A stretch of DNA of 64,000 nt, taken from the NCBI GenBank assembly GCA_019096065.1, contig JAGUCH010000009.1, positions 2,118,001 through 2,182,000 of the forward strand, given 5' to 3'. A program made the translations under genes and the position numbers. The stretch is from Paracyclopina nana (lineage: Eukaryota > Arthropoda > Copepoda > Cyclopoida > Cyclopettidae). This document shows positions 1 through 64,000 of this stretch, piece by piece (positions within the stretch are counted from its first letter, which is position 1; every line of letters starts with the position of its first letter). The notes under the pieces are model-generated. The model was given only the letters and a program-made list of their open reading frames with translations, ran no database searches and had not been told where the DNA came from.

Positions 1-2230
1 GAAGAGCTCCTTCTGCCACTTTATATACTCCCCTAATAAAGAAGGTCGTTGTTTAGTAGCATTTCCCACAGTGCATTTTTTCCGTCTGGAAACTCATGTT
101 TCATATTTAATGATATTTAGCCAGACATGCAAAATTATAAAGCTGTGCAGTCCATAAAAGATATTTTTCTCAATAAGGATCAGATTGCGTATGCTCGAAT
201 TGACTTTTGACATCTGATGTCATGATCATGAGATGAAATCCACTCTCCAAATTTGACTTTGATCCATATTCACATGCATATGCTGCATGCAGTAGTAGTA
301 CTTTTGCTTGCTCACGTGAGGAAGAATTACGTTAGGAGAAATTAAAGTGGGACGACAAAGTAGAGAAGCACAGTGCAAAACATGTCAAATATAATCCTTA
401 TGTTTAATCCTATTACATGCATGCACTCCTGCTATTTTCACTGCAAACCAAGGAGTTTTAGCTCTTTTTAAGAGAAGGAGTCTTTAAAGTGCATTTTTCC
501 TCACAGCTAAATTCAATTAATAAGCGTGGAATGAGTCAGCTCATAGTTGAAGCACTCAGTGATTATGTGTAATTTTCCAATGAGAAGAATACCGTTTCAT
601 TCATAACCATCTGGCTTAGGAACACCAAAAGCAGATTTTCAATCCTCAGCTGGATGAAAGACTTTGATACTGTGCAGATCAGGACTTGTTCAAAATTCGG
701 ACAAAAGAATCCATATTGAGGAGATCAAATGAAATATGCTTGAAGTTTCTCCTGAGAAAAAATAACGCCCACAACCGCAGCTAGACAACAACAACAACAG
801 TTCAATCTCACACAGCTCGAATAATCGAAGGCGTTTCAAAACCACGTGGTTTCTCCTCAGCCAAATAAGAAATTGAGTTGGCTGTCATGTCATCTATGAA
901 TGGACACACCTATCTAACTAAAAGATAACAATCTTAAAGCACAACTTTAATTTTCAAAAACCTAATGAAAAAGCTGCTGGTTTTTGCCGTTTGAGCCATT
1001 CCAATAACAGCTACGCCTACAACAAAGGTGTTGCGCTCACATCACATTACAAGTGACCGGATGCATGGAATTTTGTAATTTTGCATGGTAATTCATGATT
1101 TTTTAATAGACAGCAACATTGAAAAAAATTCTAAAGAAAAGTGAATTTTTTACACATTGGGAAAATCTGCTTGGTCAGGAAAATCCCACGTGGACAACGA
1201 GCTACCGTTGAATTAGGGGAAAACTACATTAATGACGAAACGAGTCGATTTTTTTCGGCCACAGCCGTCGCCGGAAAACCTCGAGGGCGTGAGCTGAAAT
1301 TCCTCAAATTCACACATTCCGTGCTCGTAGTAAATAGTAAAATATATTCGTATTTGCGAAAGTAAATCCGCCAATGCATCACTGTCGAAATCCTTAGATA
1401 GTCGAGCACAAGATGGAGTCTCACCTTTGAATGTATTTTTCCTTATGAAAAAATGCACATCTTCCACACTGCAGCTTACTCTGCTACGAAACGAAGACCA
1501 ATATTCCCAGGGAAAAGTGCAACAGTTTCCGCGGTCATTAGCTCGGTTTCACCTTCGATTTTGAGCAAAGCTCGGGAAGTTTTAAAGGTTGACCACCATT
1601 TACAGCTACATTGGAATCGGCGATATATTGGAGCAGAGCGGAAATTCTGGCACAAAAATGCAAACAGCAGCTAGCTAGCAGAGAAAATCAATCACGTGTA
1701 AAACTATCGATTTGACAACTGACTCTCATTATTTAATGGAAATCAGTTTATTTCGGCCTGACAAAAGCTGCAGCTATCGCATGACGATGACGCATGCAAT
1801 GAGAGTAAATAGTAGGCAAGATTTTGGCCCTTATCTTGCGCGCAGCATTTCGTGGCTCACTGAGGCTGTCATCAAGTAAATTCGTGCCTACGATTTTCAT
1901 GGAGGAAGAAAGAGAAGAAGACCACACACACACACATTTGAATCACTGAATACATTAAGATAAAGAGCCATGTTCACAGCAGCAAAGGCCGGCCTTTCTG
2001 CGCTAGTGCTTTTGCTGCTGTGACTAAAGAATCTTATCACAATTGTCACGCAATCCACCGCACCATAATCGTATGACTTTCCACTTATTTCGTAGCAAAC
2101 ACAGCTTTGCATATAGCTAGCAAATAGGAGCTCATAAGGTCAATATGTCCCGATAAGGGGCTTTAATTTACAGGGCCTTATCCTAGGTGAATGCTTTATC
2201 ATTATATACAGAGCTTCTTTTCAATTGCAG
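1..2230. other. Non-coding region upstream of the Ig-domain gene
   Basis: I see no recognisable gene here. Short open frames exist but have no domain, no signal peptide and no supporting splice pattern. There is a short CA run near 1922-1936. A good 3' splice site, a pyrimidine run ending in CAG, lies at 2216-2230 just before the Ig gene's coding exon. This stretch therefore probably holds the last part of an intron in that gene's 5' UTR, with its promoter and first exon further upstream or outside the window. The missing downstream exons of the ABCA gene (minus strand) could also lie here; I could not find them. Confidence 0.5.
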
Positions 2231-4674
2231 CCAATGCGTATCGTCAAAACCAGAAGAATTGGAGCACTTGACAGATAATGATGATGATGATGGCGTAGCT
2301 ACGAGCTATAAGGAGAAGAAAGTAAAATTCCAAGTGCCAAGCTGGACACCTATAGTAGTGCCCTCAAGGGCAATTTCACCCCGCAACTCAGGCCACGATG
2401 ATGTGACGTGTGAAAAGGCTTTTTACCAACTCGTGGCCAAAAATGAAGAAGATATTGCTCCTGTTTCTGCTCCTCCAGTTGGCCTCAGCCCAAAGTCAAA
2501 GGCAGCGAAATGGGAACGGTCCGATTCCGCGAAACAACCTGATTTCTGTGATAAGCGCCGAGCCGCGAAATGGAACCATCATCAAGCAGGGCGACAGCGT
2601 GCGGCTGTCATGCAGGACCAATATCCAATGGTTCTTTTGCGTCTGGCAGGGCCCCGATGGCGATAAACAATGCGCCATCCAGGAGAAAATGCCCCAAAAT
2701 GTGTGCGAAGGGGATAACCGAATCACCCTGGAAGGTGGACCCAACAACTGTGACATTGTGCTTCGAAACGTCAAATCAGAGGATTTCGGCACCTGGATGT
2801 GCCTCGTGACAGACCCTGTCAACTTTAACAGTGACAAAACCAAGATTGCTTTGGAGGTGGGATCGCCGGCCAATGTCAAGTTCAGCAGATCCTATGGCCA
2901 AGACAACACATTGGTGGTCACAGAGGGCGACACTGTCTCGGTAAGTTATATAGTGCACAAGTAGGTACTTGAAAGACAAGTAATCACCCTGCTTCATGTA
3001 TACCTTTAATAGCCATATGAATAATAGATACCACTTTGGCATAAAAGGACTCTTCAAAACAAATAGCTAGAAGGAGCAGACATCAAATGACAAGAGTCAT
3101 TAGAGGCGGTGGTCAAATGTGTCAAATATGACAGATCCAAGATTAGAAATCTCAGTGTATTGGATTTCTTCACCAGGCCATGGTGGTATTTGAACCCTGG
3201 CTCACGAAGGCATTTCGAAAAAGGGAGATTCATCATAGAGATTATTTCAATTGAGCTTGATTACAGCCCCACACACAAGCAGTTGTGGGAAGAAAACCTA
3301 AGAAAAAACCCTCTCAAGTTGGGGAGGGCATGTACACTTGATTAGGTCAGACATTGCATGACAAATGTACTCTGCAAGCATATGCACGAACTGCAATAAT
3401 TCTTGCATATGAAAAAGAAGAACCTTTGTTTAGTCTCCTTCGTCTCGAATTAAGTGGCTCTATCTCATTTGCAATCTCAACCACACACACGGTGAAAACT
3501 AGCATACAACCACAGACATGTCTGCCTTCAAAACATATTTGAACATCGTATAATTTTTCAGATAACTTGCGAGGCCCTCAATGCCCACCCCGCCCCGCAA
3601 CTCAGCTGGGTCGAGCCCATGGATGCCGAGGTGGACATTTCAGCCCAGCCTGAAATCCACACGTACGACCAGACCGCCGACATCAGGCACACCATCAAGT
3701 ACAAGGCAAACTTGCGCGACAACAACGGCGAGATCCGCTGCATCGGGTCGCAAGTCGCGCGCGACGGTCGCACAGTGCTCTACGAGAAGACTGCGACGGT
3801 GAAGCTGCGCGTGGAGAAACTCGTGTTGCCCGTGGACAACGCGTTGACCCAGAAAATCGGCATCATCTCGGGGGTCCTCCTGGCCGTCATCTTCCTCATC
3901 CTCCTCATGGTCTTTGTCATTTTCGCCGTGTGCAAGCGCCGCAGGAAGCGTTCGAGGCCTCCGAGCAGCACGGGCACCGAGGACACGTGCAGTCCCGAAG
4001 AGCCCCCAATCAAGCCCATTTGGACGACGGCGAGCCAGATTCCGAACGGGGGCAACAATGGCAGCAAAGCCGCGCCGTTGATGCACCACCATCATCACCA
4101 TCGTCAGCATTTGAACAATGCCCTCAGCCAGGCCACTGTGTCCACCCAGTCGACAGGGTCGAACGCTTCCTGGGAGGACAGGTCTGTGGGCGGCGAAATT
4201 GAGGAGTCGGTCGGAGGCGCCCGATTTCAGCCCCCGCCCAAACTGGTGCACGAGACGCACTTTGAGGACTGCAGCGACTTGGACCTGCCCAGAACGGTGC
4301 TGCACCATCCAGACCCCTCCTTTGTTGTCAGCCATCGAACGCAAAGGCCGAGCTATGCAGGCCGGCCTTCCTCGTCAATGCTCGAGCACTACCCGAGCTA
4401 CCAGCAAGCGAGGCCGCAGTCAGCCATGGACAATAACTACTACCCCAGCCTGGGCTCGAATCGGCGCATGCCCACCCCAAACGGGCCGATGACGACCAGT
4501 GTGAAGAGCGTGTTCGACTGCGAGCTCGGATGCTTCATTGAAGATCATGAAAACAATGACCTGGACTCGACCAAGGCCTCGCCTTCCAAGTCTGCGCAGT
4601 GTGAATCACCCATGACGCCCACGTCACCAGTGTCGAACATTTCTTCGCGAACCTCGGAGCCGAGAGAGGTTTGA
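2231..4674 (+). CDS. Two-Ig-domain type I membrane protein, fasciclin-3-like (two coding exons)
   Basis: The coding exons are 2443-2940 and 3562-4674, joined in phase 0 across an intron with GTAAGT and TTTTTCAG borders, giving 536 residues. I chose ATG 2443 because it starts a clear signal peptide (MKKILLLFLLLQLASAQ); 2231-2442 is probably 5' UTR after an upstream splice. Ig1 spans about residues 40-138, with the core pair C57/C120 and extra cysteines at 66, 77, 88 and 103. Ig2 spans about 140-255, with C169/C226. A transmembrane helix lies at about 265-289, followed by a basic stop-transfer run and a 245-residue tail rich in Ser, Pro and His (a six-His run). The cysteine pattern of Ig1 recalls insect Fas3/babos adhesion proteins, but that is inference. 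It is likely a cell-surface adhesion or recognition protein. The coding sequence is GC-richer than its flanks. Confidence 0.8.
2941..3561 (+). other. Intron of the Ig-domain gene
   Basis: This is a 621-bp intron with a GTAAGT donor at 2941 and an acceptor AG at 3560-3561. It holds no coding sequence that I can support. A tRNA-derived SINE relic lies inside on the minus strand (separate entry). Confidence 0.75.
3140..3240 (-). repeat. tRNA-derived SINE relic (minus strand)
   Basis: On the minus strand there is a B-box-like GGTTCAAATACC at about 3186-3198, followed by CACCATGG. This resembles the B box plus CCACCATGG of the clearer SINE at 41.41 kb. No convincing A box is left, so this is a decayed or partial copy of the same family. 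Confidence 0.35.
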
Positions 4675-4766
4675 GGACTCACTAATTCGGTTGTGACGCG
4701 CAACTTTTGCCATTGTTGTTATCAAGAGAGTACAAATCACACACCTAGCAGGGACATTGTTCTTAC

Positions 4767-5689
4767 CTGTCACTGCTTCTCCGGGCCTCCGGCTGAACTT
4801 GGTCCAGATGCTGCGAAGAGTGGAGATGTCTTTGGTGATGTTGCCAAGGACGGCCTGGTCTTCTTCAGAGTCAATGTTGATGCTGAGGGCTGTATGGAGA
4901 TCCTCGAGCAACTGCGTCAACCTGCAGAGAATTTTACGTTATTTACATCTACCACTGCTAGTCAATACTTCCATTAATTAAACTTCATTTCGTATATCTT
5001 TGAAATAACAAAGAAACTCACGTTGATCCGTTGTACCAGCCCAACCTGGTTTGGTCGACCTGCTCGTACCTGTGACAAGTGTTGTTGAACGAACATACCA
5101 GAGATTGAGCATACGGAAGAAAGCCAGCCGAAGGCATCACTTTCTCCTCAAAATGACCTGGAAAATACTTTATTCATCAGCTTTTAAATTAATACCATAA
5201 AATGTAGGTTTACGCATCTCAGGAAGTTCGATTTGGATATAACCTTTCAACATCCATCAAACCATCGATCTTACTTCGAAATGCCAAGTGCTATTGAGGT
5301 CATATACACAATATTTGGCTCAAAAGTAAATTAAGATAGATACTGTGCCACATTTAATTGGGCCACATAGAGCATAAAGGCCATAAGAAGATTTATTTGC
5401 CTAGCTTACCTTAATTATTATTCGCCTTACAACTAAGGTTATTCTGTTGCATTGTTACGAGTAAGATTGATTCAGCAATTTATTACAGCGCACACCATAT
5501 TCACGAGGGATTTTTTTCGTGACTGTGGCTAATTTGAGAGACAACGACAGCAAAAAAGCCATCAAAGTTCATAAAGTAGATTTTAAAAAACTCACACTCA
5601 TGGTAATAAGTCCGCAATCCTCTGGACCTCACTGCTGCCAGAATGAGGAAGAGAATCAAAGGCCAGCATATTTCCGCCAAAAGCCTCAT
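4767..5689 (-). CDS. ABCA-subfamily transporter, N-terminal exons only
   Basis: Three minus-strand exons are visible: 5596-5689, 5022-5157 and 4767-4921. Splice sites are canonical and phases match (1, then 2, then 1). Exon one begins right after an acceptor and encodes a membrane segment (LAEICWPLILFLIL). The junction of exons one and two recreates the family hallmark of a conserved His-Glu-Cys-His-Phe followed by MPSAGFLPYAQ and a Cys-x-Phe-Asn-Asn-x-Cys motif. This closely parallels the start of vertebrate ABCA1/ABCA4, the lipid-exporting full-length ABC transporters. Exon three would lie in the large first extracellular loop. The very first exon (the cytosolic start) should lie above 5690 but I cannot find it. 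The next exon would have to lie beyond the Ig gene, whose stop codon is only 93 bp away. So either the Ig gene is nested in an ABCA intron or this is a truncated remnant. Confidence 0.7.
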
Positions 5690-6525
5690 CTGTAAGGAAA
5701 ATTCAGGAATTATTATCAGCAGGGAGCCGAACAGAGCGCAACGTTTTGGCACATTTTCGACGTTGCATGGGTGTGAAGCAAATTAAAATGTTTGCCTTGA
5801 GGGGAATAGATTCCCAGCAAGAGGGAAAAATTCATGTGCTTTTTCGCCTCTGGATATCAGCAGGACCACCCAAAGGGCAGGCATATTATTTATTTCTGCC
5901 TGAAAAATGAATGACAGCGGCCATTAGACGCGAGGCCTTTTCATCATTTCCCGATAGCAACACCTGACACTCCAAAGTTTTTCCCAATTCTTCAGCAAGA
6001 TATTCTTCTCCTTTTTATCAGTAGGAAAAGCTGGACAGAAAGTGAGACTGTACATCTCCAAGTGAAGCTGTGACTTTTAAGCATTATTTATCAAAGAAGG
6101 AGAACATTAGATTTTAGTCAGCATTTGGCTGCTTTTTGGGTTTGTCCACTTACACACAGTATTTCATGCTATCATTCCACGCAAGTAAGAAAACGCCCTA
6201 GGGTTATCTGCACCAAAATCTAAGTGGACATATACAAATAGCTTAATTTTATCTACTCCACCTACTGGAAATTCAATACCCTTTGTGAACTGCTGCCTTG
6301 GCTGAAAAAGCTCTATTTATAGTAGCATACAGGATACGTCATCATTTGGATCATGGTGGAATCAAATTACATATTACAGACGAAGAAGTTAGCTAAGATC
6401 CATTTCGGTTGACAGGTGTCAAAACTTTGACGCATCGTTTTCTATTCTCAAGCCCAAATCCTTTAGACTTTATGGTTATTGCCCACAAAATCTGGTTTGC
6501 TGGAATAAATCCATCTTTGCAGTAA

Positions 6526-6932
6526 TGCCCTGTTCATGTATTAAGAATGCCTTAAGGTATGGAAAAAATTGCCATAAGGAAAAGTGAATCTGTTGCTGGC
6601 TGTTACTCTACGAGTTCAGCTTGGGGCCGAGCAGCGTTTTTAATGGCAATTTTTGCTATTTTGTCTCATGGTTTTCAGCATATTTCAAAACAAACTATCT
6701 TCATCACGTTTCTTTGATAAGAGATGAAATTTAACTAGTGATTTTGCTCAAAATGGCTAAAATGCGGAGTGCTTAGTTGCCCAAATTATATTTGTTTACT
6801 TTCTAGTTGGCTTAAAGTCGATCTAATTTTTTTAGTATCAGCTGGCGCTTGTCATAAGACAATTTTTCTCCTTTCCTTGAGGTGTTTTTCGTGCATTTTC
6901 CTAAGGAGTTTGGGGCATACATGAACAGGACA
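6526..6932. mobile_element. PIF/Harbinger-like MITE, 407 bp
   Basis: The terminal inverted repeats are TGCCCTGTTCATGTAT at the left and TGTCCTGTTCATGTAT (reverse complement) at the right, one mismatch in 16. Both sides are flanked by the trinucleotide TAA (6523-6525 and 6933-6935), a target duplication typical of PIF/Harbinger. There is no coding capacity, so it is non-autonomous. The CCTGTTCA core resembles the TIR of the MITE at 23147-23368, suggesting related families. Confidence 0.65.
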
Positions 6933-7015
6933 TAAAAGCAGCAGGCAAAGACGAATTTCCTGCCATCACAACAAATGGCACAAATGGCCTAAAAAACCTC
7001 GATGAGGTGGAATAA

Positions 7016-7042
7016 GAGCGAAAAGTCTAGACATTTTCGCTC
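7016..7042. repeat. Short near-perfect palindrome
   Basis: GAGCGAAAA and TTTTCGCTC flank a GTCTAGAC core, with one unpaired base. It sits 80 bp outside the MITE end. No function is evident. Confidence 0.5.
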
Positions 7043-8452
7043 GAATATTCTCCCGTGAGGGACCTATAATCAAGTCAAAGCTGATTCTAACTGATGAAGC
7101 GTGACGAGAGTTCTCAGGCCTCGAGGATTAGTATAATATACCTATTCTCTTATAGCAGGCCTGAACAATTGCTATTAACAAGGTAATATGATTTTTTTAT
7201 TTTGCTCCGCTCTCAGACAAAATGTGTCCATGTCAATTAAGAATATAAGTGCGGGGGGCCAAACTAGACCCGAGGAAACCCAATTATACGAAATACAAGA
7301 AGATACTGAACGCAATTGGATTTACTTTCAATTTCAGAGCTTGCAGCACACTGGTCTGAATCGCCTAAAAATCTAGGAAAATCAATCTCAATAAAAATAC
7401 AATGACTGCAAGTTTTTTTGCTCATTGAAGCATAGATAGAGGTGATTTTTCCCCATACCAACACCCCAAATTTTTGGACCAAAGTTATTTCAGTCTATCG
7501 AGTCAGTGGGCATTACCAATTCATTGGTTTTGGCTCCTTGACTCATTTGAAATTCCATGATATCAGATTGAGGCAGGGAAAGTCAAAAAGCCTAAAAAAG
7601 ATCACGACAGTAGGTGATGTTCACACCCTGGCTGATTCTCTTATGCAATGTATTTTTGTGGAAACTTCCAAAATTAAATGGCACTTAGACCAGAGGCAAG
7701 ATTTGGTAAATTGATTCCATATCAAACTCCATATCAAACTCAAGTTTTTTATCATAGCCCAAATACAGAGTGTGCCATAAAAATCTAATTTGTGGGGCAA
7801 AAATTCCATATGGGTTATAAAGCTATAATACGAGAACGGCCCGCACAAAGGTTTTTTTTTGCAAAAAGAGCCATAAATATGGCATTTCATTTACTTCTCC
7901 TGTATAATCGATTAATTGTAATAAATGAAGATTTCCCATAGATTTGCTAGTGTCAAAAGCACTTTTATTCTTAGATAAAAATTCAATCGTAGTTGATCCA
8001 AATGACAAAAAAATAATTGATCAAATGGGATAAGATTCTTCTTCGATTTGAAAGTTTGGCAAGTTCACGCTTTTTCTATCGGATTTTTGATAAAAAATGC
8101 CGAAGGAGAGATTTTAAATTGGGGCCCGGTGGTGATACCAAAAAAGGTTATTTAGGGAAAGTGACCAATTTTCAGACTTACCCAATGCCTTTTCCGCAGA
8201 ATGTAATTCTTCCAAAGCAGAAGACGTAGTTGCAGCACGAATCCCATGGTTGTTAAAGCCAGATGTATCACAGTTCACTTGGCGGGATGATGTACTAAAA
8301 AGTTAGTTTAGCGATCCTGCAAAGCATAAAACATAGTGTCAAATTTATGGTATAGGTGGCGCCACAAACCGGCCTACCACTTACGTCTGTTTGCTGTAAC
8401 AATCAGCTGGTCTGCTGCATTACACCTCTTTCGTACCTTAAATGTATGGCAG

Positions 8453-8508
8453 GTGATTAAAAATTAATGCTCCAATTTGGTAATAAACGGTCATTAATTT
8501 TTAATCAC
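8453..8508. repeat. Hairpin with 17-bp perfect stems
   Basis: GTGATTAAAAATTAATG at 8453-8469 is repeated as its exact reverse complement at 8492-8508, with a 22-base loop. It may be the remnant of a very small MITE; no target duplication is clear. Confidence 0.6.
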
Positions 8509-9640
8509 ATTTTTTGCGATGCTCCATCAATAAGTCAATAACTTAGAAGTTCTGAAGCAGGTTTAGCTTGCTACGATTACGCAACAGTCAGTTTTCCACA
8601 TATATATATGTATATACTATATGATGTCAAAAAGACAAACAGAAATAGTGTAGCTAATGTACCTGCTCTTTCAGGCTTTATACGACTCAAAAAATCCTTG
8701 AAAGCATTGCAAGAGCAAGAGGCCTCATTTGATGATGTTGCCATAGCAATTAGCATTTCTACCTGGCTTACACAAATTTGGCTGTAGCAGGAGTGCTCCT
8801 AAAGTATCTTTTACTTTGCGTAACATAAGGAAAATAAGCTGTGAAAAGCTGACCTGATGTAATCTCCATCATTGGAATTTATCATGGAACATTGCTAAGA
8901 CAGCAGCTTCTGATGCCTAACTAAACGTAGCTAGATGTGAAATGAGAGACTGAAAAAAGCAGTTCTGCCACTTCCCATTCCAACAGACAGACAGCTATCA
9001 AATATTAACATGAGTCGTGACCTTGACAAGCAATAAACGTCCGACGTCAACAATTATTGGCCTTTCCACTTTGTTTCAGACCACAATGAAGTTATTATTG
9101 ATTCATAAACCGCTATAAAAAAAGCGGTTTCGTAAATTCAATATTGATAACAATGTGGACGACATAAAAATACCATGAGACAAAAATCGATTTTCACACT
9201 CAATCATGCAATTCTGATATAAAACATTGTGACCAGAATAAAAAAGAGAGGACTTCTTTAAGCTTAGCCTCACAAAGATACTTAAAATGAGTGAACTGAC
9301 TGCAAATCCGGAATGAAGTGTGATAAAGCTGTCAGCACTAAAAATGACTAAAAAATTAAAATGTCTGGCGAATTTGCACACATCATTCGTTTTTTCTACA
9401 CATTAAAGAAAGACAAAGAACGGAATATAAAACTCTTCATCGAGTTTTTTTCTCACATGACAAAAATTGTCAATCATCGAGATCAGCTTCAGCAGTACGA
9501 AAACAAATCCGAGTTCATTCAACTATTCGAAAATAACTTACCCAAGAGTTTAAAAAGAATGACAAGCTGCGCTCTTCATTTTGCTTTGGTTGTCATACTC
9601 GTTTCATCCCGCATTTTCGCGAGATTTCAATTTTAAACAG

Positions 9641-10028
9641 GACTTCAATCTTCAGCCTGATTTGACTTGACGAAAAAAAATGGCTAAGCTGATGTACTTC
9701 TGACTAATTAGCCAATAGGTTGCCAAAACCGCCAAATAAAAACCTTTCATGTATCTGGGTTTGGCTTAAATGGCTCAAATCTGGTAACATTGACGTTCCT
9801 CAGTTACACAATTTTTCGGAAAGCTGAGCAAAACTAATCAACACCGACATCTAGCGACATTATTCGGCATTTTGCAAATCGCTCGTAGTATTGCTCTGGT
9901 CTTTTTGATTTCTGGTGTTGCAGTGGAATCGACGTAAAACTGTAAGTCGACCCACGGACATTTTTCATTTCGGCAATTTCAGGTAAGATTGATCTGATTT
10001 TCACCGATTTCAATGTTTTGCTTAAGAT
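9641..10028. other. Intergenic, possible 5' exon end
   Basis: No coding sequence. A strong donor-like CAG|GTAAGATT lies at about 9979-9989 after GC-containing sequence, which could be the end of a non-coding first exon on the plus strand. There is no other support. Confidence 0.25.
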
Positions 10029-10056
10029 TTTTTTGTCAGGGTGACCAGAAAATTTG
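10029..10056. mobile_element. Detached end of a hAT-like MITE (TIR plus 8-bp target duplication)
   Basis: CAGGGTGACCA at 10037-10047 is a hAT-type TIR. It is preceded by TTTTTTGT (10029-10036). Both the TIR and the flank match the intact end near 25.8 kb: CAGGGTGACCA starts at 25816 and is preceded by ACAAAAAA (25808-25815), the exact reverse complement of TTTTTTGT. Only about 20 bp of the element is left here, because the left foldback element inserted at 10057. The remainder now lies at 25816-26248. Confidence 0.8.
10048..10056. repeat. 9-bp flank of the left foldback element, outer side
   Basis: GAAAATTTG abuts the element's first base. It is the exact reverse complement of CAAATTTTC at 26240-26248, the inner flank of the right element. 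Confidence 0.85.
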
Positions 10057-10134
10057 CGGTGTGTCTAAATACTGCACCAAGCTGCAATGGACTGCATCAA
10101 CCAGCACTGGACTGTACCACACTGCACCAGGCTT
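10057..10134. repeat. Foldback outer terminus with 10-bp periodic block
   Basis: After the first eight bases the sequence runs in 10-base steps of the type ACTGCACCAA/GCTGCAATGG/ACTGCATCAA, about six to seven steps. The inner terminus carries a longer block of the same kind. A 10-bp period puts each motif on the same face of the helix, which suits repeated transposase binding (inference). Confidence 0.7.
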
Positions 10135-10454
10135 GAAAAAGCTAAAAACGTCATAAAGGGGGTGTAACTTTCGCGCAACAATTTTACAAAATTGAGAAGT
10201 TACTTTTTTCCACTAATATGTGCCCAATTTTTTGTTGTTCGGTGCAATACTGGCCACTAGTTTTTCCCAGCCTTGCCAATAACCATTCCTCGATTTTTGG
10301 TATAAGTCAAATTTCATATTTTTCGTAGCGCGTTAACTATGTAGCGAAGCAGTGTGATGTCACTCAGTTCAGGCAGTTGCCTCAGCTGCATGCCTCGATG
10401 CGCGCCAAAGAGTGAGCTGAATTTCCCAAAATAGAAAACTAGAGTTTTCCTAAA

Positions 10455-13400
10455 GTTTCCTTGTACCACTAGCTTCCATGGAAAAGTAGAGTTTCAGTTA
10501 TGTCGCAAACTTTTTGTTTCAGTGGGCAACTGAAAATCGCATCGCCACTAGCATTTCGCTACTACAGCCAGCTTTCAAACTGAATTTGCCACACTGCACC
10601 AGAAGTAACTTTTTTCAAAGTGGTTTGTGGAAAAGTTTCCTTGTAGCACTGGCTTCCATAGAAAACTAGAGTTTCAGTTTTGTCGCAAACTTTTTTTCAG
10701 TGGGCAACTGAAAATCGCATTGCTACTGGCAATTTGCTACTACAGCCAGCTTTCAAACTGAATTTGTCACACTGCACCAGAAGTAACTTTTTTCAAAGTG
10801 GTTTGTGGAAAAGTTTCCTTGTAGCACTAGCTTCCATGGAAAACTAGAGTTTCAGTTTTGTCGCAAACTTTTTGTTTCAGTGGGCAACTGAAAATCGCAT
10901 TGCTACTAGCATTTCCCTACTACAGCTTTCAAACTGAATTTGCCACACTGCACCAGAAGTAACTTTTTTCAAAGTGGTTTTTGGAAAAGTTTCCTTGTAC
11001 CACTAGCTTCCATGGAAAACTAGAGTTTCAGTTTTGTTGCAAACTTTTTGTTTCAGTGGGCAACTGAAAATCGCATCGCAACTAGCATTTCGCTACTACA
11101 GCCAGCTTTCAAACTGAATTTGCCACACTGCACCAGAAGTAACTTCTTTCAAAGTGGTTTGTGGAAAAGTTTCCTTTTACCACTAGCTTCCATGGAAAAC
11201 TAGAGTTTCAGTTTTGTTGCAAACTTTTTGTTTCAGTGGGCAACTGAAAATCGCATTGCTGCTTGCAATTTGCTACTACAGCCAGCTTTCAAACTGAATT
11301 TGCCACACTGCACCAGAAGTAACTTTTTTCAAAGTGGTTTGTGGAAAAGTTTCCTTGTAGCACTAGCTTCCATGGAAAACTAGAGTTTCAGTTTTGTCGC
11401 AAACTTTTTGTTTCAGTGGGCAACTGAAAATCGCATCGCCACTAGCATTTCCCTACTACAGCTTTCAAACTGAATTTGCCACACTGCACCAGAAGTAACT
11501 TTTTTCAAAGTGGTTTGTGGAAAAGTTTCCTTGTACCACTAGCTTCCATGGAAAAGTAGAGTTTCAGTTATGTCGCAAACTTTTTGTTTCAGTGGGCAAC
11601 TGAAAATCGCATCGCCACGAGCATTACGCTACTACAGTCAGCTTTCAAACTGAATTTGCCACACTGCACCAGAAGTAACTTTTTTCAAAGTGGTTTGTGG
11701 AAAAGTTTCCTTTTACCACTAGCTTCCATGGAAAAGTAGAGTTTCAGTTATGTCGCAAACTTTTTGTTTCAGTGGGCAACTGAAAATCGCATCGCCACTA
11801 GCATTTCCCTACTACAGCTTTCAAACTGAATTTGCCACACTGCACCAGAAGTAACTTTTTTCAAAGTGGTTTGTGGAAAAGTTTCCTTTTACCACTAGCT
11901 TCCAAGGAAAACTAGAGTTTCAGTTATGTCGCAAACTTTTTGTTTCAGTGGGCAACTGAAAATCGCATCGCCACTAGCATTTCCCTACTACAGCTTTCAA
12001 ACTGAATTTGCCACACTGCACCAGAAGTAACTTTTTTCAAAGTGGTTTGTGGAAAAGTTTCCTTTTACCACTAGCTTCCATGGAAAACTAGAGTTTCAGT
12101 TTTGTCGCAAAATTTTTGTTTCAGTGGGCAACTGAAAATCGCATTGCCACTAGCATTTCACTACTACAGCCAGCTTTCAAACTGAATTTGCCACACTGCA
12201 CCAGAAGTAACTTTTTTCAAAGTGGTTTGTGGAAAAGTTTCCTTTTACCACTAGCTTCCATGGAAAACTAGAGTTTCAGTTTTGTCGCAAACTTTTTGTT
12301 TCAGTGGGCAACTGAAAATCGCATCGCCACTAGCATTTCACTACTACAGCCAGCTTTCAAACTGAATTTGCCACACTGCACCAGAAGTAACTTTTTTCAA
12401 AGTGGTTTGTGGAAAAGTTTCCTTTTACCACTAGCTTCCATGGAAAACTAGAGTTTCAGTTATGTCGCAAACTTTTTGTTTCAGTGGGCAACTGAAAATC
12501 GCATCGCCACTAGCATTTCCCTACTACAGCTTTCAAACTGAATTTGCCACACTGCACCAGAAGTAACTTTTTTCAAAGTGGTTTGTGGAAAAGTTTCCTT
12601 TTACCACTAGCTTCCATGGAAAACTAGAGTTTCAGTTTTGTCGCAAACTTTTTGTTTCAGTGGGCAACTGAAAATCGAATCGCCACTAGCATTTCGCTAC
12701 TACAGCTTTCAAACTGAATTTGCCACACTGCACCAGAAGTAACTTTTTTCAAAGTGGTTTGTGGAAAAGTTTCCTTGTAGCACTGGCTTCCATAGAAAAC
12801 TAGAGTTTCAGTTTTGTTGCAAACTTTTTGTTTCAGTGGGCAACTGAAAATCGCATTGCTACTAGCAATTTGCTACTACAGCCAGCTTTCAAACTGAATT
12901 TGCCACACTGCACCAGAAGTAACTTTTTTCAAAGTTGTTTGTGAAAAAGTAGAGTTTCAGTTTTGTCGCAAACTTTTTGTTTCAGTGGGCAACTGAAAAT
13001 CGCATCGCCACTAGCATTTCCCTACTAAAGCTTTCAAACTGAATTTGCCACACTGCACCAGAAGTAACTTTTTTCAATGTGGTTTTTGGAAAAGTTTCCT
13101 TGTAGCACTAGCTTCCATGGAAAACTAGAGTTTCAGTTTTGTCGCAAACTTTTTGTTTCAGTGGGCATCTGAAAATCGCATCGCCACTAGCATTTCGCTA
13201 CTACAGCTTTCAAACTGAATTTGCCACACTGCACCAGAAGTAACTTTTTTCAAAGTGGTTTGTGGAAAAGTTTCCTTGTAGCACTAGCTTCCATGGAAAA
13301 CTAGAGTTTCAGTTTTGTTGCAAACTTTTTGTTTCAGTGGGCAACTGAAAATCGCATTGCTGCTTGCAATTTGCTACTACAGCCAGCTTTCAAACTGAAT

Positions 13401-14320
13401 TTGCCACACTGCACCAGAAGTAACTTTTTTCAAAGTGGTTTGTGGAAAAGTTTCCTTGTAGCACTAGCTTCCATGGAAAACTAGAGTTTCAGTTTTGTCG
13501 CAAACTTTTTGTTTCAGTGGGCAACTGAAAATCGCATTGCTACTAGCATTTCCCTACTACAGCTTTCAAACTGAATTTGCCACACTGCACCAGAAGTAAC
13601 TTTTTTCAAAGTGGTTTGTGGAAAAGTTTCCTTTTACCACTAGCTTCCATGGAAAACTAGAGTTTCAGTTTTGTTGCAAACTTTTTGTTTCAGTGGGCAA
13701 CTGAAAATCGCATCGCCACTAGCATTTCGCTACTACAGCCAGCTTTCAAACTGAATTTGCCACACTGCACCAGAAGTAACTTTTTTCAAAGTGGTTTGTG
13801 GAAAAGTTTCCTTTTACCACTAGCTTCCATGGAAAAGTAGAGTTTCAGTTATGTTGCAAACTTTTTGTTTCAGTGGGCAACTGAAAATCGCATCGCCACT
13901 AGCATTTCCCTACTACAGCTTTCAAACTGAATTTGCCACACTGCACCAGAAGTAACTTTTTTCAAAGTGGTTTGTGGAAAAGTTTCCTTGTAGCACTAGC
14001 TTCCATGGAAAACTAGAGTTTCAGTTTTGTCGCAAACTTTTTGTTTCAGTGGGCAACTGAAAATCGCATCGCCACTAGCATTTCGCTACTACAGCCAGCT
14101 TTCAAACTGAATTTGCCACACTGCACCAGAAGTAACTTTTTTCAAAGTGGTTTGTGGAAAAGTTTCCTTTTACCACTAGCTTCTATGGAAAACTAGAGTT
14201 TCAGTTTTGTCGCAAACTTTTTGTTTCAGTGGGCAACTGAAAATCACATCACCACTAGCATTTTGCTACAACAGCTAGCTTTCAAACTGAATTTGCCACA
14301 CTGCACCAGAAGTAACTTTC
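10455..14320 (+). repeat. 180-bp tandem array, plus orientation, about 22 units (left outer array)
   Basis: The unit contains AGCTTCCATGGAAAACTAG, then TTTTTGTTTCAGTGGGCAAC, then CACACTGCACCAGAAGTAAC. Units are 180 bp or 176 bp, the latter lacking a CCAG. One unit near 12.95 kb carries a larger internal deletion. Every unit holds one ACTGCACCA, the motif of the element tips. Unit variants are more diverse here than in the inner array, so this outer array appears older or less homogenised. Confidence 0.9.
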
Positions 14321-14680
14321 ATGGGGTCGAATCCACCATAGGTAAACTATCTTTCTAGCTTTTCTAACTTTCTTTCACTTAAGATATGTCTTAGTCTTAA
14401 GAAAGAGAAAGCTTAATTAATTAATCAAACTATGATGCACTCACAGTAAAACTACCCTAAAAATGGTCCAACAATGATGGTATGATGATAGAAATGATGA
14501 CAGAAATAAAAAATGCTCATCACATATCATATTTATAATAAAATTTCAATTTTATCTCATTTTTTGCATGTTCATTTGATGAAATCAAAAACATTGACTA
14601 TTAACTCAATATGTTCAGAAAAATGAAAAGTGTACCCCAAAATGCTGACAAAATAAAATATGACATTAATAAATATAGTT
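14321..14680. other. Foldback loop (spacer) with a SINE-derived piece
   Basis: This is the only non-repetitive DNA between the two inverted arrays. Its first 100 bp (GGGTCGAATCCACCATAGG through AAAGAGAAAGCTTAAT) match the 3' half of the tRNA-derived SINE at 41.41 kb, starting at the B box. The rest is AT-rich with no open frame. The same loop, one base longer (a homopolymer difference), is at 33048-33408 in reverse. Confidence 0.8.
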
Positions 14681-17600
14681 CAGTTGTCCACTGAAACAAA
14701 AAGTTTGCGACAAAACTGAAACTCTAGTTTCCCATGGAAGCTAGTGGTACAAGGAAACTTTTCCACAAACCACTTTGAAAAAAGTTACTTCTGGTGCAGT
14801 GTGGCAAATTCAGTTTGAAAGCTGGCTGTAGTAGCAAAATGCTAGTGGCGATGCGATTTTCAGTTGCCCACTGAAACAAAAAGTTTGCGACAAAACTGAA
14901 ACTCTAGTTTTCCATGGAAGCTAGTGGTAAAAGGAAACTTTTCCACAAACCACTTTGAAAAAGTTACTTCTGGTGCAGTGTGGCAAATTCAGTTTGAAAG
15001 CTGGCTGTAGTAGCGAAATGCTAGTGGCGATGCGATTTTCAGTTGCCCACTGAAACAAAAAGTTTGCGACAAAACTGAAACTCTAGTCTTCCATGGAAGC
15101 TAGTGGCAAAAGGAAACTTTTCCACAAACCACTTTGAAAAAAGTTACTTCTGGTGCAGTGTGGCAAATTCAGTTTGAAAGCTGGCTGTAGTAGCGAAATG
15201 CTAGTGGCGATGCGATTTTCAGTTGCCCACTGAAACAAAAAGTTTGCGACAAAACTGAAACTCTAGTTTTCCATGGAAGCTAGTGGTAAAAGGAAACTTT
15301 TCCACAAACCACTTTGAAAAAATTACTTCTGGTGCAGTGTGGCAAATTCAGTTTGAAAGCTGGCTGTAGTAGCGAAATGCCAGTAGCAATGCGATTTTCA
15401 GTTGCCCACTGAAACAAAAAGTTTGCGACAAAACTGAAACTCTAGTCTTCCATGGAAGCTAGTGGCAAAAGGAAACTTTTCCACAAACCACTTTGAAAAA
15501 AGTTACTTCTGGTGCAGTGTGGCAAATTCAGTTTGAAAGCTGGCTGTAGTAGCGAAATGCTAGTGGCGATGCGATTTTCAGTTGCCCACTGAAACAAAAA
15601 GTTTGCGACAAAACTGAAACTCTAGTCTTCCATTGAAGCTAGTGGCAAAAGGAAACTTTTCCACAAACCACTTTGAAAAAAGTTACTTCTGGTGCAGTGT
15701 GGCAAATTCAGTTTGAAAGCTGGCTGTAGTAGCGAAATGCTAGTGGCGATGCGATTTTCAGTTGCCCACTGAAACAAAAAGTTTGCGACAAAACTGAAAC
15801 TCTAGTTTTCCATGGAAGCTAGTGGTAAAAGGAAACTTTTCCACAAACCACTTTGAAAAAAGTTACTTCTGGTGCAGTGTGGCAAATTCAGTTTGAAAGC
15901 TGGCTGTAGTAGCAAAATGCTAGTGGCGATGCGATTTTCAGTTGCCCACTGAAACAAAAAGTTTGCAACAAAACTGAAACTCTAGTCTTCCATGGAAGCT
16001 AGTGGTAAAAGGAAACTTTTCCACAAACCACTTTGAAAAAAGTTACTTCTGGTGCAGTGTGGCAAATTCAGTTTGAAAGCTGGCTGTAGTAGCGAAATGC
16101 TAGTGGCGATGCGATTTTCAGTTGCCCACTGAAACAAAAAGTTTGCGACAAAACTGAAACTCTAGTCTTCCATTGAAGCTAGTGGCAAAAGGAAACTTTT
16201 CCACAAACCACTTTGAAAAAAGTTACTTCTGGTGCAGTGTGGCAAATTCAGTTTGAAAGCTGGCTGTAGTAGCGAAATGCTAGTGGCGATGCGATTTTCA
16301 GTTGCCCACTGAAACAAAAAGTTTGCGACAAAACTGAAACTCTAGTTTTCCATGGAAGCTAGTGGCAAAAGGAAACTTTTCCACAAACCACTTTGAAAAA
16401 AGTTACTTCTGGTGCAGTGTGGCAAATTCAGTTTGAAAGCTGGCTGTAGTAGGGAAATGCCAGTAGCAATGCGATTTTCAGTTGCCCACTGAAAAAAAGT
16501 TTGCGACAAAACTGAAACTCTAGTTTTCTATGGAAGCCAGTGCTACAAGGAAACTTTTCCACAAACCACTTTGAAAAAAGTTACTTCTGGTGCAGTGTGG
16601 CAAATTCAGTTTGAAAGCTGGCTGTAGTAGCGAAATGCTAGTGGCGATGCGATTTTCAGTTGCCCACTGAAACAAAAAGTTTGCGACAAAACTGAAACTC
16701 TAGTTTTCCATGGAAGCTAGTGGCAAAAGGAAACTTTTCCACAAACCACTTTGAAAAAAGTTACTTCTGGTGCAGTGTGGCAAATTCAGTTTGAAAGCTG
16801 GCTGTAGTAGTGAAATGCTAGTGGCGATGCGATTTTCAGTTGGCCACTGAAACAAAAATTTTGCGACAAAACTGAAACTCTAGTCTTCCATGGAAGCTAG
16901 TGGCAAAAGGAAACTTTTCCACAAACCACTTTGAAAAAAGTTACTTCTGGTGCAGTGTGGCAAATTCAGTTTGAAAGCTGGCTGTAGTAGCGAAATGCTA
17001 GTGGCGATGCGATTTTCAGTTGCCCACTGAAACAAAAAGTTTGCGACAAAACTGAAACTCTAGTCTTCCATGGAAGCTAGTGGTAAAAGGAAACTTTTCC
17101 ACAAACCACTTTGAAAAAAGTTACTTCTGGTGCAGTGTGGCAAATTCAGTTTGAAAGCTGGCTGTAGTAGCGAAATGCTAGTGGCGATGCGATTTTCAGT
17201 TGCCCACTGAAACAAAAAGTTTGCGACAAAACTGAAACTCTAGTCTTCCATGGAAGCTAGTGGCAAAAGGAAACTTTTCCACAAACCACTTTGAAAAAAG
17301 TTACTTCTGGTGCAGTGTGGTAAATTCAGTTTGAAAGCTGGCTGTAGTAGCGAAATGCTAGTGGTGATGCGATTTTCAGTTGCCCACTGAAACAAAAAGT
17401 TTGCGACAAAACTGAAACTCTAGTTTTCCATGGAAGCTAGTGGTAAAAGGAAACTTTTCCACAAACCACTTTGAAAAAAGTTACTTCTGGTGCAGTGTGG
17501 CAAATTCAGTTTGAAAGCTGGCTGTAGTAGCGAAATGCTAGTGGCGATGCGATTTTCAGTTGCCCACTGAAACAAAAAGTTTGCGACAAAACTGAAACTC

Positions 17601-20600
17601 TAGTCTTCCATTGAAGCTAGTGGCAAAAGGAAACTTTTCCACAAACCACTTTGAAAAAAGTTACTTCTGGTGCAGTGTGGCAAATTCAGTTTGAAAGCTG
17701 GCTGTAGTAGCGAAATGCTAGTGGCGATGCGATTTTCAGTTGCCCACTGAAACAAAAAGTTTGCGACAAAACTGAAACTCTAGTCTTCCATGGAAGCTAG
17801 TGGCAAAAGGAAACTTTTCCACAAACCACTTTGAAAAAAGTTACTTCTGGTGCAGTGTGGCAAATTCAGTTTGAAAGCTGGCTGTAGTAGCGAAATGCTA
17901 GTGGCGATGCGATTTTCAGTTGCCCACAAAAAGTTTGCGACAAAACTGAAACTCTAGTCTTCCATGGAAGCTAGTGGCAAAAGGAAACTTTTCCACAAAC
18001 CACTTTGAAAAAAGTTACTTCTGGTGCAGTGTGGCAAATTCAGTTTGAAAGCTGGCTGTAGTAGCGAAATGCTAGTGGCGATGCGATTTTCAGTTGCCCA
18101 CTGAAACAAAAAGTTTGCGACAAAACTGAAACTCTAGTCTTCCATTGAAGCTAGTGGCAAAAGGAAACTTTTCCACAAACCACTTTGAAAAAAGTTACTT
18201 CTGGTGCAGTGTGGCAAATTCAGTTTGAAAGCTGGCTGTAGTAGCGAAATGCTAGTGGCGATGCGATTTTCAGTTGCCCACTGAAACAAAAAGTTTGCGA
18301 CAAAACTGAAACTCTAGTTTTCCATGGAAGCTAGTGGTAAAAGGAAACTTTTCCACAAACCACTTTGAAAAAAGTTACTTCTGGTGCAGTGTGGCAAATT
18401 CAGTTTGAAAGCTGGCTGTAGTAGCGAAATGCTAGTGGCGATGCGATTTTCAGTTGCCCACTGAAACAAAAAGTTTGCGACAAAACTGAAACTCTAGTCT
18501 TCCATGGAAGCTAGTGGCAAAAGGAAACTTTTCCACAAACCACTTTGAAAAAAGTTACTTCTGGTGCAGTGTGGCAAATTCAGTTTGAAAGCTGGCTGTA
18601 GTAGCGAAATGCTAGTGGCGATGCGATTTTCAGTTGCCCACTGAAACAAAAAGTTTGCGACAAAACTGAAACTCTAGTCTTCCATGGAAGCTAGTGGTAA
18701 AAGGAAACTTTTCCACAAACCACTTTGAAAAAAGTTACTTCTGGTGCAGTGTGGCAAATTCAGTTTGAAAGCTGGCTGTAGTAGCGAAATGCTAGTGGCG
18801 ATGCGATTTTCAGTTGCCCACTGAAACAAAAAGTTTGCGACAAAACTGAAACTCTAGTCTTCCATGGAAGCTAGTGGCAAAAGGAAACTTTTCCACAAAC
18901 CACTTTGAAAAAAGTTACTTCTGGTGCAGTGTGGTAAATTCAGTTTGAAAGCTGGCTGTAGTAGCGAAATGCTAGTGGTGATGCGATTTTCAGTTGCCCA
19001 CTGAAACAAAAAGTTTGCGACAAAACTGAAACTCTAGTTTTCCATGGAAGCTAGTGGTAAAAGGAAACTTTTCCACAAACCACTTTGAAAAAAGTTACTT
19101 CTGGTGCAGTGTGGCAAATTCAGTTTGAAAGCTGGCTGTAGTAGCGAAATGCTAGTGGCGATGCGATTTTCAGTTGCCCACTGAAACAAAAAGTTTGCGA
19201 CAAAACTGAAACTCTAGTCTTCCATTGAAGCTAGTGGCAAAAGGAAACTTTTCCACAAACCACTTTGAAAAAAGTTACTTCTGGTGCAGTGTGGCAAATT
19301 CAGTTTGAAAGCTGGCTGTAGTAGCGAAATGCTAGTGGCGATGCGATTTTCAGTTGCCCACTGAAACAAAAAGTTTGCGACAAAACTGAAACTCTAGTCT
19401 TCCATGGAAGCTAGTGGCAAAAGGAAACTTTTCCACAAACCACTTTGAAAAAAGTTACTTCTGGTGCAGTGTGGCAAATTCAGTTTGAAAGCTGGCTGTA
19501 GTAGCGAAATGCTAGTGGCGATGCGATTTTCAGTTGCCCACTGAAACAAAAAGTTTGCGACAAAACTGAAACTCTAGTCTTCCATGGAAGCTAGTGGCAA
19601 AAGGAAACTTTTCCACAAACCACTTTGAAAAAAGTTACTTCTGGTGCAGTGTGGCAAATTCAGTTTGAAAGCTGGCTGTAGTAGCGAAATGCTAGTGGCG
19701 ATGCGATTTTCAGTTGCCCACTGAAACGAAAAGTTTGCGACAAAACTGAAACTCTAGTCTTCCATTGAAGCTAGTGGCAAAAGGAAACTTTTCCACAAAC
19801 CACTTTGAAAAAAGTTACTTCTGGTGCAGTGTGGCAAATTCAGTTTGAAAGCTGGCTGTAGTAGCGAAATGCTAGTGGCGATGCGATTTTCAGTTGCCCA
19901 CTGAAACAAAAAGTTTGCGACAAAACTGAAACTCTAGTTTTCCATGGAAGCTAGTGGTAAAAGGAAACTTTTCCACAAACCACTTTGAAAAAAGTTACTT
20001 CTGGTGCAGTGTGGCAAATTCAGTTTGAAAGCTGGCTGTAGTAGCGAAATGCTAGTGGCGATGCGATTTTCAGTTGCCCACTGAAACAAAAAGTTTGCGA
20101 CAAAACTGAAACTCTAGTCTTCCATGGAAGCTAGTGGGGAAGGGAAACTTTTCCACAAACCACTTTGAAAAAAGTTACTTCTGGTGCAGTGTGGCAAATT
20201 CAGTTTGAAAGCTGGCTGTAGTAGCGAAATGCTAGTGGCGATGCGATTTTCAGTTGCCCACTGAAACAAAAAGTTTGCGACAAAACTGAAACTCTAGTCT
20301 TCCATGGAAGCTAGTGGCAAAAGGAAACTTTTCCACAAACCACTTTGAAAAAAGTTACTTCTGGTGCAGTGTGGCAAATTCAGTTTGAAAGCTGGCTGTA
20401 GTAGCGAAATGCTAGTGGCGATGCGATTTTCAGTTGCCCACTGAAACAAAAAGTTTGCGACAAAACTGAAACTCTAGTCTTCCATGGAAGCTAGTGGCAA
20501 AAGGAAACTTTTCCACAAACCACTTTGAAAAAAGTTACTTCTGGTGCAGTGTGGCAAATTCAGTTTGAAAGCTGGCTGTAGTAGCGAAATGCTAGTGGCG

Positions 20601-23094
20601 ATGCGATTTTCAGTTGCCCACTGAAACAAAAAGTTTGCGACAAAACTGAAACTCTAGTCTTCCATTGAAGCTAGTGGCAAAAGGAAACTTTTCCACAAAC
20701 CACTTTGAAAAAAGTTACTTCTGGTGCAGTGTGGCAAATTCAGTTTGAAAGCTGGCTGTAGTAGCGAAATGCTAGTGGCGATGCGATTTTCAGTTGCCCA
20801 CTGAAACAAAAAGTTTGCGACAAAACTGAAACTCTAGTTTTCCATGGAAGCTAGTGGTAAAAGGAAACTTTTCCACAAACCACTTTGAAAAAAGTTACTT
20901 CTGGTGCAGTGTGGCAAATTCAGTTTGAAAGCTGGCTGTAGTAGCGAAATGCTAGTGACGATGCGATTTTCAGTTGCCCACTGAAACAAAAAGTTTGCGA
21001 CAAAACTGAAACTCTAGTTTTCCATGGAAGCTAGTGGTAAAAGGAAACTTTTCCACAAACCACTTTGAAAAAAGTTACTTCTGGTGCAGTGTGGCAAATT
21101 CAGTTTAAAAGCTGGCTGTAGTAGCGAAATGCTAGTGGCGATGCGATTTTCAGTTGCCCACTGAAACAAAAAGTTTGCGACAAAACTGAAACTCTAGTCT
21201 TCCATGGAAGCTAGTGGCAAAAGGAAACTTTTCCACAAACCACTTTGAAAAAAGTTACTTCTGGTGCAGTGTGGCAAATTCAGTTTGAAAGCTGGCTGTA
21301 GTAGCGAAATGCTAGTGGCGATGCGATTTTCAGTTGCCCACTGAAACAAAAAGTTTGCGACAAAACTGAAACTCTAGTCTTCCATTGAAGCTAGTGGCAA
21401 AAGGAAACTTTTCCACAAACCACTTTGAAAAAAGTTACTTCTGGTGCAGTGTGGCAAATTCAGTTTGAAAGCTGGCTGTAGTAGCGAAATGCTAGTGGCG
21501 ATGCGATTTTCAGTTGCCCACTGAAACAAAAAGTTTGCGACAAAACTGAAACTCTAGTCTTCCATGGAAGCTAGTGGCAAAAGGAAACTTTTCCACAAAC
21601 CACTTTGAAAAAAGTTACTTCTGGTGCAGTGTGGCAAATTCAGTTTGAAAGCTGGCTGTAGTAGCGAAATGCTAGTGGCGATGCGATTTTCAGTTGCCCA
21701 CTGAAACAAAAAGTTTGCGACAAAACTGAAACTCTAGTCTTCCATGGAAGCTAGTGGCAAAAGGAAACTTTTCCACAAACCACTTTGAAAAAGTTACTTC
21801 TGGTGCAGTGTGGCAAATTCAGTTTGAAAGCTGGCTGTAGTAGCGAAATGCTAGTGGCGATGCGATTTTCAGTTGCCCACTGAAACAAAAGTTTGCGACA
21901 AAACTGAAACTCTAGTCTTCCATTGAAGCTAGTGGCAAAAGGAAACTTTTCCACAAACCACTTTGAAAAAAGTTACTTCTGGTGCAGTGTGGCAAATTCA
22001 GTTTGAAAGCTGGCTGTAGTAGCGAAATGCTAGTGGCGATGCGATTTTCAGTTGCCCACTGAAACAAAAAGTTTGCGACAAAACTGAAACTCTAGTTTTC
22101 CATGGAAGCTAGTGGTAAAAGGAAACTTTTCCACAAACCACTTTGAAAAAAGTTACTTCTGGTGCAGTGTGGCAAATTCAGTTTGAAAGCTGGCTGTAGT
22201 AGCGAAATGCTAGTGGCGATGCGATTTTCAGTTGCCCACTGAAACAAAAAGTTTGCGACAAAACTGAAACTCTAGTCTTCCATGGAAGCTAGTGGTAAAA
22301 GGAAACTTTTCCACAAACCACTTTGAAAAAAGTTACTTCTGGTGCAGTGTGGCAAATTCAGTTTGAAAGCTGGCTGTAGTAGCGAAATGCTAGTGGCGAT
22401 GCGATTTTCAGTTGCCCACTGAAACAAAAAGTTTGCGACAAAACTGAAACTCTAGTCTTCCATGGAAGCTAGTGGCAAAAGGAAACTTTTCCACAAACCA
22501 CTTTGAAAAAAGTTACTTCTGGTGCAGTGTGGCAAATTCAGTTTGAAAGCTGGCTGTAGTAGCGAAATGCTAGTGGCGATGCGATTTTCAGTTGCCCACT
22601 GAAACAAAAAGTTTGCGACAAAACTGAAACTCTAGTCTTCCATTGAAGCTAGTGGCAAAAGGAAACTTTTCCACAAACCACTTTGAAAAAAGTTACTTCT
22701 GGTGCAGTGTGGCAAATTCAGTTTGAAAGCTGGCTGTAGTAGCGAAATGCTAGTGGCGATGCGATTTTCAGTTGCCCACTGAAACAAAAAGTTTGCGACA
22801 AAACTGAAACTCTAGTTTTCCATGGAAGCTAGTGGTAAAAGGAAACTTTTCCACAAACCACTTTGAAAAAAGTTACTTCTGGTGCAGTGTGGCAAATTCA
22901 GTTTGAAAGCTGGCTGTAGTAGCGAAATGCTAGTGACGATGCGATTTTCAGTTGCCCACTGAAACAAAAAGTTTGCGACAAAACTGAAACTCTAGTTTTC
23001 CATGGAAGCTAGTGGTAAAAGGAAACTTTTCCACAAACCACTTTGAAAAAAGTTACTTCTGGTGCAGTGTGGCAAATTCAGTTTAAAAGCTGGC
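14681..23094 (-). repeat. 180-bp tandem array, minus orientation, about 47 units (left inner array)
   Basis: The same unit in the opposite orientation, very homogeneous at exactly 180 bp over most of its length. Diagnostic variants (CTTCCATGG, CTTCCATTG or TTTCCATGG next to TAGTGGC or TAGTGGT) recur in blocks, which suggests that multi-unit segments were amplified together. This array is longer than its mirror copy by about 12 units. Short open frames inside are a by-product of a repeat length divisible by three. Confidence 0.9.
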
Positions 23095-23146
23095 ATGAAA
23101 CATTTCAAGTCACACACTGACTATGAAGTTTGTGACAAAACTTTAA

Positions 23147-23368
23147 GGGCCTGTTCACCTGCTTATTATGGCGGATATTTTGGCAAAATATCGGAGAGAA
23201 ATACTGACAAACTGAGCATTTTTATATTTGTGTAGGGTGGCTTTTGGTACCAATAGACATATTTCAGAGTCAAAATCTGAAAAATGATTTTACAAATACC
23301 ATATATTTGCAAACATCAGCATAATATTGCCCGTTATTTCGCTAATAATAATGCAGGTGAACAGGGCC
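23147..23368. mobile_element. PIF/Harbinger-like MITE nested in the left element's inner end
   Basis: The ends are GGGCCTGTTCACCTGC and GCAGGTGAACAGGGCC (one mismatch as inverted repeats), with TAA on both sides (23144-23146 and 23369-23371). It sits inside a degenerate 180-bp unit. The identical insertion is in the right element, so it predates the duplication or homogenisation of the two arms. Confidence 0.75.
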
Positions 23369-23519
23369 TAAGTCTTTTTTTCCATTGAATCTAGTGCTAC
23401 TAGGAATTTTTCAAGCATTTGAAATCAATTACCTTTTCTGTTGAGGCGGCTTTAGTTTATTTATGTATGTGTTTTTCTGGTGCATTCTGGTTTAGCCTAT
23501 TATTAGCACCTTGCAGATT

Positions 23520-23641
23520 GATGCAGGTTGGTGCTGGGTGGTGCAGGTTGGTGAACGTCGGTGTAGTTTGGTGCAGTCCATTGCAGTACATTGCAGTCTA
23601 ATGCAGTCCAGATCAGTTTGGTGCAGTATTTAGTCGCGGCC
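23520..23641. repeat. Foldback inner terminus (left) with 10-bp periodic block
   Basis: About twelve 10-base steps (GTGCAGTCCATTGCAGTACA style) lead to the end at 23641. It is the exact mirror of 26249-26370. Confidence 0.75.
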
Positions 23642-23650
23642 CAATTTAGC
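23642..23650. repeat. 9-bp flank of the left foldback element, inner side
   Basis: CAATTTAGC is the exact reverse complement of GCTAAATTG at 37673-37681, the outer flank of the right element. It does not match the other flank of its own element (GAAAATTTG). Confidence 0.85.
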
Positions 23651-23880
23651 TCGCTTCAAAAGCTCAGCAGGAGAGCTTGTTGCTGATGCTCTCCTGCGTC
23701 TGTGCCTGTAATATGAACATTTCTGCGCTCTCTCTCTTGTGTATTCGTGTATTTGTATTGGAGAATCTCACGAGCACATCCTCGCAGACTCGACTGTATA
23801 TACTGAAGCTGCAGCTGAAACTACTGCAGTGCTCATGCTCTTAGTTGTAATGTTATGCTCTTTGCGGAAACAGATTCAAG
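23651..23880 (+). promoter_or_regulatory. Probable promoter and 5' UTR of the PPM1L-like gene
   Basis: Only about 230 bp separate the foldback end from the start codon. The stretch has CT-rich runs and a GTATATACTG near 23797, but no certain TATA box or initiator. Any enhancer upstream of this point was cut off by the insertion and then moved by the inversion. Confidence 0.4.
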
Positions 23881-25606
23881 ATGGATCAGGATGATCTGGA
23901 GGATGAAGTGTTTACCAAAACAGTGCTGGCCCATTTGGACTTTCTCTCCACTTGCAGCAGGCAAATTTTGGAATTTTGGCAAAAGCAGTACATGATCCAG
24001 ACTGAGCTGGTCTACGCTCTGGCACTTGTGCTCAGCTTGATTTTCTGCCTGGCCAAGAAGAAGGGACTCATCTCCATTTTTAATGGATCCTTGGCCAATT
24101 CTGGAGAAGAGTCCTGTGAACAGAAAGCTGCTGATGCTGCCATTTTTGCCATTAAGGGTAGGAGGCAGACAATGGAGGACAGGTTTGACATGGTGCAAAT
24201 TCCTGTGCCACACTTGCCTACAGATCCAATTGTCAGGCTCTTCCTCATCCTGGATGGACATGGTGGCCAGGTAAGCTCATTGCAACACGTGCAAAATAGT
24301 GGGAAAAAGAACTTGTCCTTGGACCGAAGCTTTCAAATTACCCTGAGAAATGAAGTATAACTGTGTGTATGTCCTTGTTTTCAGTATGCTGCAGTTTATG
24401 TGAAAAAGCATCTCATAGAAAGTCTCGTGGCCAAGATCAAGGTACTCAAGCTGCTGACCCAGAAATCAAGGGTGGATAAACAGGCAATAGTGAAGACTGC
24501 CTTGAAACTTTCTCCAGGATCAGTGAGCAAAGCATTTCTGGATTTTGTTGGCATGACGCTGATTGAATACAAGAAGATCAATCCGGACTCTGAGCTGTTC
24601 AAGCAAGACAACAACAATGGCAACCATAAAAACAGCAGTATTTCGAACAACCTCGTATTGTCATCCAGGATCAAACCTATTGAAGAACTGCCGATGGGAA
24701 AGCCAAGCAAAATAGCCAAATCTAATCATAATAATAATGCTGAGGAGAAAATTGATGCTGGAAATGCGCATAATGACATGCTCAGTCCGTATAGCAATGT
24801 GCCCAAGAAAAGCCATTCCAAAAGCCCAAGAAGGCAGGAAAGCACGAAGGAATGCGTCACTATCAGAGAGATAACAGACTATCTCAATGCCAAGGGTGAA
24901 ATTCAGTATCCTGAGTTGCTGTCGGATGAAATATCAAAAGTAGATGAAAGTCTACTGAAGGCCGCTAAAAAGGATAAACAGATAGGAGGTAGAGCATCAG
25001 TACAAAAGTATAAAAGGCCAAGTTGGATGACAATTTCTTTTTGCAGGCACCACACTCCTGCTTTCCATCCTGGATGACTCAACCTTATGGGTGGCCAATG
25101 TTGGTGATTCGAGAGGAGTACTGAGAAATATCAAAGGGGAAGTTGTGCCTTTGTCATTTGATCACAAACCTTCTCAGGTAACTTGATTATTTCTCAATTT
25201 ACAAAATTAGGGTTCTCATTTAAAATTGCAGTTGAAAGAGAAGAAGAGAATCGAAGAAGCAGGCGGATATGTGTCACTCAATGGATGCTGGAGAGTCCAA
25301 GGAGTCTTGGCCACCTCGAGAGCACTCGGAGATTACCCGCTCAAGGACCAAAAAGTGGTAGTTTGTGAACCAGACATTTTGAGCTTTCAGCTCCAAAAGG
25401 ATCCTCCTGATTTTGCCATCCTTGCCACGGATGGCTTGTGGGACACTCATAGCAATGAGGATGCCGTCAGTTTTGTCGACAAGTGCTTGAACAATAACTC
25501 GGAAACTGTGTTAAGTGCTGCCAAAAGTTTGACAAGAGATGCCTACAGCAAAGGTTCCACTGACAATGTGTCAGTCATGGTGCTCAATTTGAAAAATATG
25601 CTGTGA
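23881..25606 (+). CDS. PPM1L: PPM1L-like, membrane-anchored PP2C Ser/Thr phosphatase (four exons)
   Basis: The exons are 23881-24270, 24385-24988, 25047-25177 and 25232-25606. All introns are GT-AG, of 114, 58 and 54 bp, and the joined frame gives 499 residues. A membrane helix lies at about 43-57, as in vertebrate PPM1L, which is anchored in the ER. PP2C motifs in order: RRQTMEDRFD (95-103), LILDGHGGQ (122-130), ANVGDSRG (348-355), RVQGVLATSRALGDYPLK (396-413), ATDGLWD (440-446) and STDNVSVMV (484-492). The metal-binding Asp/Glu residues are present, so it looks catalytically intact. It should be a Mn/Mg-dependent phosphatase; vertebrate PPM1L acts on stress-kinase and ceramide-transport pathways. 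Compared with the 360-residue vertebrate protein it carries about 140 extra residues (roughly 165-310), rich in Asn, Lys and Ser and probably disordered. The gene is the sole cargo between the inverted foldback elements. Confidence 0.9.
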
Positions 25607-25807
25607 ACTTTACCATATATTATTGTAAAAAACGAACCAAGCATGCAATATAAAAACAAAATTTAAAAAGACTCTTATTTTATCATGTTTTCAAAATTCC
25701 GTCCTGAAAATCTTGGCATTATTTTGATCTTAAAAAAAATTCTTAAATATTTGCATTTTGCCGTTCGATTAAATTATTCGCGAAATCACCTCGGGTCATA
25801 ATTGGTA

Positions 25808-26248
25808 ACAAAAAACAGGGTGACCACTGACCAGATGTGGCTATTTATAGCCAAAGTGGCTATTTTTTACCCGTGTGTGGCTACGGAAATTTAGTCCGAA
25901 TAGCCATAGCCATTTGTGGCTATTTTTTGAAAAGTCCGAAAATTTGGTATTTTCACTTAATAAACGCTTGAAAATCATCAAAAAAGCAGGGAAAAAATGA
26001 AATTTGCAAAAATGGCTGACTTTTTTAGAAATCTTTTGCCACCATTATAAGAAGAAAATCATAATTAAATACTTGATTTCATCCACAACAATTCCCAAAA
26101 ACGGTAAATTTTTTCATAATATTATATCGAAAATTCCTAAAAATGTGGCTATTTTTTACCAATTTGTGGCTATTTTGAGCAATTTTTCTGAGATAGCCAA
26201 ACATGGCTATTTTAGGGGAAAATCTGGCTACAACCCACTCAAATTTTC
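25808..26248. mobile_element. Main body of a hAT-like MITE, cut at its right end
   Basis: It starts with CAGGGTGACCA at 25816, preceded by ACAAAAAA (25808-25815). The inside is AT-rich with many copies of GTGGCTATTTTT and its complement. It stops at 26248, where the right foldback element begins. Its missing terminus (TGGTCACCCTG in this orientation) and the second copy of the 8-bp flank are at 10029-10047, on the other side of the rearrangement. There is no coding capacity. Confidence 0.75.
26240..26248. repeat. 9-bp flank of the right foldback element, inner side
   Basis: CAAATTTTC is the exact reverse complement of GAAAATTTG at 10048-10056 and unlike its own element's other flank (GCTAAATTG). 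Confidence 0.85.
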
Positions 26249-26380
26249 GGCCGCGACTAAATACTGCACCAAACTGATCTGGACTGCATTAGACTGCAAT
26301 GTACTGCAATGGACTGCACCAAACTACACCGACGTTCACCAACCTGCACCACCCAGCACCAACCTGCATCAATCTGCAAG
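26249..26380. repeat. Foldback inner terminus (right) with 10-bp periodic block
   Basis: From CTAAATACTG the sequence steps by ten bases (CACCAAACTG, ATCTGGACTG, CATTAGACTG, CAATGTACTG and so on) for about twelve steps. Confidence 0.75.
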
Positions 26381-26521
26381 GTGCTAATAATAGGCTAAAC
26401 CAGAATGCACCAGAAAAACACATACATAAATAAACTAAAGCCGCCTCAACAGAAAAGGTAATTGATTTCAAATGCTTGAAAAATTCCTAGTAGCACTAGA
26501 TTCAATGGAAAAAAAGACTTA

Positions 26522-26743
26522 GGCCCTGTTCACCTGCATTATTATTAGCGAAATAACGGGCAATATTATGCTGATGTTTGCAAATATATGGTATTTGTAA
26601 AATCATTTTTCAGATTTTGACTCTGAAATATGTCTATTGGTACCAAAAGCCACCCTACACAAATATAAAAATGCTCAGTTTGTCAGTATTTCTCTCCGAT
26701 ATTTTGCCAAAATATCCGCCATAATAAGCAGGTGAACAGGCCC
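26522..26743. mobile_element. PIF/Harbinger-like MITE nested in the right element
   Basis: Reverse-complement copy of the MITE at 23147-23368, with the same ends and TTA on both sides (26519-26521 and 26744-26746). Same position within the foldback, so it is the same original insertion. Confidence 0.75.
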
Positions 26744-26795
26744 TTAAAGTTTTGTCACAAACTTCATAGTCAGTGTGTGACTTGAAATGTTTCAT

Positions 26796-29700
26796 GCCAG
26801 CTTTTAAACTGAATTTGCCACACTGCACCAGAAGTAACTTTTTTCAAAGTGGTTTGTGGAAAAGTTTCCTTTTACCACTAGCTTCCATGGAAAACTAGAG
26901 TTTCAGTTTTGTCGCAAACTTTTTGTTTCAGTGGGCAACTGAAAATCGCATCGTCACTAGCATTTCGCTACTACAGCCAGCTTTCAAACTGAATTTGCCA
27001 CACTGCACCAGAAGTAACTTTTTTCAAAGTGGTTTGTGGAAAAGTTTCCTTTTACCACTAGCTTCCATGGAAAACTAGAGTTTCAGTTTTGTCGCAAACT
27101 TTTTGTTTCAGTGGGCAACTGAAAATCGCATCGCCACTAGCATTTCGCTACTACAGCCAGCTTTCAAACTGAATTTGCCACACTGCACCAGAAGTAACTT
27201 TTTTCAAAGTGGTTTGTGGAAAAGTTTCCTTTTGCCACTAGCTTCAATGGAAGACTAGAGTTTCAGTTTTGTCGCAAACTTTTTGTTTCAGTGGGCAACT
27301 GAAAATCGCATCGCCACTAGCATTTCGCTACTACAGCCAGCTTTCAAACTGAATTTGCCACACTGCACCAGAAGTAACTTTTTTCAAAGTGGTTTGTGGA
27401 AAAGTTTCCTTTTGCCACTAGCTTCCATGGAAGACTAGAGTTTCAGTTTTGTCGCAAACATTTTGTTTCAGTGGGCAACTGAAAATCGCATCGCCACTAG
27501 CATTTCGCTACTACAGCCAGCTTTCAAACTGAATTTGCCACACTGCACCAGAAGTAACTTTTTTCAAAGTGGTTTGTGGAAAAGTTTCCTTTACCACTAG
27601 CTTCCATGGAAGACTAGAGTTTCAGTTTTGTCGCAAACTTTTTGTTTCAGTGGGCAACTGAAAATCGCATCGCCACTAGCATTTCGCTACTACAGCCAGC
27701 TTTCAAACTGAATTTGCCACACTGCACCAGAAGTAACTTTTTTCAAAGTGGTTTGTGGAAAAGTTTCCTTTTACCACTAGCTTCCATGGAAAACTAGAGT
27801 TTCAGTTTTGTCGCAAACTTTTTGTTTCAGTGGGCAACTGAAAATCGCATCGCCACTAGCATTTCGCTACTACAGCCAGCTTTCAAACTGAATTTGCCAC
27901 ACTGCACCAGAAGTAACTTTTTCAAAGTGGTTTGTGGAAAAGTTTCCTTTGCCACTAGCTTCAATGGAAGACTAGAGTTTCAGTTTTGTCGCAAACTTTT
28001 GTTTCAGTGGGCAACTGAAAATCGCATCGCCACTAGCATTTCGCTACTACAGCCAGCTTTCAAACTGAATTTGCCACACTGCACCAGAAGTAACTTTTTT
28101 CGAAGTGGTTTGTGGCAAAGTTTTCGGTTGCCACTAGCTTCCATGGAAGACTAGAGTTTCAGTTTTGTCGCAAACTTTTTGTTTCAGTGGGCAACTGAAA
28201 ATCGCATCGCCACTAGCATTTCGCTACTACAGCCAGCTTTCAAACTGAATTTGCCACACTGCACCAGAAGTAACTTTTTTCAAAGTGGTTTGTGGAAAAG
28301 TTTCCTTTTGCCACTAGCTTCCATGGAAGACTAGAGTTTCAGTTTTGTCGCAAACTTTTTGTTTCAGTGGGCAACTGAAAATCGCATCGCCACTAGCATT
28401 TCGCTACTACAGCCAGCTTTCAAACTGAATTTGCCACACTGCACCAGAAGTAACTTTTTTCAAAGTGGTTTGTGGAAAAGTTTCTCTTCGCAACTAGCTT
28501 CAATGGAAGACTAGAGTTTCAGTTTTGTCGCAAACTTTTTGTTTCAGTGGGCAACTGAAAATCGCATCGCCACTAGCATTTCGCTACTACAGCCAGCTTT
28601 CAAACTGAATTTGCCACACTGCACCAGAAGTAACTTTTTCAAAGTGGTTTGTGGAAAAGTTTCCTTTTGCCACTAGCTTCCATGGAAGACTAGAGTTTCA
28701 GTTTTGTCGCAAACTTTTGTTTCAGTGGGCAACTGAAAATCGCATCGCCACTAGCATTTCGCTACTACAGCCAGCTTTTAAACTGAATTTGCCACACTGC
28801 ACCAGAAGTAACTTTTTTCAAAGTGGTTTGTGGAAAAGTTTCCTTTACCACTAGCTTCCATGGAAAACTAGAGTTTCAGTTTTGTCGCAAACTTTTGTTT
28901 CAGTGGGCAACTGAAAATCGCATCGTCACTAGCATTTCGCTACTACAGCCAGCTTTCAAACTGAATTTGCCACACTGCACCAGAAGTAACTTTTTCAAAG
29001 TGGTTTGTGGAAAAGTTTCCTTTTACCACTAGCTTCCATGGAAAACTAGAGTTTCAGTTTTGTCGCAAACTTTTTGTTTCAGTGGGCAACTGAAAATCGC
29101 ATCGCCACTAGCATTTCGCTACTACAGCCAGCTTTCAAACTGAATTTGCCACACTGCACCAGAAGTAACTTTTTCAAAGTGGTTTGTGGAAAAGTTTCCT
29201 TTGCCACTAGCTTCAATGGAAGACTAGAGTTTCAGTTTTGTCGCAAACTTTTTGTTTCAGTGGGCAACTGAAAATCGCATCGCCACTAGCATTTCGCTAC
29301 TACAGCCAGCTTTCAAACTGAATTTGCCACACTGCACCAGAAGTAACTTTTTTCAAAGTGGTTTGTGGAAAAGTTTCCTTTTGCCACTAGCTTCCATGGA
29401 AGACTAGAGTTTCAGTTTTGTCGCAAACTTTTTGTTTCAGTGGGCAACTGAAAATCGCATCGCCACTAGCATTTCGCTACTACAGCCAGCTTTCAAACTG
29501 AATTTGCCACACTGCACCAGAAGTAACTTTTTTCAAAGTGGTTTGTGGAAAAGTTTCCTTTTGCCACTAGCTTCCATGGAAGACTAGAGTTTCAGTTTTG
29601 TCGCAAACTTTTTGTTTCAGTGGGCAACTGAAAATCGCATCGCCACTAGCATTTCGCTACTACAGCCAGCTTTCAAACTGAATTTGCCACACTGCACCAG

Positions 29701-32700
29701 AAGTAACTTTTTTCAAAGTGGTTTGTGGAAAAGTTTCCTTTTACCACTAGCTTCCATGGAAGACTAGAGTTTCAGTTTTGTCGCAAACTTTTTGTTTCAG
29801 TGGGCAACTGAAAATCGCATCGCCACTAGCATTTCGCTACTACAGCCAGCTTTCAAACTGAATTTGCCACACTGCACCAGAAGTAACTTTTTTCAAAGTG
29901 GTTTGTGGAAAAGTTTCCTTTTACCACTAGCTTCCATGGAAGACTAGAGTTTCAGTTTTGTCGCAAACTTTTTGTTTCAGTGGGCAACTGAAAATCGCAT
30001 CGCCACTAGCATTTCGCTACTACAGCCAGCTTTCAAACTGAATTTGCCACACTGCACCAGAAGTAACTTTTTTCAAAGTGGTTTGTGGAAAAGTTTCCTT
30101 TTGCCACTAGCTTCAATGGAAGACTAGAGTTTCAGTTTTGTCGCAAACTTTTTGTTTCAGTGGGCAACTGAAAATCGCATCGCCACTAGCATTTCGCTAC
30201 TACAGCCAGCTTTCAAACTGAATTTGCCACACTGCACCAGAAGTAACTTTTTTCAAAGTGGTTTGTGGAAAAGTTTCCTTTTGCCACTAGCTTCCATGGA
30301 AGACTAGAGTTTCAGTTTTGTCGCAAACTTTTTGTTTCAGTGGGCAACTGAAAATCGCATCGCCACTAGCATTTCGCTACTACAGCCAGCTTTCAAACTG
30401 AATTTGCCACACTGCACCAGAAGTAACTTTTTTCAAAGTGGTTTGTGGAAAAGTTTCCTTTTGCCACTAGCTTCCATGGAAGACTAGAGTTTCAGTTTTG
30501 TCGCAAACTTTTTGTTTCAGTGGGCAACTGAAAATCGCATCGCCACTAGCATTTCGCTACTACAGCCAGCTTTCAAACTGAATTTGCCACACTGCACCAG
30601 AAGTAACTTTTTTCAAAGTGGTTTGTGGAAAAGTTTCCTTTTACCACTAGCTTCCATGGAAGACTAGAGTTTCAGTTTTGTCGCAAACTTTTTGTTTCAG
30701 TGGGCAACTGAAAATCGCATCGCCACTAGCATTTCGCTACTACAGCCAGCTTTCAAACTGAATTTGCCACACTGCACCAGAAGTAACTTTTTTCAAAGTG
30801 GTTTGTGGAAAAGTTTCCTTTTGCCACTAGCTTCCATGGAAGACTAGAGTTTCAGTTTTGTCGCAAAATTTTTGTTTCAGTGGCCAACTGAAAATCGCAT
30901 CGCCACTAGCATTTCACTACTACAGCCAGCTTTCAAACTGAATTTGCCACACTGCACCAGAAGTAACTTTTTTCAAAGTGGTTTGTGGAAAAGTTTCCTT
31001 TTGCCACTAGCTTCCATGGAAAACTAGAGTTTCAGTTTTGTCGCAAACTTTTTGTTTCAGTGGGCAACTGAAAATCGCATCGCCACTAGCATTTCGCTAC
31101 TACAGCCAGCTTTCAAACTGAATTTGCCACACTGCACCAGAAGTAACTTTTTTCAAAGTGGTTTGTGGAAAAGTTTCCTTGTAGCACTGGCTTCCATAGA
31201 AAACTAGAGTTTCAGTTTTGTCGCAAACTTTTTTTCAGTGGGCAACTGAAAATCGCATTGCTACTGGCATTTCCCTACTACAGCCAGCTTTCAAACTGAA
31301 TTTGCCACACTGCACCAGAAGTAACTTTTTTCAAAGTGGTTTGTGGAAAAGTTTCCTTTTGCCACTAGCTTCCATGGAAAACTAGAGTTTCAGTTTTGTC
31401 GCAAACTTTTTGTTTCAGTGGGCAACTGAAAATCGCATCGCCACTAGCATTTCGCTACTACAGCCAGCTTTCAAACTGAATTTGCCACACTGCACCAGAA
31501 GTAACTTTTTTCAAAGTGGTTTGTGGAAAAGTTTCCTTTTGCCACTAGCTTCAATGGAAGACTAGAGTTTCAGTTTTGTCGCAAACTTTTTGTTTCAGTG
31601 GGCAACTGAAAATCGCATCGCCACTAGCATTTCGCTACTACAGCCAGCTTTCAAACTGAATTTGCCACACTGCACCAGAAGTAACTTTTTTCAAAGTGGT
31701 TTGTGGAAAAGTTTCCTTTTACCACTAGCTTCCATGGAAGACTAGAGTTTCAGTTTTGTTGCAAACTTTTTGTTTCAGTGGGCAACTGAAAATCGCATCG
31801 CCACTAGCATTTTGCTACTACAGCCAGCTTTCAAACTGAATTTGCCACACTGCACCAGAAGTAACTTTTTTCAAAGTGGTTTGTGGAAAAGTTTCCTTTT
31901 ACCACTAGCTTCCATGGAAAACTAGAGTTTCAGTTTTGTCGCAAACTTTTTGTTTCAGTGGGCAACTGAAAATCGCATCGCCACTAGCATTTCGCTACTA
32001 CAGCCAGCTTTCAAACTGAATTTGCCACACTGCACCAGAAGTAACTTTTTTCAAAGTGGTTTGTGGAAAAGTTTCCTTTTGCCACTAGCTTCAATGGAAG
32101 ACTAGAGTTTCAGTTTTGTCGCAAACTTTTTGTTTCAGTGGGCAACTGAAAATCGCATCGCCACTAGCATTTCGCTACTACAGCCAGCTTTCAAACTGAA
32201 TTTGCCACACTGCACCAGAAGTAACTTTTTTCAAAGTGGTTTGTGGAAAAGTTTCCTTTTGCCACTAGCTTCCATGGAAGACTAGAGTTTCAGTTTTGTC
32301 GCAAACTTTTTGTTTCAGTGGGCAACTGAAAATCGCATTGCTACTGGCATTTCGCTACTACAGCCAGCTTTCAAACTGAATTTGCCACACTGCACCAGAA
32401 GTAATTTTTTCAAAGTGGTTTGTGGAAAAGTTTCCTTTTACCACTAGCTTCCATGGAAAACTAGAGTTTCAGTTTTGTCGCAAACTTTTTGTTTCAGTGG
32501 GCAACTGAAAATCGCATCGCCACTAGCATTTCGCTACTACAGCCAGCTTTCAAACTGAATTTGCCACACTGCACCAGAAGTAACTTTTTTCAAAGTGGTT
32601 TGTGGAAAAGTTTCCTTTTGCCACTAGCTTCCATGGAAGACTAGAGTTTCAGTTTTGTCGCAAACTTTTTGTTTCAGTGGGCAACTGAAAATCGCATCGC

Positions 32701-33047
32701 CACTAGCATTTCGCTACTACAGCCAGCTTTCAAACTGAATTTGCCACACTGCACCAGAAGTAACTTTTTTCAAAGTGGTTTGTGGAAAAGTTTCCTTTTA
32801 CCACTAGCTTCCATGGAAAACTAGAGTTTCAGTTTTGTCGCAAACTTTTTGTTTCAGTGGGCAACTGAAAATCGCATCGCCACTAGCATTTTGCTACTAC
32901 AGCCAGCTTTCAAACTGAATTTGCCACACTGCACCAGAAGTAACTTTTTTCAAAGTGGTTTGTGGAAAAGTTTCCTTGTACCACTAGCTTCCATGGGAAA
33001 CTAGAGTTTCAGTTTTGTCGCAAACTTTTTGTTTCAGTGGACAACTG
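26796..33047 (+). repeat. 180-bp tandem array, plus orientation, about 35 units (right inner array)
   Basis: Mirror of 14681-23094 but about 12 units shorter. Between about 27.6 and 29.2 kb several units show one-base losses in T runs (CTTTTTC for CTTTTTTC) not seen in neighbouring units, which may be sequencing noise. Confidence 0.9.
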
Positions 33048-33408
33048 AACTATATTTATTAATGTCATATTTTATTTTGTCAGCATTTTGGGGTACACTT
33101 TTCATTTTTCTGAACATATTGAGTTAATAGTCAATGTTTTTTGATTTCATCAAATGAACATGCAAAAAATGAGATAAAATTGAAATTTTATTATAAATAT
33201 GATATGTGATGAGCATTTTTTATTTCTGTCATCATTTCTATCATCATACCATCATTGTTGGACCATTTTTAGGGTAGTTTTACTGTGAGTGCATCATAGT
33301 TTGATTAATTAATTAAGCTTTCTCTTTCTTAAGACTAAGACATATCTTAAGTGAAAGAAAGTTAGAAAAGCTAGAAAGATAGTTTACCTATGGTGGATTC
33401 GACCCCAT
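33048..33408. other. Foldback loop of the right element
   Basis: Reverse complement of 14321-14680, 361 bp against 360; the difference I can see is a run of six versus five A/T. It contains the same SINE-derived piece. Confidence 0.8.
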
Positions 33409-36400
33409 GAAAGTTACTTCTGGTGCAGTGTGGCAAATTCAGTTTGAAAGCTAGCTGTTGTAGCAAAATGCTAGTGGTGATGTGATTTTCAGTTGCCCAC
33501 TGAAACAAAAAGTTTGCGACAAAACTGAAACTCTAGTTTTCCATAGAAGCTAGTGGTAAAAGGAAACTTTTCCACAAACCACTTTGAAAAAAGTTACTTC
33601 TGGTGCAGTGTGGCAAATTCAGTTTGAAAGCTGGCTGTAGTAGCGAAATGCTAGTGGCGATGCGATTTTCAGTTGCCCACTGAAACAAAAAGTTTGCGAC
33701 AAAACTGAAACTCTAGTTTTCCATGGAAGCTAGTGCTACAAGGAAACTTTTCCACAAACCACTTTGAAAAAAGTTACTTCTGGTGCAGTGTGGCAAATTC
33801 AGTTTGAAAGCTGTAGTAGGGAAATGCTAGTGGCGATGCGATTTTCAGTTGCCCACTGAAACAAAAAGTTTGCAACATAACTGAAACTCTACTTTTCCAT
33901 GGAAGCTAGTGGTAAAAGGAAACTTTTCCACAAACCACTTTGAAAAAAGTTACTTCTGGTGCAGTGTGGCAAATTCAGTTTGAAAGCTGGCTGTAGTAGC
34001 GAAATGCTAGTGGCGATGCGATTTTCAGTTGCCCACTGAAACAAAAAGTTTGCAACAAAACTGAAACTCTAGTTTTCCATGGAAGCTAGTGGTAAAAGGA
34101 AACTTTTCCACAAACCACTTTGAAAAAAGTTACTTCTGGTGCAGTGTGGCAAATTCAGTTTGAAAGCTGTAGTAGGGAAATGCTAGTAGCAATGCGATTT
34201 TCAGTTGCCCACTGAAACAAAAAGTTTGCGACAAAACTGAAACTCTAGTTTTCCATGGAAGCTAGTGCTACAAGGAAACTTTTCCACAAACCACTTTGAA
34301 AAAAGTTACTTCTGGTGCAGTGTGGCAAATTCAGTTTGAAAGCTGGCTGTAGTAGCAAATTGCAAGCAGCAATGCGATTTTCAGTTGCCCACTGAAACAA
34401 AAAGTTTGCAACAAAACTGAAACTCTAGTTTTCCATGGAAGCTAGTGCTACAAGGAAACTTTTCCACAAACCACTTTGAAAAAAGTTACTTCTGGTGCAG
34501 TGTGGCAAATTCAGTTTGAAAGCTGTAGTAGCGAAATGCTAGTGGCGATGCGATTTTCAGATGCCCACTGAAACAAAAAGTTTGCGACAAAACTGAAACT
34601 CTAGTTTTCCATGGAAGCTAGTGCTACAAGGAAACTTTTCCAAAAACCACATTGAAAAAAGTTACTTCTGGTGCAGTGTGGCAAATTCAGTTTGAAAGCT
34701 TTAGTAGGGAAATGCTAGTGGCGATGCGATTTTCAGTTGCCCACTGAAACAAAAAGTTTGCGACAAAACTGAAACTCTACTTTTTCACAAACAACTTTGA
34801 AAAAAGTTACTTCTGGTGCAGTGTGGCAAATTCAGTTTGAAAGCTGGCTGTAGTAGCAAATTGCTAGTAGCAATGCGATTTTCAGTTGCCCACTGAAACA
34901 AAAAGTTTGCAACAAAACTGAAACTCTAGTTTTCTATGGAAGCCAGTGCTACAAGGAAACTTTTCCACAAACCACTTTGAAAAAAGTTACTTCTGGTGCA
35001 GTGTGGCAAATTCAGTTTGAAAGCTGTAGTAGCGAAATGCTAGTGGCGATTCGATTTTCAGTTGCCCACTGAAACAAAAAGTTTGCGACAAAACTGAAAC
35101 TCTAGTTTTCCATGGAAGCTAGTGGTAAAAGGAAACTTTTCCACAAACCACTTTGAAAAAAGTTACTTCTGGTGCAGTGTGGCAAATTCAGTTTGAAAGC
35201 TGTAGTAGGGAAATGCTAGTGGCGATGCGATTTTCAGTTGCCCACTGAAACAAAAAGTTTGCGACATAACTGAAACTCTAGTTTTCCATGGAAGCTAGTG
35301 GTAAAAGGAAACTTTTCCACAAACCACTTTGAAAAAAGTTACTTCTGGTGCAGTGTGGCAAATTCAGTTTGAAAGCTGGCTGTAGTAGTGAAATGCTAGT
35401 GGCGATGCGATTTTCAGTTGCCCACTGAAACAAAAAGTTTGCGACAAAACTGAAACTCTAGTTTTCCATGGAAGCTAGTGGTAAAAGGAAACTTTTCCAC
35501 AAACCACTTTGAAAAAAGTTACTTCTGGTGCAGTGTGGCAAATTCAGTTTGAAAGCTGGCTGTAGTAGTGAAATGCTAGTGGCAATGCGATTTTCAGTTG
35601 CCCACTGAAACAAAAATTTTGCGACAAAACTGAAACTCTAGTTTTCCATGGAAGCTAGTGGTAAAAGGAAACTTTTCCACAAACCACTTTGAAAAAAGTT
35701 ACTTCTGGTGCAGTGTGGCAAATTCAGTTTGAAAGCTGTAGTAGGGAAATGCTAGTGGCGATGCGATTTTCAGTTGCCCACTGAAACAAAAAGTTTGCGA
35801 CATAACTGAAACTCTAGTTTTCCTTGGAAGCTAGTGGTAAAAGGAAACTTTTCCACAAACCACTTTGAAAAAAGTTACTTCTGGTGCAGTGTGGCAAATT
35901 CAGTTTGAAAGCTGTAGTAGGGAAATGCTAGTGGCGATGCGATTTTCAGTTGCCCACTGAAACAAAAAGTTTGCGACATAACTGAAACTCTACTTTTCCA
36001 TGGAAGCTAGTGGTAAAAGGAAACTTTTCCACAAACCACTTTGAAAAAAGTTACTTCTGGTGCAGTGTGGCAAATTCAGTTTGAAAGCTGACTGTAGTAG
36101 CGTAATGCTCGTGGCGATGCGATTTTCAGTTGCCCACTGAAACAAAAAGTTTGCGACATAACTGAAACTCTACTTTTCCATGGAAGCTAGTGGTACAAGG
36201 AAACTTTTCCACAAACCACTTTGAAAAAAGTTACTTCTGGTGCAGTGTGGCAAATTCAGTTTGAAAGCTGTAGTAGGGAAATGCTAGTGGCGATGCGATT
36301 TTCAGTTGCCCACTGAAACAAAAAGTTTGCGACAAAACTGAAACTCTAGTTTTCCATGGAAGCTAGTGCTACAAGGAAACTTTTCCACAAACCACTTTGA

Positions 36401-37275
36401 AAAAAGTTACTTCTGGTGCAGTGTGGCAAATTCAGTTTGAAAGCTGGCTGTAGTAGCAAATTGCAAGCAGCAATGCGATTTTCAGTTGCCCACTGAAACA
36501 AAAAGTTTGCAACAAAACTGAAACTCTAGTTTTCCATGGAAGCTAGTGGTAAAAGGAAACTTTTCCACAAACCACTTTGAAAGAAGTTACTTCTGGTGCA
36601 GTGTGGCAAATTCAGTTTGAAAGCTGGCTGTAGTAGCGAAATGCTAGTTGCGATGCGATTTTCAGTTGCCCACTGAAACAAAAAGTTTGCAACAAAACTG
36701 AAACTCTAGTTTTCCATGGAAGCTAGTGGTACAAGGAAACTTTTCCAAAAACCACTTTGAAAAAAGTTACTTCTGGTGCAGTGTGGCAAATTCAGTTTGA
36801 AAGCTGTAGTAGGGAAATGCTAGTAGCAATGCGATTTTCAGTTGCCCACTGAAACAAAAAGTTTGCGACAAAACTGAAACTCTAGTTTTCCATGGAAGCT
36901 AGTGCTACAAGGAAACTTTTCCACAAACCACTTTGAAAAAAGTTACTTCTGGTGCAGTGTGACAAATTCAGTTTGAAAGCTGGCTGTAGTAGCAAATTGC
37001 CAGTAGCAATGCGATTTTCAGTTGCCCACTGAAAAAAAGTTTGCGACAAAACTGAAACTCTAGTTTTCTATGGAAGCCAGTGCTACAAGGAAACTTTTCC
37101 ACAAACCACTTTGAAAAAAGTTACTTCTGGTGCAGTGTGGCAAATTCAGTTTGAAAGCTGGCTGTAGTAGCGAAATGCTAGTGGCGATGCGATTTTCAGT
37201 TGCCCACTGAAACAAAAAGTTTGCGACATAACTGAAACTCTACTTTTCCATGGAAGCTAGTGGTACAAGGAAACT
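33409..37275 (-). repeat. 180-bp tandem array, minus orientation, about 22 units (right outer array)
   Basis: Mirror of 10455-14320. The same unusual units occur in the same order, for example the shortened unit near 34.78 kb corresponding to 12.95 kb. Confidence 0.9.
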
Positions 37276-37672
37276 TTAGGAAAACTCTAGTTTTCTATTT
37301 TGGGAAATTCAGCTCACTCTTTGGCGCGCATCGAGGCATGCAGCTGAGGCAACTGCCTGAACTGAGTGACATCACACTGCTTCGCTACATAGTTAACGCG
37401 CTACGAAAAATATGAAATTTGACTTATACCAAAAATCGAGGAATGGTTATTGGCAAGGCTGGGAAAAACTAGTGGCCAGTATTGCACCGAACAACAAAAA
37501 ATTGGGCACATATTAGTGGAAAAAAGTAACTTCTCAATTTTGTAAAATTGTTGCGCGAAAGTTACACCCCCTTTATGACGTTTTTAGCTTTTTCAAGCCT
37601 GGTGCAGTGTGGTACAGTCCAGTGCTGGTTGATGCAGTCCATTGCAGCTTGGTGCAGTATTTAGACACACCG

Positions 37673-37681
37673 GCTAAATTG
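37673..37681. repeat. 9-bp flank of the right foldback element, outer side
   Basis: GCTAAATTG is the exact reverse complement of CAATTTAGC at 23642-23650. Confidence 0.85.
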
Positions 37682-39305
37682 CTAGCTTACCTTCAAATAC
37701 TATGTATGTATACAAGCACATTTATGAGATAAAATATCAAGTGCCAGTAATCATGACTGTGACCTTTAGCCTTCGCAAAAATCAGGCGATTACTCAATAC
37801 AACTTTGAACTTGATTCTTTACTTTGAACTCTAAGATCAAACTTCTCGATTGATTGTTTTTATGCAGGTGTAAAAGATTTACTTAGCACTCTTTGGTAAT
37901 TTAGATATCAGGCTTAAAATTAGGCTTTGCATCTTTTGTGCTTATTTCCTTGTTGCTCCACTTTGCGCAATTCCACCTAAGTCCGAGCCATAAAATTGCT
38001 CTACAGTGAATTCTTTGAACAATCTGCCTTCTCTACTCTAATCTACGCCTTTTTTGGTGAAATCTTAAGCTGCAACGCATATGGAAATCCCATATTTCCT
38101 TTGTTATTCTTTTTGCATAAAGACGAGCGTTCGCGCCGGCTTTCGCCGTAAGGAAGTGTATTAATTGTTGGCTAGCCTTTCTTAATAAGCTTTCACTTCC
38201 AATCACCATGGAGCTTAAGAGTAATGTTTTGCAGAAAACTTAAATTTGGCCTCGAGCCTCACGTTGCTCACTCAGCAGCCTCGGAAAAAAACAAAGACTA
38301 CATATTTCGCCCTCAGGCTCGAGAGACAGGCTATTGTCTTGGCAAAAAGTAGGTAAAGGTTTTATGAAATGACAAGCTATATTTGTATGTAACGAAAGCC
38401 TCGTTTGCAATTGTTTTCTTTTAATGAGGAGAAGCGTGATAGCATTAATTTTTGTAGGGGCCGGCTCACCTGCTTGTTATGACCATTATTACAACGAAAA
38501 ACAACTGCTAAAAAGGCTAAAAATTATTAAATAGCCCAATCAAGAATTGCCTAATAAGGCCGATTGTGGCTAAAAAAAACCACCTGGAAAAATTGCGAAA
38601 AAATGCGTAAATTGGCCAATTTTGGGTAATTATTATGATGATATTTGCAAACATCAGAAATATTTGCAAAATCATTTTTGATATTGTCTTCGGAATCGGT
38701 CGAGAGGTATCAAAAGTCATCCAACAGCAATATCAAATTTTTCAGTGTTTCAGTATTTTTCTACAATACTTTGCCAATTTATCAGCCATAATGTGCCAGT
38801 AAACACATTGTACACATTATTTCTATGGCACACTTTTTGGTAGTTTGACCACTAAAAATCATAAATACTGATGTATGTATCGACTTCTTAAAACAGCCTG
38901 CAAAAATTTATCTGCAAAAACAAAGCAGAGGAGACATGGCCATGAAAATCATTGCTTTTGATGTTCACTAATATAACAAGCTATCAATTGGGTTGAAAGG
39001 TTTGGTTTTTCAGAAGAAAAAGTTCCGTTAGAAAGCAAGATTTTTGTTCCTTTAGTTTGAATATTTTTGCTCGGTTGGGCTATAGGTGTACAATAAAGAA
39101 TGGCCGTTCTTTTGCGAAAATTTGGCTATGCTTTAATTTGGAAAAAATTCGAAGGCTTTGTGGTTCAGTGCCCAATGAATCCAATTATAGTGAGAATAAC
39201 ATAAAAAATTCCTTAAATTAGGCTACAATGGCCAACCTTTTGCTTTGAGATAAATCTCAAAAGTTTTAGGTTTATTTCAAAAATGACATGAAAACTAGCT
39301 TACTT
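37682..39305. other. Intergenic DNA with an old MITE copy
   Basis: No supportable gene. Apart from the diverged MITE at about 38455-38808 I see nothing but AT-rich sequence. In the order before the inversion, the DNA just right of 37681 would have been upstream of the phosphatase gene. Confidence 0.5.
38455..38808. mobile_element. Diverged relative of the nested PIF/Harbinger-like MITE
   Basis: The left end GGCCGGCTCACCTGCTTGTT resembles the GGGCCTGTTCACCTGC end of the nested MITE. Internal stretches (ATATTTGCAAACATCAG, and a run near 38650-38780 including AAAATCATTTTTGATATTG) also align with it, and the right end (GCCATAATGTGCCAGTAAAC) is degraded. This is an older insertion of the same family. 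Confidence 0.5.
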
Positions 39306-39394
39306 TTACGAAAACATGTATACTAGAGCTGCCAAAAGTCCTTCATTTGCAATTTTTTGTCGAAATTGCGAATCACCAATGAAGAAAGATCCCG

Positions 39395-39594
39395 GTTGAA
39401 GTATTGTGTACATAAAAATTGTCCCCAGCAACATAACTTTGTCAGCCACAATGGCACTGGTTTCAAAAATACAGAGATAGTAGACTAAAAAGACGTTGAA
39501 GTATTGTGTACATAAAAATTGTCCCCAGCAACATAACTTTGTCAGCCACAATGGCACTGGTTTCAAAAATACAGAGATAGTAGACTAAAAAGAT
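39395..39594. repeat. Exact 100-bp tandem duplication inside the receptor gene
   Basis: Two adjacent copies, 39395-39494 and 39495-39594, each starting GTTGAAGTATTGTGTACA. I see no differences between them. As 100 is not a multiple of three, the duplication disrupts the 7TM reading frame. It is either very recent or an assembly error. Confidence 0.85.
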
Positions 39595-40779
39595 TGCAAA
39601 GTAAACCATTTCAGCCATCCACTGAATCATGGACGCTCGTATAACAATCCCATCATCCATTTTGCGTTTGTGGTAGCTTTCTTGCGTTAGCATTCCTCTC
39701 GCATTTTCAGTTTGCCCTTTAGTGTGTAAAAAACACTTCCACAAGAAGAAGAAGTCGAAGAGGTTGGAAGTGAGGAGGCCATTGATGACCAATAAACAAC
39801 TGTTAATTGCCTTTGAAAGGGACATTTCTTCAACTCTCTTTCGGCTGGCAGATAGAAATGCTTGCTCTGGCTTCCCAAGGCATTCATGCAATGGGAAAAA
39901 GGCATCAAAATCCAATAAGACAAACGTGAACAGGCAAACACTCACGACCAACAAAATCATCACTGCTCGTGAAAAGGTCTGAAAGATTGCACATGTAGTA
40001 TGATTAAATGACATGATTGCTTTCGTATTGCAAGAGTTAGTTAAGCCCATTTGCAAGTCAGCAATTTGGGTCGTTCCCAATGTTTCCCTTGCACCTGACT
40101 TAACTCCAAACTAATTCATCCTGATAATGATCTTGATTAATGACGGCTGTAAATTACCTTCAAGCTGATGTTGTGTTTCAAAAGGGCTTCATTATGAACG
40201 ATGCATATGTATCTGAAGAAGTTGAGGAAAAAGGATTGATGCTGGAAAAACAGGAGAGCTGCAACCTCAGATGCATATGTAAAGTAGCACCACTCTTCGC
40301 CCGTGTAATTTTTCAAGGGAGACAAATGTAGCTTTAAGATGACGTTGATCATGTAGGGTGGCAAAGCCAAAGCGGATCCCACCTAGAAAGGAATCAAAAT
40401 TCCTAGATTGTAGTATTATAATGTGAAAGCGTACAGTAGCACTTGCCATTTGGGCATAAACAATTATATTAATGTGTCTGCCTGGCAATCGTTTCAAGAG
40501 CCGAAATACACTTCTTTGGACTGCGAAACACAACCCAACCAGAATTTTAGTTACCGATTCGGGCCTGAATAGTTCCCGAATTGGCAAAATGAGCATTTCG
40601 GGAGCTTTTCATTGATGAAAACTTCTCGAGTGCTTGGGAACAAATCAGGAACTTTAAGCTCAATAACTTTTCAACAATTTCTCAGTGTGAAAAGCTATTG
40701 ACTGCTCGGTAACTATTCAATAGGTTTAGCTCAGTAACTTTTCAATAATGAATATGACTTGACTATTCAAGAACTATTG

Positions 40780-40931
40780 GCCCGGTTCCAACAAGCAAAA
40801 TCAGCATAGTCAAGAGACGTAACTTGACTTTTTAGCATAGTCAGGTCACGGCTAGCTCGCGCGCTCAGCTCGACCTGACTTAACTGGTTTACCGTACTGC
40901 ACTATGCTGATATCCCGTGTTGGAACCGGGC
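40780..40931. mobile_element. Small MITE with 14-bp perfect TIRs
   Basis: GCCCGGTTCCAACA at the left end and its exact inverse TGTTGGAACCGGGC at the right end, 152 bp in all. It interrupts the 62-65-bp repeat array of the surrounding foldback-like element, so it is younger than that array. The target duplication is unclear (TA or TAT). Confidence 0.65.
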
Positions 40932-41410
40932 TATACAGAAACTTTGATTTCAGCAACTTTTCAACAGTGAATACTTCTTGACTATTCAAGAACTATTCAG
41001 TAATGTTCAATTCAGCAACTTTTCAATAATGAATACTTTTTGATAATTCAAGAACTATTCAAGAACTTTCAATCATCAACTTTTCAACAATAAATTATGC
41101 TTAATTTTTCAAGAACTATTCAGTAATGTTCATTTCAGCAACTTTTCAGCAACAAAAGCTTCTTGACAATTCAAGAACTATGCAAGAGATTATGTTCAGT
41201 AGCTTTTCAATAATGAATGAAACTTGAATATTCAATTACAATTCAGGAGTGTTCATGTCAATAACTTTTCAAGAATGATTTCAGTTCAAGTTCAAAAACT
41301 ATTCAGTGACAACTGGACTTAAAAGACATTTCCAAGTACTCTAAAAATTAAAGCTAGCTCCATCTAGAGTATGTTCTGCACAATATTATAGCTAAAAAAA
41401 GCCCAAATCA

Positions 41411-41560
41411 GAGTGGGACATCTGTGGTCTAGAGGCAAGGCGCTGAATTCCAAATCTGAGGGTCATGGGTTCGAATCCACCATGGGTAAACTTTCTTTCT
41501 AGCTTTTCTAACTTTCTTTCTTTCACTTAAAATCCATCATAGAAAGAGAAAGCTTAATCA
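41411..41560 (+). repeat. tRNA-derived SINE
   Basis: It has a tRNA-like head with an A-box-like TGGTCTAGAGGCAAGG, then 35 bp, then a perfect B box GGTTCGAATCC inside GGGTTCGAATCCACCATGG. A tail rich in CTTTCTTT and AAAGAGAAAGC follows. The same tail is in the loop of the giant foldback elements, and a relic is in the Ig gene intron. Confidence 0.7.
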
Positions 41561-42042
41561 AAAAGCTAGAAAGCTCCCCAAAAAATTAATTTTTGACAGG
41601 TCCTTGAATATAACTGAAATCAAGTCCTTGAATATTAACTGAAATCAATTCCTGAAAAGTTCCTGAAAAGTTCCTGAATATTCTGCTGAAAGTGGCCAAG
41701 CATATGAAATAATCAGGAAGTAATCAACATTGAATTTCAGTTACTTTTCATGAGATAATCAATTTCTCAGCAATGAATTCCGTCACGGATTAAATCCCTA
41801 TTCGCGAAGTATTCAAGATCAAATTTGATATCAAAATGGTCCCGAATATTAACCGATAATTTCGGCAAAATTCTGGTTGGGAACAGATATAAGAGAATGG
41901 CCGAAATTGTCAAGGCTACTCGTGCAAATGAGCTCATTTCGCTCGATTTTGCAGAGCTACTCATCCAGTTAATTTCAGATGCCATTTTACAGGGAATTTT
42001 GCTCCTTTCACTCAGAGGAAGAAGATGATCAAAGAATGTCAT

Positions 42043-42860
42043 CTACAAAAATTGCTCTTCCCCCAAAAAAATGAATTGCGCTTTGCTCTCTTGAGCCAAG
42101 CGCTCGCTGCTATTAATAATAGTATTTACTATGATCGCTGAGTAATTGTAAAATATTAGACTTCACTGTACTTTTTTGCTTTGTGCCCACTAATAGATTT
42201 TTTTGTTGGGGATATTTGATACAAAAAGACATTCGAATGTAGGGCACAAAACGCAATACTTTTTTGGCATGCATATCATGAAACGACCCCGTTTTACTTT
42301 CTTGGTGGCACATTAATACGCACTGAGTGTCTCCTCAAATTAGCTTAATGTGCTTTGCACTTTTGTGTGTTGCACTTGGCAGCACGTTTTACTTCGTTCG
42401 AATGCATTCTTTCACTACAAAATAACGAAAAAGTGTGCTCCAACTTTGTGTGATTTCAAATATGTGCTGCTGCTCTTTTTTGTGCTCGTGACCCATTTCA
42501 GCGTGTCGGAAAAAATGCGGGAAAAAACAATGCTGTCGCCACTTTTTCTTTATGACAGACAAGCCCAACAAATTAGATTTTTGAGCTTCAAAAAATTGCT
42601 TGAGCGGAAACTTTGTAACGAGAGAGCAAAAACGGTCCATTTGGAAAAACAAAAAGCAGGCAATTTTTCTCTTCTGCCCGAAACTCGAAATAATTTTATT
42701 TGCTGCCTTTATAAAAGCAACTCAGTTAGTGCACGATATTTGTGATGATGCATAAAGCTGAGAAAAATTAACCTTATTTCCGTCTCAAATTGATCGGAAT
42801 AAAAAGGCCTGAAATTCAGGATAATTCTTTGATTAGGTAAATGAGTAAAGGCCTGCTCAC
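42043..42860. other. Intergenic DNA
   Basis: No gene that I can support. An open frame of 131 codons at 42350-42745 (+) lacks any domain. TATAAAAG near 42710 is followed by TCAGTT only about 13 bp later, too close for a normal TATA/initiator pair. At 42849 an isolated GGCCTGCTCACCTG resembles one end of the PIF/Harbinger-like MITEs. Confidence 0.4.
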
Positions 42861-42919
42861 CTGAATATTATGGGCAGTGGCCAGGTGTCCAGCGACACAG
42901 AAATCGCGAAATTTGTGCC

Positions 42920-43600
42920 ATCAGTCAGGCATAGGCGCAGAGGTCAACGGCCCATAATAAAGTCCGCGCTCGCTATTGGTGGGCATGTGAATGCCAATTT
43001 TTATTTGAAACTTCATGTGGCGCAGTGGCTCAGTGGCACAGAGGTCAACAGCCAATAATAAAGTCCGCGCTCGCTATTGGTGGGCATGTGAATGCCAATT
43101 TTTATTTGAAACTTCATGTGGCGCAGTGGCTCAGTGGCGCAGAGGTCAACGGCCCATAATAAAGTCCGCGCTCGCTAATGGTGGGCATGTGAATGCCATT
43201 TTTTCTTTGAAACTTCATGTGGCGCAGTGGCTCAGTGGTGCAGAGGTCAACAGCCAATAATAAAGTCCGAGCTCGCTATTGGTGGGCATGTGAATGCCAA
43301 TTTTTATTTGAAACTTCATGTGGCGCAGTGGCTCAGTGGCGCAGAGGTCAACGGCCCATAATAAAGTCCGCGCTCGCTATTGGTGGGCATGTGAATGCCA
43401 TTTTTTTCTTTGAAACTTCATGTGGCGCAGTGGCTCAGTGGCGCAGAGGTGAACGGCCTATAATAAAGTCCGCGCGCGCTATTGGTGCGGGCATGTGAAT
43501 GGCAATTTTTATTTGAAACTTCATGTGGCGCAGTGGCTCAGTGGCGCAGAGGTCAACGGCCTATAATAAAGTCCGCGCGCGCTATTAGGGCGATCCCATA
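42920..43600. repeat. 101-bp tandem array, about seven units
   Basis: The units contain AATAAAGTCCGCGCTCGCTA, TGGTGGGCATGTGAATGCCA and GTGGCGCAGTGGCTCAGTGG, spaced 101-103 bp apart from about 42959 to 43569. The units are close to identical. TGGCTCAGTGG matches an RNA polymerase III A box but there is no B box. Open frames here are products of the repeat. Confidence 0.85.
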
Positions 43601-43609
43601 TTCGAATTT

Positions 43610-44780
43610 TTAGTCAATTACGATCGCCGTCAAACTCAACATTTTAGTTAAAAGGCCTGCAACAGATGGCGGTAAAAGCATTTGCAGATGTGACGTCATC
43701 AAACATAAACAAAAAAGCTTGAAAATAATTTTGAGAATTCTCTTAATTCAAAGACATTCATGGTGTGCGACGGTCACACCCTCTGAAGCCTAGGATGGTT
43801 AGCATCGGCTTCATGGTCGCGGTACCGTTCGCAGCCTCCGGGTGCTGGCCGGATGTCTACCCGCCTTGGACCCAAAGCCGCAGCCTCAGTGCTCCAACTC
43901 TGGCGAGATACATCACATGGCAAGCTTCAGTGCTGTAGACCAGTGATTGGGCCTCCTACCCTCGTCCTCAACGGCCTCAACAGCCTCAGACAAGGATGCA
44001 TAACTGCCCAGGAAACCTCTATACAAGTTATGGTCGAACAAAGTCAAACAAGGTTGTCTTATTCACTCAGCTTTTAACACCACACAAATTAATGGCAGCA
44101 AATACAAAGAAATAAGTACTGCAGTAAATATTCTTGTGGCCATCTTCTTCATGCCTCAGCACACTTTGGAGAACTTTGGTGGGACAATAGCATGGCAGAG
44201 CTCACTCAATGGGCCATGTGCACTTGGTCCATGTCTTGTTTCTCTGAAGTCCCCCATCGAACTCCTCGAGTATTCTCCTTCTTCTCCCCTCGATCCATCG
44301 CAGCAAGTTCCATCAGCTTCCATCTGCTTCTCTCCGTTATCATGCAGCTGCAGGTCCTCTCTATGTAGCAGCTAGCGACTCCTCCACACAATGGCTAGCA
44401 ACTTCTCCACTCAAGGTCAGGTGAATTGCCATAGGTAAGGCTCAACGCATAGGTAGTAGCAGCAGCAGCAGCAACAATCAGAGAGTTGGAGGAGATGAAA
44501 AGGTGTTTTTAAGAAAGGAGGTTTTGTGATTTGGAGGTGGTGACGTAGCGGTGAATGGGCAACCTTCCGGACTTCTGGCGGCTCCACGGGCTCCACGGTT
44601 TCCACAGGTTCCACTGGAGGGGTCCAATCAAGTCCTATTCTAATCGTAACGTGCACCAGAGACATGATGTACTTATTGCCCATCATTCCCCGGCCCTAAC
44701 TTTTTCAGCTTTTGAAATAGTTTTATGCTCTAAAAATATAAAAAAGGTGTCATTGATCGCTTACATCACATTAAGGTTGA
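43610..44780. other. Intergenic DNA beside the virus-like region
   Basis: Moderately GC-rich, with a short CAG run near 44458-44475 and a CCACNG-rich run near 44580-44620. I see no gene or clear repeat. Confidence 0.4.
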
Positions 44781-44788
44781 TACAGTTA

Positions 44789-46674
44789 TTATACTAACGT
44801 CGCGCCTCCCAGGCCACCCATTCGCATAGTAAGGCGCTGATTTTGGTCAGCATCTTTCTTGCGATCTCCTCTATTGTAACGAAGCCGTGAGCGGGACGTA
44901 TTAGGTCTCACATAGCCTCCATCATCATAACATCGGCTGCATACTCGCCGCCTTTTCCAAATCAATATGCCCATACACGTGAATCCCAGTGCTGCAGACA
45001 ATAGGCTCACCGTCAGGATTATTTCCCAATTATTGAATAAACCTCCAAGTTCATCTTCAGGGAATTTTGTAAAGAACTTCACCATATCACTTTCCCAAGG
45101 AGAGTCCTCGTATCCAGTACTTTGAGTTCCAAGGGAAACTTTACAATTGCTAAGGATCTGATAGGATCCTGGTTCCAATACCATCGAGTTCTTGAAGTCA
45201 TTTAAACAAGTCCTATTAATCATTGCACTTGAGACCAAATTTAAGAACCCTTTATAATTTGCACATCCCACATCAGTGAGTGTGTTAGTTTTAAGTGGCT
45301 CTAATTCACAGGCGTCAAAAGGGTCACCCAGAGCTAGCCCTAAAAGTACTTTAGCACAGTGTTGGACTCCTTCTGTCAAGTCAAAGTCCTTGTTTTCACA
45401 CACGGTTAAGTTATGGTCATGAACGAAGCAATCACTATAGATGGGTATTTCCCGAGACACAAACACTAGATCATTTCGGCGGGTCAAATACCTATCTTGC
45501 AGTAAGAATCCGTTTTTGCTTCGTGACACAATATGATATGTGACCTCAGGGGTAGGGTCCATTTCTTTATACCCAACTATTCCCTGAGTGACAAAGTCTC
45601 CACTCTGCTCAGTGTTCGCCAAAGGTTCATAAACATTAGTAATAGTGGCCGCATTTCTGTCACTATTATGCGCCAGAGTTGGTATGCTGAACCGTGTGCC
45701 TGCCTGTCCAAAATTTCTGGCAAATTGCACAACTGTGTCAGCACATGACAATACTTGCTGCAGATCATTTGGTATTAATCCAGACTTCAAAAAGACCTTG
45801 CTAAAACCTTTCAATAGTCGAAAGGCCAAAGAAACTTTCGGTGGTACTCTCAGTGGAGTGGTATTTGCTATCATGCCATCGGTGAATTTTGTCGATTTAC
45901 CTGATTCTGCTAGGGCCATCACGGCGTTGTAGGCCTTTTCAAGGAAGCTTTTCCTCCCAGACAATTCAGATTTGACAAAGTCCTTATGGGTGATGACAAA
46001 GTCATTTTGAACACATATTGTTGCCTTCCCATCACTGTGTGGTGCATGGGCTTTAACTGACGTCATGGTCCTCGGCCCTTGTCCCACAGTGAAATACCCC
46101 GTGATACACGGGTAACCTGCAATTATCTCATCATCCGGTTTTTTCTCATACCCCACTTGAGGAAATGTGGTTTTCCCATCCAAGGACATAGGTACCTCAT
46201 TGACGATCCGAAACTTTACACATAAAGTTACCTTAGTGGCAAGAGGGCTTTCCTTTGCCGTATAACGTAATAGTTCTAGAAAAACGTCCATGTCTTCATA
46301 AGTTTTAGGGGCAAATGGTACAAACCCTTGACGTTTGGAACAAGCTTTGTCGATGGTGTTAGGGTACTCTCTTCTCCAACTGCCAACATATTCCCAATAT
46401 GGACCAAGTCCTCCTTGTCCTTAACTTCTTTTACCACGGTGTCAATATTATTCAGGACGCCAATTGTTGATTGCAAAAGGCCACTGTAATCCTTCGTATC
46501 TAACACCATAGCCTTTTTCACCATTCTAGGATGATGGACCACTCTAACTGGAACTAGGGCATGTCCGGAATGGCAAAGTGCCTCATCCAGTACGAACTGA
46601 GTATTTGGGTAGTTGGACAGGCCCCAAGTGCCAGATCCCAAAAGGGTGAGTATGAAGGCCAATTCAAACGACAT
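44789..46674 (-). pseudogene. Envelope-like membrane protein gene of the virus-like region
   Basis: This minus-strand gene has an N-terminal signal peptide (ELAFILTLLGSGTWG), a long Cys-containing ectodomain, and near the end one transmembrane helix (WEIILTVSLLSAALGFTCMG), a basic stop (WKRRR) and a short cytoplasmic tail. The layout is that of a type I viral or retroelement envelope glycoprotein; I cannot assign a family. The reading is nearly whole, with about one break. A TATA-like TTTATAAGG lies about 60 bp before the start, on the minus strand near 46732-46738. The region looks young because so much of it is still open. Confidence 0.5.
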
Positions 46675-46799
46675 CTTACCAGCACAAACTCTGATCAGAA
46701 ACTATTTGGGCCCCAAGACCGCTAACTTTCCTTATAAACCCAGACAAGTATGGGCACGCCACCTTACTATGTCTAGACATTCTTTGCTTTTTTCCATTG

Positions 46800-46811
46800 G
46801 TTTTTTATTAT
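46800..46811 (-). terminator. Poly(A) signal for the 458-residue gene
   Basis: TAATAAAA on the minus strand (TTTTATTA on plus), about 105 bp after the stop codon at 46913. Confidence 0.5.
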
Positions 46812-46912
46812 CATAGCATGTCGACATGTATGGTAAAAAGTTAAGAGTATTGGCCCACAACCAAGTATTTTATCAATATGTACAATTCGATTCTGAAGGG
46901 TAATTTCATTTT

Positions 46913-48289
46913 TTAGAACTGCCCGACAAATCCATTAATCGCCTCAGTGAATACCTTGATGTCGCTGGGGGTCATTTCCTCCATTTTAGCCTGGAGGAGA
47001 TAGTTCACACGCTCCTTATTCTTATCGACTTTGGAGCGCTTAGCGTGCAAAATGTCTGGTCCATTCGTTCCTGCGCCAAAAGGGCGCCCGCGCGCTACAT
47101 CGGCGTACAGTCTAGGTCCTCGCCTTGGTTTTTGTTGCCAAGACTTCTCCACAAACGCAGCTAGTTTTTGGGGCCTGGCCCCGGCTGTGTACCTCACGCA
47201 TTGCGGATATGTCCCAATGGCTCGATCGACAAACTGGGCTACCATGGTAGGCAGGAGTGCGGTCATATCGATCTTCACGTCCAATTTTCGTGGTGCTTGA
47301 GCCACACCATTGTTAAGGCAGGACGGCGGTCCCACATACAGTTGCAAGTAAGGCGACGTCAAATCATGGAACATCCGCGGATCCCAAAATGTTGAGTCCA
47401 ATGTTGGCATGATCTGAATGCAGCCTCGCTTGGTATAATGTTTTGAGACTACCACAGGGAGTTGAGCTCCACCCTGTCCACGGATTCCATGAACATAATA
47501 CCCAACAGCTGTTGGGCTCTGGACGGCAGACCAACTCCTGACATTGGCCAACTTATGGACATTCTCGTCATATTCCATCTTGTCGGGCAAGTTGTAGACT
47601 GGTAGATTGTCTAGCATCGGAAATATAACAAGAAAATCGGGAATCTCCCCTCCTTTACTCACTGGCTCGATAATCAATTCAATGCAGTCAAAGTTTTTCA
47701 CCTTCAATGGCCTACGAGGCTCGGTCCGTTCATAGGGTTCTCCATTTATCCTAATCGTTAGGTCAAAAGGCACCTCCTTTCCAACAGTCATGACCTCTTT
47801 CGTAGCTATCTTCAACAGGCTTGCATCATAATGCTGCTGTATAGTAGCTCTGGTCCGGCTCGCCTCCCTCGCATAGGCCTGTAGACCCTCCATGTGGGGA
47901 GGCCTGATCAAATCCTCAAATGGCAATGGGTACCCCAAACTGGAGGATACCCTTTCCAATGGGACCTCGAGGGGTTCCTCTTGGTCCTGGTGCCTAGTTG
48001 TCTGATTCTGGGCTTGATTCTCAATATTGACAGCAGGCATGTTGCGATCCATAACTGGCTCATCATCCTTTAGGAGCTCACTAACCTCATGCTCGTTGAA
48101 CTCTCCAGTCTTATCAGTCTCCATCATGGAGACCAATGCAGATTCTCCTTCCATGGATTCGGTGATCAGAGACATCCTTAGGTTATCGAGGCTATTCAAG
48201 CTATCGCTCATTTCCAGACTGTTGCTGTAGGGCCGTAAACTGCCCTTTTTATACGCATCTTTACAGGTATGCCCCACACTCTCGGGCAT
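46913..48289 (-). CDS. Unrecognised 458-residue protein of the virus-like region
   Basis: An open minus-strand frame that I do not recognise. The first 130 residues are acidic and low in complexity, with many Ser, Glu, Asn and Gln. A more ordered middle (about 135-340) is rich in beta-type residues. The last 100 residues are basic (KPRRGPRLYADVARGRP, then KRSKVDKNKERV). There is no signal peptide or membrane helix. An internal structural or nucleic-acid-binding protein would fit that profile, but this is inference only. A TTTTTTAAAAAAGGG near 48313 on the minus strand may act as its TATA element. It starts 288 bp from the divergent plus-strand gene, so the two probably share a promoter region. 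Confidence 0.5.
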   Translation of the reverse strand: MPESVGHTCKDAYKKGSLRPYSNSLEMSDSLNSLDNLRMSLITESMEGESALVSMMETDKTGEFNEHEVSELLKDDEPVMDRNMPAVNIENQAQNQTTRHQDQEEPLEVPLERVSSSLGYPLPFEDLIRPPHMEGLQAYAREASRTRATIQQHYDASLLKIATKEVMTVGKEVPFDLTIRINGEPYERTEPRRPLKVKNFDCIELIIEPVSKGGEIPDFLVIFPMLDNLPVYNLPDKMEYDENVHKLANVRSWSAVQSPTAVGYYVHGIRGQGGAQLPVVVSKHYTKRGCIQIMPTLDSTFWDPRMFHDLTSPYLQLYVGPPSCLNNGVAQAPRKLDVKIDMTALLPTMVAQFVDRAIGTYPQCVRYTAGARPQKLAAFVEKSWQQKPRRGPRLYADVARGRPFGAGTNGPDILHAKRSKVDKNKERVNYLLQAKMEEMTPSDIKVFTEAINGFVGQF

Positions 48290-48577
48290 TTAAATGCGTG
48301 GGTTGTCCCTTTTTTAAAAAACCCAAGGTCATTTTTTGTCTAGGTAAAAAAGAACAAGGTAACAGGACTTATACCACTTCCTTATAAGATGGGCGCGTGC
48401 GCGCACGCTCATCGTTAAGTTGCACGGACATTTTTGACTTCCTAGGTCGAGAAACGTAGCGAGGGTGCAACAGGCAGTTGCAACTCTCAGCTTTCACTTA
48501 ATGTTGATCATTCTCCCATCGGACTTCGTCCAAGCTGGTCACTTTTCTAGAGATATTCCAATCCCAATCAACCCGCG
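48290..48577. promoter_or_regulatory. Divergent promoter region with a 14-bp palindrome
   Basis: It lies between a minus-strand gene starting at 48289 and a plus-strand gene starting at 48578. Plus-side TATAAG at 48383-48388; minus-side AT-rich TATA-like run near 48313-48327. Seven bases after the plus-side TATA element is a perfect palindrome, GCGTGCGCGCACGC (48395-48408), of alternating purine and pyrimidine and therefore Z-DNA-prone. Confidence 0.5.
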
Positions 48578-49629
48578 ATGGTCATTTTAGCCTGGGTTTC
48601 TCTAACTCCAGAGGGCAGCTCTACAGAGGCTCCCACTGAGGTTCCAATCCAGCCATCAACGGTGGATCCTGCGCTAGTGGATTCTCAAACCACGGGCCCA
48701 GTAGGTCCTACTGTTGCTATTCCTGAGAGTGGCATTTCTGAAGCTGAGGGTGGACCTGGATTTGACCCAGCTCCTGTCGATCCCTTTGAAGTGGAGGTGT
48801 TTAACCCCCGAGAATTAATGCCAGCGGTACCAAATGGTTATCGTCCCGTTGCCCCTCAGAGGGACTGGATCGATGAGGTTTTCAATTATCACCGATATGG
48901 TGTAATGGGGTGGATCGGTCTTGGAGCGTCCATTGGGATGGCTTTGGTAAGTTCAACCTTATAGCTAGTTTAGCAACTATGGCCAAACTTTTATTTACCA
49001 CCTTCTTTCTTACAGATTTTGCTTGGCATGTTGGTGTACTTCTGCGTGTGGACGTCACGATGGTGCCGAAGGTTCGTGGCCACGTTTCGAGCTATTCGTA
49101 CGGAGTCATCGACTGCAAGTGGAGCCATGCAAATGCTTCCCACAAAGGCCCCATCAGAGCATGCAGCGGTATTTCACTGCTGTACCCCAGAGGTCCGAGC
49201 TTTGCCACCAGCCCCGATTATGCGTGACCCTGATGTCCATTCGCTCCAAATGGCAATGGCTGCCATGGACCCCTATGGAACACTACGCCGGAATCCCAGC
49301 ATCATGTCCGGGCTGGCCCACATCTATGACGTCCCTAATCCCAAGGGCTGGGTAAGGACCTATCAATTTATGAACTGTAAACAGGTTACTCATGTACTCT
49401 TTTTCATGCACCTTTTCAGGTACCTGTTACTGAAGGGTGCGGGCCGCGGACTTTGAAGAGACGATCTCGCCGGGCTCGAGCCCGAGATAACCGTCGCTTG
49501 GATTCGGCAGCAGATTCCATTCCGGACAAAGACGAAGTCAATGAGGCTGAACCTCTCTCAATCGCAGATGAGGACCAGGATTCGGCTGGATCAAAGGCTT
49601 CCCAAGACGTCAACAGCGATGCCAACTAA
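48578..49629 (+). CDS. Spliced single-pass membrane protein, 304 residues, unrecognised
   Basis: Three exons, 48578-48946, 49016-49351 and 49420-49629, with phase-0 GT-AG introns of 69 and 68 bp, give one open reading of 304 residues. The first 100 residues are acidic and rich in Pro, Thr and Ser (SSTEAPTEVPIQPSTVDP), like a mucin-type ectodomain. There is one membrane helix at about 112-132 (GWIGLGASIGMAL plus ILLGMLVYFCVW, split by the first intron), then a basic cytoplasmic stretch, an Arg-rich block (KRRSRRARARDNRR) and an acidic end. There is no N-terminal signal peptide, so the helix probably serves as a signal-anchor. A TATA element lies at 48383 and AATAAA at 49930. It is divergent from the 458-residue gene. 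It may be part of the virus-like element or a host gene beside it; I cannot tell. Confidence 0.6.
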
Positions 49630-49929
49630 GGATCGCCACAAACTTATTGCAAGACGAGAAACGCTCTCTTTTCGCACGTATTTAAGCGCGTTTTCTGTAA
49701 CTTTTGTACTTTGTTCTTCTTATCGCGTGCCAATTCTCACTTTATACTTGCATTTCCCGCAGTCTTCGCGGACTTTTCCGCTTTTTCGAGATCTCACAGA
49801 CTTTTCGAGGCTTCGCAGACTTCTTTAAAGCCGGCTTTTTGCACTTGCACTCGTCTTGTTTTTATTTTGATCTCAAAGCTTCCAATATACTCGAGTATAT
49901 ACTATAGTACTTGTATTCTATATATATGT

Positions 49930-49935
49930 AATAAA
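49930..49935 (+). terminator. Poly(A) signal of the 304-residue gene
   Basis: AATAAA lies 300 bp after the stop codon, at the end of a TATATATG-type AT-rich stretch. Confidence 0.6.
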
Positions 49936-50110
49936 GAATTCGACTTCAAGTGGGGTAGCAGGTATTAGCGAAGCCGTTATCTTCATCTGACAGCGCTCCC
50001 AGGCTTTACGTAGAGGCGCGTAATAAAAAGAGGCTTTTTTACACGAAATTTGGCCGATTTCAGACCAGATTTTTCTGGTAGCGCGCCTTGTTTACTAAAA
50101 AGTCCAAAAC

Positions 50111-50820
50111 ATGGCGGGCTTCCTACACGGCTTGTTCGTAAGTTTTTATTTCGATTAAAATCCGGTGAATCCTTTCGCTAAACTGTATCTTTTTCATTGG
50201 GAATGCAGAATCCTTCTACAACAACGGTGGCGCCAGCCACCGAGGCTCCCGTAGGGGCGCCCCCCGCGGCCGAGTCCGCGGCGGGGTGGCCCCAGCCACC
50301 TGCGGCCCCGCCCGCAGCCCCTTTGGGCCATCAGGAGGCGTGCCCTCCCTGCCCCGTTCAGGGCTTCGTAAGTGCATTATTCGTTATCTATTTGGTCAAA
50401 GCTCGACTTTTTCACGTATTACAGGCCGAAGAGATCCTCTAGGGCGTGGCCCTGAACGTGGCAGGGGCAGCCACGTATTACGTGGTGGTGCTCCCCGCCC
50501 TCGTCTGGGTCCACCGGACGAAGCCGAGAGGCCTCTACCGGCTTGTCAGCCGCGTGTGGGCGGAGCCCGAGGACCTCCCCCGCATCAGTGCGTGGGTCCT
50601 CCGCCTTTTGGGCGTGGCGGAGGCGGACCCCCTCGAAGGAGTCGTCTAGTAAGTCTAACTTAATCACTTAAGCCATCACGGCTTCACTATATTCATCTTG
50701 TCTTTTGCAGAACTCGTCGTGTTCCCGGTAGGCCACCGCACCGGCCAGGGCTGGCCCCAACGTGGCCCAAGGCCAGCCCGCCCCCCTCGCCAGGAGGCCT
50801 CCCATTGGGACAATAAAGTC
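50111..50820 (+). other. GC-rich small spliced transcription unit
   Basis: Apparent exons 50111-50137, 50209-50367 and from 50425 are very GC-rich, while the introns between them (71 and 57 bp) are AT-rich and have GTAAG and AG borders. A fourth exon after an intron near 50650-50709 ends at an AATAAA (50812-50817). The start would read MAGFLHGLF, followed by a Thr/Ala/Pro-rich part (STTTVAPATEAPVGAPP) similar in style to the ectodomain of the upstream 304-residue protein. The third exon also encodes a hydrophobic helix (TYYVVVLPALVWVH) and a Trp/Leu/Arg-rich stretch. How the last exons are read is uncertain. It is probably a second small membrane protein of the same region. Confidence 0.45.
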
Positions 50821-50829
50821 CACGTTCAT

Positions 50830-53800
50830 TGTACTTTTGTGTCTACTGTGTTTACCGCAACTCATTTCGCGTTTACCTCAGCAGATAGCTCAGCCTTATG
50901 AAGCTCAGCACCTTTCTAGTCAAGTTCAGCAGTTCATTATCATAGCCAAGCACATTTCGAGTCCAATTTTTTACATTTCATGGCCAAAAGGACCGTAGAC
51001 CATATCTCAGGTGTCAAGAATTGCATTTTAATTGCATAATTAATCATTAGCGAATCATTAGCGGCCCAAATCCACAGATTCGGGCCTGTAAATAAGCTAG
51101 CATTCCAGCTCGACCTTGACGGCCTTGACACTGCAAACGATGCTTCAATGTTCAAGAAAAGCGTTTACTATAGCCCTGCATTCCAGCTCGGGCTTGATGC
51201 AGCACCATATTTGAGTGTCTGCGATTACTACCGGCCAAGCGTTGGTGCTTATGGGCTACCAATGCCAATTTGGCATCCTTTTTTCCTTGGGCATTCCGGC
51301 TCGGCCTTGAGTGCGGCGAAGGAAACGTAGTCCCTACAGGACTGGAAAACCGGCCGTATGTCATTGCACATAGCAAAAGCAAGCTCAAGCACTAGGCAAT
51401 GGCACAATATTCTTTTCCATATCAGGCTAGAAGACGTGTATTTTTCATTTTCTCACATGTCAGTCTACAATGTGTGCTGACCTAGCTTGTTTTGCTAGTG
51501 CTGTGTTTAGCGTAAATTGAATTCTCCACCAAAAAAGAGGGGATTCATGTGGCAACTGCAAGATAGCCACATTTCAGCACTTCTTTTATTTAACAATATG
51601 CCTAATCTTTGTGCACTTTGAACCTTTTCTTCTGTTAGTCCATCTGGCGATCATTAGCGGTATCATTATAACATTAGTCATTTTCATTCTCTTGACTTTT
51701 ATGCAACGTTTTATTTTATTCCTTGTACCCGTCTAATAAATCCCGGAATTTGGGTCACCACTCGAGTCAAGTATGGCCATTTTTGAGTTTAGATAAGTTC
51801 AAAAACCTTCCCAGGTGAATTGTAGGTGCACCGGCGGTTCCACTCTTCATTGTTTGTTTTAGCCTTGGGCAAAACGTTTTTAGTTCGTGGTTAGGCGCAT
51901 GGTGGCGCCACCATTCTACATCTCCAAGCGAAGCCGCTCAAACTGGATTTTTCTAGTGTGGGAGCGTCTCTGGATTTTTGTTCCATAACAACTTTTTGCC
52001 CCCCTTGGAGTCGGGTATCTGTTCAACAGAAACTGGCTCAGCGTCTTTGCGCCATGCAACTCACATTTCAGTCTATCTTGCTCAAATGTTTTTTGTCTAG
52101 CCATTTTGAACAGACTCATCGATTACGTTTTTATCTGTTATCACTGAATTGCATAGCTATTATAGCTCTGCATTCCAGCTCGGTCTTGATGCGTGCATCA
52201 AGTTCGGGTGCTCATAACCGAAATTAATTTAAAAGATTGAGGTTATCAGCACCGATCTTTTCAGCTAATTTCGGTTAGCACTAATAATAAGATCCATAAA
52301 GCAAATTTTGCACCTTTATGTGCTAGTGTTCAGATTTATAGTTTTTGTGGCACTTTGCCATTTCCAGTTTTATCTAGAAATTTTGTTTACAATACTTTCT
52401 CAGAGCGCGAGTGCGCTCAAAATTTGTGAAATTTTTGGGGCGCAGGCTGCATTTCCTGCGGCTACGTGTGAAATTTTTGGGGCGCAGGCTGCATTTCCTG
52501 CGGCTACGTATATATACTCCCCCCTCCACAATTTTCTGCATTTTGTGGGAACTGTAGTGAGCAGTCACACAAAATTCAGGTAAGTATGTTTTCGAATCTT
52601 TAACTATAAAAGATTTAGCAGCTAGGCTAATTTTATTCAATTTTTTATTTGTACTATGGCGCCCGTGGGCACCCTCCATGATATCAAAAACCTAAATCGT
52701 GCCACTGTAAGGAAGGAAGGTCGGCACATACTAAATTTTATTTTTATTTAGAATTACGATTTCCAAAACAAGTTCAGTTGTCACACATAGACTGTTGTGG
52801 CAATCGAACTTAAAATGGTATTTTATGGGGAAACACTTGTTCAACCCCCAAAATACCCCAGTGGTATCCAAAGCTGAAGAATTCACCAGCATATAGGATT
52901 TTTGTTGTCTTTATTAGCCACAAGGGAGCGGCCTATTCCAATAGAGAGTGGGTCCCCACATTTTGTTGAGGCAAGAAGGCCATAGTTTGGGCTGATTATT
53001 CGCCCAGGCACAAAGCTGTACTTAGTATTTCAAAATCCCTTTTAGGGAGATGAATCCCATTTTTGTACAGATTTCCATGTTCCATCCTACTCAAAGTCCG
53101 GAGGCGTCACGCCTAGACCTGCGTTATGCAACCAGGTCAAGGTCGAGACACTCTGATATTATAGGCACAGTAGTCGTTGCAACAGAGTTTTTGTTTTATG
53201 GCATATGCTACTGTAGTATCGTTTCCATGCCAGAACATGTGTGATTTATAAACGTTCTTTTTTTTTTTTTTATCGATGCCCAATCCTCATTTCAGATGTT
53301 GTGCATTTTCCTAACTTCTTCTGAAAGTTTTCAATATCGTTCCAAGATTTTATATAGTAATGCGGCCAACACAAGTCCTCATGCGTATTGTGAGGTTTAT
53401 TGTGTCCCACTTGCACAGTGCCTAGTGCCAACTTTTGCTGTACTAAGGTACGAATGTCCCAGTAGCTATCAATCCACGCAAGGCATGGAGTGGATAGCGG
53501 TTCCATTTGGACATAGCTCAGTGGAGCTTTAACCATAGTTTTCAAAGCATATCTATTCAGATGGGGCATTAGCCCCTCTGGTATTACGCCCATCTGCAAC
53601 TTCCCTCTTGCATGGCGTGTTCATAGTACTTTACTGTATATAACTTATATAACAGTTAACTTTATTCAGGCCAATCGGCCCATCGTCTATTGTAAGCTTG
53701 GCCTCCTACTATAGTAGTAAGGGGCAAGCACACGTAAGTACCGGTCAAATTTTGATTTGCATCGGTATTTATCAGGAAACAGGACAAAATTATTTGTCCC

Positions 53801-54260
53801 ATCAATATTGTAAAAATAACCTACGCAAACTTCATTTATTTTGTCAAAGCAAGCGAGGTTTGGTTTGTTGTTGGATTGAACAATCCCTGGAGGAAGTCCA
53901 AATCCAGTGCCTTGTGGCTTCCATCATTTTTATACATACTTCTAGAACCGCTAACGTACTGCAGAGAGTATGTTTCGTTAGTTGTTTTCTTGCTGTCAAT
54001 GTACTGTTCAGCAACTTATCACCTTTATGCATATTGTACCTTACTGGCGGGCATGTGAAGAGACATTGCCCGTTCGTATCCATTTCTATGATCTTTTTGG
54101 CAAGTGGCCAAATTCAGGTCCGCAATCGACATTTTGCATTAACTTACTTTTGGGTGCGCTTGATTGGTAAAACGGTGCGCCCATATTGGACTGACAAAGT
54201 AAAGGTAGTGACCCCATAAAATATGGGCACTAAGATTACCGTCATCACGTCCTTTCTTAC
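50830..54260. other. 3.4 kb without a clear gene, between the plus-strand units and pol
   Basis: I see no gene here with support. A motif of about 20 bp (CATTCCAGCTCG followed by CTTGA) recurs at 51101, 51179, 51292 and 52171. AATAAA occurs near 51736. A 42-bp direct duplication lies at 52426-52509. A purine run on the minus strand (GGAGGGGGGAG, about 52514-52524) could be a polypurine tract before a 3' LTR, but no LTR pair can be checked within the window. Short open frames near 53270-54220 on both strands have no domain. Confidence 0.4.
52426..52509. repeat. 42-bp direct duplication
   Basis: Two copies of a sequence starting GTGAAATTTTTGGGGCGCAG, at 52426 and 52468. Each copy includes the short inverted pair CGCAGG/CCTGCG, so it can form a small hairpin. 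Confidence 0.75.
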
Positions 54261-54266
54261 GAATCT

Positions 54267-57200
54267 CTATTTAAACTTCTTAAAAGCTAGCTTGTATAGG
54301 TCATCATAGGTGAGACGCAGCCGCTTCATTTCATTTATGTTGCTATCATCTTGGTGATCCATGCCAGTCGCTTTAAGAAACTGAATATAATCAGGGACTG
54401 CAGCCATGTTTTTATTCAGTTTCCAATTAGGAACTACCTCTTCTAGTAACTCTCTCTCTTTTTGGTCTGGCCTTTGGTTCGTATTTGTAAACCTAACACG
54501 GGCGAATTCCTTGTCCTCCCGATCTAAAGGAGCTATTCGTGGAATATTAGGGAAGTATTTTTGTTCTTTACCAGCTTTACTTTTCTCTTTCCCATACTTT
54601 CTTATGCCCGCTAACCTTCTGTAATCTACAGTTTCTTTTCTCTCCCGCAGTTGTCGTCTGGGAAGGATCCGTATTGGAGTGGGCTCACTAATCTCAGGTT
54701 CAACTGTTGGTTGGACAGCGGCCGAGGATTCTGGTTCCTTTGGTTCGGCGAATGATGTGGCTGCCGAACTACTCGGCTGGTCAGAAGACACCAAAAGGTT
54801 CGTGTCAAGGAGCTGTTGAACATTCTGTGAAGGACTTTCATCCTGTTCAGTTGTCAATGCTGCTTCGGAACGAGTCAATGCTTCAGAGGGATCAGGCTGA
54901 GCAATCGCAGGAAGACCCGCAGGTACGTTCTTTTTATTATACTTTTGAAACCCTGCCAGGGAGCGATAATTAACGTTTTTTCTTCTTCTTAGGTTATGAG
55001 GAAGAAAACTTAATGGAGACAACTTTTCTGGTTCATACGGAGCCCGTACAACAGCCTCAGGTGGCTTCTGAGTACCCGGTTGTGGAACTACTGGGCCAGT
55101 TTGCCTGACAGTGGGGTGTGCAACCCCAGGAGTAGCTTGATGAGCAATGTGCTCCTTTTCAGTCATAGCCAGGTCACCCAAAGGTGTAACCTTTGCCGGA
55201 AAGTGCTCAAGTACGTTTGTGCTTGGCACAGTTTGTGGTACTCCCGCATTTGGTAACTCACTATTTCTTGGTTGCAAATCAGGTTTTCTGACCGGACTTT
55301 TCATTATAGTATACCGAACTTGAGGCTCCCCTCCTTCAGCTCCATAAATCTCCGGTTTCGGGGCACTGGGCCCTTCCATAGGATTATCGATTGGTGGAGA
55401 GGGAGGCCGTTTACGTGGTGAGAGTTCTAACTGGCGTCGTACAATATCGATTGCTTTTTGAACATTCTGTTTAATGCTTTTTGTCAGCGGTGTACGCCGC
55501 AGATTTTTACGAGCAGTATAATAAATTGTAGTTGTGTCATCACTATCACTACTTTCATGTTCATCGTCGTGTGTATTTCCGCCGAATGGATCAGTAGGCA
55601 GTGCTAATTGCATACTTTCCAGGCCAGCAGATAAAGATTCTAGGTCAGTGTCAAATTTGGAAGGTGCGATGAAAGATGCTGCTTTTTCAACAATCTCCTC
55701 TATATTATCATTGTCCTTATTAGGAGTTGCGGACATACTTTGGTCAGGAGTGTGATATTTCTCCGGACTTTCAGGTATATCTGGCACACGTTGATCACGG
55801 TATTGGCCACGAAAGGCCCACTTTACAGGGCTGACCCCTGCAAGTGTCCCTTCACTGACGTTCGAGCGATCAGGAGTACTAATATGGTCAGGTTTGACAC
55901 TTGGTAAATTCGGGTATAATCTTTCTTGTTGGGCCATTTCAGCAAAAGTAGGAGGGCCACGTTGGCTCAAGGCCAGCATGTCCTCATAAAATGCTTCATT
56001 GGGCCCTGTATTTGCACTTAGTGCAATTGCTTGTTCAATAAAATCATCAGTGCCAGTGTCAGACAAAGAATCACTTGCTTCTTTGTGGAGAATATTATTA
56101 CCAGCATTGTCAGCTAGGTATTTTTCTTCTAACTTCTTACGGTCATATTGTTCCCATTGCTTTTGCACGAGTTGTTTATTTTCCTCCTGTATTCGCAAAA
56201 TATCTGAGGGCTTAAACAAGCTCGCTGCCTTTTGCATGAGAATAGAACCAGAGCGCTTATAGGTTTGGTGAATCGCACTTGGCTCTGTGTCCATTGATGT
56301 GGACTGTGAAATCAATGAACTTTGCGAGGCCACTATACTAGAGGCCTTTGTATGACCCCGCAAACTATAATCATGACTTTCAGGGGCTGCCCCTTCAAGA
56401 AATTCGATAACCTCATTCCTTGCTTTTTCACGTAGAATTTCTTCCGGAGTGTAAGGTCGTTTCAAGAGGTTGGACAACTTTTCCGGAAGAAATCTATATA
56501 GTTCATGGAATCGATATAACTTGACATGATCTAAGCTTACTTCACGAGTAAGCCCATCATAAAGGTATGGCTTTACAGTCACAGTCGAATGCTGTCCAAT
56601 GTCAATAACTTCAAACAAATCATCCATAAATTTATACCGTTGTTTATTTATGGGATGTTTTATAACTAACACTAATGATCCAATCTCTGGTTTAAAGGAA
56701 GGTCTTTCAGTAGCCTTCATTTTTTCTAAGTGGAACTGTTCTTCTAGATCATATTCACGCATGCGTTGACGCCATTCGGCTTTATGAATTTTGTCCTCGC
56801 TTTCACTAAGTATTTCATATACATCCCGTCCTAAATGATAGAACGGCATTTTATCGAAAAATAACGAAAAAGGTGTGGGGGTGATCTTCACCCCTTTATC
56901 ATCAGTATATGCCAAATAAGTAAGAGGGCGATTATTTATTGCGTAAATAGAAGTCTTAAACACATCGCATAACCTCATATTGTATGAGTTAGAGTTTAGG
57001 ACTAAAGCACTCCTTATTATTCGTATAGCATTTTCAGCGTAAGCGTTCGAATGCTTGTATGGCGATAAAGTTCGGTAATGACATAACTCCTTAATTTTAT
57101 AACGATCAACAAGGCGTTGGAGGGCCTTATTAGTCGTTAGCTGGGCACCATTATCTGCAAGTAATGTTTTTGGCACCCCAAACAAAGAAATTACTTCTTC

Positions 57201-60200
57201 CATAGCATTCGCTACCTGCTTATATTTAGCATCCAATAGTGGTTTAGCAATTATCATCTTAGAATAAACATCGACAAATACTAACAGGTCTTTTGCAGAA
57301 GACCCTTTGACTAAAGTGTCATCGAACTTGGCCAAATCAATCATTACCAATTCCCATGGCTGAGTCGGGATGCGGAAACGCCCCTTCCCAACAAACCTAG
57401 TATTAGCTTGGCGGTATAAAGCACAATGCATGCACGCACCAATAATAATACGACTGATTCTGGCTGAGTAAGTTGAATACATAGATTGGGTAAAAAGAGT
57501 ATTAGTCTTTTTACTTCCCAAATGGTTATGTAGCAAATGAATACATGCCATCAGGTACACACAGTTGGGCATACTCATATATACTTTCGTATTGGTCGCA
57601 ACGCTAAAAGGTAACTTTACATTCTTGCGAATGACCAACAGGGCACCGTCAAGGACACGATATTTTACCGCAACATCTAGTGGTACTTTCTCTGGAGGCG
57701 AAAGCATAATTAGATTTATTATCTTTTGTGTTTCTTCACAATTTTGTTGCAACTTAATGAGTAGGTTGCGTGTAATTCCTGGTAAATGTGGCGATATTCG
57801 CCGTTTAACAGTGACTGTATCTACTCTTAAGTTATTTTCTATATGATTCACTGGCGAATCAAAATCAGCTTCACCATGAAATGAATGGGATAATTTAGAA
57901 AGTATCTCGTCCTCAAGAATTTCATCATCATCATGTTTTGCTTGAAGTAAGGTTGACGTGTCGTCGTGCACAAATGGCGGCTTCGTGCCGATCATGTCAA
58001 CCCATTTGTCATTTAGGCAATGCAACCTTTTCTGGAGTAGAGTCTTACTCATAGTTCCAGAATTCACAAGTGTATCATACACATGTGTAAGTAATTCCTG
58101 TGTCGTTAGCACCTTATCTTTGATTGCATCGGGCAGAGGGTATTTATTTGCATAAATATCCTTCGTAATCTGTCCCGCAATAGAGTAAGGCGCATAAAAT
58201 ACAGTTTCACCTTCTGGTGTTTGATGGTATTTATTTAATAATACATCAACTACTTCTACCTCTGTGCGAGGTACAGCCCTCAATTTCCATGCTACAGGCA
58301 GGGAATAAATACGAGCTGCTAATCTATGAGTAAATGCATCTTTACCAGTAAACGAACTAGCAAGTACGCTAGCGATAGATAAGCAATCAGTAACTATTAC
58401 CAACCGCTCATAAGCGAATAGTATGCTTTTAAAATGGTTTATCATTGTTAAAACTCCTAATGCTTCACGTCGAAATGAGTGGTATGAGAGGCAAACCGAT
58501 AGAGGAAAGCGTGCGCTGTGTGCACCAACACACACAGCTTTCCCATCCTCATTCACCTCCATTAATAAGGCTGAAGTACTTATTACCCCAGAATCAACCA
58601 CTAAATAACCTTCTTTAAAACGTGGTAGTGCCAACGACATACCCGTTTTAATCTCGTCTATTACTTTATAGAAACATTTTTCCTGGAAAGCAGTGAAAGT
58701 GAATTTTCCTGCTTTTCCTTGCGCTGTTTGTAACACATCTAGCAATGGAGCTGTGTATGTAGCCATATTAGGACAGTACTGGCTTAACCAGTTTGTCATT
58801 CCAATAAACTTTTGCAGCTGTTTCTTGGTTGTGGGAATAGGGAAATCATCAAATGCAGACCTGAATTTATCGGGCATTCGCATAGTCATAATCCCATTTT
58901 CGTCAATAGATATTAGGTGCCCTAAGACTGTAGCTTCTTTAACACCTAATTGTGTCTTTTTAATTTGTAATAGGGCATTTAAGTCCTTGAGGCTTTGAAA
59001 CAACTTCCTCAGATCACCTAAATGTCGTATGTAATCATCCAATGTAGCAGGCCTAGGCTTGCCAGGGTTCTTACAGGCCACAACCAAATCGTCTACATAT
59101 ACACATGTAAAGGGCAATATCTCAGGGTTAAGGGCCTGTTGGAGGAGCTCTGCGAACATTCTCGGAGCAATGGCGATCCCTTGTAGGCATGACTTACTTT
59201 TCAGAAAGACTGATCTATATATACTGCGAGGGGACGTTACTGCAAAACAGCACATATCAGCACTATCAGAGTCCACAGGTAAGTTATCGTATCCGGATGT
59301 TACATCGAAAGATGACATTAAACACGAATTAGATAACATCCCTAGCAAGGTAGGGATAGGTGGCACTATGTGCTCCGAAGTCGTAAATATCAGATTTTTA
59401 TTAAAAGATGTTAAGTCAACTAGTAGCCGAGGCTTGCGTTGCTTCATAGGCAGCTTTTCATCATTTGGCCTTGAAGTCAAGAAACAAGGGCAAGCCGAGT
59501 ACCTATTAAGTGACTTATCCACAATTTCAATTAATCCAGATGACAGCATTAATGCTATTTTACGGTCAACCTGCGTAGTTTCATACTCCGACATGTTAAA
59601 TACTTTTGGCACTAATGGTCTATCATCCTTTAACTGGAACTTCATGGGTTCGACATTCCATAGCCTATATGATCTAGGATCCTCCGAGAATATAGTCTTA
59701 TATTCTATTAAGAGGTCCCTAAAGTCTTCTCTGACCTCATCCGGAATGTGTTCTAGATCCATGTTCAGGATCGTTTCTGGTTTCAATGGAAATGTATAAC
59801 CTGCTACTCCATTTAAAACACGGAGGGGGTCAAATTCACTTGGAAATTTCAAAAGGAGATTATAAACCTCATCATATAGTTTTTGGTTATTTCTCTCATC
59901 TTTAGAAAGCTCCAGGCTAGCTGATACGAGGTCTAGTTCAGAAGGACTTTTTAGAACTGTTTGTCTGACACTGGTATCCACAATAGGACCTTCGTAAATA
60001 GTAGTGAAGCTCTTAAGTGGCACTTTGATGCCCATGTTCTTTGCCAAGCAAGGCTTGCACGAGCAACCATGTGGTTCAAGTACAAATGGTATAAATTTAC
60101 CAAATTTTGTCTTTATATCCTCTTTGGTAAGGTCATCAGGGTACATTTGTAACCCAGATAACACTAGCAATGCAGCGGTGGTTGCCATACAAAGTGGGTC

Positions 60201-62270
60201 ACCTACATGCACATCGCCATCCATAAGTGTTCTGATCCACACGTCGTCGGCCACATTTTGGTACCGTAATTGACCAATTATTATGTACATAAGCGTGGTT
60301 AAGTAGCCAATATTCTCAGCATGTTCGCTAGGGACATGGAATATTAACTCAACATTGTTGGACAACTTAAACATGATACCATGAGCTCCAAGAACATTTA
60401 GTTCAAAATACTTATCTAGTTCATTTCTTTGATAAGCAAGTGGGTAATTCTCATACTCATGTATCATCATAGTTATTATGACCCTATCCATCCCATTGAG
60501 GTAGGATTCAATAGGACACAAGGCAATGGTCATGCATGGTGGGCAAATATACTTATATTTTAGCCATACTACTTTAAGTTTATCCACCATCATATTCATC
60601 TTTATTACAATGCGCTTTTGTTCGCCAGACAAAAGTTTATGTCCTGGGACAATAACAGCCCACGGTAATTCATCCCATTTTTCTCGTTTCATAAATTTGC
60701 TAATTATCACATCAGTTATCTCTTCGTAACCATCACTTTGGTTAGCTGAGATAAATACGTAATTTCCTTTTCTACTAATCAAGGGCTTGTGGCTTCCCCT
60801 TAATGGCTCATAGGCATTGAAAAAATGCATATCAGTAAAAGAAAGACCATTTATATCCGTAAACTGCACAATTACGTGCGAATCCAAATAATTGCAGTAA
60901 CATGACTCCATTTCATGCTCCAGGGCCTTTAAACTAATGTTAGCCACATGGGCTGCAACCGTACTCTTAAATTTCTGTTTCTTGACAATCCTGGCTCGCC
61001 CAATCACTGCATGTGCATTTAAGTAGATGGGATCCTCAGTATTATTCCCAATATTTACTGGGAAAGTACCTTTACGAGTGACAGCAGTAAGTGCCCCCTC
61101 AGAGGTCACTCCGCGGTACTCGTTACTAGGCATAAAGTTTAAGTACTTATCCACCAATCCGGAATAAACATTTTTCTGGTGATGGGTACGACCAAGGTCG
61201 TCATCTTCGTCAGAGTCAGAATCTATTTGAATGTCATTACTGATGACAGGTAAATCATGAGGTAAACTAGCCATGGTGGTCACTTCTTCTCCAGGGAGCA
61301 GAGTGATCCCTTCATTTATTGCCACTGGGTAGAAAGCCTCTTTTGATAGTAAGAGTGGAATTTTCTTATGTTTAGATTTTCCAGGGAAATCCATAAAGTG
61401 CTTTCCATCTTTACTAGTCATCCGGACATTGTTGTCCACTAATAACGAGTTTCCTATCATTAATAGTGTATCACAATCAGATACAAGGAAAACAGCCTGT
61501 CTGATTAAAACACGATATCCAAATGCAACTTGAATAGAGACAGCTTCATTCCCTGGGAATTCTTCTCCATTGAAGTTCTTAATTACATAATTAGTTTCAA
61601 CTCGAGGTAGAGTGTAACCAATCTTGTCTTCGATCAGTTTTACAAGGGTGCGTGATATTATCTGCACCATTGCTCCACTGTCAAATAAAGCATGCAAACG
61701 TATTTTTCCAGTTATCTCCACTGGTATAAAATACCTTTCACAAACATTGTGTAGCTTTAATGAGTATATACTCAGCATGTCATCTTCAAGTTCCGGATTC
61801 GGTAAAGGTTCAAAATGTGTTACTGGCTCTGCTTCATTAGCATTTACCGATGCCAGATGTGTAACGATACCATCATTACTACAAGTTTTTTGCTCATCAT
61901 TCGTGCTACCTTTTACAAAGTAGTACCATAAAGCTATTATTGCTCCACTACAGATTACTGTAATTGGCCAATAATTCCAACCAAATAAACAATATTGACA
62001 TATTGTTATTACAATCAGTATTATGCTAATCTCATTCACAGTCATAGTATGCTGAGGGACAAACCGACTTTTTCTACCCCTTATTGCAAGAACCAGAGCC
62101 TTTTCGTCCTTACTTCCACGAGTCATAATTTCAGCATTTTTTACAGATTGCTCCTTTAAATAATCAAAGTAAGCTCGTCCTACTTCTTTGTTACATTCTC
62201 CCCTCATAAATGAAGGCAAGATGTAACTATCTTTATCATTCTTATTGGGAGTTTTTGTACTTGGTCCCAT
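54267..62270 (-). mobile_element. Ty3-type pol of an LTR retroelement, 2,667 codons, looks whole
   Basis: A long open minus-strand frame. Parts in order (rough residues): two membrane helices near the start (81-118); an aspartic protease motif LFDSGA (about 195-200); reverse transcriptase with YVDDL (about 1058); an RNase H-like region (about 1240-1370); an integrase with an HH/CC finger (HNHLG to CMHC, about 1580-1615) and a DDE core (DLAKF, ADNGAQ near 1707, AENAIR); then about 700 residues of disordered C-terminal extension. The order RT, RNase H, integrase and the RT sequence (QLQKFIGMTNWLSQY) fit Ty3/gypsy, not BEL/Pao. The length far exceeds the usual Ty3 pol. It lies directly after gag, whose stop overlaps its start by one base (TAATG). 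It looks young and open. Confidence 0.85.
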
Positions 62271-63997
62271 TATTGTTTACGAGCAGGTCGTGTCTTCCAA
62301 CACTGTTCTCCCCTAAACTCAAGGTGCAATCCTTTACACAATGGGCACAATGTGCCATCGTTTCTAATCGAGGTCAAATTCGTGTTTGGGTAATTCGTAC
62401 ACTGTGTAGCGTAATGCATTTGGTTGCAGAACAAGCACCCATTAGTCTGAAGAGGGTTTCCTTCAGGCAACTTAGATGTATCTATGTTAAAAGTTTTTCC
62501 CAGCCTATTTATTTTCTCGGATGGTGATTCAGCTTTCATCATAGCTACTTCAACAGCTTGCCTACTCAATTCAAAATTTGCTCGAGCCAACTCGCTTTGT
62601 AGCTCATTTATTATTTTAGCACTTCGTTGACTACGGCCAGAGGCTGCCGACATAGTGCTAGCACTGTCTAACACCTCTTCTTCAGTAGCTTCAACCATAG
62701 CAATTCTAGGTTTGGCACGCATATTGGGTACCATTGGCAGCCTCTCCTCTTTATGAGCCCTATCCAGGTCCCTTGGCACATAGGTGCCTAGGTCACTGCC
62801 AATCAAGTTCATCATGATATTGTAGGCGTGCAAACTCCTAGCAGGTATATTCGCTCTCAGCAGATAGTCGTTGTATTTGTTTACTAATGACTGGTAATTC
62901 TGAGGCCAATGACGTCCTAGGAGTGCAAAACCATCAGAGATGGCTTCAGAGACTGCATGAGCATCTCCGCCATCTCCAATGGTTGTGCTGTGTATCTTCA
63001 TTCGCAGTCGAAGAATTGCCTTAAGTGTGGCAGTGAAGCACTCAGTAGGCTTCCGGATCATCTCCTGAATGAGGAAATATGGATCCTCTTTACGCACAAA
63101 CTGCGTGTAGTTAAAGATATCTTGCCAAAGCAATTCCATACCATCTTTTCCTTCTCCAGCCATCCCCTTAAAATACTCACTAGTATTCTGGGATGAAGCC
63201 TCACACATAGCTGTTAACAAAGCTGCATGAGACCAATGCTGTCTGCCAGCCTCGTTCGCCATATAGTCCAGAAAATTTATTATATTCTCAGCAGTTAATG
63301 AGGAACTATGTAGATCAAACTTTTTAGTATATTTGTGCCTAATCTCCTTCATTGACTGTGAGCTTGCATACTTAACATGGCCATTCGTAGGTGCAGCGAT
63401 GTAACCTCTCATGGTGGTCGGATCATAAATGCTCCTAGAAGTGTCAGCTGATACTCCAGCGGCCACACTTATTTCAGGGGTCTTCAAGTAGCCCTCTGCC
63501 AATATCTGCTTTTGGAGAGAAGTAAACTCGTCCCTCGTGCTAAGTACACTAAAGAGCTTCTGCATCTCAATCAATTTCTTTCCTGAGGATAAGTTTGGGT
63601 CAACCATCTGAAGGATTACTCGTCTGGCTGATTCCACATCCTTAATCTCGTCGGTGTTAATTAACTTCAGCCTCTCTGAAATCGGAGCAGACTCATCGTA
63701 GATGACGTCAGTTTCCGGCACCATTCTTTCCTTCGTCGCAGCATCTACTATGCTTAAGGTTCTTTCTAAATTCTTACTGAAGATAGACTCTACTTTTGCC
63801 CCAACCATGTGCTTAGCCGTGATTTGTGCAGAGGCAATAATTTTATTTGCCGTGCTTGCATCATGCATTTTCGTGTAGTAAGCTTTTACCGTGTTCAATT
63901 CCTGAATATTCAAATGGCCTCCTGACAACATCTTTTGTACCATCCTATGTACAACTTCCATTGGAGGAAGCGTGACAGAATTAGTCAAGTTGTGCAA
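62270..63997 (-). mobile_element. Gag of the same Ty3-type element, runs to the window edge
   Basis: A minus-strand frame of at least 575 codons, immediately before pol. Most of it is a helical, capsid-like region without close landmarks. Near the end are two zinc-knuckle-like motifs, CLFCNQMHYATQC and CPLCKGLHLEFRGEQC, which would bind the genomic RNA. Because it reaches the window edge, the true start and the 5' LTR lie outside. It looks open. Confidence 0.75.
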
Positions 63998-64000
63998 ATC

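What the first reader, a model, noticed from the sequence alone, without database searches (positions are those of the whole stretch)
10048..37681. Crossed 9-bp target duplications record an inversion of the PPM1L segment between two foldback elements
Seen directly: flanks are GAAAATTTG (10048-10056), CAATTTAGC (23642-23650), CAAATTTTC (26240-26248) and GCTAAATTG (37673-37681). No element has matching flanks of its own, yet outer-left is the exact reverse complement of inner-right, and inner-left that of outer-right. Flipping 23642-26248 turns both pairs into perfect 9-bp direct duplications, one around each element. Two chance 9-mer matches are very unlikely. Known: Drosophila FB elements make 9-bp duplications and promote rearrangements. 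Inference: recombination between the two inverted elements flipped the phosphatase gene relative to its flanks.
Basis: partly seen in the sequence, partly recalled or inferred. Interest (0 to 1): 0.95.

Follow-up and report, generated by a model that had tools for sequence, protein, structure and literature searches.

The report
Foldback-transposon-flanked inversion of a phosphatase gene
A small piece of chromosome holding one phosphatase gene sits flipped between two nearly identical, mirror-image copies of a jumping element, and swapped insertion footprints plus a second transposon cut in two show that it was flipped; such flips are known from fruit flies, and this looks like a one-gene case in what is probably a copepod.

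Summary
The crossed 9-mers are real, exact and not chance. Of 210 pairs among 21 ends of this element family in the genome, 9 share a flanking 9-mer: 7 are the two ends of one copy (ordinary 9-bp target duplications) and 2 are the window's crossed pairs.

Independent proof was found. The right end of the phosphatase segment is a hAT-like MITE lacking its last 11 bp. Those 11 bp, with the MITE's own matching 8-bp duplication, lie beyond the left foldback in opposite orientation. All 29 other MITE copies examined continue from this point into that terminus. So the left flank and the segment's right end were once adjacent: 23642-26248 is inverted relative to the left flank. The right side rests on the 9-mers alone.

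The two foldbacks share 7,264 bp without a substitution. This suggests a very recent local origin and blocks the usual test between ectopic recombination (leading) and one-step hybrid-element insertion. A mis-oriented assembly is not excluded without reads.

Mechanism and signature are known from Drosophila Galileo and FB (In(2L)Cy): a new member of a known kind, notable for small size, single gene and double footprint.

The parts
10029..10036 (-). one copy of the split MITE's 8-bp target duplication (ACAAAAAA on the - strand)
   Evidence: its partner is 25808-25815
10037..10047 (-). terminal 11 bp (TGGTCACCCTG on the - strand) of the hAT-like MITE, cut off from its body at 25816-26248
   Evidence: CAGGGTGACCA occurs twice on the + strand of the whole window and TGGTCACCCTG not at all
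10048..10056 (+). 9-mer GAAAATTTG, outer-left flank (target duplication a)
10057..23641 (+). foldback element 1 (13,585 bp), end A to end B
10452..14319 (+). element 1, A-side arm: array of about 180-bp units
   Evidence: 21 anchors
14320..14678 (+). element 1 spacer between the arms
14679..23094 (-). element 1, B-side arm: the same kind of array in opposite orientation
   Evidence: 45 anchors
23642..23650 (+). 9-mer CAATTTAGC, inner-left flank (reverse complement of duplication b)
23642..26248 (+). inverted 2,607-bp segment
23881..25606 (+). PPM1L-like PP2C phosphatase gene, 4 exons in my model (23881-24270, 24385-24988, 25047-25177, 25232-25606), open frame of 499 aa, wholly inside the segment
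25808..25815 (+). other copy of the MITE's 8-bp target duplication (ACAAAAAA)
25816..26248 (+). body of the hAT-like MITE, lacking its last 11 bp (aligned to other copies from 25828 on)
26240..26248 (+). 9-mer CAAATTTTC, inner-right flank (reverse complement of duplication a); part of the MITE
26249..37672 (-). foldback element 2 (11,424 bp), same family, opposite orientation to element 1
26796..33049 (+). element 2, B-side arm
   Evidence: 35 anchors
33050..33409 (-). element 2 spacer
33410..37277 (-). element 2, A-side arm, no substitution against element 1
37673..37681 (+). 9-mer GCTAAATTG, outer-right flank (target duplication b)

Best explanation
Two copies of one foldback family stand 2.6 kb apart in opposite orientation around a PPM1L-like gene. 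One inserted 11 bp from the end of a hAT-like MITE downstream of the gene (target a), the other 239 bp upstream of its start codon (target b), each making a 9-bp target duplication. Shown: the insertions, the family's 9-bp rule, the crossed duplications and the split MITE; hence the 2,607-bp segment between them is inverted relative to the left flank directly, and to the right flank by the 9-mers. Inferred: the second copy arose by a recent local transposition of the first, and homologous (ectopic) recombination between the two copies then flipped the segment, leaving both elements and the gene whole. Copies this long, alike and close should flip again, so both orientations may coexist in the population (inference).
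For: Crossed 9-mers at exact element boundaries. 7 of 8 complete copies outside the window have perfect own 9-bp duplications, so the 9-mers are true footprints. Split MITE with its 8-bp duplication ACAAAAAA on both far-apart pieces; 29 of 29 other copies examined (of 39 listed; only 40 of 187 candidates were scored) continue into TGGTC directly after this position, 17 of 29 with the exact 20-mer join; 23 of 26 copies with clean ends have exact 8-bp duplications. The joined 444-bp MITE is 99.3% identical to the nearest copy over positions 13-444. Element 1 and element 2 share 7,264 bp from the outer ends with two 1-base homopolymer differences and no substitution, and B-arm unit variants run in the same order at both ends of the array: ideal partners for recombination. 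[quoted passage not shown]
Against: No crossover point can be seen, because the copies are too alike to show chimerism. The identity is also what one-step hybrid-element insertion predicts (PMC2775673 section 10 part 1). A third copy, C3:9485138, is nearly as close in the parts compared (0 substitutions in the 381-bp spacer, 1 in 391 at the A end), so independent insertions from one young lineage are possible. One of 8 complete copies elsewhere breaks the duplication rule. The right breakpoint has only the 9-mers: its flank is single-copy. No second individual, outgroup or read data were available. Element 2 shows clustered 1-base homopolymer losses and clustered mismatches in its B arm (about 27.5-29.2 kb), a sign of imperfect consensus there.
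Confidence: 0.5

Rival explanations
1. Hybrid-element insertion (aberrant transposition): there was only one insertion. The A end of the element on one chromatid and the B end of its sister or allelic copy were used together as one transposon and inserted about 2.6 kb away. In one step this yields two identical copies in opposite orientation, the segment between them inverted, and exactly these crossed duplications (my own derivation; the published figure was not seen, only its legend).
For: Needs one event after the first insertion. Accounts for identity of the copies (7,264 bp without a substitution), inverse orientation and closeness at once; about 0.003 pairs within 2.6 kb are expected for 11 random insertions. 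Delprat et al. state that its outcome is 'strikingly similar' to ectopic recombination except that the copies are identical.
Against: The copies differ by about 12 repeat units in the middle of the B arm (2,161 bp), which needs later array change. A local jump plus recombination or gene conversion also gives identity. Miller et al. 2020 knew of no wild inversion made this way (PMC7642927 passage). No transposase partner was identified for this family.
Confidence: 0.22
2. Assembly error: the animal carries both elements with ordinary direct duplications, and the assembler attached the 2.6-kb segment the wrong way round because the elements are near-identical inverted repeats of 11-14 kb.
For: Long near-identical inverted repeats are a classic place for this (general knowledge); homopolymer-type differences suggest noisy consensus in element 2; no reads available.
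Against: The elements are not collapsed copies of each other: their B arms differ in the middle (45 against 35 anchors), so each seems to have been assembled with its own variants. Linking those variants to the outer flanks needs reads of roughly 7.3 kb or more (identical tract), short of the whole element. No N in the window (base counts).
Confidence: 0.23
3. Chance: the four 9-mers match without any history.
For: None found.
Against: About 4e-11 for both pairs; the 201 other pairs of family ends give no stray match; the split MITE is independent.
Confidence: 0.005
4. Mobile composite: the two elements and the gene moved as one unit into this site.
For: The whole 27.6 kb is a large inverted-repeat structure with A ends outside.
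Against: The outermost flanks are not a direct 9-bp duplication of each other, and the MITE split across the left element ties segment and left flank to one original site.
Confidence: 0.015

Closest known systems
Drosophila melanogaster In(2L)Cy, between two FB elements (PMC7642927; section 20 and passages read)
   Same: Foldback elements with repeat-block arms; crossed 9-bp duplications; two copies more like each other than like any other known copy; different number of repeat blocks in one arm.
   Different: That inversion spans about 10.6 Mb (breakpoints given in section 20) and was verified with long reads; this one is 2.6 kb with one gene, in a different animal, with a second transposon cut at one breakpoint; not read-verified.
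Drosophila buzzatii inversions made by Galileo, e.g. 2z3 (PMC2775673; abstract passage, other passages and section 10 part 1 read)
   Same: Oppositely oriented copies at both breakpoints with exchanged target duplications.
   Different: Galileo is a P-superfamily element with 7-bp duplications; its copies there are visibly chimeric, here they are too alike to tell.
Tm1 Mutator/Foldback elements of root-knot nematodes (PMC3169594; passages read)
   Same: Foldback-type composite TIRs, mostly 9-bp duplications, two distinct 7-bp terminal motifs outside the inverted repeat, like the differing first bases of ends A and B here.
   Different: About 14-bp units; a transposase-coding member is known; none identified here.
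Tetris of Drosophila virilis (PMC4079207; abstract and outline only)
   Same: Apparently non-autonomous foldback with ~220-bp tandem units in the TIRs.
   Different: Sequences not compared; the abstract reports a role in satellite DNA, and end sequences shared with DAIBAM, an element implicated in inversions.
hAT MITEs (recalled, general knowledge)
   Same: The split element has short TIRs CAGGGTGACCA/TGGTCACCCTG and 8-bp duplications.
   Different: No transposase relative was searched for; the hAT label rests on TIR form and duplication length.

Membership tests
Foldback-type transposon (structural class) | long inverted arms built of tandem subrepeats around a middle segment | tested here: met
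   arrays 10452-14319 / 14679-23094 and 26796-33049 / 33410-37277 in opposite orientation around ~360 bp
Foldback-type transposon (structural class) | 9-bp target duplication on insertion (as in Drosophila FB) | tested here: met
   7 of 8 complete copies outside the window have a perfect own 9-bp duplication; C9:3600353-3604276 does not
Drosophila FB family proper | sequence relationship to FB/NOF | not tested
   no FB sequence was fetched; likeness is structural only
Mutator-like elements (MULE) | mobilised by a MULE transposase whose own element shares these ends | tested here: inconclusive
Transposon-mediated inversion by ectopic recombination | two homologous copies in opposite orientation with exchanged target duplications | tested here: met
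Transposon-mediated inversion by ectopic recombination | both copies chimeric | tested here: inconclusive
   copies too alike to tell
Transposon-mediated inversion by ectopic recombination | opposite order in the non-inverted state | tested here: met
   left breakpoint only, through 29 paralogous MITE copies; no outgroup; right breakpoint not testable by paralogy
Hybrid-element insertion | two identical copies, crossed duplications, no deletion | tested here: inconclusive
   crossed duplications met; no loss seen at the left site; copies alike except array length and a noisy stretch
hAT-like MITE (split element) | short TIRs and 8-bp target duplications | tested here: met
   of 29 copies examined 26 have clean ends, 23 of them exact 8-bp duplications, 1 with 7 of 8, 2 not matching in register

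The most novel reading that the evidence does not exclude
The inversion was made in a single step by hybrid-element insertion of one foldback element in a natural genome, which would explain why the two flanking copies share 7.3 kb without a substitution, lie only 2.6 kb apart and are mirror images; the resulting pair of 11-14 kb inverted repeats may since have turned the gene into a segment that flips back and forth in the population.
Probability: 0.22. Interest if true: 0.62.

Novelty: new member of a known kind. Interest (0 to 1): 0.45.

Why it matters
If the assembly is right, this is a clean one-gene example of a foldback-driven inversion outside Drosophila, readable from one genome because two different transposons each left a footprint that the flip pulled apart. 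It offers a direct test of a question left open in the fly literature, whether near-identical flanking copies mean hybrid-element insertion or local transposition plus recombination. It also names a locus where recurrent flipping of a single gene could be measured with long reads. It further shows that a transposon split by an inversion breakpoint can serve as an internal outgroup when no related genome is available.

Tried and rejected
Chance was rejected. A mobile composite was rejected because the outermost flanks do not form a direct duplication and the split MITE ties segment and left flank together. A genome pattern search for the terminal motif returned nothing because I set the gap lengths wrongly (in the window the gaps are 3 and 13, I asked for 4-10); it was replaced by DNA searches for both ends. 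The right flank was searched for repeats that might span the right breakpoint: single-copy, no help. The one complete copy with unmatched flanks, C9:3600353-3604276, was searched for a partner: left flank single-copy, right flank runs into a high-copy repeat mostly from about base 57 on, and no other end in the count carries either 9-mer. The 22.5-kb copy on C2 was read (20 kb of its interior) in case it was the autonomous element: ORFs of 150 aa or more look like low-complexity repeats in one 10-kb half and there are none in the other. Two of five MULE places were read for family ends: none at C6, a weak likeness at C5. Further paper searches gave the papers cited; four papers were opened in all.
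Full report
OBSERVATION. The four 9-mers are at the stated coordinates, and the crossed reverse-complement relation is exact. They abut the element ends without gap: both outer ends begin CGGTGTGTCTAAATACTGCACC (end A), both inner ends GGCCGCGACTAAATACTGCACC (end B). Two random background 9-mers of the window are reverse complements with probability 6.2e-6, so both pairs by chance is about 4e-11.

THE ELEMENTS. Each consists of two arrays of about 180-bp units in opposite orientation around a spacer of about 360 bp: 10057-23641 (13,585 bp) and 26249-37672 (11,424 bp). The genome (91.95 Mb, 10 contigs; the window is C9:2118001-2182000) gives 11 A ends, one of them degenerate, and 11 B ends. I compared the flanks of 21 ends: all 11 B ends and 10 A ends; the degenerate A end on C6 was fetched but left out because its terminus is not exact. 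Of 210 pairs, 9 share a flanking 9-mer: 7 are the two ends of one copy, i.e. ordinary 9-bp duplications, and 2 are the crossed pairs here. Not fitting: one complete copy (C9:3600353-3604276) has unmatched flanks and no partner, and one B end (C5:1753322) has no A end found.

INDEPENDENT PROOF OF THE INVERSION. The end of the segment (25828-26248) matches a repeat family of which one search lists 39 other places (40 of 187 candidates were scored, so this is a lower bound). I read 29 of these 39 (L010-L038). In all 29 the sequence continues, at the position where the window runs into the foldback, into TGGTC..., the other terminus of a TIR element; the exact 20-mer CAAATTTTC+TGGTCACCCTG is present in 17 of 29. 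In the window this terminus lies at 10037-10047, beyond the left foldback, in reverse orientation. It is flanked by TTTTTTGT (10029-10036), the reverse complement of ACAAAAAA, and ACAAAAAA stands at 25808-25815, just before the other TIR, CAGGGTGACCA, at 25816. Of 29 copies 26 have clean ends; 23 of these have an exact 8-bp duplication, one has 7 of 8, and 2 do not match in register. So a MITE with its own 8-bp duplication was intact before the foldback entered it, and its two pieces now face the wrong way. CAGGGTGACCA occurs only at these two places in the window. ACAAAAAA alone would be weak, being low in complexity; with the 11-bp terminus in exact register it is not. This shows that 23642-26248 is inverted relative to the left flank. 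For the right flank only the 9-mers speak, because 37673-38200 is single-copy.

THE GENE. The segment holds a complete PP2C-type phosphatase; my model has four exons with GT-AG introns and 499 aa. Among the 120 listed of 592 hits, the named best are 'protein phosphatase 1L-like' of Tigriopus californicus and 'probable protein phosphatase 2C 49' of Eurytemora carolleeae, 39% identity over 99% of the query each; an unnamed sequence scores higher at 41%. Both are copepods (recalled), so the host is probably a copepod (inference); the species is unknown. The start codon lies 239 bp from the left edge and the stop 209 bp before the MITE, so the flip leaves the coding region intact.

HOW SIMILAR THE TWO ELEMENTS ARE. 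From the outer ends they share 7,264 bp with two 1-base homopolymer differences and no substitution; on the 4,640-bp A side there are no substitutions. In the B arm the first 13 anchored units correspond (12 identical, the first differing by one homopolymer base). The last 16 can be paired in order by my reading: 7 of 16 are identical types, the rest differ by 1-base losses and short mismatch clusters. The middle differs; the whole elements differ by 2,161 bp, about 12 units. Part of the B arm of element 2 therefore looks like imperfect consensus. The copy at C3:9485138 also has no substitution against element 1 in the 381-bp spacer and one in 391 at its A end, so a closely related copy exists elsewhere; the five other close spacers differ by 3-12 substitutions. 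For 11 random insertions about 0.003 pairs within 2.6 kb are expected, so the second copy most likely arose locally.

MECHANISM. Leading: local transposition in opposite orientation, then ectopic recombination. Delprat et al. (PMC2775673, section 10 part 1 of 2 read) state that hybrid-element insertion from one site gives a strikingly similar outcome, but with identical rather than chimeric copies. Here the copies are nearly identical, so the pattern does not choose; recombination and gene conversion would also keep such copies alike. Miller et al. (PMC7642927, section 20 and passages read) describe In(2L)Cy with FB elements, crossed 9-bp duplications, near-identical copies and different block numbers, and prefer transposition followed by recombination with the donor; they add that they know of no wild inversion made by hybrid-element insertion. 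I give recombination 0.5, hybrid-element insertion 0.22, assembly error 0.23.

ASSEMBLY. With near-identical inverted repeats of 11-14 kb, a mis-oriented segment is a serious rival. Against it: the elements do not look like copies of one collapsed node (their B-arm middles differ), and about 7.3 kb must be bridged to link these middles to the outer flanks, within reach of long reads. Which reads were used is unknown to me.

THE TRANSPOSASE. None is identified. The 20 kb read of the long C2 copy hold no convincing ORF. Of five MULE-domain places I read around two. At C6 no family end was found. At C5:6359976 two adjacent copies of CTAAATACCGCACAC lie about 2 kb from the domain; they resemble the end motif CTAAATACTGCACCA with 3 or fewer mismatches. 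I estimate, without a call, about 0.1 such match by chance in that stretch, so it is a lead only. In the same stretch a nearly palindromic repeat of at least 0.9 kb has pieces 77-90% identical to the foldback spacer region.

KNOWN OR NEW. The signature and the recombination mechanism are known in natural or laboratory Drosophila chromosomes. I found no report for copepods: the search 'copepod + foldback + transposable element' returned one paper, on Drosophila (listing only), and a search with crustacean, microinversion, foldback element and target site duplication listed 6 of 53 papers, none on such an inversion by title (listing only). These searches cover open-licence papers only. Verdict: new member of a known kind, with unusually clean double footprints.

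Noticed in passing
G000:C9:3600353-3604276 (L071, L072): A complete copy of the same foldback family whose two flanking 9-mers (AACTTTTAG and CGATGTCTT) match neither each other nor any other end in the count: possibly a deletion or another rearrangement.
   Followed up: partly
G000:C2:12964378-12986868 (L085, L086, L089, L090): A 22.5-kb copy of the family with a perfect 9-bp duplication; about 13 kb of it match the arms of element 1 without a break and the middle is full of short low-complexity repeats.
   Followed up: partly
G000:C5:1753322 (L082): A B end with no A end found; further arm pieces lie upstream.
   Followed up: partly
G000:C5:6359001-6363900 (L092): A MULE-domain frame with two adjacent likenesses of the foldback end motif about 2 kb away, and a nearly palindromic repeat of at least 0.9 kb related to the foldback spacer in the same stretch: a lead to the autonomous partner.
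   Followed up: partly
window 27500-29200: Element 2 shows clustered 1-base homopolymer losses and short clusters of mismatches against element 1, looking like imperfect consensus.
   Followed up: partly
window 54267-63997: Two long frames on the minus strand (2,667 and 575 aa) that look like an LTR-type retroelement (by eye, not searched).
   Followed up: no
window 44789-48289: Three long minus-strand ORFs (500, 132, 458 aa) without any Pfam match at 0.001; the first seems to end in a membrane anchor (by eye).
   Followed up: partly
window 39395-39593: Two exact tandem copies of a 100-bp unit.
   Followed up: no
window 42934-43586: Six copies of a 101-bp tandem unit.
   Followed up: no
G000, L010-L038: A large family of about 440-bp hAT-like MITEs (CAGGGTGACCA ends, 8-bp duplications), 88-99% identical to the window copy; 40 places were listed by a search that gives lower bounds.
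   Followed up: partly
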